Shown here in pieces: positions 1-64,000 of a DNA stretch of 64,000 nucleotides. Below the pieces are notes generated by a model. It had not been told where the DNA came from. It was given only the letters and a program-made list of their open reading frames with translations, and did not search any database. This DNA comes from Malus domestica (taxonomy: Eukaryota; Streptophyta; Magnoliopsida; Rosales; Rosaceae), in assembly GCF_042453785.1 (NCBI RefSeq), contig NC_091661.1:27767501-27831500 (forward strand), given 5' to 3'. Positions within the stretch are counted from its first letter, which is position 1; each line of letters starts with the position of its first letter. Position numbers and translations under genes: made by a program.

Positions 1-295
1 TCAACCGCTGGGGGCATCCTCCAAGACAAGCAAAATTGAAGGATGGACTCAAGTCACTCCTAAGAAATTGCACAAGAAGCATACGTCTCCTCCACAAGTC
101 TGCCAATCGGAAAGGGGGCAAAGCAGCTTTTGTCAACCTTCAAAGCAACATGAACGTGTTGAAGATGATGAAATTTTGACACATAGATCGTCCATCCCCA
201 TCACGATGCGCGATTTCTTTCCTGAGGACTTCTTCAACTACTCAGTCAAGGCTCCTTGTTATGAAGATTGCGAGGAACGACTCTCTCAGATCGCT

Positions 296-660
296 TGACG
301 AACCAATGCTCCTTGTTCGCATGAGCCTAAACTGCATGGCACAATGCTCCTTGTTCGCACGAGCCTAAACTGCACGAACCAAAGCTCTTTGTCCGCACGA
401 GCCTAAACTGTAGGACAAAAAGCTCTTTGTCCGCACGAGCCTAAACTGTAGGACACAAAGCTCCTCGCCCGCACGAGCCTAAACTGCATGACACTAAGCT
501 CCTGGTCTGCATGAGCATAAAAGGCAACACCAACTGCTCCTTGCCTGCACGAGCTGAAACTGCAACACGGCACCAAATGCTCCTTGTCTGCACGAGTTGA
601 AACTGCAAACGACACCAACACTCCTTGCCTGCATGAGTTAAAACTGCAAACGGCACAAAA
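296..660 (+). repeat. Tandem repeat field, unit about 40 bp
   Basis: About nine degenerate copies of a unit containing GCTCCTTGTTCGCACGAGCC, followed by CTAAACTGCA-type sequence, lie head to tail. They sit inside the left retrotransposon, downstream of where pol would end. The short ORFs across this stretch are repeat artefacts. Confidence 0.85.
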
Positions 661-1076
661 AGAAAATACCAAAAATATGTATGTATTTGAACTACGTTAC
701 GACTTGATCTCTTCTTTGGAGGGGTACGTAGGCAGCTCGAATGTTCAATTTTTCGAGTTCAGTCACATCAAAATAAAAAAAAAGTGTTTTATTAAATAGA
801 GTCAATTTTATTACAAAAAGGGAAAAAATGAATACATATGTTATTATGTATTTACAAAAAAAAAAAAAAAAAAAACAACAACAACAACAAAAATTATATA
901 TAATATATATTTTTATATAGCGGGCCTAGGTCCAGCTCTCACCAAACTCACCAAATGCCATGGGCCGGCCCAGTGCCATCATCATCTTCATCTCAATCGA
1001 TGCAGCCGGATACCACTGGCCCAAATCCAAGCCCAACTCTCTTCTCTCTCTCCCTCGGACAGTCTGACGAGTGAGA

Positions 1077-1961
1077 ATGGAAGGCAAATCGTACCAAAGG
1101 CTCCCGCGCGTCAAAATCTTCGAAATGCGTGACGACTACGTGAAGTTTGAGCTCCGCGACACTGACGCCAGCATCGCCAACGCACTTCGCCGCGTCATGA
1201 TTGCCGAGGTCCCCACCGTCGCCATCACCCTCGTCGAGATCGAGATTAACTCCTCCGTACTCAACGACGAGTTCATCGGCCCAACCACGACCCTTTCATC
1301 CGAGCCATCAGACTCCGTAGTTCCTGCACCCGCCACAAAGGGCAACCATAAACTCACTGATGCCATTCTCCCTGAGTCGAAAAACTGGAAAGAAGAAGGC
1401 ATAGTGACCCCGGTTAAAGATCAAGGTCACCGTGGATCTTGCTGGACATTCAGCACCACTGGAGCTCTCGAGGCAGCGTATGTGCAGACATTTGGAAAGC
1501 AAATCTCCCTCTCCGAGCAGCAGCTTGTGGATTGTGCTGGAGATTTCAACAACAACGGCTGCAATGGTGGGCTGCCATCTCAAGCATTTGAGTACATTAA
1601 GTATAACGGGGGTCTTGACACTGAGGCTGCGTATCCCTACGTTGGAGTAGACGGTGCTTGCAAATTTTCGTCGGAAAATGTTGGCGTCCATGTCGTCGAC
1701 TCTGTCAATATCACCCTGGGTGCTGAAGAAGAATTGAAGCATGCCGTTGCATTTGTGCGACCGGTCAGCGTGGCGTTTCAGGTCGTCCAAAGTTTTCGGT
1801 TCTACAAGTCGGGAGTTTACACCAGTGACACATGCGGCAGCAGTTCCATGGATGTGAACCATGCAGTTCTTGCAGTTGGGTACGGAGTGGAAGACGGCGT
1901 CCTGTTCTGGCTCGTCAAGAACTCTTGGGGACAAAGCTGGGGGGGACGTCGGGTACCGTAG
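1077..1961 (+). CDS. Chimeric intron-free ORF: RPB3 N-terminus fused to aleurain-like cysteine protease
   Basis: A 294-residue open frame joins two unrelated host genes. Residues 1 to about 67 match the N-terminus of RNA polymerase II subunit RPB3 (FELRDTD, ANALRRVMIAEVPTVAI, SSVLNDEFI). After about 20 linker residues, from KGNHKLTD on, it matches aleurain-type papain-family (C1A) protease. The oxyanion Gln (VKDQG), catalytic Cys (GSCWTF), His (DVNHAVLAVGYG) and Asn (KNSWG) are all visible. One conserved half-cystine position beside the active site (GHCGSC in relatives) reads GHRGSC, and the final part of the protease domain is absent. Native aleurain genes have many introns; none is present, so the fragment looks cDNA-derived. 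It lies inside the left retrotransposon in element-sense orientation. Neither the prodomain nor a signal peptide is present, so vacuolar sorting is not expected. Expression is unknown. Confidence 0.75.
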   Translation: MEGKSYQRLPRVKIFEMRDDYVKFELRDTDASIANALRRVMIAEVPTVAITLVEIEINSSVLNDEFIGPTTTLSSEPSDSVVPAPATKGNHKLTDAILPESKNWKEEGIVTPVKDQGHRGSCWTFSTTGALEAAYVQTFGKQISLSEQQLVDCAGDFNNNGCNGGLPSQAFEYIKYNGGLDTEAAYPYVGVDGACKFSSENVGVHVVDSVNITLGAEEELKHAVAFVRPVSVAFQVVQSFRFYKSGVYTSDTCGSSSMDVNHAVLAVGYGVEDGVLFWLVKNSWGQSWGGRRVP

Positions 1962-2640
1962 CCGCACCAGCTCAGGTCGCACGTCTTGTAGCAGTTATGG
2001 CAGGTACGAGTCGCCCACTCCTTTAAACTTCTCTGATCCCACAATCCCAGTCCAAAAAAAGGTACAGGAAGCTCTTTACCGCCGCCATTACCGCCATCGC
2101 CGCCATGCCAGAGGAAGCTTATGAGAATGGGTGTGCAGAGAGATTCGAAGCTCGATCACAACTACTTCGTGTCCGAGGTCCACGCCTGGACTGTCTCCCT
2201 GATTGATGGTTGCATCGAGAGGAGGGAAATCTTTTCTGCTGCAAGTCAGGGCACCGAGAAACCTCCATGGGTGCTTGTATCACTTGCTGTCAAATAAAAA
2301 AAAAGAATAAAAAAAAAATCTGGTTGAGGTTTAGTTGTCTTGAGCACAAGGTCTGATCTCAATAGGGCATCTTTGACAAACGATGACACGGGCAGAAGTG
2401 TCATCTGAGCATAAGCTTCGTCTGTTTCGGTGTCTGCATGCAAGATGACATGGTGAAGGAGACATATTAGCTTGGATAGTTCGGTATTTGATCATCCACA
2501 TCCTTGAAGCCGCAAACTGTTCGTTGCTGGCTCCGCCCTCGTCCTCCTCTACAAGACCTTTCCTTCTGCCCAGCAAGAATGATCAGCCACGAACTCCACA
2601 CCTCCGGCTCCAGCTCTCCGTCCGTCTTCGTCCGCTCCCT
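1962..2640 (+). other. Further captured or unidentified sequence inside the left retrotransposon
   Basis: GC-richer, gene-like sequence follows the protease fragment, but I recognise no domain in it. A block at about 2103-2155 is shared, with few differences, with 63833-63885 in the right element. Homology with the right copy becomes continuous from about 2620 rightward. Confidence 0.4.
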
Positions 2641-3130
2641 GCAAATTCCTCTACCCACCATCCTAATTTATACAGGAAAAAAAAAAAAAAAAAAAAAAAA
2701 AAAGTGGTGGTGCGTCTGGCACCACGTGAATAAAGAATGGATGGTGGAGTCTTTGGTGCTCTGGCACCATGTGAGAAAAAAATATATATATATAAAGGAG
2801 AAGGAATGGTGCCTCTGGCACCGTAGGAAAGTATAATAAAAAAAAGAAAAAAAAAAGAGAAAAAGGAAATCTGGATTGATCTGGCACCATACCTAAAAAT
2901 AAAAAAATTAAAGAATAAAAAAAGGGAAAGCAAGTAGGAAGGTGGGATGGTGCGGATTGCACCATGTAAATATACATATACATGTATGTACATAATATAT
3001 GTATGTATATAGCAAAAAAAAAATACATTGAGAGAAATAAAGTCCATTTTATTTATTTTTTTGGGAATTTTTACATAAAATTACATTCTACATACCTTAA
3101 AAAAAAAAAAAAATCAAATCAAATCAACTC
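2641..3130. repeat. Low-complexity A/T-rich stretch with long homopolymers
   Basis: Contains an A-run of about 27 bases near 2675-2703 and several shorter A and AT runs. It also has short repeated segments containing TGGCACCAT-type words. The right element has the equivalent stretch at about 61020-61520. The ORFs here are Lys/Phe-rich artefacts. Confidence 0.7.
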
Positions 3131-3150
3131 AAAATTACAAGAGGGGATCT

Positions 3151-3762
3151 TCAAGGACGATTAGGTGGCGTCTCACAACTCGGCGGAGCTCCAGGAAGAG
3201 TAGGTGCTGGAGGTTGACTGTTTGAAGCCTCAGCAGTCGGCAGAGCCTCAGAAGACGAAGGCAAATGCTGCTGGAACAAACCCACAAACCTCTGATGATC
3301 AAGTAAAATCTGACCATCAGATTCCTGCATCTGGTCAATCTTCCTCTTCATGTTTGTCGCATAGCTATGTGCGAGCTTATGCAACTGTTTGTTCTCCTGC
3401 TTGAGCCCTCTAATCTCCTGTTTGAGACTCATCACTTCAGCCGCCAATGATTCAACTTGACGGGTTCGAGCAAATAGGCGTTGGGCCATATTAGACACAG
3501 AACCTGCACACTGCACACTGAGAGCCAGAGAATCCTTAACAGCCAACTCATCAGACCGTTTGGAAAGTAATCTGTTATCTCTGGGAGTGACAAGGTTCCG
3601 GGCCACCACCGCAGCGGTCATATCATTCTTCACCACTGAATCCCCAGCGGTAAGAGGACCAGTGGGGGATATGAAAGATGGGCGCCATATGTTGTCTGGA
3701 GAAGAAGGGACTGCCTCTTCACCAAGATTCAAGTCAAAACGACGATCGGAGGGGCCAGACAT
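3151..3762 (-). CDS. Antisense additional ORF of the left retrotransposon (203 aa, coiled coil)
   Basis: The frame runs opposite to the host element. It starts with ATG at 3762 (MSGPSDRRFDLNLGEE) and ends at 3151. The N-terminal third is hydrophilic with a conserved-looking SPDNIWRPSFISP motif. Residues of about 110-155 (VESLAAEVMSLKQEI, then GLKQENKQLHKL) form a heptad-patterned coiled coil. The C-terminus is Pro/Ser-rich. The right element (60385-60996) encodes a protein of identical length with only a handful of residue differences. Antisense ORFs between pol and the 3' LTR are known in Tat-lineage elements such as Grande and Retand. The function is unknown. I chose the internal ATG because the right copy shares it and the upstream extension does not match. 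Confidence 0.65.
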   Translation of the reverse strand: MSGPSDRRFDLNLGEEAVPSSPDNIWRPSFISPTGPLTAGDSVVKNDMTAAVVARNLVTPRDNRLLSKRSDELAVKDSLALSVQCAGSVSNMAQRLFARTRQVESLAAEVMSLKQEIRGLKQENKQLHKLAHSYATNMKRKIDQMQESDGQILLDHQRFVGLFQQHLPSSSEALPTAEASNSQPPAPTLPGAPPSCETPPNRP

Positions 3763-3954
3763 TTTCAAAGGTGTTAAAGAAAGAAGAGGTCGGACAAATC
3801 GAGATCTTAGAAGTGCAAGAAGGTACAAGCAAAATTTCAAGTGTGCTTTGAAATGAACTGCCTGCCTCTATAAAAAATCAGCACTCGACGGGATTTCAGA
3901 GATCGAAGAGGCGAGCTCAGAATTCGAAGAGGCCATTCAAAAATCGAAGAGGCA

Positions 3955-4165
3955 AGCTCAGAAATCGGAGAAGCATCTTGCTTTTCCAGACGCGTCGGCA
4001 CCTGTCATATGCAAACTCAGCTTTGCGGAAATCACGGGTAATTTGTTGAAGCACCGATCCCAGATATTGAAGAGGCGCCAGTCTTTTTCAGCCGCGTCAT
4101 CACCTGTCATATGCACACTCAACTTTGCGCAAATCACAGGCAATTTGTCGAAGATTTTCGGTGAA
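3955..4165 (+). repeat. Two copies of a 102-bp repeat in the left element
   Basis: Two units share CTTTGCGGAAATCACGGG-type sequence followed by AATTTGTTGAAG and GAGGCGCCAGTC. The right element carries about four copies of the same unit (59770-60175), so copy number differs between family members. Confidence 0.7.
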
Positions 4166-5130
4166 GGAGAAAGCACGTGAAAATTTACTGTTCAATCACG
4201 CGTTAGTTGCCGACACAAGTGAAAGAATACTACCTTTACAGGTATTAAGGGACCTCCTATAACTGTCCACATTCACCTTCCATAGCAAGGCAGACACACA
4301 TAGCCTCTCTTCATCTCAAAAAAAAAAAAAATGTTTTCCCAACGAAACCTCTCGAGTCATTCAGTGTTCCTTATTCCTTGGAGCACCTCCGCAAGCCAAT
4401 GACTCCAAAGCAAAAGTATCTCATATCACCAGGGTAGAAAGCAAGAGTATCTCATATCATACACTCTCCCTATCCTTTCCTTTGTCCTTGTTCCTACCTA
4501 CAAAGACAAGGATAAAGAAAACAATATGCCGGAACTTCCACTCAAACTCGGGTAAGGAACCGACTGCTTGGAACCCTTCCCTGATTGCCTACCTAGCACT
4601 GCTCTCGAGTACTCGCCTTCCACTGCTGCTGTACTTTCAAAGAAGCTGCCACATCTACTTGGAGGACAGATAAGGCAAGTGAAAATGATACCTTGCAGCA
4701 TGTGGAGACAAGGTGCAGAAGGAACAAGCAGAGAAGAATGCGGTTTGCACGATCAACTCAGCAGAAGGAGTCCGAACTGAGGAACTCGAGAAGCTGCCAT
4801 ATCTGCCTGAAGACACAAGCAGAGAAGAATGCAGCATGCACAGTCAACTCAGCAGAAAGAGTCCGAGATGAAGAACTCGAGAATATGTCGCATCTGCCTG
4901 AGGACAGTGAACTTGTTTTGACCCTCAAATTCTTGGGTCGACTTACTAGGCGTTGTGGGCTGCACGTGCCGATTCACCACCCTTGAATCGAATCCTTAAA
5001 GATCAAGTCATCAACTGGAAGAAAAGCCCATCAATCTTGAAGATCATACTGTTGACCAAACTGCTCAGGTGTGAATTAGAAAGATTGAACAAAGAAACAG
5101 GTTGTCACCTTCACCTCGTGCCTGCTTGCC
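4166..5130 (+). other. Untranslated 3' region of the left retrotransposon
   Basis: Non-coding element sequence, collinear in inverse with about 58830-59770. It includes a poly-A run near 4318-4331 and a local duplication near 4725-4875, where two stretches containing AAGCAGAGAAGAATGC occur. No host gene is seen. Confidence 0.55.
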
Positions 5131-5590
5131 ATGTGTTCGAGTCAACCTTCAAGAATCAAGCCTCAACGGCCCTTGAAGAAGTTTCCGGCCAAATTCAAGA
5201 TCAAGCCTCGACGACCCTTGAGGAAATCACAAGTCCGATTCAAGATCAAGCGTTCACCATATTTGAATCAAATCCAGTTCAAGAACAAGCTGTGGAAAAT
5301 CAACAATTGGAGGAATCCAGAAAATCCTCCAACCCAGTTCAAGATCAAAGCTGTGGAAAGTCAACAAGCGCAACAAAATACGTGCCGATTCATCCACTAC
5401 CAAAGCCAAATATCATCTACCACATGAAGCTCCTTGTGGCCCAATTTCAACCTTCAAGATCAAGCCTCGACGACCCTTGAAGAAATTTCAAACAAAAGTT
5501 CAAGATCAAGCCTCAAACGGCCCTTGAAGAAATCTCCAGCCCAATTCAAGATCAAGCCTCGACGGCCCTTGGATCGACATCTACAGTAAG
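5131..5590 (+). repeat. Minisatellite with GATCAAGCCTCGACGGCCC motif
   Basis: Multiple imperfect units of about 30-45 bp are built on 'aagatcaagcctcgacggcc' followed by CTTGAAGAAAT. They sit just before the purine tract and LTR. Related units recur inside the LTR (about 6015-6490) and in the right element (58420-58840). Confidence 0.75.
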
Positions 5591-5658
5591 GGACTTCAAA
5601 ACGCATCTCCTACACGTGACAAGCACATGTATACGACGTACCTTGAAGTGGGGGCATT

Positions 5659-6645
5659 TGTAGACATCGAAATTTCGGTAAATAAATGTTGACCGATAAA
5701 TCAAAGTGTCAACGCTCATGTATTACATAAATTTTACACGTAGCGTGTGACTCAACGAAAATTGAAATGAGTTGGAAAAGTCATCAAATAGGACACGTGT
5801 CAACACCTGGCAGAAACGACTTATTTAATCTGGGATATTATATTCAAAATTAGGCCTTGAAAATTTCTATAAATAGAAGCCAATTTCATTCATTTCAAAA
5901 AAAACCAAAAAAATCATTAGGCAAAACTCTTGAAGCTCTGAAGCTCTGAAACTCCGAAGCTCTCAAGCATCCAGGTTCCCGAAGAATCAAGAAAGCGTTC
6001 TTCGTTCATCGTTCATCCTAAGATCAAGCCCCGACGGCCCTTTGGATCAACAATCATCCACCTTCAAGCCCAAGCCTCAACGGCCCCCTTGAAGAAAGCG
6101 TTCATCGTTCAAGATCTGTTCATCCTCAAGGATCAAGCCCCAACGGCCCCTTTGGATCGACAACATCAACAAATCCGCTCATCCGCTGTTCATCAAGCCC
6201 AAGTCCTGACGGCCCTTGAAGAAAGCGTTCATCGTTCATCACTGTTCTTCGAGATCAAGCCCAAAAGCCCTCGAAGATCCGTTCAAGCCCAAAAGCTCTC
6301 GAAGATCCGTTCGTCACTATTCTTCGAGTTCAAGCCCAAAAGCCCTCGGAAATCCGTTCATCACTGTTCTTCAAGATCAAGCCCAAAAACCCTTGAAGAT
6401 CCGTCAATCACCATTCTTCAAGATCAAGCTCAAAAGCCCTTGAAGATCCGTTCATCCTCGTTCATCCAAGATCAAGCCTCGACGGCCCTTGGATCAATCG
6501 CACATCCCACAAATCAACACCTTACGGAGATCGAATCAGAGGATCAAAACAGAGAGAGATTGTAACCTAAAATCATCAAATACAAATATTTTGTTTGTGC
6601 GCGTTGTTCTTGTCTCTTTCGTTTCAGGAATTTTCCGTGTTCACA
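5659..6645 (+). repeat. 3' LTR of the left retrotransposon
   Basis: 987 bp. It starts TGTAGACATCGAAATTTCGG and ends CCGTGTTCACA. A TATA-like CTATAAATAG lies at about 5868-5877. The R/U5 part is filled with the GATCAAGCCC minisatellite. The right element's LTR (57439-58333, inverted) is homologous but 895 bp, the difference lying mainly in repeat number. The five bases after the LTR are GCAAT; the matching duplication at the 5' end is out of view. Confidence 0.85.
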
Positions 6646-7585
6646 GCAATGTTTTCCAAAAAAAAAAAAATAAATAAAATGCAATTTCGTAAAACAGGGC
6701 GGGCCCAGGCCCAATGCGGGCAGGGTAACTGTTCAGGACCCAGAAAAATTAAGGGCATCAAAATTATTAGTGTGACATATTTGTGTACGTTTTTAAAAGA
6801 GTATACATTTATAAAATTTGGTTTAATGACAAAGAAATTTAACTAGAATCAGTGATTTTGTTGTTTTAAATTAATGAGGAGGTATTGGTTTCAAAACACC
6901 ATGTGCTTAATTAAATTCTAATTTTTACAAATTTCTTTTCATAACAGTATAAATTTATAAAATTTGGCTAAATGATTAGAAGTTTAATTAGAAGCAATGG
7001 TTTTTGTATTTAAAATTTAACGAGAGGTCCTAAGTTCGATATGTTATGTGCAACTTTATTTTTAATTACTAGCTAGTAACTATGTGGGTTGCTATTTTTA
7101 AACATTCGTTCTAATTCAAGTCTAATCTTCAACAAAAGGTAATGCGTAGACTAATTTTTTAGACCAAATTTGCAAATCATATGACGTCTCATTAAAAGGT
7201 TTAATTTGGTACCCATTCATTACTTATACATATCCTTAAAGACTCGAAAATATCATTATTTTCTTAGTCTTATATTGACGAGGTTAGTAAATAAGAAAAA
7301 ACATCTCACAATTTATACAAAAACACTTTAAAAGTTCAAATGGAAGATAAAACTCATAATCTATCTACTTGTAAGCATGAAGTTTTTTTGCTTCCTTCTC
7401 TCGATACAAAATAAATTAGTTTTTCTGTGTTTCTAAATTACTGAGTTTAAAGTGTTTTTCTAAATATAATTTTATGGATGTTTTACGTGTAAAAACAACT
7501 ATTTTTTCTTATGAAGTGAGGACACATTTTTTGACGTACCCCCGGACCTCACCAAACTTCAAAAGTTTCTGGAGCGGTCCTGGTA
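6646..7585. other. AT-rich spacer, no gene recognised
   Basis: Apart from a GC-richer patch at 6690-6740, this is AT-rich sequence with short weakly repeated segments near 6780-7040 (two stretches with TATAAAATTTGG). I see no coding signal. Confidence 0.5.
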
Positions 7586-8187
7586 AAACAACGACACTTG
7601 TCCTTATTTAAATGTCCCAAGTACTTAACCAAACATCCTTTATTTCTGTAGCCAAACACTCATCCTCTTCCTCGCCAAAGCACACAATCAGAAAAACACT
7701 TTCATTAATCTAACTGTGGTGGAAGATTCCATTTCCAGAAGCCCAATCTGGTAATCCAAAATATGGGTTCCTTGATTTTCATACGGAGAAGACGATGGCT
7801 CGTGGGGTTGGGTGCTCTTGTTTTCACGGTTTTCTAATCTTACGTGAGATCCAGATTTTACAACGATGAAGGTGCCATGAGTTCCGGCGAGGGACGGTGG
7901 CTGATTGTGGTGGGTGAAGACGCTGGTCTGTGGTGGGAGACGATCGTGGCCGGTGGTGGTGGCCTGGTGGGAGAGGATCGTGGTTGGTGCCTGGTGGTAG
8001 TGGACCGTTGCAGGTGATTGCGCGGCGAAGACCGTGGCCACTGGCTTGGGAGAGGACCGTCGCTGGTGCCGGTGGCTTAGATCTCGGTGTATTTGGTGTG
8101 AATGAAGATGGGCGTTTGGCTAACACAATAGCGAGTGTTTGGCTAAATAATTGGTTAAGAATTTGAAGATTAAGTTTTGCCAAGTGT
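7586..8187. mobile_element. Non-autonomous DNA element with long terminal inverted repeats
   Basis: The left end reads GACACTTGTCC, then AAGTACTTAACCAAACATCC, then TAGCCAAACACTC. The reverse complement of the right end (about 8130-8187) reads GACACTTGGCA, then ATTCTTAACCAATTATT, then TAGCCAAACACTC. This gives imperfect TIRs of about 60-70 bp. The interior is GGT/GTG-rich and has overlapping ORFs on both strands (for example 7688-8041 on - and 7930-8166 on +), probably composition artefacts or a captured fragment. Exact ends and a target duplication could not be fixed. The long TIR suggests a Mutator-like element. Confidence 0.5.
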
Positions 8188-8426
8188 CTTTATTTTATTG
8201 TGCCACATAAGATAGTGTGTATATTGGGTACTCCCCAGAGAGTATCCAAGTATTATCTCTAGTAAAAATGCATGCGCGTTCCGCTGTGGGTTTTGAATCC
8301 GTAACTACAATTTAACGCATCAATTTTTAAATTATTTATAAATTCATCAAAGCAGCTGAATCTACATGATAAAATAAGTCATTCAGTTGCATCTACATGA
8401 TAAAATAACTTTCATCTATATACAAT

Positions 8427-8634
8427 GGACCCGGCTTCTTTGCCCTCCCACTTCCCATACACTCTCATCCCCTCCTATTTTGTACGGTCACGGTTAAGCC
8501 ACGTCAACATTTTATATTAATTTCTTTATAGAGATAATAAGACAATATAAAATGTTGACGTGGCTTAACCGTGACCATATAAATAGGAGGGGATGAGAGT
8601 GTATGTGAAGTGAGAGGGTAGAGAAGTCAGGTCC
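8427..8634. mobile_element. 208-bp hairpin MITE, Mutator-type, with 9-bp target duplication
   Basis: It begins GGACCCGGCTTC and ends GAAGTCAGGTCC. It folds into a near-complete hairpin with arms of about 90 bp; the core CACGGTTAAGCCACGTCAAC is mirrored in the other arm. It is flanked by perfect 9-bp direct repeats ATATACAAT (8418-8426 and 8635-8643). Relatives lie at about 18300-18480 and 18600-18826. Confidence 0.9.
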
Positions 8635-8643
8635 ATATACAAT

Positions 8644-9813
8644 TTACATGAGTTTTCCTCATGAATTGGAGAATGATGGTTGTTTAATTGTACCTAAAGT
8701 GCAGTAGTAGTTGTCGGTGATGTGGCTAAATGCACCTACACAAAGATTCAAAATTGAGTCATGATTCCTTGTACTTGTAGCATAAGTAGAAAAGGAGGTG
8801 CTGCAAGACAATGTATCAGTGATAAATAACTCTTATCAAAGCTTTACTCAGAATTTACCACATGTATCACCAATGACTTTATGCATATATATCAAGGACA
8901 CAAATAGTTGCAGAGGCGTGGATTATACCTTTTCATCTTGGATTGAGAACTTGGTGTCGTCTTCGATCTCGAGGCTTCTACACAGAGAATACGTACGTAC
9001 ATGAGACAGTCATCTTCTATTTTTCCCTAATCTACTATGATCGGAGATGAAATTCAAGGGAGAAGGTGAGAAAATTTTACCTGTGAGTGTCTCGGCACCA
9101 ACATCAGGAGGTTTGGCATCTTGACTTGCACGACTGAGCACCATTTATGAAGAGCAGCGAACGATTTCAGGAACCAAAATCAACTCTAACCCCCCATTTT
9201 GGCACCCCTACTCCTCCATCTCTCTACCTCTATACTAAAGGTGATGAATCTACTATTAGATGCCATGCAATCATGGAGCAAAAAACCAAAAGCCGAAACT
9301 CAACCATTAAAAAAAGCAAAAAAGCTATGAGGAATAAGGATGCATTGCTTTCAGTTGGTGCACGTTTGGAGGCATCTAATCTACATCATCACCAGCTATT
9401 CAGTACTACGGTCTGGTGGTATTCAACTGCTTTAACGACACCAATACTACCACCTGCCCAATTCATCATGTGTGGTTTTATTACAAAAGATCTCGAGATT
9501 AATTAGAGTAGGATATTCCTATTTAAAATCATAATTGTTGACTTCCCCACCGATGTGGGATAGCCAAAAGCAGGTGTATAATCGAATTTGTTATTTCGTG
9601 TTGGTGAAGAAACTAAGAAATTGGCACTGGCAGTCACTCTTTAGGAGGTGTACCATATTGTCTCCTTTGTGTACTGTCTGTGAAACATCTTTTAAGGATC
9701 TTCAACCCTAATGATAGGCGATATCTCTCTAAGACCGGCTAATTTAGCTATGTATGTTTTGAAAGAAATATAAGCGATATTCATGTATTTTACTTTTTCT
9801 AATAACAGTATCC
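8644..9813. other. Spacer with possible gene-fragment remains on the minus strand
   Basis: Mostly non-coding. On - two short exon-like pieces can be seen (about 9080-9145 and 8925-8985), each followed by a GT donor-like site, but I cannot assign them to a family. The ORF at 9147-9506 (+) has no recognisable domain and is not called. Confidence 0.3.
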
Positions 9814-9823
9814 CTATATATAG
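9814..9823 (+). promoter_or_regulatory. TATA box of the PLAT-domain gene
   Basis: CTATATATAG lies 105 bp before the ATG at 9928, a normal distance for a plant gene with a short leader. Confidence 0.6.
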
Positions 9824-9927
9824 ATGTGCATTTACACTAGCTCAGTAAACTGGTAGTGATCCACCTCTTTCTGTGTTCTCAATCTCACACTCGCACATCT
9901 CTGCATCTAAACAAGTAGAAGGCAAAA

Positions 9928-10571
9928 ATGACGAGTTTCCGCTTCACGGTGACCCTTATGGTGATCGCTCTCTTCTTCTCTACAGCAGCTGGAAATCCTC
10001 ATGTGAGTGCTAATTACCTAATTAAACGTTCAGCTAATCGTTTTCGTTAAACCCTCTATCCTAGACGCAACCTGAATTTCGTATATATATGCAGGACAAA
10101 TGTGTGTACACAATTTATGTAAAGACGGGGTCGATCATCAAGGCGGGCACAGACTCAAAGATAAGCATGACACTCGGTGATTTCTCCGGCCGGTCTGTAT
10201 GGGTGCCGGATCTTAGGTCATGGGGGCTAATGGGGCCACACTACGACTACTTTGAGCGTGGCAACGTGGACGTGTTTAGCGTACGTGGTCCATGCATGGA
10301 TGCACCAGTGTGCCGGCTCACCCTCACCTCCAACGGGTTTGGTGCACACGCCGGGTGGTACTGCGATCATGTGGAGGTTACTGCCACGGGGCCTAACACT
10401 GCATGTTCGAAATCCATGTTCTATGTTCAACAATGGTTGTCCAACGATGTTGCTCCATATCAGATGACTGCGACTCGCGATGCGTGTAATCCGTGGAACG
10501 TCAATGCCGCAGCGGAGCAGCTGGGGAAAGATGGGAAGTTTGTTGTGGAGTATCCCAAAAGATATGCTTGA
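9928..10571 (+). CDS. PLAT/LH2 domain-containing protein (PLAT1-3 type)
   Basis: Two exons, 9928-10002 and 10095-10571, are joined in phase 0 across a 92-bp GT-AG intron (GTGAGT donor, GCAG acceptor). They give 183 residues, close to the about 180 of Arabidopsis PLAT1. Exon 1 encodes almost exactly the signal peptide (MTSFRFTVTLMVIALFFSTAAG). Exon 2 encodes a single PLAT/LH2 beta-sandwich (CVYTIYVKTGSIIKAGTDSK, SVWVPDL, YFERGNVDVFSVRG, CRLTLTSNG, WYCDHVEV) with paired cysteines, as expected for a secreted or ER protein. Members of this family are ER-associated and induced by abiotic stress and ABA in Arabidopsis; the role here is inferred from the family. The C-terminal tail ends KFVVEYPKRYA. 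No lesion is seen. Confidence 0.93.
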
Positions 10572-11540
10572 TTGTTATTTGTTGGGATGAATAATGACTA
10601 GTTGAATAGAAATATTTTGGTGCTTTGGTTCGTTGGGATTTTTTAATTTTTTTAATTTTATAATTTGGATCCGAAAATGTTTTGGTGTTCTTTTCTAATT
10701 GAGGAAATGGTCCTATCTGTAGTTTGGAGTTTGTTTTTTCGGAGGCTTAATTATCATTAATCTATGAAAAATTAACAATGGTGATCTCATTTTGTTCATT
10801 CACTATTCCAAACACAAGTTAGGTTCGCTTCACCATTCACGGGTAAACTTAATTTTGGTCACTGACATTGATGTGGTAAAGCTCTGGGTTCAATAGTGTA
10901 AACTGTGAATCTACTTGATTGTGGTCATGGGTAAGATGTTCCCCACTAGCCTCTTCAGGGCTCAGAAGGAGTGGATAATCGTGGTTCGCCACTAGTTGTC
11001 CCCCTTTTGTAAAAAAGAAAAAAAGAAAAGAGATATATCAATTGTCCAGGAGTATGACCTAAATCCGTTTGCTTTTCAGTGGTCATATGCGTCAATACGT
11101 GAACAAATGAATTTGTGTATCATTTGATGTGGCAAGTGAAGTGTACATGTCATGTCAATTAATAAATTTATTTTATTGGACGATTGTATACATCATGCAT
11201 TACTTGTCTCATGCGATAGTACCCTAATATGGTATAAATATGTGGTTTCCCCAGCATTACTCAAGTAAAATAAGACAAATTTTAGTGTTCATTTATCGGA
11301 CTACATGGTTGTTATCCACACACATAGAAAAAGAGCCGTTGCATGGAGAAGTTCTTGTGTGAGGCCATCACCTATGGTGAGCCATAGGTGTGCTTTGAAA
11401 GGGAGTGAGACACAAAATGAGGCCGGATGAATGAACCTAACAAAATCAAGTGCTGGGGTAGAGTGTGGTTTTTGAGTCTCTTGATCCGTAAGGACACGTG
11501 GTCTGATCCAAACCCAGAAGAATTCCTCCCTTGTAAGGCC
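10572..11540. other. 3' flank and AT-rich spacer
   Basis: Includes the 3' end of the PLAT gene and a stretch near 10860-11030 that looks like another dispersed short repeat ending in an A-rich run. No gene is supported. Confidence 0.45.
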
Positions 11541-11544
11541 CTTT

Positions 11545-11697
11545 ACTCTCATCCCTACATTCTTCTTCACTTGTAAGTGAGAAGTCTTAAGTTTAATTTT
11601 CGTCAAAAGTGAGTTTGAACCACATTATTGATGCTCCATTGTGAGGCTATGCACACCTCATTCCCTTAGTGTAGATAATATTGTTTGTTTAAAAAAG
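11545..11697 (+). mobile_element. tRNA-derived SINE-like element (family A), degenerate
   Basis: Shares the family pattern: CTTCACTTGTAAGTGAGA, a decayed B-box region (AAGTTTAATTTTC), TTTGAACCACATTATTG, TTAGTGTAGATAATATTG, then an A-rich tail. Other copies lie at 13484-13650, 38612-38865 and 46380-46545. Confidence 0.65.
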
Positions 11698-13480
11698 AAA
11701 AATACATATATGGTTGGGCGGGCAAAAGTTTTTGTCTTAAAATAATCAACACTTGATGTCTTTGACACCACATTGATCATATCCATGTTAAAGGTGAACT
11801 TAAAGAATGATTTGACAAAAATTAAGGGTATTTTTGTTATTTTCATTATTTAATGGAGATTTTGCACGAAATGACCAAAATGATTGACGGTGGACAAACT
11901 TAGAAACCAATCTATTGATTTTAAACCTTAGAGACCAAAGTGAAGAGTTATGTCAATCTTATGAATCATTTTGGCTAAAAAGCCAATCAACAATTAAGCG
12001 GCCTTTCATGTTAGCTTTTAGATATTTCTTAAAGAATCATCATCACAAAAAGCACTCAAATTCAAAACAATTTATGAATCGTTCGAATGTGTTTTTAAAA
12101 ATCCTATGAAGGTGTTTTTAAAATTGCTGAAAGTTTTTCTCATGAGTTTTTTTTTTTTTTTTGAACTAATTCTTTGTAAATATGTAAGTGAATTTTAGAA
12201 AAGCACTTGAAATGCTTCATGAAACATGCAATAAGCACCGGTTATCCACCTAACCAAATGTTTGTTATTTTGGTGTTTGGGTACCTCAAGTTTGAGTACT
12301 ATTTCAAACTCGTACCTTATCTTTGAAATATCACAATTTACTACACAAACATATGATTTGGTTGCAATATCATACATCGATCACATAATTTGTTAAATTA
12401 ACTATTAAGTGATGACATGTTAAAATATAGCCACATTTTTGTTAACGTGGATGCCAATTTTCACAATGTGAATAAATTGTGATATTTAATTAATAAAAAT
12501 TATTAAACAAAATAAAAGATTAAAAATGGGGCCACCCCTTCTTCTCAATCATCCTTGGGACCGGCACACCACATCCGATGCCCCCTTCCGCCCCGAACTT
12601 CTCAGTTCTGTTCGCACGACAATTGAAATGCCTTTTTTTCTTGTATTCCGATAGAAACCCATGTCAGTTTCTACTCCCTTAGTCGCTCTGATTATCTTCT
12701 TTGCTTGCTTAAATAATGATCAAAATCAGATTCTGAATCTCACATCGATTTTGATTTCAAAAAAATTACTGAAAATCGATGTAAGATTCAAAACCCCAAA
12801 ATTTTGTTCATAGTTTTGCAACTTTTACTTATGAATTATTTGTTCTCAGTAGGTCTTTAACCGTCAAGTGTTCACTCTTCAACCCTTTATGGATGCTGCG
12901 ACGAATAAAGATCATAACTTTCGTCCAACCTTGTGAGGACGCAAAGTTTCCTTCCTTAATGGTGTCCCCAAGGTTTCTTGCCTGAAGATGAATCTTGGCA
13001 TTTACGACCCATACAACGGTAATTCTTTCCTAATTCTTTACAATTTTCTAGACGGTTGAATCGGATAACCTGATCCGTTTCATTCTCAATATCGTATCCA
13101 CCACTTCAACCATTTTCACCTCTCATTGCAGTAAAAGAAATGCTTCATAGAGCAACAAAGTGAAGTAATATGAATCCATGATAAACCAAACAAACATGAA
13201 ATGAAGTTCGTGTTCAATTGATTGCACAATATGAAGTTACATCTCTCACTTCAGTAATACAAAGGCTTCATTATATAAGAGCAGCAAAGAAGTAAATAAC
13301 TGTTTCAATATATGAATTCCATAATACTTCCTATAATTCTCAAATGACTGCACAAATAGAAGTATTTGATTTTAATTTTCACTTATAGCCCAACGGGCTT
13401 AGTACATGTGTCACATAATCCTTCATTACTACCATTCACAACAAGCATTGTTTAATCAAGTCATGAACTGTCATTTAGTA
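11698..13480. other. AT-rich spacer without a recognisable gene
   Basis: Low-complexity and dispersed-repeat-like sequence. A GC-richer patch at 12535-12680 could be remnant UTR but has no sustained reading frame. Confidence 0.45.
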
Positions 13481-13483
13481 TTA

Positions 13484-13650
13484 CGGTATAGTGTTATTCC
13501 TCTTTATTTGTAAGTAAGAGGTATAAGGTTTGATTCTTGCCAAAGTACAATTTGAATCATATTATTATGGCTAGACCAGTGCAAAACTTAACCCATTCCT
13601 CCACTCCTTAATGTAGATAAAATCGTTAGTTCAAGAAAAAAAAAAATCAA
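13484..13650 (+). mobile_element. tRNA-derived SINE-like element (family A)
   Basis: Contains TTATTTGTAAGTAAGAGG, a B-box-like GGTTTGATTCTTG, GAATCATATTATTATGG and a terminal poly-A (GTTCAAGAAAAAAAAAA). Confidence 0.7.
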
Positions 13651-14511
13651 GGCATGGACTTGTAAAAGAAAGCAACCTATCATTTTGTGACAAGGTTAAT
13701 TTTGAGCCCCAAAATTTCAGTAATCCCATCTCTCCTAAATGCATTGGAAACTAAAAGGGATTTAAAACCACTGGAGCCAAAGCTTTATCATATCCAATTT
13801 TCCATGGTATTATATTTTGGTCATTTTCCAGCAGTATGTATTGTATTTGAATTGTTTTATTTGATTTCTTGTGCGTCAATTGATTCGAGCATATGAATTA
13901 CTTTGACAAAATAGAAAGAAAAAATAGAAAGTTATAAAAAACAGTGGTAGGGAGGATGTCGTTTAGAAGCTTTGTAATTTGTGTACATAAAGCATATATT
14001 CTAGTGTATTATTTCTGATGAAAAAAATAATAATTAGTTTGTCAAACGTCGTCTGATCGTTGTTAGACATAGATATAAATAAAACTACTTGGATAAAAAA
14101 ATAAAAATAAATAAAAGATAACCCTTTAGTAAATTTGACAGGATTAACTGAATTTCTTTAGTATCTATAATGATTCAAAACATATAATGCAGAAAGGTCT
14201 TGATAAAGTAAATGTAGCAGTAAACTTCTTACAAACAAGTAACACTAATAAATGGTCTGCCAAGGAAAATTAGAAGTAAAGTTCTTTATTATGACAACCC
14301 AATACTTGAAAACTTATGACCCGTGGAAGCTCATCCTGTGAAGTGAAGCCGTCTAAGTTGTCTCAGGAGACACTGAAAATAAAAATAAACAAGCACGAGT
14401 AATTAAGTTTTGAAGAAGACATCCAAATTAATCAAGAATACTTTACAAAGAGATACATGCATATCGCTTAATTTAAAAAAGAAAAATAAAATCACATTTG
14501 CTTACCATTGC
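13651..14511. other. Spacer between SINE and RLP 3' end
   Basis: AT-rich. It probably includes the 3' UTR of the minus-strand RLP next to 14511. No other gene is seen. Confidence 0.45.
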
Positions 14512-15552
14512 TTAACTGAAGTGCCGCTTGATTAAAACCACCTTCACATAAAACCAATCATTCAAGACATTCAAGAACCTGAAGTACGAGTATCTCCATG
14601 GCCTGACGAAAATCAGACTGCCAAAAACTCCCCAAAATCCAACAAAAAAACCAAGCCCCACGCTGACGTAAAATCCCCATGTTATAGGCTCATTCTTTTC
14701 TTCTTCATCACAACACGTGTTTTGAAGTGGAGGTCCGCACAGTTGAGGATTTCCAGCATAAACAGAGGGATCAAAACTTTGGAGCCGAGTGGTTGGAATT
14801 TCGCCAATAAAGTTGTTGTAGGACAAGTACAAGACATCAAGACCATGTATCTGAGCAAGGCTGGTTGGAATTCTGCCATTTATCTGGTTTCTTGACAAAT
14901 CAAGGGCAACCAATGATTGCAACTTTCCAATCTCTACAGGCAACTCACCTGTCAATTTGTTTCTCGACAGGTTTAACGAAACTAACCCAACAAGATCCGT
15001 GATCTCACTTGGAATCTCCCCCGTTAATCTATTGCTCGAGAAATCAATTCTCGTCAGAAATCCCAAGGTGTTTTTGAATTCCAATGTCTGGTGCATATCA
15101 GCTAAAGTATCATTTATTTGGTATTGACGGGTAGGAGATGAATTTCCTTTCTGTGCCAGAACAGTCAAAGTGTTGAGGCATTTTGGTATTGTTCCAAAGA
15201 TGTTGTTCACCGACACATCCAAGTTTTGAATGTTTGTTAGACGACATAGTTCAGGCGGCATGCTTCCGTTGAAGTTATTAGAGGAAAGCACTAGGGTAGA
15301 CAAATTTTGAAGGCTAACCCCTAACCATTTTGGTATGTGTCCTGATAATTTATTGTCTCCAACATCAAGGATGACTAGGTCGCCTAAATGTGTCAAGCAT
15401 TCTGGAAGTTCTCCAGAGAGACTGTTGCTTGAGAGATTAAGGAACCATAATCTATTGTATGCTTCACACAAAATAGAAATTGACCCTGAAATTTTATTAT
15501 CAGAGAGATCCAAATATGACGGATTCTGAGTTTGAAGCCATTTTGGAAAATA

Positions 15553-16707
15553 GAAAACTTCATTTTAATCCTTAAATAAGATTGCTTTTTCAATAATACC
15601 GTATGTAAGATTAAAAACTAAAAATAGTCCTCCATGTCAGATTATAGTATTCCATGTCACATTTAATCATTTTTTAATAAATTTATTGAATTTTTAGTTT
15701 CCCTATTTACCCTTATTACTCTTTAAAACCAATTAGAGAAACAAATATATAATTAATTTTTCAAGAATGCTTAATTAACTAGATCCATAATTAACATGTT
15801 TGTTATAACATAAATCTCCATGTGTTATTCCAATCAAGGAACCCAAAAAACTCAAAAACCATGATCAAACAAAAAAAACCATAAAACTTACAAACCAAAA
15901 ATCTTGTTGTATTCGGAAGAAAGGAGAAAAAAAGGGCTTTTAGATGCCAAATTGAAGGTGAATCCAGAGATAAATGAAAAAAAAATACAAATTGAGAAAA
16001 TAGAATGTGAGATCACAACTTAATTGATCGTACCGAATTAATCGGACATACACTATATAGTACCTAACCGACAATACCGAATGGATAAGACCTAATTGAT
16101 AGTACCTAAATGATTAAGGTACATTCATATAGGTACTATGATTTAGGTGCATTCATATAGGTACCATGATTTAGGTGCATTCATATAGGTACCATGGTTT
16201 ATGTGCATTCATATAGGTACCATGGTTTATGTGCATTCATATAAGTATCATGGTTTAGGTGCATTTGACTTGGTACTATGATTTATGTGCATTTGACTAG
16301 GTTATATGATTTAAGCACATTAGGACATGGTTTAAGTGCATTCGATTATGTAAAATATATGATTTGGCTATTTATATTTCCTCTGTGCTTGTGATAATGA
16401 ATAATTTGAATTAGGTATTTGTTAATTCTTGTAACGTATCACTAATATTTTTTTGAATTATGTTTATCATTTTAGAAAGTCAAACAATAATCAATGCCAA
16501 AAAATATGGAGCAAATTAAAATCAAATATTTAATAGGGGCATTATAGAACCCAAAAAACGCATTAAATATTTCAAAACAAGAAAATATAAATTTTAATAT
16601 TTATGCTGACATGGAAATTTAGTCAAAGGACTATAATGAATATATAATCTAACATAAGGTTTTAATTGAATTTCAATCTTTATTAAGGATTAAAATGGAG
16701 AAACCCC
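15553..16707. mobile_element. Mutator-like non-autonomous transposon inserted in the RLP exon
   Basis: The 1,155-bp insert has TIRs of about 32 bp (left end ACTTCATTTTAATCCTTAAA; right end, reverse complement, TCTCCATTTTAATCCTTAAT). It is flanked by identical 10-11-bp direct repeats TTTGGAAAATA (15542-15552 and 16708-16718). The target-site length and TIR fit Mutator-type elements. The interior is AT-rich and non-coding and contains a minisatellite at 16115-16340. Confidence 0.88.
16115..16340 (+). repeat. Minisatellite inside the RLP-disrupting transposon
   Basis: About seven units of roughly 30 bp carry GTGCATTCATATAGGTACCA followed by TGGTTTA or TGATTTA. The central units are nearly identical and the outer ones more decayed. 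Confidence 0.85.
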
Positions 16708-18200
16708 TTTGGAAAATATGGACCCATCTTACATGACCCCAAAACTATAGTGTCCAATTGAAAAGGTGGAACCCAATTAGAATTGAAGCTTAAAGCCAGT
16801 GAATTGGAGGACAAATACAAAGATGTTAATCTAGAGAGATTGGAGAAGTGGCTTTCCGAAACCACACCTTCCAAAGCATTCATATCCAAATACATGTACT
16901 CCAAATTAGACATTTGCCCAATGCTTTCAGGTATTGTTCCTTTCAATTGATTTTCATAGAGATCTAATCCTTTCAACGATGAAAAGTTTGTGAGATTAGG
17001 AATTGATCCAGAAAGATGATTGTATGAGAGTCTTAAAGTCTCTAATGAGTTTTGATTTGGACATGTAGACATTAACATTTGAACCAACTTAGAAAGCCGT
17101 CCATTCAAAGTGTTGTTGGAAAGGCGCAATTCTTGCAGATTACATAACCTGGAAAAAGATTGCGGAATCCCTCCTTCAATGTGGTTATTAGAGAGAGATA
17201 GATAGACAAGAGAGCTCATGTTTCCAAAAACTTGGGGAATTAAACCAGTTAAACTGTTCGAAGAGAGGTCAAGATGAACAAGACTGGCATTGTAGTTTGA
17301 CAACCATAAGAATATTGAAGGAGAAGTGAATTGGTTGTTACTGAGATCAACATGAGCAAGAGATTTAGAAGAATTCATGTTAAAAAGAGTACTGGAATGA
17401 ATTGGAGGTGAAGAAAGACCACATTTAGCCAATGTCAAGTTTGTAAGTTTAGGGTGGTTATTAACTATTTCCAGCCAGTCAGGAACATTACGAAGATTGT
17501 TGTAACTCAGGTCCAAATATGTTAAAGAAGAAAGAAGAGGGAGCCATGAATTCAAATTTTCTACATTAGCAAAGGCATTGTAGCTGAGATCGAGAAATTG
17601 CAAGTGGGTGAGGTTTCCAACCTGACTTGGAACTCGACCACCAAAAGAAGCACGAGAGATATCGAGGTGTCTTAAATTGGAAAGATTACCAACGAAATCT
17701 GGAAGTTGGGCCCCATGAAAGTTAATTTCCGAAAGGTCCAAATATTTCAAATGCTGCAACTCAATCAGTTTAGGACTCATCATACCTTGCAAATAATATT
17801 TGATTTCCTGCGGGTCTCCTTTCTGTTGAAGTGAGTAAGCTTGATCCAAACGTTCCCTTCCAAGATTAAGTTGAGTAACATGGTTGGTGCGGTTGCTGCA
17901 GTGGACGCCAACCCATTTACAACAATCTTGCTTGTGTTCTTCTCTTCCCCATGAGGAGAGGACATTGTAGTCATCCACGAGCTTCTGTTTGATAGCAAGG
18001 AGTGCTTCTCTTTCCCTCTCAATGCACCTCATCACTCCTCTTGAAGAAATATTATTGGATCCAAGGGCAGGGGAAGAGTTGACACATTGCAGTAGAGTCA
18101 GCACCGCAATTAAAGCATGAAAGAGTTTCTTCAAGCGCCGTCACCCTCCATCTTAATTCAACTAAATCAATGGAGATACAGTTGAAGAATGAAGAAGAAA

Positions 18201-18774
18201 AACTGTGGATTCAGGATTTGATTTACGAGCAAAAGGAAAGCTGCAAGTGTAGTTCAAATGGTAAGCTCACATATACAATGATTCTAGACAGCATGATTGT
18301 TCTTTTTTTTGGGTCAAAAAGACGGAGGCAGATTGTCTGCCATCTCACTTCCCGTGAGCTCTGCTCTTCTGTTTGTGTGGTAACAGTTAAATTACGTCAA
18401 CATTTTATATTACTATTATTTTTTTTTTATTATCTTTATTAAAAAAATAATATAAAATATTAACGTAATTTAACCGTGATCACACAAAACAGTGGATTCA
18501 GAATTTGATTTACGAGCAAAAGGAAAGCTGCAAGTGTAGTTCAAATGGTAAGCTCACATATACAATGATTCTAGACAGCATGATTGTCCTTTTTTTTGGG
18601 TCAAAAAGACGGAGGCAGATTGTCTTCCATCTCACTTCCTTGAGTTCTTGTGCTCTTCTGTTTGTGTGGTAATAGTTAAGTTACGTCAACATTTTATATT
18701 ATTATTCTTTTTTATCTTATTATCTTTATTAAAAAAATAATATAAAATATTGACGTAATTTAACCGTGACCATA
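18201..18774. repeat. Direct tandem duplication (unit 287 bp) containing a hairpin MITE
   Basis: 18201-18487 and 18488-18774 are near-identical, both starting GTGGATTCAG followed by ATTTGATTTACGAGC. Each unit includes a MITE related to 8427-8634 (core TTACGTCAACATTTTATATT and its inverse). The second MITE is complete to about 18826, with ends AGACGGAGGCAGA and CTACCTCCAC. It lies just upstream of the RLP gene. Confidence 0.85.
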
Positions 18775-18970
18775 CAAAATAGGAAGACATAAGAAGTGGG
18801 AAGACAGAGACTCTACCTCCACAAAGACAACAATAATTGATAAAGTGAAGACATCTTGATGCACCGATCTTGGTAAGTCATTACTCAATTTACTTCCCCA
18901 CCAAATTTATTGCTTTTTCTAGTTCGTCCATGTATGGAAACTACTAATTGAAAGATGCCGTATATAATTA

Positions 18971-19120
18971 GAGATGTGCTATCCACATATTATATTTTAC
19001 TTCTCACACACCTTTTGATAATTTATGTCCGTTGATCTTCTTCAATTCATCCGATCGGACGGCCGAAAATTTTCAAGAGGTGTGTAAGAAGTAAAATAGG
19101 GTGTGTGGATATCACACCCC
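18971..19120. mobile_element. 150-bp hAT-type MITE with 8-bp target duplication
   Basis: Ends are GAGATGTGCTATCCACAT and (reverse complement) GGGGTGTGATATCCACAC. The arms also share TTTTACTTCTCACACACCT. Flanking 8-bp repeats TATAATTA lie at 18963-18970 and 19121-19128. A second copy is at 26381-26505. Confidence 0.88.
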
Positions 19121-19128
19121 TATAATTA

Positions 19129-20430
19129 TGCTTTCCCTCAAACTGCTTTTTTTTTTTTATTCAAGGTATTGAAATCTTAGTATAAAATAATTTTATCTAA
19201 ACCAAAAAAGTGATTATCTTTAAGGTGAACAGCTGATTTGGATGAAATTATTAATCCCTTTAAAAGCGACGCACGTTTCAGTAGGTGAGATGTTATGGTA
19301 AAAAAGATTAATATTATTGGAACAAGTGCTTACAGCACAATCATACTTTTCATGATCATTATGGGGCTTGAGTTTGAGTCTACATCTAGATTTTCTCATT
19401 CGAGCAATTCTCTAAGCTAATCTCAACTGTGGAAAGGAGAATTCGAACTTTGGTTGCAAGTTCAAGGGGAAGCATGCTTCTATAGGCAACTTGCTACACC
19501 CCGGTATGTTGGGGGTGACAAATGACTTTGGTAGGTACGTCAGATTGTGAATGAGTTTGACCGTGTCTAATTGCTTTTCTTACGATAAGAGTGATGGCTT
19601 ACTTGGTCTGGGTTTGCAATTGAGAGAGAGAGAGAACTATCCAACTCCGACGAGGATACTTCTTAAACAGCCGGCCTCTTTCTGCAATAAAATAGCTGGC
19701 ATAAATTTCAGTTTATCAAATCTTTAAATCATCCATTCTAATATTACAACGTTCACTGATCCCCTTTGAAAACATTACATCCACTCATCCGATATTACAA
19801 CGTCTAATGAAAACATTACATTCGTTTCAATTGATCAAATCATCAGTGATCCCCTTTTTTGCTATATCATATAAACATGCATTAAACAACCACTAACAAT
19901 TGTTTCAATAAAATCGTAATTAACGGTGAAATAGACATAGTAATTAACGGATGTATGAAATTACAATAAAAGCGTAAGTTTGTGTACGACATTGCAATGT
20001 TTTAAATATGAGATATGAGTTTGCAATTACAATTACACTCAAATTTGAGGATGCAAAATGTAATTTATAGCATTACTCACAAATTGTAAGAGCATGTCTA
20101 ACAGAGATTACAGAGAACACACCTCTATTAAAAAAAATGTGTCATCGAAATTTTGTATGTGTAAATAACATTGCTTCACAAATTATTAGAACATATCGTG
20201 TAGTCTTATAGAAGTAGAAAATGTATGGGGCCCAGCTTGGGTACTACGTGGTTTTAATAAAATTATTTAAATTATTTATTTTTAATCTCAACTATTCATT
20301 TTCAATAACATTAATATTACGTAGTATTAAAAAAAAAAAAAAACTTACGGTGTGTTTCACGTATGTCCAAAACTATATCCGATCATAAAACGGACCGAGA
20401 GAGTTCTCGTCCGAAGACAGAACCGGATAA
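19129..20430. other. Intergenic spacer upstream of SF1
   Basis: AT-rich. It includes short direct repeats containing ATTACAACGT at 19740-19810, a GA run near 19621-19634, and an A-run near 20330-20342. No gene is seen. Confidence 0.5.
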
Positions 20431-20435
20431 CGGGA

Positions 20436-20494
20436 TGGGCTGGACCTTGGTTGTTACTTTAACCCATTTACAATTGGCCCAATCCTCCTATAAA
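20436..20494 (+). promoter_or_regulatory. SF1 core promoter: site II-like motifs and TATA box
   Basis: TGGGCT (20436-20441) and GGCCCA (about 20476-20481) are site II-type motifs typical of plant housekeeping genes. TATAAA lies at 20489-20494, 65 bp before the ATG. Confidence 0.55.
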
Positions 20495-20558
20495 TTGTCA
20501 GAGGCGCGTCGTCCCGCTCGCTTTTAACACATCTGTAAGCTTCTCCAATCTCAAATCC

Positions 20559-22934
20559 ATGGAGGCTGCTCTCCAATCAAACCCTAACCTTCCTCCTCCA
20601 ATCGAATCCCTAGATCCTCACCCTCCTCATTCCGATTTCAATCCTCCTCCCCCTGCAGAAACCCTAGCCTCAGATTCTAATGGCCCGTCTCAACCGCCGC
20701 CCACCGAAACCCTAGCTTCCTATGCTCAAGACTCCTCCACGAATCCCAAGACCGCTGCTGAGAACGGTAATTCGACTAACGCCTGCAAGGCGCTTGCTAT
20801 TATGAAGCCGCTGTTGTCGGAAAACGGATTGACCAATACCACTAGCGGCAACGAAAAGGATGGCTCGGGCGGGGAGGAGGATACGACTAGCAGGCGCCGC
20901 CGCCGCAGCCGGTGGGATCCTCAGCCCGAGTCGGACAATCAGAGTGGTGGTGGCGAGACAGGCAGTGGCACGAGGAAGAGGAAGTCGCGGTGGGCGGATG
21001 AGGAGCCGAAGCAGGCGATTCAGCTGCCGGATTTCATGGGAGGTATTGAGTTTGATCCAGAAATTCAAGCTTTGAATAGTAGGTTGCTTGAGATTAGTCG
21101 AATGCTGTCATCGGGGTTGCCCTTAGATGATCGTCCCGAAGGGGCCAGGTCTCCTTCGCCGGAACCGATATATGATAACATGGGAATTAGGATTAATACT
21201 AGAGAGTTCCGTGCCCGTGAGAGGTTGAACAAAGAGAGACAGGAAATTATTGCCCAGATTATTAAGAGGAACCCAGCATTTAAGCCCCCGGCTGATTACA
21301 GGCCACCCAAGCTTCACAAGAAGCTTTACATACCGATGAAGGAATATCCCGGATACAATTTTATCGGACTTATCATTGGGCCGAGGGGTAATACCCAGAA
21401 GAGGATGGAGAAAGAAACTGGTGCAAAAATTGTCATTAGGGGTAAAGGTTCGGTGAAAGAGGGTAGGTCACAACAGAAGAGGGATTTGAAACCTGACCCT
21501 TCCGAGAATGAGGACTTGCATGTTTTGGTTGAGGCCGATACACAAGACGCTCTTGATGCCGCGGCTGGAATGGTGGAGAAACTCTTGCAGCCTGTCGATG
21601 AGGTGTTGAATGAGCATAAGAGGCAACAACTTAGGGAACTTGCGTCATTGAACGGGACAATAAGGGATGAGGAGTATTGTAGGTTGTGTGGGGAGCCGGG
21701 GCACCGGCAGTATGCTTGTCCATCACGTACTTCAACCTTCAAGAGCGATGTTCTTTGTAAGATATGTGGTGATGGTGGGCATCCAACCATTGATTGCCCA
21801 GTGAAGGGTACAACTGGGAAGAAAATGGATGATGAGTATCAGAACTTCTTAGCTGAGTTAGGGGGGACTGTTCCTGAATCTGCAACTAAGCAGACCGCTA
21901 CATTGGCACTTGGCCCAGGCAACAGTACATCAAGCAATCCTCCTTGGGCTAACAGTACTGGCAGTGCTAGTGCATCATCACATCCAGGCTTGGGATCAAT
22001 TGGAGTCAAGCCAGTCAAGGACTATGACGAGACAAACTTGTACATTGGATACTTGCCGCCTACTTTTGATGATGATGGTTTGATCCGATTGTTTTCACCA
22101 TTTGGTGATATTGTGATGGCCAAAGTTATCAAGGACCGAGTTACTGGAGCGAGTAAAGGTTATGGTTTTGTGAAGTACGGAGATGTTCAAATGGCTAATA
22201 ATGCAATTGCAAGCATGAATGGTTATCGCCTAGACCAGCGAACCATTGCTGTCAGAGTTGCTGGCAAGCCTCCTCAGCCTGCTGCGCCTCCTGGACCTCC
22301 AGCATCGGCACTGCCCACATACCCGGTTCCCCAGCCTGTTGGTGCCTATCCATCCCAGCAGTTTACCGCAGGTGGCCCTCTTGGGAATGCTCCACCTACT
22401 AGCTACGTGGGTACTCCTGTTCCTTGGGGACCCCCTGTTCCTCCTCCTTATGCTCCTTATGCTCCACCTCCTCCACATCCCCCTGGTTCAACCATGTATC
22501 CTCCTCCCATGCCGGGTCAACATATGGCTCCTTATGGTGCACGATACCCTCCTCCACCTGGGGCACCACCTCAACCGGTGACTTCAAGTGAAGCACAACA
22601 GAATTATCCCCCTCCAGGAGTTCAATCCGAACACAATATCTCTAACCAATCCCTACAATCTAATATGTATGGTGGCTCCTCAGCACCAATGCCACCAAAC
22701 GGCCAACACACTTATCCTGCTGCTTCGTATGGTTACTCATCTTACTACAATGCAGCTCCACCACCTCCGCCTCCCCCCGCCCATGTACCTGGATCAACTG
22801 CGGACCAATCTCAGAACATTGGTAACGTTCCATGGGCCACGAGTGCTCCGGTTCCCCCTCATGCTTCTTCTGCGGAAAGGACAACTTACGGTGCAGATGC
22901 AGAGTATGAGAAGTTCATGTCAGAAATGAAATGA
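20559..22934 (+). CDS. SF1: Splicing factor 1 / branchpoint-bridging protein homolog
   Basis: A single uninterrupted CDS of 791 residues. In order: Pro-rich N-terminus; two basic RSRW motifs (about residues 115-125 and 145-155), like the U2AF-binding ULM of SF1; the [10 protein letters not shown] motif (about 205); a KH-QUA2 domain (about 220-370) with [20 protein letters not shown] and [10 protein letters not shown]; two CCHC zinc knuckles ([28 protein letters not shown], about 370-412); an RRM (about 490-570) with NLYIGYLPP and KGYGFVKY; and a long Pro-rich tail ending [13 protein letters not shown]1 recognises the intron branch point in early spliceosome assembly in the nucleus, together with U2AF. 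The C-terminal RRM is characteristic of plant SF1 (Arabidopsis At5g51300). The start is the first in-frame ATG after the promoter. No lesion is seen. Confidence 0.97.
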
Positions 22935-23127
22935 TACCTCCAAGCTGATAGGTATGCACTGCACATTTTTGCTTCATTTCTGGTTATACAAATTATGTTT
23001 TGGTATTTTGAGTTGTTGGGTTGCTTGGATATTTGGTCCAGGGCATTTCATTTTTACAAAAATATCAACCTGTGTCAATATACAGAAATTAATACTCAGC
23101 ACTGCAACTAGAGACCATCATACACAA
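22935..23127 (+). other. SF1 3' flank, candidate 3'-UTR intron start
   Basis: Right after the SF1 stop, GATAG followed by GTATGC looks like a splice donor. Candidate acceptors (TTGTGCAG near 23870 and TTTTTGCAG near 23995) lie downstream. A spliced 3' UTR is possible; this is inference. Confidence 0.3.
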
Positions 23128-23412
23128 GGTTCTAAAAGACGCTAGGCGCTAGTTGGGCGGCATGCTGAGGCCTAGCGCCTAGGCGGCTAGGCGAGCGTCT
23201 AGGCAGATTTAAGTAGATCTATTACATTTCATGTAAATAAGTGTCGGTTTATTAAAATATATATAATTTTATCATAAACTACAAAGTAGAATGACATATA
23301 TATTATGAAGTATTGGAACATAATGAAAATATATGAACAAGCCTATAATGTGTGTTCATTTAAGTATTCAACAAGTCTCTTACAGGTGCTAGGCGGGGAT
23401 TTTTAGAACAAT
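23128..23412. mobile_element. MITE with GTTCTAAAA ends and CTAGGCG-rich termini
   Basis: The left end is GTTCTAAAAGACGCTAGGCG; the right end, reverse complement, is GTTCTAAAAATCCCCGCCTAG. Several CTAGGCG words lie in the left arm and the interior is AT-rich. A related decayed piece occurs at about 38290-38400. No clean target duplication was found. Confidence 0.6.
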
Positions 23413-26380
23413 GATTATACATTAGACTCACAAGGATTTTAACTTGCTGTCTCTTGCTTCCTTCTGCTGCTTATGTGAGTGATGTAGGACGAAAAAGAGC
23501 TTTGGGTTTCTCACTTTTTATTGGGGCGGGTGAACGATGTGTACTGTTTATTAATTTACTTATAATTTCCCACTTTTTATTTTACACCGGGACTTTCACT
23601 TGGTCTTTTGTATATATGAAGGTTGTTTACAGAAACAGATGATCATGCCATCGTTGTCAGTATGTGATTCCCCAGGAATGTTCTGGATATCTATCCTGGC
23701 TTCTGTTCAATGTTTTATATGGTTCTATTTTTCTTGAATTATGGCACTGGTTTATACTATTGCGTGATGGAGGCTAACGCAAGCCTTCTTTTCCAAACCA
23801 TTTGCATGGAATGAAGAAAAATGTGCATTTTTTGTGTTTAATTTAATTACCCAAAAAGCTTGTTGTGCAGGGATGATCTTCAAAGTCGCATGGCTAGGAT
23901 TACATTTTATAGTTTCCATTCTTATGTTGAGGGGCACAGATATCTGATTTTTCTATATTATGCTGCGTAAGTCATTTATATCTTGTTTTTGCAGTACTTG
24001 ACCCTTCTCCGTTGCCATTATGTAAAATTTTGACAGGACTGATGTTTCTTGGAGCTCTTGTGAACCGATTTCTTACCTCTTGCCATGACTTTGTTGAAGT
24101 TTGGGACTCACATCTTTAACCTTGCTGTAATGTTATGACCTTTGCAGAGACTTGGGCTGGAACTTCCATTGATCGTTTCGTGTTGGAGAAGTCATCTTTA
24201 AACAATATGATTCATATTATTTTGGGTGCTTATGTTGGACGTAATTTTGTTATTTTTCTGGTTACTTTTCTCTTACAAATTCTAGCTACTAATTTTCTCC
24301 TTGTTGAAATTTTGTCTGAACGTCCATTATTTGGTACTAATGTTTTGTGATGTTATGTTGGGTTGGGTTGCATAACTAGCTTTGTTGCTTTGCCTAACGG
24401 TTTTCCCTCTCTAGTTTGTATTGTAATCCAATTTTTTACCTTAAGGACCCTAAGTTTTTCCGCCTGCCGTGGTTTCTGAAGCTGCTTCAGTGATGCATTA
24501 TCTTTCCATTGAAAAGGTAATCATGCCTTGCAACTCAAGGCATTCTTGGTAGGTGGAAGATAATGTTATGTTTTATTCATATTATCTGTGTTTTCATATA
24601 ACAATGTGATATTGATGTTCTTTTCTAGTTTTACATTGGCAGGTAAAAGAAATCATTCATGTATGTATTGGTTATCACTTGTTTTTGAATATCCAGAGTT
24701 TTGGTTCTGTCTTTGACACTTGTTTTGGCATCTTAGTAAAACTAACCCTGATCATAACCTAAATTGTCCAGTCTTGAGTGTTGCTATGATATGTTAGAGG
24801 ACCTGAGGTAGAAAGCGGTCCGTTTCGGCGAGTTTGAATATGCTAGGTGGTGAGGATTACTTTTACAATGTATTTCGTTATCTAATTTCTTCAAAGTGGT
24901 GGTGTTACTAGGTTTGCCAGATCCTCATGGATGAAGCCACTAGGTACATAACAGCATGCTTATATTCTTCTATCGAGTTCAATCATCGTTCCTAGGTGTC
25001 GCCCCGCTTTTGAGCTTTGATTGTGAAGGAGGAAAAGAACCTGTGTAACTTGTTAGAAATAGTCCCAATTGTGATTGTGATTCTGGGTACTGTACATTTC
25101 CGGCAATACTAACCAGTTTCTAACACTTGTTCCTTCACACCTCGTTTTGTTATTTCATTGTGTTGAATTGGCCCTTCCATTTCTCACTCTTACCATGCAT
25201 GTACTGGCTTCCCTTTGAAGCCTTGGAGGGAGAGGTTGGTTCGGTGGGGGATTAGATATGGGGTGGTGGTTGCCGGGGGGCGGGGGTTCTGGCGCACCGG
25301 GAGGGGAAGAGGCGAAAACACGGGCTCGGGGGTTCTTTTTTTTTATTTTTTTTTCAATTTTTACCCGGTCGTAGCAAAAACCCACCGTCCAGATCAATCT
25401 AAGGGCAATGGTAGAATGTGTTTGTTGACAAGTGCACAAGAAAAATCGCTTATGCTCCATCTCCATCTTTAACACAAAAAATTGAAATATCAGACAGGCT
25501 CTTCAACAAGTGGTTCTTTGATATGTGCCAAAACTTGAAAGTGCTTGTTGTGGTAATGAATGAGATTGGGCACTATGTGTTAACTGTACAGCTGTGTCTA
25601 AACTAAATGACATTTTACAATTGGAATTTTAATCAATGTGAGAACGACGAGCGGTTTATATGGTTGGTAACACTCGACAAAAGCGATAATCTAAACTATT
25701 GTGATTTGTGGAGAGGGGAATATGGACTGGTATTTGTAGACTTGGCCAAATGGGTCTCGTATCGTGGCATGCTAAAACATTACTATTAGCCCTCACATTA
25801 GCCTCGTTTCTAAATTATTTCGAAATAATAGGTGCAGTGTTGGCAAAATGCATGTAACAAAAAATGATCTAGGAAAAGTAGATCCCAAAGCCTTAAATTT
25901 TTTTTTTTGGAAATTACAACATGGTAGGCAATTATATATGAAGGGTTCTTATTAGTAATAACATGTTCACTGATTGAGCAGCAAATTTACATAGGTTATT
26001 GCCAATAAGAAAGCTTGCAAATAATTCAGCTCTACTTTTGAACATGTTCTTACGGGTAAGAACACGTTTATATATGAGTACCATCATGTTTTGTACTAAT
26101 TTCTGAAAAATATAATTTTGGCCCCGGTCTACTCTTTCTTAGATCTTTTTAAAAAAAATATTCCAAAATAGTAGGTAAAGTGTTAGAAAAATGCATGTCA
26201 TAACAACGCTCACGAATTGTCTACAAAATGTATGGCGTGTCATGAATTCTTCTTGCATGTCATGAATTCTTCTAGCCTCTATGAAGGTCTGTAATATTGA
26301 TACAACAATCGTAATTTAGTTTAATTATTCTATGTTTAGTTATTTCATTTAGCATTAGTCTATTATGTGGCGTTTATATT
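23413..26380. other. Spacer between SF1 and RPC4
   Basis: The first about 1.2 kb may be transcribed SF1 3' UTR and introns. At 25240-25330 there is an unusually G-rich patch. The rest is AT-rich with no domain-bearing ORF. Small ORFs at 24135-24350, 25155-25475 and 25607-25789 show no recognisable family. Confidence 0.4.
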
Positions 26381-26505
26381 GGATGGTGATATCCACACAC
26401 TCATTATTAATTTCTATTTTTTGATCTTCTTTAATTAGTCGATCTGCTAGTCAGAAATTTAGAGGGTGTGTGAGAAGCAAAAACTGGTGTGCGAATAGCC
26501 AAACC
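26381..26505. mobile_element. Second copy of the hAT-type MITE
   Basis: Ends are GGATGGTGATATCCACACA and (reverse complement) GGTTTGGCTATTCGCACACC, related to 18971-19120. The flanking 8-mers TTTATATT and TTTATATA differ by one base. It lies about 150 bp before the RPC4 start codon. Confidence 0.75.
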
Positions 26506-26656
26506 TTTATATATAATTATTTGAGTGTTTCCATGCCGGATAGAATAATTGTGCAATCGTCAAGTCTACTCGCACTCGACCTCGGTTCGATTCCCGCCCT
26601 CTTTATCTTTTTTCCCCAATTTTCATTTTTCGTCCTTCTTCTCCGTCGAGAAAGCC

Positions 26657-29600
26657 ATGGACAACGACGATCCCTTTCACCGTCGCAGAAGGGTAACTTC
26701 CCGCTTTCTCTCTCTCTCTCTCTCTCTCTCATCAAAATTCTTGTTCAACTTCACCAGAACTCCATCTCAGATCTGAAATTCTTGTTCTTTCCAGTTCATT
26801 CCCAGAGTCCAGCCACGCAAGAAGCTTGGATCAACTGCCCCCACTCCGTAACTCTCATAATTTCACCTTCCAATTTCCATTTAATTTCATTTTTCGTCAA
26901 AATTCATAGCATTATTAGTTTTTCATTTGACATTTTTGAGTTGCGAATCGCTGCAGCGACGTCGGTGACGGCGGCGATGGTGGTCAAGGAACTCGCCGGG
27001 CCCAGACTCTGCTGAGTCAGCACAATGTAAGCTCGCTCTCTCAGGTTTCAACTTCTTTTCTTTCTTTATTGCTGTCCGTATTTTAATTTTTAATTTTTTC
27101 TATGTTTTTGTATGTGATTTATTTATTCATTTGTTATTTCTTTTAATTCTTGGCTTTTTTTTTCTTTAAAAGAAAAAAAAAAAGATTAAGCGGCTTTTGG
27201 CTTTTTTGAAAAGTTGAAAAAGGCTGGTTGGGGTGAAGCGTACGATTTGGTCGTAGGGTGTGTTTGCTACGGACCGTATGGTATTAAATTAGACAATCAT
27301 AATGTGGTAATTTCCTTTTTTTGGGTTTTGGGGTTTAGGGAAAGTTAAGACGATACCACACTCCGGTACTTAGAAGTTTCGTGGTTACGAGATAATTCTC
27401 CCACAATATTTCCTAATGTCATTTGTACTAAATCATTCACTTGTACTCCCTAAAGGAGAGCTTGAACCTATGTACTTGTGTAAACCCTTCACAATTAATG
27501 AGAACTCCTCTATTCCGTGGACGTAGTCAATCTGGGTGAACCACGTACATCTTATGTTTGCTTTCCTATCTCTATCCATTTATATACTTATCCACACTAA
27601 TGACCGGAGCAATCTAGCGAAGATCACAAAAAGTGATCGTTTTCGCTACCTAGGATCTATCTTGCAAGAGAACGGAGAATTAGATGGAGATCTCAACCAT
27701 AGAATGCTGGATGGATGAAGTGTAAAAGTGTATCCGGCGTGTTGGGTGACCGTCGTAGGCCACTGAAGCTCAAGGGAAAATTTTATAGGACGGCAGTAAG
27801 ACCAGCGATGTTGTATGACACAGAATGTTGGGCGGTGAAGGATCAACACGTACACAAAATGGATGTAGCAGAGATGAGGATGCTTCGTGGGATGTATGGG
27901 CACACGAGAAATGATAAGATTGGGAATGAGGATATCCGAGGTAAAGGAGGAGTAGCCAAAATTGAAGGAAATATGAGAGAAAATCGGTTCCGGTGGTTTG
28001 GACATGTGCAAAGAAGGCCTACTGACGCTCCGGTTCGAAAATGTGACTACGGGACAGAGGTTTAGGGCCGAAGGGGTAGAGGAAGACCTAGGAAAACTTT
28101 GGAAGAGACCCTAAGAAAAGACTTGAGTACTTGGATCTAACGGAGGACATGACACAAAACCGAGCGCAATGACGTTCTAGGATTCATATAGCCGACCCAC
28201 TTAGTGGGAAAAGGCTTTGTTGTTGTTGGGGTTTAGGGTTTAGACTTTAATTTTTGATACATAAAAGATATGGAAAGAAAAATAATTTACTTTTGGATTT
28301 GGTGGAAAAATGAGATGGTTTGCACATGTGGGTTGGGCCCTTGGCGAAAAAAGTGTGCCCGTTCTTTTTGCATTCAAGTTCGAATCCTTCTCACTCTCAA
28401 GTTTGAGTCACCGTGTCCGTATATAGACTAGTTTAGAAATGGAAACATAATTCACATCATATGTTTTGCCAATATGTGCAGCTGGAATGTGGTTCTGAAG
28501 TCAATAACCTGGAATTATTCTTACTTTCCTATGATGTCTACTTTGCTTTGACAATGTGTTGGATAGAATGTGATATTTGATAACTCTTGATTTCTTTCAA
28601 CTGTATAAGCATTAGCTGAACAAATGATTGATTCTTGTTCTGAATTTACAGGAGAGAAGACGGGGAGTCGAAAAGAAATGTAATTTCTCATTAACTTTGC
28701 TTGCATATGATTAACTTGGCGTATCACATGCCGTCTTTAGATTCGACATGGTTTCTTATGACTATGAGATTGGTTATAATGTTACTGATCCGAAAATGTG
28801 TTGAGTACAATAGTTGCTTCCTTTAGATTATCCTGGATTCGCTTTCCGTTCATGTTTGCTGTTCAATCTGCAGCTTCACTGCAAGTTGCATTTGGTCCTG
28901 GAGGAGCAGGTGCGTCCTCAACTTCTATCAGAACATTTGGAGCTGCAAAGGGTGGCGATGATGGTAAAAGCGGCAGCGTAGTTCTCAAAGACTCAAATGA
29001 TGATGAGCAAAACCTCTCAACTCTGCCTTCAGCCTCTACTAAAGCTGAAACGGATGTAACCATGGAAGATGCTATCGATCCAGAAGCAGAACCACTTCAG
29101 GGTGTCAAGAATACAGAATGTTGGGTAAGAACATGCGCCATGTATGTCTCTACGTCATTCTGTCTCTCAGTATTGCTCTCTCACAAATGATTCTCTGGTG
29201 ATTTGTATTGCTCTCTCACAGACGATTCTCTGGTACCTCTGCAGGATTATGAGAACACATACTATCCTACTACTCTTCCTCTCAGGCAACCCAACTCTGG
29301 AGACCCAGGTATTCTTTTTGAAAGCTGAAAACCATTTCGGTTTTCCTTATGCAGTTAATGGCACTTATAGTTTATAGCCATCTTGTAATTCATAGATCTT
29401 TTGTTTCGCTTTTAGAAATCCTTAATGAGAATGAATTTGGGGAGGATGCTGAAAAAGAGTATGATGAGAACACTATAAACCCTGCTTCAGAACTCGGGCT
29501 GCTGGTGCGTATTGGATTAGTAACTTATTTCTGATGCAACTATGTTAAACACTAAACAGAGTGATATATTTGATTGGGTGTTACTAAACTTGCTTGACAG

Positions 29601-30254
29601 GAGGAAAAAGAGCAAGCGAAGTTGTTATTCATTCAACTTCCTTCCATTTTGCCATCGACATCGAAGCCAGCAGCTACTGCAAAGGGCAAAGAGAAAGTTG
29701 GAAGCTCAACATCACTGGAGAGCACAGGTGCTCCAGAGAAGGGATGCAGTTTGGAAGAGTTGCCTGCCGGATATATGGGTAAAATGCTAGTTTCCAAGAG
29801 CGGAAAAGTCAAGCTGAGGCTAGGAGATACCTTCTATGATGTAAGTCACAGCCATTAACTTTCCTTAAACTGAAAGAAAAGCACGATTCAACGGAAAGTC
29901 ACAGCCATTCCGTGATCAAGTTCAATAACGTTCAGTTTACTTACCACTTGCTCTTACTGTTTCACAATCCAAAGAATGATGATTTCGTGTCATCTGCCCG
30001 GCACAGAATAGTTTTTCATTAGATTTCACCGCCCACAAATACGAGCTAGATTCAAGTACTATGAATGAGAACATAATGTTCATTTTTGTGCTTACGATAC
30101 GCAGGTTGCACCTGGTTCAGATAGCAAGTTTGATCAAGATGTTGCGGTAGCCAACACTGTAGAGAAGAAATGCACCGTTCTCGGAGAGCTACGCCAGCGA
30201 GCTGTTGTAATTCCTGATGTGGATTCCCTCCTAAATGTGATTAACAGGAATTGA
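26657..30254 (+). CDS. DNA-directed RNA polymerase III subunit RPC4
   Basis: Nine exons were read by splice sites and frame: 26657-26692, 26795-26847, 26957-27026, 28652-28679, 28874-29124, 29245-29308, 29416-29504, 29601-29840 and 30105-30254. They give 326 residues, all with GT-AG introns and an unbroken frame. The N-terminus is basic (RRRRFIPRVQPRKK). AQTLLSQHNERRRGVEKK and LQVAFGPGG match the conserved N-terminal RPC4 segment. The C-terminal RPC4 (POLR3D/Rpc53) domain is clear: CSLEELPAGYMGKMLVSKSG, LRLGDTFYDVAPG, VLGELRQRAVVIPD. In Pol III, RPC4 pairs with RPC5 and acts in transcription of tRNA, 5S and other small RNAs in the nucleus. Intron 3 (1,625 bp) holds a LINE fragment. The last exon is duplicated downstream at 33389-33538. 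A CT microsatellite (about 26707-26730) lies in intron 1. Confidence 0.93.
27540..28235 (+). mobile_element. 5'-truncated RTE-type LINE fragment in RPC4 intron 3
   Basis: Translates to the C-terminal part of a non-LTR reverse transcriptase ORF: FRYLGSILQENGELDGDLNHR, then FYRTAVRPAMLYDTECWAVK, MRMLRGMYGHTRNDKI and RFRWFGHVQRRPTDAPVR, spread over more than one frame with in-frame stops (27536-27718, 27715-28065, then to about 28200). The end is marked by a (TTG)n run near 28217-28228, typical of RTE LINEs. It is in the sense orientation of the host gene. Sequence just upstream (27330-27540) may belong to an older unrelated repeat. Confidence 0.85.
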
Positions 30255-30630
30255 ATGCAGGGATGTTACAAAAATTATGTGCATTTTGAGGTGTAATGGG
30301 GGAATTATGCACATGAGAAAGCTGGAAATGGTAGATATGTAGAGGAAAATCTTGAGGAGTAAATATGTTGCTAGAATTACTGAAGCCTGAAGGTGCTAAG
30401 TGTATTGAAATGTAAGCGGTTGTAGGTGAAAATTAGTAGGTCAGACAGAAAAATTCATCTGGTTAAACAGTTTTGCCGACTCCATGTGGTTAAACAGTTA
30501 ATATTTGAAGTTTTTTCAGGTGAATCCATCTCTTTCAGGATAACTTTTTTTTCTTTTTACTGAGTCCATGTGGTTAAACAGTTTTATTGTTTGCATGGAA
30601 AGGTATAGTGTAGATCACTATATTCTAAAA

Positions 30631-30781
30631 CGCGACCCCAACTCAATAACGTTTTCCACTTCGCAAGGGTCAGGGGAGAACGTCTATTGTACGCAGGTTT
30701 ATCAGAGGTTGTTTCCACAACTTGAACTTATAACCTTTTGATCACAAAAGAACAACCTTTTGTTTTGTGTCAAGGCTCGCC
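30631..30781 (-). mobile_element. Au-like SINE (copy 1 of the duplication)
   Basis: On -, it reads GGCGAGCCTTGACACAA, AGGTTGTTC, a B-box-like AGTTCAAGT, GTGGAAACAACCTCT, TGCGTACAATAGACG and GACCCTTGCGAAGTGG, the characteristic Au SINE layout. It is duplicated at 33913-34063. Other copies lie at 54985-55135 and about 56685-56800. Confidence 0.75.
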
Positions 30782-31219
30782 CTCTAACAAAGCTATATTT
30801 TAATCTACTTAAATCTACGGGTAGGGAACTCGAACTCGGATAAATCTACCTGTAGGGAATTCGAACTCGAATAAATAGTGATCAGACGTACTTGGCCTTT
30901 CAAGTGCATCCCATAAAAAGAAAATTAACCTCAACTATTCGGTAATTACCGTTTCGGTTGCAATTGTTACCAAAAGATTCAGGTGGCAATGCAAAAATTT
31001 AAGATCTCTGAAAAAAAGGTGAACTGATAATATTACAAAAAAACATACCTAATATCCATAAATCCCCACATTGCAGGCAACCTGCTAACTCCAATGTACC
31101 AAGCACTGGAAGTTCATAACAAAACGTAGTTTGAAACACAGAATGCCTAACAATGGGGTGGAAAACTTCATCTGCAGGTCATCCAATGGAGATATGCTGG
31201 TGATGTCGTCGGATTAGGG

Positions 31220-33246
31220 TCAGGCCTTGTGGGTTCGAGTAACCACCACAATCAACAGGACCACAACGGAGAGCATGAACGATTTTTTCAGCCTGTCCTC
31301 AAAGCGATTGCTGGGTTCTGCTTTCGCGTTTTCCCTGCTTGGAGGTTGAAATAAGTCGCCGATGATCTTTGTAATTTTCTCGACTGCTTCCATGACTTTT
31401 GCCATGGTATTTTGAAAGATCCACTTGACAATGTTTGTTGCTTTATCGTTATCATCAGAATTCTCATCTGGACTCTCGGATTTATTGTCTTCATCTGCGT
31501 ATATGATGAAAAAATCACATCGAAACTAGCATTAGTCACGAGCACATTCCTTCAACCTTCGAGCATTGACAAGGTATTTCACTAGCAACTATTACATACT
31601 TTTCAGCTGCTTAGTATATTGCTCTCTTTTGGATTTTCTAGTACATTGCTCTAACTTATAATTTCATCTAACTAAACCCAGCAAGAAAACACGTAAAAGA
31701 GGCATCAACATCGAACAAAAAAAGCTCGTGAATACAGTACGATATTTCTCAAATCTTGATTCAATGCTAGAGTATCTTCCTTATAAATTCAATGAACTGT
31801 AGTCTATAGAATATAGTCCTTGCTTATATCCAAATCATACCAACCTGCATAGAAAGATTCCCGGAGCTCCCGCACCACCTCGTTGTTCATCACCGCATCC
31901 CAAACTGCTCTATCAGATGACAATGAGATCACCATTCTCTGCACAACAAAAAACCCTTAAGACATAATTATCAAAAGTTCATATGAGATTAGACAATACA
32001 AAGCAGATGCTATTATATTTCATCCTCTGCAATACAGAAATTAAAAAAAGAACACCTTTCTGGAGTAATTTGCAAATTAAATTTTTTTTAACAGAATCAA
32101 TGGTCTGAAATTCAAAATAAAATTCAGAAAAAATATATGAAAAAAAAGACTTGTTCTGGTAAAACTAAAATGGTCAACAAAGAAAGGGACCTGCACAGAA
32201 GACTCGGTCTGCAAGAGATGGAAAGCATCATAAACTCTTTCAGACCCATAAGACTGCAACATCCTTGAACTATTAGAAAGATAGGCAGAAGGCTCCATCC
32301 AATCTAATTCTGACCCAGCTGAAGATGCTGGGTGCACAAACCCAGCAGAAGCACTTGTAATTTGATCATCCACAGCTCTGTCTGACTCAGAACCAAACTT
32401 ATCCCTGATGAAGGGACTGATAACCCTACCAATCACAAAACCCCATTTCATCAAACAAGGCGTGATTAGTATAAAATTCAACAAGGCAGGCGTTAATCTT
32501 TGTTTTTATTCGACAAGATGATAAAACTAATCTAATTTGTGGGGTGCGAGATTCAAACTCGAATGCAATAGGTCATGCACAGCTGCCCTCACCAACGAAA
32601 CCGACCCACATCTGCCGGTGGAAAAAATATTTTTATGATAAAATGATAAACTAATCTAATTTACACGCAGGAGAATTCAAATAAGTACAACTGGGCATGA
32701 AAATTGTCTTGACCAACTGATCTAATTTACATATGCGGGCTCTAAAACACACAAAGGGTTTTTGTTATCAGAGACAAAAGAGTATTGAGTTGCTTACTGT
32801 TGAAGGGCAGAGACAGCACTGTGAACTTCATCCTTGGAAGGAACAGGTCCAAGAACAAAATCATCAAGAAACCCATGTGAAACTCTCTCATCATCCTCAC
32901 TGCTAACGCCATTATCCACAGTCACCCAATCAAAATCATCAAGGCGAGGGGAAGAAGGCCAGCCGGGCGTGGCACAATTGGAAGCCAGAGGATTATTGCA
33001 CGAGGCAAAAGGTGAGGTGGGTGAGGAGAGAGAGAGGTTGTGGGAAGAACTGGGCTTCTGGGTGTGCCTAGAAGTGGAAGTGGTGGTGGTGGTATTCGCA
33101 GTAGCAGGAGAACTGGAAGAAGAAGAAAGGGGTTCTTGAATTGGTGGGCCACCAGTAACAGTTCTGGTGACTGCTGCCCTACTCACAGTCCTAAACACGC
33201 TTCCTCCTCCACCACCTCCGCCCATGCTTCTTCCACCAAACATCAT
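31220..33246 (-). CDS. Tail-anchored protein of unknown function, copy 1
   Basis: Four exons on -: 33246-32798, 32425-32191, 31938-31845 and 31494-31220, all GT-AG, giving 350 residues. The N-terminus is MMFGGRSMGGGGGGGS, followed by a Ser/Thr/Pro-rich low-complexity stretch. The middle part is acidic and conserved-looking (RLDDFDWVTVDNG, HGFLDDFVLGPVPSKDEV, then ERVYDAFHLLQ, DRAVWDAVMNNEVVRELRESF). The end has a helix (KVMEAVEKITKIIGDLF) and a C-terminal hydrophobic segment (FMLSVVVLLIVVV) followed by TRTHKA, the layout of a tail-anchored membrane protein. I do not recognise the family and assign no function. Only about 25 bp upstream of the ATG belong to the original gene; beyond that lies duplicated RPC4 intron and exon, so this copy appears to have lost its own promoter. 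An Au-like SINE lies in its 3' flank and another tRNA-type SINE-like piece (about 32535-32610) in intron 1. Confidence 0.85.
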
Positions 33247-33388
33247 TGAAATTCTTTATGGTTTTTTTTTATGTCATCTGCCCGGCACAGAATAGTTTTT
33301 CATTAGATTTCATCTCCCACGAATACGAGCTAGATTCAAGTACCATGAATGAGAACATAATGTTCATTTTTGTGCTTACGATACGCAG

Positions 33389-33538
33389 GTTGCACCTGGT
33401 TCAGATAGCAAGTTTGATCAAGATGTTGCTGTAGCCAACACTGTAGAGAAGAAATGCACCGTTCTCGGAGAGCTACGCCAGCGAGCTGTTGTAATTCCTG
33501 ATGTGGATTCCCTCCTAAATGTGATTAACAGGAATTGA
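33389..33538 (+). pseudogene. Orphan duplicate of RPC4 exon 9
   Basis: A 150-bp copy of the last RPC4 exon, with its acceptor (ACGCAG) and TGA stop retained and reading APGSDSKFDQDVAVANTVEKK. It lacks all upstream exons and so cannot by itself make a protein. It could serve as an alternative terminal exon only if transcription read through 3.3 kb. Confidence 0.9.
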
Positions 33539-33912
33539 ATGCGGATGTCACAAAAATTATGTGCATTTTGAGGTGTAATGGGGGAATTATGCACATGAGA
33601 AAGCTGGAAATGGTAGATATGTAGAGGAAAATCTTGAGGAGTAAATATGTTGCTAGAATTACTGAAGCCTGAAGGTGCTAAGTGTATGGAAATGTAAGCG
33701 GTTGTAGGTGAAAATTAGTAGGTCAGACAGAAAAATTCATCTGGTTAAACGGTTTTGCTGACTCCATGTGGTTAAACAGTTAATGTTTGAAGTTTTTTCA
33801 GGTGAATCCATCTCTTTCAGGATAACTGTTTTTTCTTTTTACTGAGTCCATGTGGTTAAACAGTTTTATTGTTTGCATGGAAAGGTATAGTGTAGATCAC
33901 TATATTCTAAAA

Positions 33913-34063
33913 CGCGACCCCAAATCAATAAGGTTCTCTACTTTGCAAGGGTCAGGAGAGAACGTCTATTGTACGCAGGTTTATCAGAGGTTGTTTCCAC
34001 AACTTGAACTTATAACCTTTTGATCACAAAAGAACAACCTTTTGTTTTGTGTCAAGGCTCGCC
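33913..34063 (-). mobile_element. Au-like SINE (copy 2 of the duplication)
   Basis: Duplicate of 30631-30781; it was carried by the segmental duplication, not by independent insertion. Confidence 0.75.
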
Positions 34064-34501
34064 CTCTAACAAAGCTATATTTTAATCTACTTAAATCTAC
34101 GGGTAGGGAACTCGAACTCGGATAAATCTACCTGTAGGGAATTCGAACTCGAATAAATAGTGATCAGACGTACTTGGCCTTTCAAGTGCATCCCATAAAA
34201 AGAAAATTAACCTCAACTATTCGGTAATTACCGTTTCGGTTGCAATTGTTACCAAAAGATTCAGGTGGCAATGCAAAAATTTAAGATCTCTGAAAAAAAG
34301 GTGAACTGATAATATTACAAAAAAACATACCTAATATCCATAAATCCCCACATTGCAGGCAACCTGCTAACTCCAATGTACCAAGCACTGGAAGTTCATA
34401 ACAAAACGTAGTTTGAAACACAGAATGCCTAACAATGGGGTGGAAAAATTCATCTGCAGGTCATCCAATGGAGATATGCTGGTGATGTCGTCGGATTAGG
34501 G

Positions 34502-36532
34502 TCAGGCCTTGTGGGTTCGAGTAACCACCACAATCAACAGGACCACAACGGAGAGCATGAACGATTTTTTCAGCCTGTCCTCAAAGCGATTGCTGGGTTC
34601 TGCTTTCGCGTTTTCCCTGCTTGGAGGTTGAAATAAGTCGCCCATGATCTTTGTAATTTTCTCGACTGCTTCCATGACTTTTGCCATGGTGTTTTGAAAG
34701 ATCCACTTGACAATGTTTGTTGCTTTATCGTTATCATCAGAATTCTCATCTGGACTCTCGGATTTATTGTCTTCATCTGCGTATATGATGAAAAAATCAC
34801 ATCGAAACTAGCATTAGTCACGAGCACATTCCTTCAACCTTCGAGCATTGACAAGGTCTTTCACTCTCAACTATTACATACTTTTCAGCTGCTTAGTATA
34901 TTGCTCTCTTTTGGATTTTCTAGTACATTGCTCTAACTTATAATTTCATCTAACTAAACCCAGCAAGAAAACACGTAAAAGAGGCATCAACATCGAACAA
35001 AAAAAGCTCGTGAATACAGTACGATATTTCTCAAATCTTGATTCAATGCTAGAGTATCTTCCTTATAAATTCAATGAACTGTAGTCTATAGAATATAGTC
35101 CTTGCTCAAATCCAAATCATACCAACCTGCATAGAAGGATTCCCGGAGCTCCCGCACCACCTCGTTGTTCATCACCGCATCCCAAACTGCTCTATCAGAT
35201 GACAATGAGATCACCATTCTCTGCACAACCAAAAACCCTTAAGACATAATTATCAAAAGTTCATATGAGATTAGACAATACAAAGCAGATGCTATTATAT
35301 TTCATCCTCTGCAATACAGAAATTAAGAAAAAAGAACACCTTTCTGGAATAATTTGCAAATTAAATTTTTTTTTAACAGAGTCAATGGTCTGAAATTCAA
35401 AATAAAATTCAGAAAAAATATATGAAAAAAAAAGACTTGTTCTGGTAAAAGTAAAATGGTCAACAAAGAAAGGGACCTGCACAGAAGTCTCGGTCTGCAA
35501 GAGATGGAAAGCATCATAAACTCTTTCAGAACCATAGGACTGCAACATCTTTGAATTATTAGAAAGATTGGCAGAAGGCTCCATCCAATCTAATTCTGAC
35601 CCAGCTGAAGATGCTGGGTGCACAAACCCAGCAGAAGCACTAGTAATTTGATCATCCACAGCTCTGTCTGACTCAGAACCAAACTTATCCCTGATGAAGG
35701 GACTGATAACCCTACCAATCACAAAACCCCTTTTCATCAAACAAGGCGTGATTAGTATAAAATGCAGCAAGGCAGGCGTTAATCTTTGTTTTTATTCGAC
35801 AAGATGATAAAACTAATCTAATTTGTGGGGTGCGAGATTCAAACTCGAATGCAATAGGTCATGCACAGCTGCCCTCACCAACTAAACCGACCCACATCTG
35901 CCGGTGGAAAAAATATTTTTATGATAAAATTATAAACTAATCTAATTTACACGCAGGAGAATTCAAATAAGTACAACTGGGCATGAAAATTGTCTTGACC
36001 AACTGATGTAATTTACATATGCGGGCTCTAAAACACATAAGGGGTTTTTGTTATCAGAGACAAAAGAGTATTGAGTTGCTTACTGTTGAAGGGCAGAGAC
36101 AGCACTGTGAACTTCATCCTTGGAAGGAACAGGTCCAAGAACAAAATCATCAAGAAACCCATGTGAAACTCTCTCATCATCCTCACTGCTAATGCCATTA
36201 TCCACAGTCACCCAATCAAAATCATCAAGGCGAGGGGAAGAAGGCCAGCCGGGTGTGCCACAATTGGAAGCCAGAGGATTATTGCACGAGGCAAAAGGTG
36301 AGGTGGGTGAGGAGAGAGAGAGGTTGTGGGAAGAACTGGGCTTCTGGGTGTGCCTAGAAGTGGAAGTGGTGGTGGTGGTATTCGCAGTAGCAGGAGAACT
36401 GGAAGAAGAAGAAAGGGGTTCTTGAATTGGTGGGCCACCAGCAACAGTTCTGGTGACTGCTGCCCTACTCACAGTCCTAAACACGCTTCCTCCTCCACCT
36501 CCTCCGCCCATGCTTCTTCCACCAAACATCAT
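34502..36532 (-). CDS. Tail-anchored protein of unknown function, copy 2
   Basis: Exons 36532-36084, 35711-35477, 35220-35127 and 34776-34502 have the same lengths (449, 235, 94 and 275 nt) and phases as copy 1 and also give 350 residues. There are a few substitutions relative to copy 1 (for example IGDLF versus MGDLF in the pre-anchor helix, and ERVYDAFHLLQTE kept in both). The C-terminal hydrophobic anchor and the TRTHKA tail are identical. This copy retains non-duplicated upstream DNA (36556 rightward) with a T/CT-rich leader, so it is the likelier of the two to keep the ancestral expression. Function is unknown. Both copies appear intact, so they are presumed recent paralogues. Confidence 0.88.
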
Positions 36533-36555
36533 TGAAATTCTTTATGGTTTTTTTT

Positions 36556-36796
36556 CTTCTCCTTTTTTAGTTCTCAGACTATGAATCTCTGTCTTCTCCC
36601 TTGTCTACGTTATCTAAATCTGGGAGGAGCCAGGATTGAGTGGATTCCTTAGTTTGTCAGGCTCTGAGTCTCTGACTCGTGTTCTGTTGATATTCTCGAG
36701 GTCATGAATATGGATAGGGTTAATATAAAATGGTTCAGAGTTCCATTGGCGTCACAACTTCTAGGTACAAAAAGAAGACTCCACGTTATAGTCAGA
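36556..36796 (-). promoter_or_regulatory. Putative ancestral promoter/5' UTR of the tail-anchored gene
   Basis: Unique sequence directly upstream of copy 2. It begins with a CT-rich stretch (TTCTTCTCC) as is common in plant leaders. No clear TATA box was fixed. Confidence 0.4.
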
Positions 36797-37136
36797 GCTA
36801 GTTTGGTATTGCTGTGCTTTGAAAAAAAACTGTTTCTATTATGCTATGAGAATAAGCAGTTGTGAAATAAAGTAGCATAGTGTTTGGTAAATTTTTTTGT
36901 AAAAATGCTTTTGAAAAAAAAACAGAGTATTATAGTGTTTGGTAAATTTTTATGTAAAACAGATGTGAAAAAAAAAACTGATTTTTCAAAGCTAGGTTTT
37001 GCAGCTTCTTGTTTTTGGCTTTTTTTCACTCAAAACTGTGGAAAAAAAACTGAAGCTGAATGTTTACCAAACACAAAAAAGAGAGCTTTTTTTATACCAG
37101 CTTTTATTAGAATCACCTCAGTACCAAACCAGGAGT
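36797..37136. mobile_element. MITE-like element with GTTTGGTA termini
   Basis: The left end is CTAGTTTGGTATTGCTGTG; the right end, reverse complement, is CCTGGTTTGGTACTGAGG. The interior is A/T-rich with two repeated stretches containing AGTGTTTGGTAAATTTTT. Boundaries are approximate and the target duplication unclear. Confidence 0.55.
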
Positions 37137-37351
37137 TAGTGGGAGGTGACTTGGCTTCCCCCCATAACTTTCTGTTGTTTATTCGTTTGCTGGATATATA
37201 TCATTCCTTATATTTTGTGTTATGTACATTACGTTAAACTAAATAAAAATACTTCTATAACATATGTGGACTTTCGCCGGTTGATTAGGATATGAAGCCT
37301 ATTATATCGGAGTAATGATTTACCTCTCGATAGCAAATGGGATTAACTACA

Positions 37352-37505
37352 GGGAACTTTAACAAAAATCTCCCGTTATTGTTCATTTTAATGAAAAATC
37401 ATATTTTTATACTAAAAAGTCAATCCTGGTATCATTCACTTTACCCTTTATTTTGTCATTATCGTTAAAACTCAAAATTTTCAAGTCATTTTCATTAGTT
37501 TTCCT
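37352..37505. mobile_element. 154-bp Mutator-type MITE, copy 1
   Basis: It starts GGGAACTTTAACAAAAATC and ends CATTAGTTTTCCT. Flanking 9-mers are TTAACTACA and TTAACTATA. It has exactly the same length as the copy at 46029-46182 and shares, for example, ACTAAAAAGTCAA and TCACTTTACCCTTTATTTT. Confidence 0.85.
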
Positions 37506-38611
37506 TTAACTATATTCATTATACCACAACAAAGATACATTATTAGAAACATATGAACGAAATACAGTGGATTGTCCTCTAAACATATTAAAGCAAGCAA
37601 GTGATGAATTTTTTTGGTAGTTAAGATATTTCTGTTCAATTTTTTGGGTTTAAATCCTCTCTTTTTCTCTCTCATTTCCCACTTTCAGGGCCAGATTCAT
37701 TCATTGACCCTCGTAGTTCCGGGACCATCGGAAGCCTAAAGAAGCACCTATGAGGACCTCTGAGAACCATCCAACGGTCTGTGCAAGTGGTGAAGAGAGA
37801 AGATCATCATGGTTGTTCAACATAAGCTTTGAACCAAGAAGAAAGATCTATTTCAGACAAAGATGAACACAAAGAAAACCATCATGGCTCTTTTATTCTT
37901 GGAAGAAAAACTCTCTCAATTTCCAACGTGACCAACACCCCCCCCCCCCCTCTCCTATTATTTTAATTGTTGTCAAATTAGGTTGTGCAACTTCATATTT
38001 TATTTAATAAAGAAGGGGTGTATTACTCAACCAATATTTTTATACCATATATGTTTGACACCTTTTATTTATTTATTTTTAAATTCACTATAAATTCAAA
38101 CAGTCTTTCAAAAATATTTTGTAAGTACTGCGAACTCATAACTGGAACTTTCATATCATAACATCCAATTCACTAAAATACTAAAACAAAAATTCTAATA
38201 TTTTTATGTGTTATATGTTAAATAATAAACACAAATTCTCAATACAATTTTTTAGAGTAAATAGACACTTATTTATATCATATATAATGAATTTACTTAA
38301 ATCCGTCTAGTCCACCTAACCCTGTCTAGGTGTATAGACGCTAGCTTCAGCCTGCCACCCAACTAACGTCTAGCGTACCACTCAATATTAAAATCCTGAA
38401 TCTGCCACTGCCCTCCACTAATGTAAATTAATATAACACTCCCCTTTTTTTCAAAATATATCTATATATATACACACGCGAACGAAAGTAGACTGTGTGA
38501 AAACAAAGGGGAATATAAACACATTTTGGCCATATACACATTTTACTATGAATGCATCCAAAAATAGATATTTTCTTCCTTTGTTTTAAAATTTTGCAGT
38601 GAAGCCACTTA
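37506..38611. other. AT-rich spacer with a C-homopolymer
   Basis: Contains a run of about 13 C at 37939-37951 and a decayed piece related to the CTAGGCG MITE at about 38290-38400. No gene is seen. Confidence 0.45.
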
Positions 38612-38865
38612 GTACTACTACGGTCTAGCTGTATTTATCTTCACTTATAAATAAGAAATCTTACATTCGATTCTCACCAAAGGCGAATTTGAATCACATT
38701 ATTATGATTAGTCTAGCGGTATTCCTTTTCACTTATAAGTGAGAGATTTTACGTTCAATTCTAACCAAAGGCTAATTTAAACCACATTATTATGGTTAGC
38801 CTAATATGAGGTTTAACTCATTGTCATATCTCCTTAACATAGATATTATTATTTCTTCAAAAAAA
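38612..38865 (+). mobile_element. tRNA-derived SINE-like element (family A), partially duplicated
   Basis: Two overlapping heads (about 38620-38705 and 38705-38865), each with TTCACTTATAA, GAT or AAT, CGATTCTCACCAAAGGC or CAATTCTAACCAAAGGC, then ACCACATTATTATGG. The second ends in an A-rich tail (TCTTCAAAAAAAAA). It looks like a SINE with an internal tandem duplication. Confidence 0.65.
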
Positions 38866-38946
38866 AATGTTGTGAGAACTCTTGGCCCAGACAATTAGAA
38901 CCGAGAAAATTTTGCACAAGTTTGGGCTAAAAATCACCACTAGGGA

Positions 38947-39007
38947 GGCCCAATTTGGGAATGGAAACATTAGTGAAAACCCTCGCTATTTCCGAAACCT
39001 ATATAAA
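38947..39007 (+). promoter_or_regulatory. Promoter remnant of the RPL15 pseudogene
   Basis: GGCCCA, AAAACCCT (telo-box-like) and TATATAAA (39000-39007) occur in the order expected for a plant ribosomal protein gene promoter, about 280 bp before the first recognisable exon. Confidence 0.45.
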
Positions 39008-39282
39008 CTCCCAGGTTTTAGTAGAAAAAACGGGAGAGGAAAGGAGGAGATTGGTCCAATTTGACATTGAGTACTGAGGATTTCTTCAATCTGAACGAGT
39101 CTCTTTTTCTCGGTTTCTCCATTTTCTAAGGTTGTATTTGACTACTTAATGATATGGTTTTGGCTGATGAGAAAAACTTGGCAAAGTTTAGAAAATATTT
39201 GAATGTTGTGATTTCCATTGCATTTCTCTCCAACCCCTGAAAGTGAAACTTAAGATTTGAAGATACTATTTTGCTCGTATTC

Positions 39283-40678
39283 TATGGAGGAGGAAGCGGT
39301 CCGAGTTATGCGGTTCTCGCAGCGGTACGTTCTACCGCCAGCATCCTTCTATTGTGCAGATCACTCATCCCCCGCGCCCTGATAAGGCTCGCCAATCGGG
39401 CTACAGGCCGAGCAGGTAATGAAATTCTTCATCTCTGAGATTGTACATATGAAATGCTTCATTTTGTCTTGCTTTCAATTGCTTTGCAGTGATGTTAAAC
39501 ATACATGTTGTATATCTTTTCAATGGTTTTTCAATTATGGTTTATTCAGTGACAATGGTAACTCGACGTATAGACTGATTCTGGTGGTTGGATACTTGAT
39601 TTTTTCAGTGCGTAGGAAACACGGCCCGGTTTCAACCATTTGGTTTGGTATTTTTGAGTATTTGGAGTTTTAGTTGTAAATGGTTAAGCACGTCGATTCA
39701 TTCGGCCGCTAGAGTATTCTTCCTCTGTCATACTGACACAGTTATACGAAAAATCAAGAAGTCTACTATCTTGCATGCTAAGGGTGGAAGATAATGGTAT
39801 TCTTTATCCCCCACGACTGGGTTGGAATTCTACCTGCTGTGCTTTTCAGATTTTGTGACTAAAGTTTACCTCTGTGCAGGCCTATGTTGTTTACTGTGTA
39901 CGTGTGAGTCGCGGTGGACATAAGCGACCAGTTGCTATATTGTGTATGGTAAACCCACAAACCAGTTCGTCACTCAATTGGAATTACAACGGAGCAAGCG
40001 CTGTTGCAGAGGAGTGCGCTGGCAGGAAACTAGGCGTCCTCACAGTTCTCAACTCTTACTAGGTTAATGAGGTATTCACAACATGCTGATTAGGGTTTGC
40101 ACAAAGTGTTCCTCTTCTCGTTGACAAAATCATGTTGTTTTGTTGTGATATATGTGACGGGTGACATTGATCAGTCCCTAACTGAACGGAACAGGCAACC
40201 GATGCTTGTACATTCCAAATGTTTGATATTATAGTATCTTTTACTTATATTCAGAATATTGTCACGTAGTGTTACTAATTTACTTATTAAGACATGATTA
40301 AACAACATAGTTGATATGTCACACTTCAAAGTACATTAATAAAAACAAACAAAACAACTATACTTGTTAGATTATGAGTTAAATCGTAACATAACGTGAC
40401 AGCTGGTATAAATCGAAAAATTACCCCTTTTACCGTTTTCCTTGTAGGATTCAACATACAAATATTATGAGGTAATCTTGGTTGATGTTGCCCACAACCC
40501 AAGGATAAGTTGGATCTGCAATCCGGTTCACAAGCACAGGGAGCTTCGCGGACTCACTTCTGCTGGAAAGAAGTGCAGAGGCTTGAATGGCAAGGGACAC
40601 TTGCACCACAAGGCACGGCCATCGAGGAGGGCAAATTGGAAGAAGAACAACACCGGATCTCTTCCACGCTATCGTTGA
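39283..40678 (+). pseudogene. RPL15: 60S ribosomal protein L15 pseudogene with introns retained
   Basis: Three exon remnants: 39283-39415 (WRRKRSEL region, then YRQHPSIVQITHPPRPDKAR), 39880-40071 (AYVVYCVRVSRGGHKRPV, then AVAEECAGRKLGVLTVLNSY) and 40448-40678 ([57 protein letters not shown]). GT-AG borders are still visible at 39416, 39879, 40072 and 40447, so it arose by DNA duplication, not retroposition. Defects: the N-terminal about 10 codons (MGAYKYVSE in L15) are not found; the segment before YRQHPS is garbled; the Trp codon after LNSY is TAG; and about five residues are missing after VDVAHN. L15 is a core component of the large ribosomal subunit. This copy cannot make a full protein. 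Confidence 0.92.
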
Positions 40679-43560
40679 TTGTACTGACTTTTCTAGTTTA
40701 TATTCGGTTTTAGGCATTGAAAGAGAACCTGTCGAGTTTTGCTATTGGTAAACTAGCTCTGAACTATTTATCCTACGAATGCTTAAATAAGTTGGTTTTT
40801 GCCCCTTCTATAAGTTCCTTTTATTTGTGCTTAGGCTAGCTCCCATCGCAACCAAAAAAAAATCTGACAAGAAAATGCTAATAGCTTTTGTGATTGACCC
40901 AACATGTTAAGACATTGTTAAGAAGTATTTTTTAGCCATTTGTGTAGATACCAAATGGTTTGGGCTCGGAATGGATGAATCTGTTCATCTCTATAATTGA
41001 GATAGAGTCACCAACACACATAAATCTCATCTTTATTAAAGAGATGGTATAAATGGAGATCAAATTTTCAGCAACCATTTTGTATGTCCTCTATCATTAA
41101 TTGACACGTATTAAGAAACTTAACTTTACTTAACTTTGTTGTCATAAAAGTAACATGTGTCAATCAATAATAGAGGTCACACACAAAATGAGTGCAGAAG
41201 ATTCGAACTCTTATAAATATGGTAAAAGTAGCAATTTTGTGTGGAGAAAGGATGTGAAATCGTAAAATCGCAAGTGAAGTGACGCTGTATCCCCATCCGC
41301 TAGGCAATCATTTTCTTCATCTCCACCAACATTTGCCACACAAAATGTCAAAAACCAAAACATTTTCTGTTGACCAAACTTAACAAGAAAACAAATATCA
41401 ATTATGAATTCTTTGCTAATAGGGATTTGTTTAATTAGTGTGAAAATATTGTAGAAATACGATTATAATTAAGAGAAGTGAACGTTTTAACTTTCAACTC
41501 AAATGAGCAAAAAGTTTTACCCTTACGCGTTTAATCATAATTAAACCTAACGACTTAAATGCTTTTTTTGGACGCTAATTAGTGAGATGCATGCGGAGGA
41601 AAATTTTGCATGTAAGTTTAGGAAAAGGGTTAGGTGAAAGTCTTGGGATTTGTCAAAAAAAAAAAGTCTTGGGATGAAAATTGAGCAGATAGCCAGTAGC
41701 AAGCAAGCTAGGTTGATGAGGATGGAGCCTTAGCGAGAAGAATTAAAGAAGAAATTGTGATGATTCATTGGACTCCCACGGGCACGTTGGTTGTCCTCCA
41801 ATGTCTCCAGAAATGACCAACAATGGTAATTATAAGCTTTGAAAGCTTGGCCAGAAAAGTGGTGCAAAAGAGAAAGATGAAACTTATGATTAAGATGCAG
41901 ACTAGGGTTTTAGACAAGTATCCAACAAACACATATGAGTATAAAGTGAAGTTCATCTTCCAAAAGGAAATGATGGTGGTTTTTGGGGTTTTCCTTGGGA
42001 GGTTGAATTTCCTCCACAGTTTTCATAGCATTTAGTCTTTGATGTGCTTCGAAAGGCAGGAAAGCATAAGTATGAAACAATGCATTTTAAAGAGAAGGTA
42101 GGCGTGGGGAGGATAAGAAACACTCTATGATCACCAAACGTAATTTTGCCCGTGAATAATCTAAAATCTGTAACAATACACAGAAAATGTTATCAAGCTC
42201 AACTCTTTTTCTAATGTTTTTCCTAACTATTTCACACAAGATGGGTATGAGGGGATTACGGTGGAAACTTGAAAAACTGTTAGCATTGAGATAACACCAG
42301 GATCCCCCTTGACATCATCGTGTGATTCATCAACATTATGAATCAAACCCAAAACATGTTGTATGGAATACAAACCTAAAATTCGTTATCAACCACTGGG
42401 TCACCCCGTGGTGGTTCTTGTTAAGCTTAAGTTGGATTCAACATAAAAATACCTCCTTCAAGAAAACTTGTTTGATGTATGAAAATGAAGCGGATAACCA
42501 TGAACGCACATCCAATGATATGTAATTTGGGCAGCTTCCCAAAACCGTCCCTCACAGTTAGCAATTTCCCCTACCTTTTCTATCCCTTTGCTTTAGAAGG
42601 TCTTATAAATCATTTTGCTTGTCTATCTCTACACATACTCTCGAAATAACTGGCGGTGCTCTCAAGTCTTAACCTATCTTAATCTATACAGCATCTTTTG
42701 TTTTTGTTTTTTTCCCTTCTAAACAGAAACACCAAATGATAGAGCATGGCATGTAAATGCAATGATAATATGGGACCCTTTTTTTGTAATGTTGTTGAAA
42801 TTCACTTAGACCACAAAGATTCACACATATATATATTTAAAGGTTTTCAAATGGGTGATTATTACAAAAGCTAATCGATCACATGGATCCATATTAATTA
42901 TCTTAACTTTATAAATTAATCTCCCATAAAGCTAAACGACAAGATTTTGTCCAGCTTACAACTAATTAACCCTTTTCCCCCTTTCTTAATTATATAACTT
43001 GCATTGTGATCCAAGTCAATTGACCTCTATTTTTACCAATTCCTTAATCTTCATAGAATTAAAAAATTAGCATTTTGTCACTAGTAAACATTAATTTCAA
43101 AACAGTATCATAAGCAGACAAGTTACTTATATTTTTACTACAAGCAATATTATTATTCTAATTTCTTAACTAGACTAAAAGGAAGTGAAAGAGTTTGAAA
43201 CCGGTGCATAGTAAATTGAAGAAAAATATCTTATTTAACGAGAGATTTTTCAAAATAGTCGGAACACGAGGTGATACGTCACATGTCACTTTAGCACTAA
43301 TGGAGATCAGAAAGCCATGCATATGTCTTGCTATTTAGCACTAAGGTGAACTCCATTAGCACGCCCAAAAGGGCCATGCATGTGTCAAATTAACCATCAC
43401 AAAACGTCACTTAATTAGACACCAACATGGAGAGAAAGATAATTAACTAAGGGTAATGGGTTTGAAGCAGTTGTTAATTAGTCCTATTCTTTTCCCTCCT
43501 GAAAGGTGAACCACTTTTGGGTATGATTCACAAGCAAATTAACGATATACATTGGTATGG
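40679..43560. other. Gene-poor AT-rich spacer
   Basis: Only short ORFs occur. The pair around 41765-42035 (63 aa on -, hydrophobic; 70 aa on +) has no family I recognise, and the overlap of the two strands suggests chance. No RNA gene was recognised. Confidence 0.4.
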
Positions 43561-43564
43561 GGGC

Positions 43565-43596
<32 letters not shown>

Positions 43597-43598
43597 CT
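43565..43598 (+). repeat. (TA)n(TG)n compound microsatellite
   Basis: ATATATATATATAT is followed directly by GTGTGTGTGTGTGTGTGT. Confidence 0.9.
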
Positions 43599-46028
43599 CG
43601 TTTCTAAGAATTTAGGAAAAGGTCAAGACCTCATCTTCAAAACATAAAAGACAAGGAATATATAATAAAGTTTTAATTAAGAAGGGGAAAATAATTAGGA
43701 AGACGAACTTAACTTATGTACTCAAAAGTCGATTAAGGGCTTCCTTCTAATCAACAGAGTTGTATTGCATTTGCATGTCCACGTCTTAATGGGGGGAGGG
43801 CAAAATTGTATTTATATATGATCGGCAGGTGGTGTGGTGGTTCTAGTGCTCACTGTACGTTGAGATATATTAGCTTTTAGCTCCAAATCTTGACTTAAGA
43901 GGATGGAGATCTTCTCACATGCTGATCATGTCACTCTCCTTCAAACCCTAATAATTCTGTTCTCCACTAATTACAAAGTGCATGATATTATGTGAAGAAA
44001 AACCCACACAAAGAGGATACACTAAAAGGGGAAAAGGTCGTTCACAAATTTAATTACGAAAGGGCAAGAAAAGGACGAAATGCGAGAGGAGGGAGGCGAC
44101 TTGCAGTCACTGAGTGTGAACAGTTGAACAGTGACTGGGACTCCAACTCGCCCAGTGTTGGTTTCTGCAGAAGAATGAAGTGGGGTCCTTCTTTTACTCT
44201 CGCTTAATCTTATTCTATTTTCATTTTGTTGAGAACACGGTCCAATAAACCAAGTATCATTGGGGTTTCTATATCTGCTTTGGTTTGAGCCATGCTGGTT
44301 TGTATTGTAAACGCCTGATGCGTACAGAGTTTTAGGGCAGAAACGAACTTTCATGTACATTTGGGGCCTTTGGCATGTGCACAGAGGTTAGTGGCTCAGT
44401 TTTTCCGTTGACTTGGAGCTTAGTTGTTTGAAAATTCAAATTAATCTTTAATAACACAATTTAAAACAAGGGAGATTAGAGACATCAAATTTGTGTCTGT
44501 TTAGACTTTAGCGTAGATTTTAGTATATGTTTCGGTATATTTTATCTAACGAAACTTTGAGCCGTTAATTGTTTCTAGACTATATGGATCTAACAACCAA
44601 AAGTGTCATTGTATGTTACATAGTGGTGGATCCTATCAATTGGTAGACAAAGGGAGATAATTGGTGACCAAATAGTATCGTACGGATCTTCAGGGAGAGG
44701 TACACAAGCAACAGTAGTGCTTTATTCATCCATGCAGGTATAAGTATATATACAGTAAGATTCAGGACAAATATCAATAGGGGCTATTCAAAGCTAACCA
44801 CGTGACAATAATAACTCTCTCGAGTGTGTCTAGCCACATAATACAATAACATGAAAGCAACATGCATCAAGTAAGAACAAAGGTTTTTTCGTTAGAATTT
44901 TTTATTTAGTAGCAACTGCTGGTATTACGCGAAATCTCAGTTTTTCATTGTTGTTTTGCCCTAGTTACTGTGGCAATTTAATCCGTGGAGCGTCTCGTGG
45001 GTAGATCGAAGAAAGATTTACCTGTCACGGCAGTATATTCCCATGTGAGATGAGTGACGTAAAAGCATGGAATATCATATACCTCCGGGACAGGTCAGTT
45101 TTCTGCTCCGGTAGGCCTTAAAACTAACAACCAGCAGGTAGGCCTTAAAACTAACAACCAGCAGAAACAGCAAGATAACAACGTTCGGTAGCTTGTTATT
45201 TTCGAAACTCGTTTTAAGTATGTACGATTGTACGAGCACGACTGCTAGAATTCGATTTATCGAAAATACAAGATGGAACAGTCACGTTGAACATGCAAAT
45301 ATTGACAAATAATTCTGAAGTCACCTGCTGACTGTAACTGTTCATCACTTTCTCGAATATACGGATTTCGACTCTGCCTTTTTCGTCATGGAAATGCATA
45401 TTATCATCATCCATCAAATTCCATTAAAAAAAACAAAACAAAAAGAAGAAATTAAAAAATGGAAAAAGCAGAGGGAGGGAGAAGGAAGGGGAAAAGGGAG
45501 AGAAGCGTCGGAGAAAAAGAAAAGTGGGCGGAGCAGGAGGAGCAACCGTTATAGGAATTGAGATGAAATCACGCGTTGGCGTGGGAGGGGGCAAAAGGAG
45601 CCTTCTCGCCCATCATGCCTCTTCATGCCACATGTCTCTTGTACCATGCCGAGCCCTACTGTGGTGGTAGGGTCACCTCCGTCACGCCTCGTACCCTCCC
45701 TCTACCCTAATAACGCATGCACTTCATACGTTCCTTTCTCATATTTACCCTCTTTTTTATTTATTTTGTATTTCTAATTTTATTATAGTTGCATTTTGCA
45801 CCATGTAGATTAGTCTATGTCATTTCAAAAATCTGGCAAAAAGACATTTTGTTTTCTACAAACGATAGCATTAAAGGGTGAATCAAATATAAGATATCGA
45901 CTGCAAGAATAAATGTTTTACTTTTTAACCACTTGAGTTACAAGTTTCTTGTCAAGAAGACAAAGAATGTGTAAAATTACAAAGTGTTACATCATCGGTC
46001 CGTATCAAGTTAACTACTATATTTTTTT
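43599..46028. other. Spacer; purine-rich patch and a small tandem duplication
   Basis: A GA-rich patch lies at 45455-45540. A 27-bp direct duplication (GGTAGGCCTTAAAACTAACA followed by ACCAGCA) occupies 45110-45163. ORFs at 43992-44207 and 44022-44360 overlap on opposite strands and show no domain. Confidence 0.45.
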
Positions 46029-46182
46029 GGGAGTTTTAACGAAAAGCTCACGGTACTGTTCACTTTAACGAAAAACCACATTTTTACACTAAAAAGTCAA
46101 ATCTGGTACTATTCACTTTACCCTTTATTTTATCTTTATCATTAAAACTCAAAGTTTTCAAGCCATTTTCATTATTTTTCCT
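46029..46182. mobile_element. 154-bp Mutator-type MITE, copy 2
   Basis: It starts GGGAGTTTTAACGAAAAGCT and ends CATTATTTTTCCT. It is flanked by perfect 9-bp repeats TATTTTTTT (46020-46028 and 46183-46191). Confidence 0.87.
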
Positions 46183-46379
46183 TATTTTTTTCTGCACTTA
46201 TTTGAGACGTTTTGTGTTAGCCATTTTTTATATCTCTTCAATATGTAGGAGGTTATATTTACTACTCATATTATATATAACATTAATATGTGAATCTACG
46301 TGACATCGATATGACGTTAGTAAAAGCAAACGTTGGGCTCCCAAAGTGCTAAGAATAACAATTAATATAAGAGTTTACC

Positions 46380-46545
46380 TAACAACATTGTCACTTAGTG
46401 GTATTTCTTTTTATTTGTGAGTGAAAGGTCTTAGGTTCGATTTTCACTAAAGACAAATTTGAACCACATTATTGTCAGTCCATTGTGAAACTAGTTCACC
46501 TCTCCCCCTTAGTGTGGATAATATTGTTTGTTAAAAAAAAAACAA
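46380..46545 (+). mobile_element. tRNA-derived SINE-like element (family A), best-preserved copy
   Basis: An A-box-like TTAGTGGTATTTC, a good B box GGTTCGATTTTC, TTTGAACCACATTATTG, TTAGTGTGGATAATATTG and a terminal poly-A. The 8-mers AACAACAT before and AACAGCAT after the element may be a target duplication with one change. Pol III-type internal promoter spacing fits a tRNA-derived SINE. Confidence 0.72.
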
Positions 46546-47121
46546 CAACAACAACAGCATCAAACATATTTTGTTCAATTTTTAAGCAATAAGGACCAAA
46601 AGGTAATTGATCACAAACTACATGATGTAAAGTGTAATTTCCTCTTTATTTTGTTCATATTGCAACGACAAACCTGCAAAGTCCACTACTCTCAACTAGA
46701 CAAGACGACAAGTGAAGGGTATGAAGGAGACAAAGTGGTTCTGGACCCCACTATAGCACTTCTTACATTCTCTTATAGTGGGCCCCACGTGGCCACCCTC
46801 ACCGTTCCCATGGGCCCACCTACCCTGACCTGGTATTTTTAACTTCTAGGGTTCGGTTGTGTGTTATTTTAACATTTTAAAGGGTCTAAAGGTAAAACTA
46901 CAAGATAAGAAATGCATGGAAAGAATAAGAACACCATAAGACGTCCCTTTCAAATTCCTCATCTTTCTTTGAGGGGTGGATAATTAGACAGCTTCGCATT
47001 AGGGTTACGGATAAACTGGCTCTGATTATTGATTATATACTTTGAGATTCCAAGGATGCTTCTTTTGTAGTGTAACACGTAGATACATGTTGAAGAAAAT
47101 AACACAGTTGAGGGTCTAAGC
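46546..47121. other. Spacer with a small GC-rich hairpin
   Basis: GGACCCCACTATA (about 46743) and TATAGTGGGCCCC (about 46775) form an imperfect inverted repeat. The 104-aa ORF over it (46528-46842) begins in SINE poly-A and has no domain. Confidence 0.4.
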
Positions 47122-48275
47122 AGGTCTGTCAATTTCTTGGACGATCATTAATTTGATATAAAAGGACATGGATATAACAAGTTTTGAGTTAACCATTGAC
47201 AAGTCATTGATTAAGAATTCATTAACAATTTCTAATTGTTATCGATGTTGGAGAACAATTTAGAAACAGAAATAACAGAAATACAGAACTTGAAATATTT
47301 ATACTTTATTACTCAAAAATACTTACAATACAGAATGATACACAACGACTACAGAAAATTAAATATGAGAATATCAAAAGTACTAACTTGATTACAGAAG
47401 GTAGAGGCTAGCGTAAAAGCTATGTCCTTCGAACAGTAATTCCGTCCCACTCTTGTGCTTGTGGTTCTACAACGTCTGCTCGACCAGGATACAACTACCT
47501 AATCCTACAACCCGCACTGGATTATAGAATTCTAGCGAATTGCTTTGTGTGTTTACTCTCTCTGGAAAGTTTGTACGGAAGAAAAGGAAGAAGAAAGGAT
47601 GATTGATGATGAACTGAGGACTCCAGTTATATAGGCTCTTTCATACCTCTTCAAATACCTTTTTGATGTATCTGAAGCTTTACAACTCTTTACAAAAGGT
47701 TGTATCTTTAATCAAAACGTTTTTAATTAATTTAATTAAAAACTTAATTCGAAATTAAAACTAATTGATCAGATTAATTTTAATTCTTAGGCCCCAAGTG
47801 CCCCAAGGCCCTTGTCTTGATTAATTAATATTAATATTATGGTATAATCATCAAGCCCAATCCACAGAAATGGTGGCCCAAGCCTCAATTCTCATTCCAA
47901 GTGGTCCAACACATAACTAATATTGTAGAAGACAAAAAGTATATAAAGGTACTTTGGAATATTGTTTTCACCAATGTGGGACAAGAGTCTCAAAACTTCC
48001 AACAATCGAATCACAAGTTAAGAACATGTTAAAATAACGGATATGACACATAAACAACACGAATACGACTCGTTTGTCAGGTCTATACATTAGGCATGAC
48101 AATTTCTTTAACGACTCATCAATTCGACACAAAACGATACAACGACATGTTAACGAATCATATCGTTATCAAATTAACTATAAAGAATTCGTTGATATGA
48201 CATGATTTATTAAAATAACTAATATAATACGAAAATGACATAAACAAAATAAACACGATTCATTTATTAAGTCTA
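47122..48275. repeat. Degenerate dispersed repeats with AGACCTGACAA-type inverted ends
   Basis: Two decayed copies: one from about 47122 to 48090, interrupted by the solo LTR, and one from about 48092 to 48275. They share GACAATTTCTTnnACGACT starts and CACGA, TTAACGA words. A third copy lies near 56828-57050. The family was not identified. Confidence 0.5.
47246..48004 (-). mobile_element. Solo LTR with perfect 5-bp target duplication
   Basis: 759 bp. Read on -, it starts TGTTGGAAGTTTTGAGACTC and ends GTTCTCCAACA, with a TATA-like CTATATAAC (about 47626-47634). It is flanked by ATCGA on both sides (47241-47245 and 48005-48009). No internal region is present, so it is a product of LTR-LTR recombination. 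The end sequences and length suggest a Ty1/copia-type family, which is an inference. It sits inside an older dispersed repeat. Confidence 0.92.
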
Positions 48276-48970
48276 GATCTGAGGCACTCAGCACGCGCAG
48301 TTGAAAAGGCATGCATAAAGCAAGTATTCTTATGATTTGAACTCTTCGGTCTCCATTGTACCATCATGGAAGACGACTATACAGAATATGACAATATGTA
48401 CGTTCTCGTTTCCTCTAAGACTGAAAAAATTACCCCTTTAATTTAATTCTGTTGTTTTATCTTTTACTTTATATTCTTTTATTTTAACCTTTTCTTAATT
48501 GGGTAAACATTTGGCTCGTTTTCTTTGATTGTTTGTTTGTTTTCCATTATTTTATGTGACATTCTTATAGAATTTGGAGAAAAAGAGACTTCCAAATTGG
48601 CAAAGAAAGGAGAGGGACAGCTGACGAAAGCTTTACTTGTAGTTCTTGAACCACGCAACTGTGCGTATTGGTTCCCACTGCTGCCTCTGAGTCTGAGTAA
48701 CTAAAACATATGTTTTTGTTTCTAGCTAGTTAACCAACTAATTGTTTTATTTGGATGCTAACAATTTGTGTGATATTCACATACGCGAAATACTAAGATT
48801 CTTAAAGCGGAATTTTTTGTAAATTTTCTGCAACTTTATAATTTAGGGTTAAGTCCCGTACCAATATTTATAAAATATTGTGTGAAAAATATAAGGTAAT
48901 AGAGATTTTATTCATATCCTGCTTTTGACAATACAGATAATACAATATGAAGAGTTAAGACTGATTGGTA
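48276..48970. other. AT-rich spacer
   Basis: No coding or repeat structure that I can support. Confidence 0.4.
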
Positions 48971-48978
48971 TTTAAATA

Positions 48979-49098
48979 GAGAATTGTTATTAGCACTTTA
49001 AAATCTCATTTGGCACTCAAAATTTTCTATAATTAGAAAGAAAAATACACTTGTGAGGAGTGTATAATAAAATTTTTGGAGTGCTAATAACAGTTCCC
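48979..49098. mobile_element. 120-bp hAT-type MITE with 8-bp target duplication
   Basis: Ends are GAGAATTGTTATTAGCACT and (reverse complement) GGGAACTGTTATTAGCACT. It is flanked by TTTAAATA on both sides (48971-48978 and 49099-49106). Confidence 0.9.
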
Positions 49099-49106
49099 TT
49101 TAAATA

Positions 49107-51512
49107 AATCTATCTATATTATTCTATAAATATCTAAGTTTGTTAATATTTTAAAGGGAGCTTTACTTATAGGGATAAAAATAGAATATACGTTTTATAG
49201 AATTTCACTAGTTTTAAATCATTTCAACCAGAGATAGAAGTTTAAACCCTAACAAACCTAGCCAAATCTACAAATTAAACCCATCTATAAAAACTTCAAA
49301 TGTATTTAAGATCCGTAAAAATTAATTTATGCACTTCTACAAAATCAATTTCAAAATTCTAAAGATCATTTCAAAATTTCAGCTCTTCGGCAAGATCACT
49401 TCTAAATACTATGTCCTATTTAAACTACTGTTAAGCCTTTCAGAGTTCCAATAAATATCGTCGACAATCGCGTAAGCAATCAACCAAAAAGCTGTTGGGT
49501 GTAAGTATTAGCCATAGCCTGGATCCAAATGAATAATATAATGAGGGAAGATGATTGTGTTTCAAGCTTTACTCAATCGTAATACAATACTTTAAACAAA
49601 GCTTAACCATACAAAGTAAATCCCCATCATTCCTTGTTAACATTTATCGAAGTCAAATTAAGTAGGAAAAAAAATAATAGAAGTAGCTCAAAACAAAACC
49701 AGTATATCCTGCATATAAAATTAATCGACACTAATCGACAAATGTAGATCTTATGATCTTTATTCAAATAATTAATCTATAAGAAATGTTAAGGAGACTT
49801 TCTCAAAGATAGAACTCTTTATGAATTCCCTGTAACCTCACAGTTTAATGTCAATTCCCGTACCATAACTATGAGACAAGATGAAAGAAAAATAAGAAGT
49901 GAAAAAGAGTCCATAGAGAATCGATAAAGAGTCTTACTTTTGAAAGAATTCACACCAATTCCTCTCAATCTAATTAGCATCCTATAATTTATTCCTAGAA
50001 TCCTAGTGGGTCGACTGTCCCTGCCAAAAGAGAAGAAAGAAAAATAAGAAATGGTTTTGTTGGGGAATTTTCTTGAATTTCAAAAACCCGCGCCAACTTG
50101 TTTCATATGTTATTGCGTATTCTGTAAATCACACTCAAAGTGTCATAGTGGCATGTGACGTGAAATATGACAAACCACACTTATGATGCGCCTTATGCCG
50201 TATAAAATTTCTTTGTTTCTTTAAATACAGATGTATTGATAAACGATTTTAATTACTTAAGATACAAGTAAGTTTGATAAAAAAAAACATTATTCGTGAT
50301 CAATTTACTTTTTTATAATACCATATTTTTGTACGAAAGTACAAATAACATTCTCAGTTCACTAGTATTATTCACATTTGTACACCGCATGTCATATACC
50401 CAAAGTTTAAAAAATTTGAATGCCAACTTGTAACATTTTTAATTATGACAAGGGAACGGAAAAACTGATTTGAACGGTAAGTTTGGGCTAGTCGCGATGA
50501 ATAGTGTTTTACAGATTTTAGTAATCGATTTAGGTCCATGATATTTTTCTGCAAAGGGGACGATGAAAAGAATGTAACTTCTTCGCGACATAAGATGAAT
50601 TTTGGCATTTTACCAAGGTAAACGACTTTTAAGTTTTAAGAATGATATTGAAACTTTTGTAATTTCCTGTTTTATTTCCTTTTGCATTTAGGGTTTTTCT
50701 AAGACTATATAAACAACTTTAGTGTCGTATTTTTAATTATCTTTCGTTCAATATAATTTAGAAAACGAGAGTTTTTCTTCTTATTTATGGTATTCGTGTA
50801 GTTTACAAATGATCGATAATCGTCTATAAGTGGATTTTGTGAAGTCATCTTAATTTTATCCCACCCACAAACTAAGAATTTTTTCGAACTTAAATCCAAG
50901 TAACATATTTCATATATGACTCACATGCATAACGAGTTTGACATGTAATTATAAATTATAACTCACATTATGTCCATCACTCCAAATTCCCACCCTCAAT
51001 GTCATTAACTTAAACAAGAAATTATCCAATAATTGACATGAAATGTTGGGAATAATGGAAAAGAAAAAGAAGAAAAGAAAAGGGAATGGGAGAAAATGTT
51101 TAAAAAAACGGAAGGTGAATATGGTGGGAAATTGGGATGACTTTCTTGGATCCTGTGAGGGGCATTTGTCACTGCTAACATTTGCCAGTTTGTTAGGCAC
51201 AAAGATAAAGGGTACCCTAAGGAATGATGAAAAGTAGAACAAAAAGAAAAGGGAAAAAAAAATGAAATATCCGAATAAAACCGAAAGTATTAGGATTTAT
51301 ATGATACATCAGACAAAGGTAGAATACCCAAACAAACAGAAAATTCTAGAGAGAGAAAATCAGCCATTGAAATTGAAATCCAAAGCTTCTATTAGTAGAG
51401 AGAGAGAAGAAGGGAGGAGGAGAAGTATGTATTTCTTTGCTTCTTTCTCTCTCTGGTTTCTCTCACTAGGATTTGAAGCCCACCAGGAACTCCCACTGAA
51501 GCAAAAAACCTA
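49107..51512. other. AT-rich region upstream of TDR
   Basis: No gene is recognised. The last about 250 bp (51260-51512) becomes GA/CT-rich and probably contains the TDR promoter and leader. Confidence 0.45.
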
Positions 51513-51674
51513 ATGATGATGATGATGAAAAACCCTCTGCACCCAGCAGCACTCCTGAAAAGCACTTCTCTCATGAGCAGAAGCAGCCATCAAGACCTCC
51601 CTTCCCTTAAATTTCCCAACAATCTCTACTTCTCACTCTCACCCAGCACCTTCCCCACACCCCCAAAACCATGA
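51513..51674 (+). promoter_or_regulatory. 53-codon uORF in the TDR leader, stop overlapping the main ATG
   Basis: It starts at a run of five consecutive in-frame ATG codons (51513-51527) and stays open for 53 codons (MMMMMKNPLHPA at the start, PTPPKP at the end). It ends at TGA 51672-51674. The main CDS starts at ATG 51671, giving an ATGA stop-start overlap. If the leader contains it, translation of the kinase would need leaky scanning past five ATGs or termination-reinitiation. Presence in the mature mRNA is not shown by the sequence alone. Confidence 0.6.
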
Positions 51675-54600
51675 AAGTACCTTCCTTTTCCTCCTCCTCC
51701 TTCCCTCTCTCTCTCCTCTTCTTCTTCTCTCTCCAAACCTCCATAACTCTCTGCTCTTCTTCCTCTAATTCTTCTGTGTCCTTCCAGCTCATTGCTCTGC
51801 TCTCCCTCAAATCCTCCCTCAAAGACCCTCTCTCCTCCTTCCACGATTGGGTTTCCCCCAATTCCCACCCAAACGGCGGCGTCTCCGGTTGGTGTTCGTG
51901 GTCCGGCGTCAAATGCCAACCCGACACCTCCCAAGTCGTTTCCCTCGACCTCTCCCGCCGCAACCTCTCCGGCCAAATCCCACCACAAATCCGCCACCTT
52001 TCTTCCCTAATCCACCTCAATTTGAGCGGCAACGCCTTCAACGGCCCTCTCCAGCCCGCCATGTTCGAGCTCGACAACCTCAGGATCCTCGACATCAGCC
52101 ACAACGACTTCAAGTCGGATTTCCCGCCCGGGATTTCGAAGCTCAGGTTTTTAAGAGTCTTTACCGCTTACAGTAACAGCTTCACTGGCCCATTGCCTCA
52201 AGAATTCGTCAAGCTCCGCTACCTCGAGCAGCTCAACCTCGGTGGAAGTTACTTCGATGGTAAAATCCCAGAAGGGTACGGAACATTCCCCAAGTTAAAA
52301 TTGCTCTACCTCGCCGGAAATGCACTCAACGGTTCAATTCCGCCGCAATTGGGTTCCTTATCGGAGCTGACTCGGATGGAGATCGGGTACAACGAGTATT
52401 CAGGTGGGTTTCCTATAGAACTCGGAATGCTGTCAAATCTCACGTACTTGGACGTCTCCAACGCCTTTCTCTCCGGCGCTCTCCCGCCGGAGCTTGGCAA
52501 CTTAACCATGCTTGACACATTGCTGCTCTTCAAGAACCGATTTTCAGGCTTTATCCCAGCAACTATCGGCCTCTTACAGAGACTGAAGACACTCGACTTG
52601 TCGGATAATCAGCTTTCCGGCTCAATCCCGCCGGGAATTGGTACATTGAAAGAGCTGACCATGATAAGCTTGATGAACAACTTTCTCGTCGGAGAAATCC
52701 CGGAAAAAATCGGAGAGCTGCCCAACTTAGAAAACCTCCTCCTCTGGAACAATTCGCTGACGGGTCTCCTTCCCCAGGGCTTAGGATTCAGCGGGAAGCT
52801 CCTGCGAGTCGATGTCTCCTCCAATTCTCTCACCGGCCCGATCCCGCCAAATCTCTGCGACGGCAACAAGCTCCAAAAGCTCATACTTTTCTCCAACCGG
52901 TTCACCGACCCTCTTCCCAAAACCTTAGCAAACTGCACTTCTCTGTTCAGACTCCGAATCCAGAACAACCAAATCAACGGGTCGGTTCCGACGGGTTTCG
53001 GGTTATTACCCAATCTAACCTACGTCGATTTCAGCGGCAACAATTTCACAGGCACGATCCCGGAAGATCTCGGCAATGCCGAAGCTCTCAGTTACTTGAA
53101 CATTTCGCTGAACCCATTGCACTCAGTCCTTCCGTCAAACATCTGGCGCGCACCAAATCTGCAGATCTTCTCTGCTAGCTCCGGCCACCTCACAGGAAAA
53201 ATCCCCGACTTCATCGGCTGCCAAAGCCTGTACAAGATCGAACTTCAACGTAACGACTTTAACGGCTCGATCCCATGGGACATCGGGCACTGCGAGAAGC
53301 TTCTCAGCTTGAATCTAAGCCGCAATTCTCTCACCGGCATTATCCCATGGGAAATCTCCGCTTTGCCCTCCATCACCGACCTCGACCTCTCCCGGAACTT
53401 TCTCTCCGGCACGATCCCGTCCAACTTCGAGAACTGTAGCACGTTGGAGAGCTTCAACGTTTCGTTTAATTTGTTGACCGGTCCGATCCCCGCGTCCGGT
53501 TCCATTTTCCCGAATCTCCATCCGTCGTCGTTTTTGGGGAATAAAGGATTATGTGGCGGCGTTTTGGGGAAGCCCTGTGACACCTTGTCGGCCGGAGCCA
53601 TGGAGGTTCGCGGCCACGAGCAGCCGAAGAAGACGGCGGGCGCGATAGTGTGGATCATGGCGGCTGCTTTCGGTATCGGGCTTTTTGTTCTCATCGCTGG
53701 CACCCGCTGCTTCCGCGCGAATTACAGCCGCCGGATGGACGAGAGTCAGCAGATTGGACCGTGGAAATTAACCGCTTTCCAGCGGTTAAATTTCACGGCG
53801 GATGATGTGTTGGAGTGTTTGGAGATGAGCGATAAGATTATAGGGATGGGGTCCACGGGGACGGTTTATAGGGCGGAAATGCCAGGTGGCGAGTTCATAG
53901 CCGTTAAGAAGCTGTGGGGAAAACAGAAGGAGAACAATAGTGATCTGATCCGACGGCGGAGAGGGGTCCTGGCTGAGGTGGACGTGTTGGGGAACGTGAG
54001 GCACAGGAATATAGTAAGGTTGTTAGGGTGCTGCTGCAACAGAGACATCACTATGCTGCTCTACGAGTACATGCCCAACGGGAATTTGGATGATTTGTTG
54101 CATGGCAAAAACAAGGCGCAGAATTTGGGTGCGGATTGGGTCACGAGGTACAAGATCGCCCTCGGCGTGGCGCAGGGGATTTGTTACCTGCACCACGACT
54201 GTAACCCCGTGATCGTGCACCGTGATCTTAAGCCGAGTAATATCTTGTTGGATAGTGAGATGGAGGCCAGAGTGGCGGATTTTGGGGTGGCTAAGTTGAT
54301 CCAAAGCGATGAGTCCATGTCCGTCATTGCCGGCTCCTATGGCTACATTGCTCCAGGTGCGTTGATTCCTCAATCTCCATTTCTCATATTGTCTTAATTT
54401 ATGAACGATCATCATGAGTAAGGATATTATGCATTTATAGAAATGATTCAAAATTTTTAACTGATTTTTATTTGTGCATATTATTCGTATAATGTTTGAC
54501 CTCTAGCATAAGTTGGTGAAATAATGCTTGGTTTTGTTGAAAATTCGTTTTGTTGGGTGACGAAATCTAAATTACCGAATGTGTTAGGGTTAATCTACCA

Positions 54601-55707
54601 AAGGAATGTTTTATCTCCAAAAGCAAGGGTCACCTACCAAATCCCAAATTGTAACATTAGTACATAATCCAAATGGAATACTATTATTGGTCGGTCCAAT
54701 TGGTCAAAAAGGGTAGCAATTTTGTTTTTTTCTTTTGGATCCTTTATCTACACAACTATGATGAAGTTCATACAATGGTCGGGTCCCCGTACATATAAAA
54801 TACAAGTCACATTACTTCACGTTACATCAATATACAAAGGAAAAGGTCAAAAAAGAAGTTGACATTATTTGAAATAGATGGCCACCACACCAACTTTCGG
54901 GCCATGCTATTTATCTTCGATTTAAATGTGGTTAATTAACCTACGTGGCGGAATATCATGATGAATATGACATTTTTGTCGATAGGCGAGCTTTGATGTA
55001 ATGGAAAAATTGTTCTTTTGTGATCGAAAAATCACATGTTCGAGTCGTGAAAACAGTCTATTTGCAAAACAAGAATAAGACTGCTTACAATAGACGTTCT
55101 CCTCGACTCTATCAAAGTGGAAAACCTTGTTAGCTTAGACTCTTTATGTGACATTTTTGTTGAGCGTACTGCATTTTGAATTCAAATCTTCTCTCTTTTG
55201 TTTAGAGTAGCATAACTTACGTAGCACTATCGTTCGTAATTGAAAAAAAATGTGAGTTAACTTTGTTATTGTTTTATTTTTGCAGAATATGCTTATACCC
55301 TACAAGTGGATGAAAAGAGTGACATATACAGTTATGGTGTGGTGTTGATGGAGATTTTAAGCGGGAAAAGATCGGTGGACGCCGAGTTCGGAGATGGGAA
55401 CAGCATAGTGGATTGGGTTAGGTCGAAGATCAAGACGAAGGACGGGATCAACGATATTTTGGACAAGAATGCCGGGGCGGGTTGTGCGCCGGTGAGGGAG
55501 GAGATGATGCAGATGCTTAGGATTGCTTTGCTCTGCACGAGCCGGAACCCGGCGGACCGGCCGTCGATGAGGGACGTGGTGTTGATGCTGCTTGAGGCCA
55601 AGCCCAAGAGGAAGGTCCTAGGCAATGTTGGGCATGGTCACAATGGGAGTGGTTGTGCTGAATATCATGAGATTCCCTTGCCTCAGAAGCCGTCGGTGGA
55701 ATGTTAA
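51671..55707 (+). CDS. TDR: TDIF receptor / PHLOEM INTERCALATED WITH XYLEM LRR receptor kinase
   Basis: Two exons, 51671-54356 and 55286-55707, joined in phase 1 (GCTCCAG then AATATGC, restoring the kinase APE motif), give 1,035 residues; Arabidopsis TDR/PXY has 1,041. Order: signal peptide (about 1-30), LRRNT with WCSWSGVKC, about 22 LRRs (about 75-620) ending GLCGGVLGKPC, TM segment (AGAIVWIMAAAFGIGLFVLI, about 655-680), juxtamembrane IGPWKLTAFQRLNFTADDVLECL, kinase with GMGSTGTV loop, AVKKLWG lysine, IVHRDLKPSN catalytic loop and DFGVAKL. TDR binds the CLE41/CLE44 peptide TDIF at the plasma membrane and controls cambial proliferation and xylem differentiation. The single intron in the kinase domain is 929 bp and holds an Au-like SINE. 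All catalytic residues are present. The leader carries a uORF. Confidence 0.97.
54985..55135 (+). mobile_element. Au-like SINE in the TDR intron
   Basis: GGCGAGCTTTGATGTAATGG, TTGTTCTTTTGTGATCG, B-box-like ATGTTCGAGTC, GTGAAAACAGTC, TTGCAAAACAAG, GCTTACAATAGACG and CTATCAAAGTGG follow the Au SINE order. Sense orientation relative to the gene. Confidence 0.8.
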
Positions 55708-56033
55708 TAGGATCAATTAGTCACTTCTAAATGCCTTTGAAGGGTTTTTACTTTTTTTGGGGTTTTTTTTTTTACTTTTTATTTTATTTTTGAAATGGTG
55801 GGGGATTGGTATAGGAGAAGCGATTTCTTGTTTTACTTCGATTTCAATGGAATTTTCTCAAGTGTTAGTGCTATGTTCTTATGGTTTTGGTTGTGGACTT
55901 ATGTGTATATATACGTATTGGTGCATGAGTTCCAAGTGGTGGAAGAATATTAAATCCCCCTCTCATTTGTTTTGTAGATACAATTTCGTTAAATCGGAAT
56001 ACGACAAATTTTTACCAACACACATAGCAACGC
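55708..56033 (+). other. TDR 3' UTR and flank
   Basis: T-rich sequence follows the TDR stop codon. The 139-aa ORF at 55757-56176 runs through it into a repeat and shows no domain; it is not called. Confidence 0.5.
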
Positions 56034-56590
56034 TGTCACATCCCGGCCCGGGGCGGATCACTTCCCGGGTCCGCTCCACCACCGTAGCACGATATTGTCC
56101 GCTTTGGGCTTACCATTCCCTCACGGTTTTGTTTTTGAGAACTTCGGCTAATTCCTTATTTCACATGTTATATTGATGCATCCTTATTCTGTTATTGACG
56201 CTTATAGCATGGCATACTTTCTGGTTTTTGATAAAGATTAGTGATTTGAGATATTTGAAGAATTATATGCATATTATGTTATTTTCTGGGAAAGTATACA
56301 GGTTTTACAGTGATGGGTTAGAAATGTTATTAAATGAAATATTTTCGATAAACTTTGTTTTACTGACCCACTCAACTTTGTTTTGCACCCCTCCAGGTTC
56401 AAGATAGCAGAGCTTTGGTGGCCACGAGGAATCCAACGGTGTTCTGACAGAATTCACAAAAGTAGGACTCACCATTGGGTGTTACATTTTAGTAATTGTA
56501 TCTTTAAAGCTTCCGAATTGTGTAAATGGTAACGTCACTCTCACGTGACGGCCAGCATGCCCTCCTTCGGGACGGGGTGTGTCAAAAGCA
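56034..56590. repeat. Dispersed repeat with CACATCCCGGCCCGG end
   Basis: It begins TGTCACATCCCGGCCCGGGG and ends CGGGACGGGGTGTGTCA, whose reverse complement (TGACACACCCCGTCCCG) resembles the start. The GC-rich left end (TTCCCGGGTCCGCTCC) contrasts with the AT-rich interior. The class is uncertain (TIR element or small LTR-like element). No clean target duplication. Confidence 0.5.
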
Positions 56591-57438
56591 CGTTGTTTAA
56601 ATTTAGCATTCAGATTGAATAAATGAAATAAAAATAAATCAAGGATAAAATAAATGAAGATGTACATAAGGAAAAAAAAAACATAGTGATGGGTTTGAGC
56701 TATAGAAACAATTTCTTTGCAAAACAAGGATAATGATGCGTAAGATAGACATTTCTCCCTCCCCCGATACTCGCAAAGCAGGGAGCCTTGTTGGTTTGGG
56801 GTCGTCTTTTTTATTTCTCTCGTTCGTACTAGACCTGACAATTTCTTACACGACTTGTTAACACGACACTTAAACGGCACAAAAATAACGGGTTTCGGGT
56901 CAACACAATAAATAATCGGATCATTATCGAGTAACATGATAAGAACCCGTTAATAACAGGTCCTTAACAGGTTTACATGAGGGTGACACACGGGTAACCC
57001 ATTTCGACACGTTAAAAAGAAAGTTATTTTGATGATTTTAATTTTTTAAATTAATAAAAAAACTTACTATAAAATACTATAGTCATAAGGTATATGTACA
57101 TATTGTATTGTTGTATTATTATTCTATATAAATTAAAAAACTTAAGTTTATTTATTTATTTATTTTTATAGTATACAATAAGCAAAGAGTGAAATTAAAA
57201 AAATAAAACACATGAAAAATAAAAATATCACACACTTTAAAAAATTATAACAAGTGTGAAAAATGTGAAAAAAAATATGTAAACGTTGGTGATCGCATCC
57301 TATACCATTTGAGGATGGGTACATCGTCGTTTGAATTTTTAAAACCATACAAACCCTCACGAATAGTATTTTTAAGAGAGTTCAAATTAAATTAAATTAA
57401 AAATCATTAATATACATGTTTGAAAAATGTGAAAGAAT
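56591..57438. other. Spacer with an Au-like SINE piece and a dispersed repeat
   Basis: About 56685-56800 (+) resembles Au SINE (TTTGAGCTATAGAAACAATT, TTGCAAAACAAGG, GTAAGATAGAC). About 56828-57050 is a copy of the AGACCTGACAA repeat seen at 47122-48275. The rest is AT-rich. Confidence 0.5.
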
Positions 57439-58333
57439 TGTGAACACGGAAAATTCCTGAAACGAATGAGACAAGAACAACGTGCACAAACAAATATTTG
57501 TATTTGATGATTTTGGGTTACAATCTCTCTCTATTTTGATCCTCTGATTCGATCTCCGTAAGGTGTTGATTGGTGGATGTTTTGTTGATCCAAGGGCCGT
57601 TGATGCTTGATCTTGGATGAATTGTTGGAAGTTTCTTCAAAGGGCCGTGGGCTTGATCTTTGAAGGTGGATTTGAGCGGATCTTCAAGGAGCCGTTGGGA
57701 CTTGATCTTGAAGAACAGTGATGAACGGATCTTCAAGGGCTTTTGGGCTTGATCTTGAAGAACAGTGATGAACGGATCTTCAAGGGCTTTTGGGCTTAAT
57801 CTTGAAGAACGGTTGGATGTGTGTGGATTTGTCGACGTTGTTGATCCAAAGGGCCGTTGGGGCTTGATCTTGGATGAACGGATGATGAACGATGGTGCTT
57901 TCTTCAAGGGCCGTCGGGGCTTGATCTTGAATTGGTGGATGATTGTTGATCCAAAGGGCCGTTGGGGCTTGATCTTGGATGAACGATGAACGAAGAACGA
58001 AGAGAGCTTTCTTGATTCTTCGGGAACCTGGATGCTTGAAAGCTTCGGAGTTTCAGAGCTTCAGAGCTTCAAGGTGTAATATCAATTCGTCCCCTTAAAT
58101 GAATGAAATGGGCTTGTATTTATAGAATTTTCCAAGGCCTAACTTTGAATATAATATTCCAGATGAAATAAGTTGTTTCTGCCAGGTGTTGACACGTGTC
58201 CTATTTGATGACTTTTCCAACTCATTTCAATTTTCGTTGAGTCACACGCTACGTGTAAAATTTATGTAATACATGAGCGTTGAAACTTTGATTTATCGGT
58301 CAACATTTATTTACCGAAATTTCGATGTCTACA
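57439..58333 (-). repeat. 3' LTR of the right retrotransposon
   Basis: 895 bp. On -, it starts TGTAGACATCGAAATTTCGG and ends CGTGTTCACA, with a TATA-like TATAAATACAAG (about 58112-58123). The internal GATCAAGCCC-type minisatellite differs in unit number and order from the left LTR. The five bases beyond the end on the plus strand are AGAAT (57434-57438). Confidence 0.85.
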
Positions 58334-58419
58334 AATGCCCCCACTTCAAGTCGCGTCGTGTACATGTGCTTGTCGCGTGTATGAGATGCGTTTTGAAGTC
58401 CCTTACTGTAGATGTCGAT

Positions 58420-58840
58420 CCAAGGGCCGTCGAGGCTTGATCTTGAATTGGGCTGGAGATTTCTCAAGGGCCGTTGAGGCTTGATCTTGAATTGGGCTTG
58501 AGATTTCTTCAAGGGCCGTTGAGGCTTGTTCTTGAACTTTCGTTTGAAATTTCTTCAAGGGTCGTCGAGGCTTGATCTTGAAGGTTGAAATTGGACCACA
58601 AGGAGCTTCATGTGGTAGATGATCTTTGACTTTGGTAGTGGGTGAATCGGCACGTATTTTGTTGCGCTTGTTGACTTTCCACAGCTTTGATCTTGAACTA
58701 GGTTTTGATTCAAGGGTGGTAGACACTTGATCTTGAATCAGACTTGTGATTTCTTCCAGGGCCGTCGAGGCTTGATTTCGAATTTGGCTGAAAGCTTCTT
58801 CAAGGGCCGTTGAGGCTTGATTTTTGAAGGTTGACTCGAA
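58420..58840 (-). repeat. Minisatellite of the right element, GGGCCGTNGAGGCTTGAT units
   Basis: About eight imperfect units containing AAGGGCCGTCGAGGCTTGAT and TTGAAATTTCTTC or similar. It is the counterpart of 5131-5590. Confidence 0.75.
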
Positions 58841-59769
58841 CACATGACAAGCAGGCACGAGGTAAAGGTGACAACCTGTTTCTTTGTTCAATCTTTCTAA
58901 TTCACACATGAGCGGTTTGGTCAACGGTATGATCTTCAAGATTGATGAACTCTTCTTCCAGTTGGTGACTTGATCTTTAAGGATTCGATTCAAGGGTGGT
59001 GAATCAGCACGTGCAGCCCACAACGCCTAGTAAGTTGACCCAAGAATTTGAGGGTCAAAACGAGTTCTTCATCTCAGACTCTTTCTGCCGAGTTGACTGT
59101 GCATGCTGCATTCTTCTCTGCTTGTTTCTTCAGGCAGATATGGCAGCTTCTCGAGTTCCTCAGTTCGGACTCCTTCCGCTGAGTTGACTGTGCAGACCGC
59201 ATTCTTCTCTGCTTGTTCCTTCTGCACCTTGTCTCCACATGCTGCAAGGTATCATTTTCACTTGCCTTATCTGTTCTCCAGGCAGATGTGGCAGCTTCTT
59301 TGGAAGTACAGCAGCAGTGGGAAACGAGTACTCGAGAGCAGTGCTAGGTAGGCAATCAGGGAAGGGTTCCAAGCAGTCGGTTCCTTACCCAAGTTTAAGT
59401 GGAAGTTCCGGCATATTGTTTTCTTTATCCTTGTCTTTGTAGGTAAGAACAAGGACAAAGGAAAGGACAGGGAGAACGCATGATATGAGATACTTTTGCT
59501 TTCTACCCTGGTGATATGAGATACTTTTGCTTTGGTGTCATTTGTTTGCTGAGGTACCCCAAGGAATAAGGAACACTGAGTGACTCGAGAGGTTTCGTTG
59601 GGAAGGCATTCTCGGAGATGAAGAAAGGTTCCGTATGTCTGCCTTGCTATGGAAGGCGAAGGTGGACAGTTATAGGGAGTTCCTTAATACCTGTAGAGGT
59701 ACTGTTCTTTCACTCGTGTCAGTAGCCAATGCGTGATTGATCAGTATGGCTTCACGTGTTTTCTTCTTT

Positions 59770-60175
59770 ATCAGCAATCTTCGACAAATTGTCCGTAATT
59801 TCCGCCAGGCTGAGTGTGCATGTGACAGGTGTTGACGTGGCTGAAGAAGACTGGCGCTTCTTCAATAACTGGGATCGGCGCTTCGACAAATTACCCGTGA
59901 TTTCCGCAAAGCTGAGTTTGCGTGTGATGGGTGTTGACGAGGTTGAAAAAGACTGGCGCCTCTTCGATATCTGGGATCGGCGCTTCGACAAATTGCCCGT
60001 GATTTTCGCAAAGCTGAGTTTGCGCGTGACGGGTGCTGACGAGGCTGAAAAAGACTGGCGCCTCTTCGATACCTGGGATTGGCGCTTTAACAAATTGCCC
60101 GTAATTTCCGCAAAGCTGAGTTTGCGTGTGTCGGGTGCTAACGCGTCTGGAAAAGCAAGATGCTTCTCCGATTTC
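59770..60175 (-). repeat. Four copies of a 102-bp repeat, open in frame on both strands
   Basis: CGCTTCGACAAATT-type words recur at 59879, 59981 and 60083, giving a period of 102 bp, with a further partial unit on the left. The left element has only two units. The period is a multiple of three, and frames of 140 aa (+) and 151 aa (-, with repeats around KLSFAEITGNLSKRRSQ) stay open across it. Confidence 0.85.
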
Positions 60176-60384
60176 TGAGCTTGCCTCTTCGATTTTTGAA
60201 TCGGCATTTTCGAACTCTGAGCTCGCCTCTTCGATCTCTGAAATCCCGTCGAGTGCTGATTTTTTTTTATAGAGGCATGCAGTTCATTTCAAAGCACACT
60301 TGAATTTTCGCTTGTGAAAACTCCCTTCTTGCACTTCTAAGATCTTGATTTTTTCTGTTTTCTTCTTCCTTCAATACTTTGAAA

Positions 60385-60996
60385 ATGTCTGGCCCCTCCG
60401 ATCGTCGTTTTGACTTGAATCTTGGTGAAGAGGCAGTCCCTTCTTCTCCAGACAACATATGGCGCCCATCCTTCATATCCCCCACTGGTCCTCTTACCGT
60501 TGGGGATTCAGTGGTGAAGAATGATATGACCGCTGCGGTGGTGGCCCGGAACCTTGTCACTCCCAGAGATAACAGACTACTTTCCAAACGGTCTGATGAG
60601 TTGGCTGTTAAGGATTCTCTGGCTCTCAGTGTGCAGTGTGCAGGTTCTGTGTCTAATATGGCCCAACGCCTATTTGCTCGAACCCGTCAAGTTGAATCAT
60701 TGGCGGCTGAAGTGATGAGTCTCAAACAGGAGATTAGAGGGCTCAAGCAGGAGAACAAACAGTTGCATAAGCTCGCACATAGCTATGCGACAAACATGAA
60801 GAGGAAGATTGACCAGATGCAGGAATCTGATGGTCAGATTTTACTTGATCATCAGAGGTTTGTGGGTTTGTTCCAGCAGCATTTGCCTTCGTCTTCTGAG
60901 GCTCTGCCGACTGCTGAGGCTTCAAACAGTCAACCTCCGGCACCTACTCTTCCTGGAGCTCCGCCGAGTTGTGAGGCGCCACGTAATCGTCCTTGA
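60385..60996 (+). CDS. Antisense additional ORF of the right retrotransposon (203 aa, coiled coil)
   Basis: Counterpart of 3151-3762, with the same start (MSGPSDRRFDLNLGEE), the same length, the same SPDNIWRPSFISP motif and the same coiled coil (VESLAAEVMSLKQEI, NKQLHKL). It runs antisense to its element. A TATA-like TTTATAGAGG lies about 115 bp before the ATG at about 60267, and a T-rich tract follows the stop. Function is unknown. Confidence 0.65.
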   Translation: MSGPSDRRFDLNLGEEAVPSSPDNIWRPSFISPTGPLTVGDSVVKNDMTAAVVARNLVTPRDNRLLSKRSDELAVKDSLALSVQCAGSVSNMAQRLFARTRQVESLAAEVMSLKQEIRGLKQENKQLHKLAHSYATNMKRKIDQMQESDGQILLDHQRFVGLFQQHLPSSSEALPTAEASNSQPPAPTLPGAPPSCEAPRNRP

Positions 60997-61009
60997 AGAT
61001 CCCCTCTTG

Positions 61010-61560
61010 TAATTTTGAGTTGATTTGATTTTTTTTTTTTTTTTAAGGTATGTACACATTTATGTAAAATTTCCTAGAAAAATAAAATGGACTTCTATTT
61101 CTCTTAATGCATTTTTTTTTTCATGCGGTGCCATGTATATATATATAATATATACCCACACAATGTACATACACACGCACACCCACCTTTTTCCTTTTGC
61201 TTTTCGGTGGTGTTCACATCCACCATCATAACTTAAGTGATGGCCACTGCTTGTCTGACGCAACTCCACAAATCATATTTTTATATATAACAAATATATA
61301 CACACATGTCACCACACCTCTTTGCCGTCCACTATCCCCAAATTTTCCTTTATGTTTTATATATATATATATATTTTTTCTTTTTCTGGTGCCTGATGCC
61401 CCATCTTTTTTTCCACATGGTGGTGCTGATCCACCAAGATTTTTTTATATTTTCTTTTCTTTTCTTTTGCCAAAAGCATCCCTTATTTTTTTTTTTTTTT
61501 TAATATATTTTTTTTTTCTGTATAAATTCGGGTGATGGGTAGAGGAATTTGCAGGGAGCG
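61010..61560. repeat. Low-complexity A/T-rich stretch of the right element
   Basis: T-homopolymers and TA runs, the counterpart of 2620-3130. The reading frames are Phe/Leu-rich artefacts. Confidence 0.7.
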
Positions 61561-63214
61561 GAGCAAGGAGGCCGAGAAGACGGTGCTTCGAGCTTCACGA
61601 CCGACTAGTCGTTTGACGGCGGTCTTTGAAGTTGTTGGCAGCTGCGAGGCAAGAGACGGAGGTGACCTTGATGTCGGATCCAGCTAGAATCCAGAGCACA
61701 GCCACTGAGCCCAACCACAGAGCACAGCCACTGCACACCCGTACTGCCACCGAGCATAGCCACCGTACACCCATCGCACTGCCAGCATCTTCACTGCACT
61801 ACCATCTATACTGCCTGTTGAACTTGCTGCACTGCCTTGTCGTCCTTGCACTGTTTCCTTGCTGCACAGCATCGCCGTCGCACCGTCGCAGCATAGCCTT
61901 TGCCATTGCACTGTCCACTGCATCTCCACTGCACCATCCCCATTGCTTCTGCACCGCACACTGTTTTGCATCTTCACTGCGTTGTTTCCTTGCTGCACAG
62001 CCTTGTCGTCCTCACTGCACAAAACTGCACTGCCCTATCTCGCTTGCTGCTGCATCACCACTGCAAGGGGAGAGACAGATTGACAGTGCTTCCGAAGCTT
62101 CTTCGCCACCGTCAACAGCGCCAATCTTCGCTCTCTTAGTTCAGCAAAAGCTTCAGGATCATTTGCGAGTCCAATGACCGAGTCATGAAGATGGAAAGCA
62201 TGGATCCTGCAGCACCAACCCAAGTCATAACCTCAAGCCGAGTCAGAGACAACAATCTAAGTTACAACCTTCAAGTCCAGTGACTGAACTTGAAGATGGA
62301 AAGCATGGATCCTGCAGTACCAACCCAAGTCACAACCTCAGTCTTGCACTTCTTCCTTCTTTCGACTAGCTTTGGGAGACCAACCGAGAGAAGCAGCAGC
62401 AGTGATAACACCAGCTACAACAGCAGAATTCCGGTACTTGTCAGTCGATACCTTGGCAGTTGACACTCCAGAGGAAGAGGCATTTGGTTTGGCATCAGAG
62501 ACTGAGCCTCCTGAGCTTCCAGCTGATAGATCTGCTCGTTCAGAAAGCGGCAACTGTTAGTCGTTGATCCTGATCTACCTGGCATCCCAAAAGCATCTTC
62601 AATTGGTGGAGCTCAAGAGGTATGGAACCAAGAAATCCTAAATCAGGGGCCAACGTTCCACAAAGATGAAAATATCTCTTAAATTCAGGATGACCACTTT
62701 TCCATCTGAGCACTCCACCACGAACCAGGGAAAGTGATCATCTTCTCCGCGATTGTTGGGAAGGAGGAAGAGTATAGAGAATTTGGTGTAGGCGGGGTAT
62801 TCGAGCAGCTCGTGGACGCTGGTGGCGGGATCAATGGCGGTGGATCCGTTGATGGTGGCTTGGTTTGTGAGGAGGCTGAACTATTTGCGGAGCTCCGACG
62901 TCATGTGGAGATCTTCGCTGCCGGTGTTGAAGGCACCTGGGAAGATGCCGCGACTTTCTTCGTCCACTTGGGGCTTTTAAACGGCGCCGGATCGATTGGA
63001 ATAGGGGACGTGGTTGGTAGCGTCTGGAGGGAAAATGAACAGTCGAAGTTGGCGTCGGCGCCGAGGCCGAAGGCGGCGCGCGCGAGGTTAGTGAGGCGCA
63101 GCGTTTCCTGGGCATTGGGTTGTTCTTCTCCGTTGCATCTCTGAAGAGGATTTCAGTGGATTGTGAGGAAATGGGAGTGTGAGCAACGGTGGTGTAGATC
63201 AACGGTTGAGTCAC
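61561..63214 (-). other. Captured or unidentified sequence in the right element
   Basis: GC-richer, CTGCAC-rich sequence (61680-62070) followed by gene-like pieces. On -, around 62950 to 62700, a stretch reads STAIDPATSVHELLEYPAYT-like residues, which looks like host protein but which I cannot name. Around 62553-62338 (-) lies a Ser/Ala-rich frame (GSSGGSVSDAKPNASSSG) also not recognised. The 136-aa ORF at 62734-63144 (+) is probably a shadow. Confidence 0.35.
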
Positions 63215-63510
63215 CAGCTGTACCGTGCAAAACTTGCCCTGAAGGCTGGCCGGTTGCTGCGGCTGACTTCAATATTGAAGCATGACTTTGATCTAAAATC
63301 TGGCCCACATTATCACCAAATCTCTGCTTCATAGATGCATCATCCATAGAATCTCTCTGAAGAGGAAGTTTTAATCTTTCCTCATACATCTTTGTAGCCA
63401 TGGCATTTGCTGTTCCAGGATTTTGTCGCATGAGAGGATCATTTCCAACAAGCCCATTTGTAGGTCCATTGTGGAGATGTGCCCCATCTCTTATCTGATG
63501 CGGCTGTGGC
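63215..63510 (-). pseudogene. Captured fragment of a LEUNIG-type corepressor gene
   Basis: On -, the frame reads [61 protein letters not shown] and [20 protein letters not shown], matching the region of LEUNIG between the LUFS domain and the Q-rich part. It is intron-free and only about 95 residues long. LEUNIG itself is a Groucho/TUP1-type transcriptional corepressor in flower development. The LUFS and WD40 domains are absent, so no such activity is expected. It lies in element-sense orientation. Confidence 0.85.
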
Positions 63511-63514
63511 GGTT

Positions 63515-63885
63515 TGACGGATGAGTGCATGCCGGCATCCGTAGCGACGGTGAAGGAGAGGCACCAGGTCCGGTGGATTCGCGGGAGATCGGTCCTGGGT
63601 TGGGCCGAGAGCATGATGATTTTCTGGAGGGTGTCGGCGGCGATGAACCGGAGATGGCGTTGTTCTGGAGCCCGATCGTGAGGAGCCGGGTGAGATTGTC
63701 TGGAAAGGGTCCCCGGAGGTTGTTGTCGGCGAGGTCGAGAAGCTTGAGCTTGGTGCAGTTGACGAGAGGAGAAACGGCTTGGTGCAGTTGACGAGAGGAG
63801 AAACGGTGCCGTTGAGGCGGTTGTTGTGGAGGTCGAGCTTCGAATCTCTCTGCACACCCATTTTCAAAAGCTTATCTGGCATGGA
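63515..63885 (-). pseudogene. Captured fragment of an LRR receptor-like kinase gene
   Basis: On -, after DSKL the sequence reads [18 protein letters not shown], and a neighbouring stretch encodes an LRR-like [13 protein letters not shown], like the N-terminal LRRs of PXC1-type receptor kinases. There is no kinase part. It adjoins the LEUNIG fragment and shares about 50 bp at its 5' side with 2103-2155 in the left element. The source-gene assignment is moderate. Confidence 0.6.
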
Positions 63886-64000
63886 CTCTGTGAAATGGAG
63901 GCAGGCTTTCTTGGAGGACCCAGGAGGGCTAGGATTTGGGCAGGGGGCCGGCCTTGGGCTTTCCCTTGATAAATGACAAAGAGTGAGAGTGGGCCAAGGG

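Follow-up and report, generated by a model that had tools for sequence, protein, structure and literature searches.

Two Inward-Facing LTR Elements in the Apple Genome Carry Different Mosaics of Host-Gene Fragments

Two 3′ halves of LTR elements, one at each end of a 64,000-nucleotide stretch of the Malus domestica genome (the window, meaning all of the DNA analyzed here), share their 3′ part and carry different pieces of host genes upstream of it. The genes in the window mark it as plant DNA. Self-comparison revealed that the two halves face inward, the left copy (L) on the plus strand and the right copy (R) on the minus strand. Each copy can, with modest confidence, be read as a full or partial LTR retrotransposon that gained shards of host transcripts in the spacer between pol and a long antisense open reading frame (ORF).

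The Element Pair

The inverted similarity between L 2631–6645 and R 61562–57439 is far beyond chance (BLAST E 0.0, supported by local alignment) and covers the LTRs, the polypurine tracts, a 203-codon antisense ORF and spacer sequence. The original prediction of two inward-facing related LTR elements, matching from the LTR through the antisense ORF, is therefore confirmed. The 3′ LTRs, delimited by the alignment and by their TG...CA ends, occupy 5659–6645 in L (plus strand, 987 bp) and 57439–58333 in R (minus strand, 895 bp). Both start with TGTAGACATC and end with GTTCACA, and GAAGTGGGGGCATT stands directly before the LTR start in both copies; in L, the polypurine tract region was read from the sequence at 5645–5658 (plus strand). 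A TG...CA 3′ LTR adjoining a polypurine tract, a hallmark of LTR retrotransposons, is thus present in both. The bases just past the LTR ends differ (GCAAT in L, ATTCT in R), indicating two separate insertions. A BLAST search of the window with itself gave no third copy of the LTR or of the internal part within the 64 kb, and neither a gag-pol frame nor a primer site nor a 5′ LTR was seen there. The window stops at 64000 inside the cargo of R, 116 bases past the relic described below, so that the 5′ border and gag-pol of R lie outside it. An exact-match search of viral contigs with the first 30 bases of the LTR found nothing.

Identity between L and R is uneven along the shared part, reaching approximately 99% in the antisense ORF, 65–75% in the spacer adjacent to the cargo, and 83–97% in the remaining full 250-base bins. 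This pattern suggests that recombination among subfamilies may have shaped the shared part. The antisense ORF lies at 3151–3762 on the minus strand in L and at 60385–60996 on the plus strand in R; it comprises 203 codons plus a stop, is coiled-coil-like, and differs between the copies at 6 of 612 bases and three residues. Its Pfam matches, many of them to coiled-coil families, are weak and all under their cut-offs. TRP28 (PF04195) is absent from the families listed to E 10 for either copy, in a search whose HMMER filters drop most weak matches. A search of NCBIfam with five frames returned weak matches only, far under the cut-off and all from the antisense ORF. Relatives of this ORF were not confirmed in viral contigs or prokaryote genome contigs, and phages yielded none. 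Purifying selection on the ORF was considered and set aside, as three nonsynonymous and three synonymous differences (p 0.15) do not prove it. The ORF is more alike in the two copies than a hand-picked stretch about 0.6 kb away (4381–4880; 6 of 612 versus 28 of 498 bases differing, p 1e-5), and recombination could be an alternative cause of this greater likeness.

Tandem repeats accompany the antisense ORF. A 102-bp unit is present in two copies with 75% identity in L (3946–4149, plus strand) and in 3.7 copies in R (59779–60155, minus strand). At the left edge of the window, a further array at 304–660 (plus strand) consists of approximately seven copies of 38-bp units followed by approximately three of 43-bp units, and presumably belongs to the element spacer of L. 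It is preceded by an open frame of 98 codons (2–295, plus strand), for which no Pfam family came near its cut-off and which we presume to be element sequence 3′ of pol.

The Common Edge and the Relic

The shared 3′ part opens sharply, with 27 identical bases from 2631 in L and 61562 in R, where the local alignment starts (2631–2657, plus strand; 61536–61562, minus strand). Upstream of this common edge the copies had been predicted to diverge completely, a statement that does not hold, since a relic of 63 bp at 2103–2165 of L (plus strand, by the longer alignment) matches 63884–63820 of R (minus strand). Its core is 92% identical over 53 columns (BLAST E 1e-15), and in a BLAST comparison of the two cargos it is the only significant match between L and R upstream of the edge. 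Another shared stretch of 16 bp near the left cargo end was dismissed, as shuffled sequences reached its score 3 and 4 times in 500 with two scoring schemes.

Given the relic, part of the spacer is likely to descend from a common ancestor. As the cargo of R is flanked by the relic and the common edge, it should belong to the element; this placement would fail if the relic, too, were a host piece that was caught twice. The predicted placement of both cargos at the same position is borne out for their common 3′ edge and fails upstream of it: the host sequence identified in L lies upstream of the relic, and the shards of R lie downstream of it. Between relic and edge, L has approximately 465–475 bp of other sequence; this L-only stretch (2166–2630, plus strand), to which no identity is assigned, is A-rich at 2292–2318. 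Provided that the left flank of L (1–660) is element sequence, as presumed, the spacer took up foreign DNA at two places at least. The site is one interval with turnover, not a hot spot of one nucleotide.

The Left Cargo

The cargo of L joins parts of two host genes, RPB3 and an aleurain-like gene, as had been predicted, and both assignments are upheld by PDB and Pfam matches. An RPB3 shard covering residues 1–67 from the start codon lies at 1077–1277 on the plus strand (PDB 7eu0_C, subunit 3 of polymerases II, IV and V; E 4e-29). It is followed in the same frame by 206 unbroken codons of a protease of the aleurain/cathepsin H type (1326–1943, plus strand; PF00112, E 1.1e-66; pro-cathepsin H, E 1.2e-70), whose alignment with cathepsin H contains one gap of a single residue. 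Proteases of this type depend on a catalytic Cys, His and Asn, and the shard keeps all three; a conserved Cys three residues before the catalytic Cys is replaced by Arg, and the frame ends approximately 10 residues beyond the KNSWG motif. Judging from this replacement and the early end of the frame, a working protease seems unlikely. A plasmid search with the RPB3–aleurain frame returned two records, both bacterial C1 peptidases. A sense piece at 2037–2294 had no convincing match in the PDB.

The unbroken protease frame bears on the source of the cargo. In grapevine, the ALP subfamily is described as a single gene with seven exons (PMC8556938), and an unspliced copy of a gene of this type should show introns. 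Spliced RNA therefore best explains the aleurain shard, as far as the exon structure of another species can be carried over to apple. Of the prediction that all of the fragments are free of introns and derive from mRNA, only the part on aleurain has good support, by inference.

The Right Cargo

The cargo of R is a mosaic. Read in the order of the element, it consists of the relic, a leucine-rich repeat (LRR) shard, a PIN auxin-carrier shard, a DUF1677-like shard in antisense, a LEUNIG-like shard, pieces without an assigned identity, a shard of the complex I subunit P2, and an Lhcb shard. Three of these genes (LRR, PIN and P2) are well supported and two (Lhcb and DUF1677) are probable, and LEUNIG is putative; LRR, PIN, P2 and the probable Lhcb shard all fall within approximately 1.7 kb of R. 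With the exception of aleurain, the shards of the two copies measure 16–94 codons.

The LRR shard (63647–63778, minus strand) was identified by Pfam LRR_1 with 21.2 bits against a cut-off of 20.6. A repeat scan found a perfect tandem duplication of 29 bp inside it (63748–63806, minus strand). An LRR-kinase had been predicted here; the leucine-rich repeats were found and the kinase part was not. The adjoining PIN shard (63606–63653, minus strand) is identical to PIN3 in 16 of 16 residues, and the assignment is based on this exact run and not on its PDB E-value of 0.18. The LRR and PIN shards share seven bases at their junction. The next shard, at 63499–63585 on the plus strand and hence antisense to the element, is probably DUF1677-like, judging from a Pfam match with E 5.9e-5 and 23.9 bits, just below the cut-off of 25. 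It is followed by a frame of 94 codons taken from the ORF list (63210–63491, minus strand), which we take to be LEUNIG-like. The predicted LEUNIG identity is putative; PDB and Pfam gave no match for this frame.

Closer to the common edge, the C-terminal 60 codons of P2 (At2g27730-type; 62341–62520, minus strand; E 1.9e-15) run into their natural stop, a TGA at 62340–62338. A 68-bp duplication follows within 62168–62340 (minus strand; 62340–62274 and 62235–62168, 90% identity). The shard at 62122–62175 (minus strand) is a probable piece of Lhcb, with 11 of 12 residues matched in GLANDPxAFAEL and weak E-values (0.0036 with the whole frame as query and 0.97 with the stretch alone). Among the remaining sense pieces, 62641–62880 and 62543–62737 gave no convincing PDB match, and 62904–63152, searched in Pfam only, gave no match there. 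None of 20 short frames of R (25–44 codons, 10 antisense and 10 sense) matched a family.

The host fragments had been predicted to lie in element sense in both copies. This view was dropped after Pfam, the only search made on both strands, placed the DUF1677-like shard in antisense. Of the frames with 45 codons or more that the ORF list gives for the cargo intervals, this search covered 31 of 31 in sense and 34 of 35 in antisense; the frame at 61672–61818 (plus) and the edge frames at 777–917 (plus) and 695–925 (minus) lay outside it. At E <1e-3, it gave families for three sense shards, above the cut-off, and one antisense shard, just below it, without significant bias (p 0.31). Nine of the PDB queries were sense frames and a further one was the antisense ORF, and PIN, P2 and Lhcb were recognized from sense frames only. 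The count of six element-sense shards among the seven identified by a tool (p 0.06) carries the bias of this sense-only PDB search. Shard orientation neither proves nor excludes an RNA route.

Origin of the Mosaics

The mosaics are best explained, in our view and by a modest preference, by a reverse transcriptase that hopped from one packaged host mRNA to another. Host mRNAs would be packaged along with the element RNA and provide additional templates. While it made the minus strand, the enzyme would leave the element RNA in the spacer, copy part of an mRNA, hop again at short matches and then return to the element RNA. The 5′ element sequence would lie beyond the cargo. Such template switching explains the uninterrupted aleurain shard, the presence of several unrelated genes, the seven-base overlap at the LRR–PIN junction and the 29-bp duplication. 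As the DUF1677-like shard is antisense, the model needs an extra step, which might be a switch on the plus strand or the end-joining of pieces of cDNA. Both abnormal template switching, also in LTR elements, and transduction have been described as routes in plants (PMC13317346). The predicted repeated capture of mRNA at one hot spot survives in part: capture of host transcripts with differing cargo is the best reading, and the terms "repeated" and "hot spot" go beyond what two copies with a single common border and a common relic can show. Among the shards, aleurain alone has good support for an mRNA source, and a probable shard, the DUF1677-like one, is antisense.

The short length of the shards (16–94 codons except aleurain), the junction overlap, the 29-bp tandem duplication and the antisense shard would also be produced if double-strand breaks in integrated elements had been filled with short genomic or cDNA copies by end-joining, in either orientation. 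Such patching at the DNA level is unlikely as the whole explanation, given 206 unbroken aleurain codons from a type of gene that has seven exons in grapevine, and given a common edge and a relic in two insertions, which point to retrotransposition as the way in which part of the spacer was passed on. For the antisense shard and the short shards, end-joining of DNA or cDNA pieces accounts just as well as template switching, and both processes may have contributed. Inheritance could be carried further by assuming a single old capture in a common ancestor, followed by divergence through deletion and recombination between subfamilies. The shared relic and the identical edge agree with this assumption, as does the uneven identity that suggests recombination among subfamilies; it is rendered quite improbable by the fact that no identified shard is common to both copies, the relic being their only significant match upstream of the edge.

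Insertion of the host pieces from outside is harder to reconcile with the structure. Pack-MULEs, CACTA elements and Helitrons are well known as carriers of gene pieces (PMC13317346), and one of them could have been nested in each element. A simple scan of 661–2720, which covers both sides of the L cargo, and of 61401–64000, the part of R in the window, detected neither terminal inverted repeats nor a hairpin with a CTRR end; moreover, aleurain is uninterrupted and the two copies have different cargo on the same side of an edge that is identical in both, which makes nested DNA transposons very unlikely. Separate L1-like retrocopies of host genes into already inserted elements appear the most far-fetched, with hardly any probability: L1-like retroposition does occur in dicots (PMC4838847) and L has an A-rich run at 2292–2318, whereas tiny shards of different genes stand side by side without A-tails, and the cargo of R has no run of seven or more A.

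Returning to template switching, a bolder and doubtful extension is that host transcripts have a permanent landing interval in the spacer that separates pol from the antisense ORF, where single copies become chains of spliced shards from many unrelated genes and the element acts as a natural exon shuffler. If this were true, genome surveys would overlook it, the individual shards being too short to give a score. In any case, the interval between the relic and the edge is a concrete place to count captures, and the mosaics are worth a genome-wide count. Should mosaics be common and have escaped notice because most shards are shorter than 100 codons, LTR elements shuffle exons at a higher rate than is estimated. 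Speculatively, the shards could give rise to small RNAs that target many donor genes simultaneously.

Comparison with Known Systems

The region between pol and the 3′ LTR has already been described in Retand elements as a site of antisense ORFs and variable arrays (PMC11963269). L and R resemble Retand in having an antisense ORF and tandem arrays before the 3′ LTR, and the copy number of the array varies between copies, as in that survey (PMC11963269). Retand carries a TRP28 (PF04195) antisense ORF in 97% of clusters (PMC11963269), whereas TRP28 was not found in the antisense ORF here, and L and R are only candidate members of Retand. For the sense ORFs of this region in representative elements, the survey reports no known domain (PMC11963269), whereas L has a frame of a C1 protease.

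Host genes inside LTR elements are likewise known. Bs1 of maize, an LTR element with three host genes, is an example named in a review (PMC13317346), and L and R are like it in that an LTR element joins pieces of host genes in a new reading frame. They differ from Bs1 in that two copies carry different cargo, R having three genes with good support, two probable ones and a putative LEUNIG shard, and in the long antisense ORF that adjoins the cargo. In maize B73, 425 gene-carrying LTR elements representing at least 189 captures have been reported, and under the conditions of that survey no element was found to combine fragments from two or more standard nuclear genes (PMC2774510). Gene fragments inside LTR elements are common to that survey and the present pair, with the difference that L and R each carry more than one gene. 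According to the abstract of another study, LTR elements captured 672 genes in rice and 1,343 in sorghum, the rice number being worded differently in its Results section (PMC3726574). Host genes were moved by LTR elements there as well; those were annotated captured genes (PMC3726574), in contrast to the short mosaic shards described here, and screens of the rice and sorghum type would tend to miss such shards. In the accessible text of a survey of pear LTR elements, no mention of captured genes or gene fragments was found (PMC4668562), and the open-access literature yielded no prior description of such a multi-gene mosaic. Many shards in a single element are unusual against the surveys considered. 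Gene capture by plant LTR elements is established by Bs1 and by the work on rice, sorghum and maize, and L and R together extend this known kind rather than constituting a new one.

Antisense reading frame of the two elements

The two inward-facing LTR retrotransposon 3′ parts at the ends of the window both carry an antisense ORF of 203 codons plus a stop, located at 3151-3762 in the left (+) element and at 60385-60996 in the right (-) element. The two copies of this ORF are 99% alike, a level above that of the sequence on both its sides. As the ORF is more alike than either flank, recombination between element subfamilies or constraint on the ORF is suggested.

Genes and repeats between the elements

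On the minus strand, 485- and 350-codon frames for an LRR receptor-like protein (14512-18140) are parted by a minisatellite-bearing stretch, and are possibly a single broken gene. An LRR receptor-like kinase gene is present at 51611-54397, the 928-codon frame of which extends into the kinase domain. A splicing factor 1-like protein containing SF1-HH, KH and RRM domains is encoded by an uninterrupted frame of 823 codons (20463-22934).

Regarding duplicated sequence, a 3.28-kb tandem duplication (29988-36555; 98% identity) holds two copies of a minus-strand gene start, MMFGGRSMGG... Direct repeats of approximately 290 bp (94% identity) occupy 18199-18779, and a pair of 155-bp direct repeats (37352-37506 and 46029-46183; 86% identical), spaced 8.7 kb, is perhaps a small dispersed repeat.
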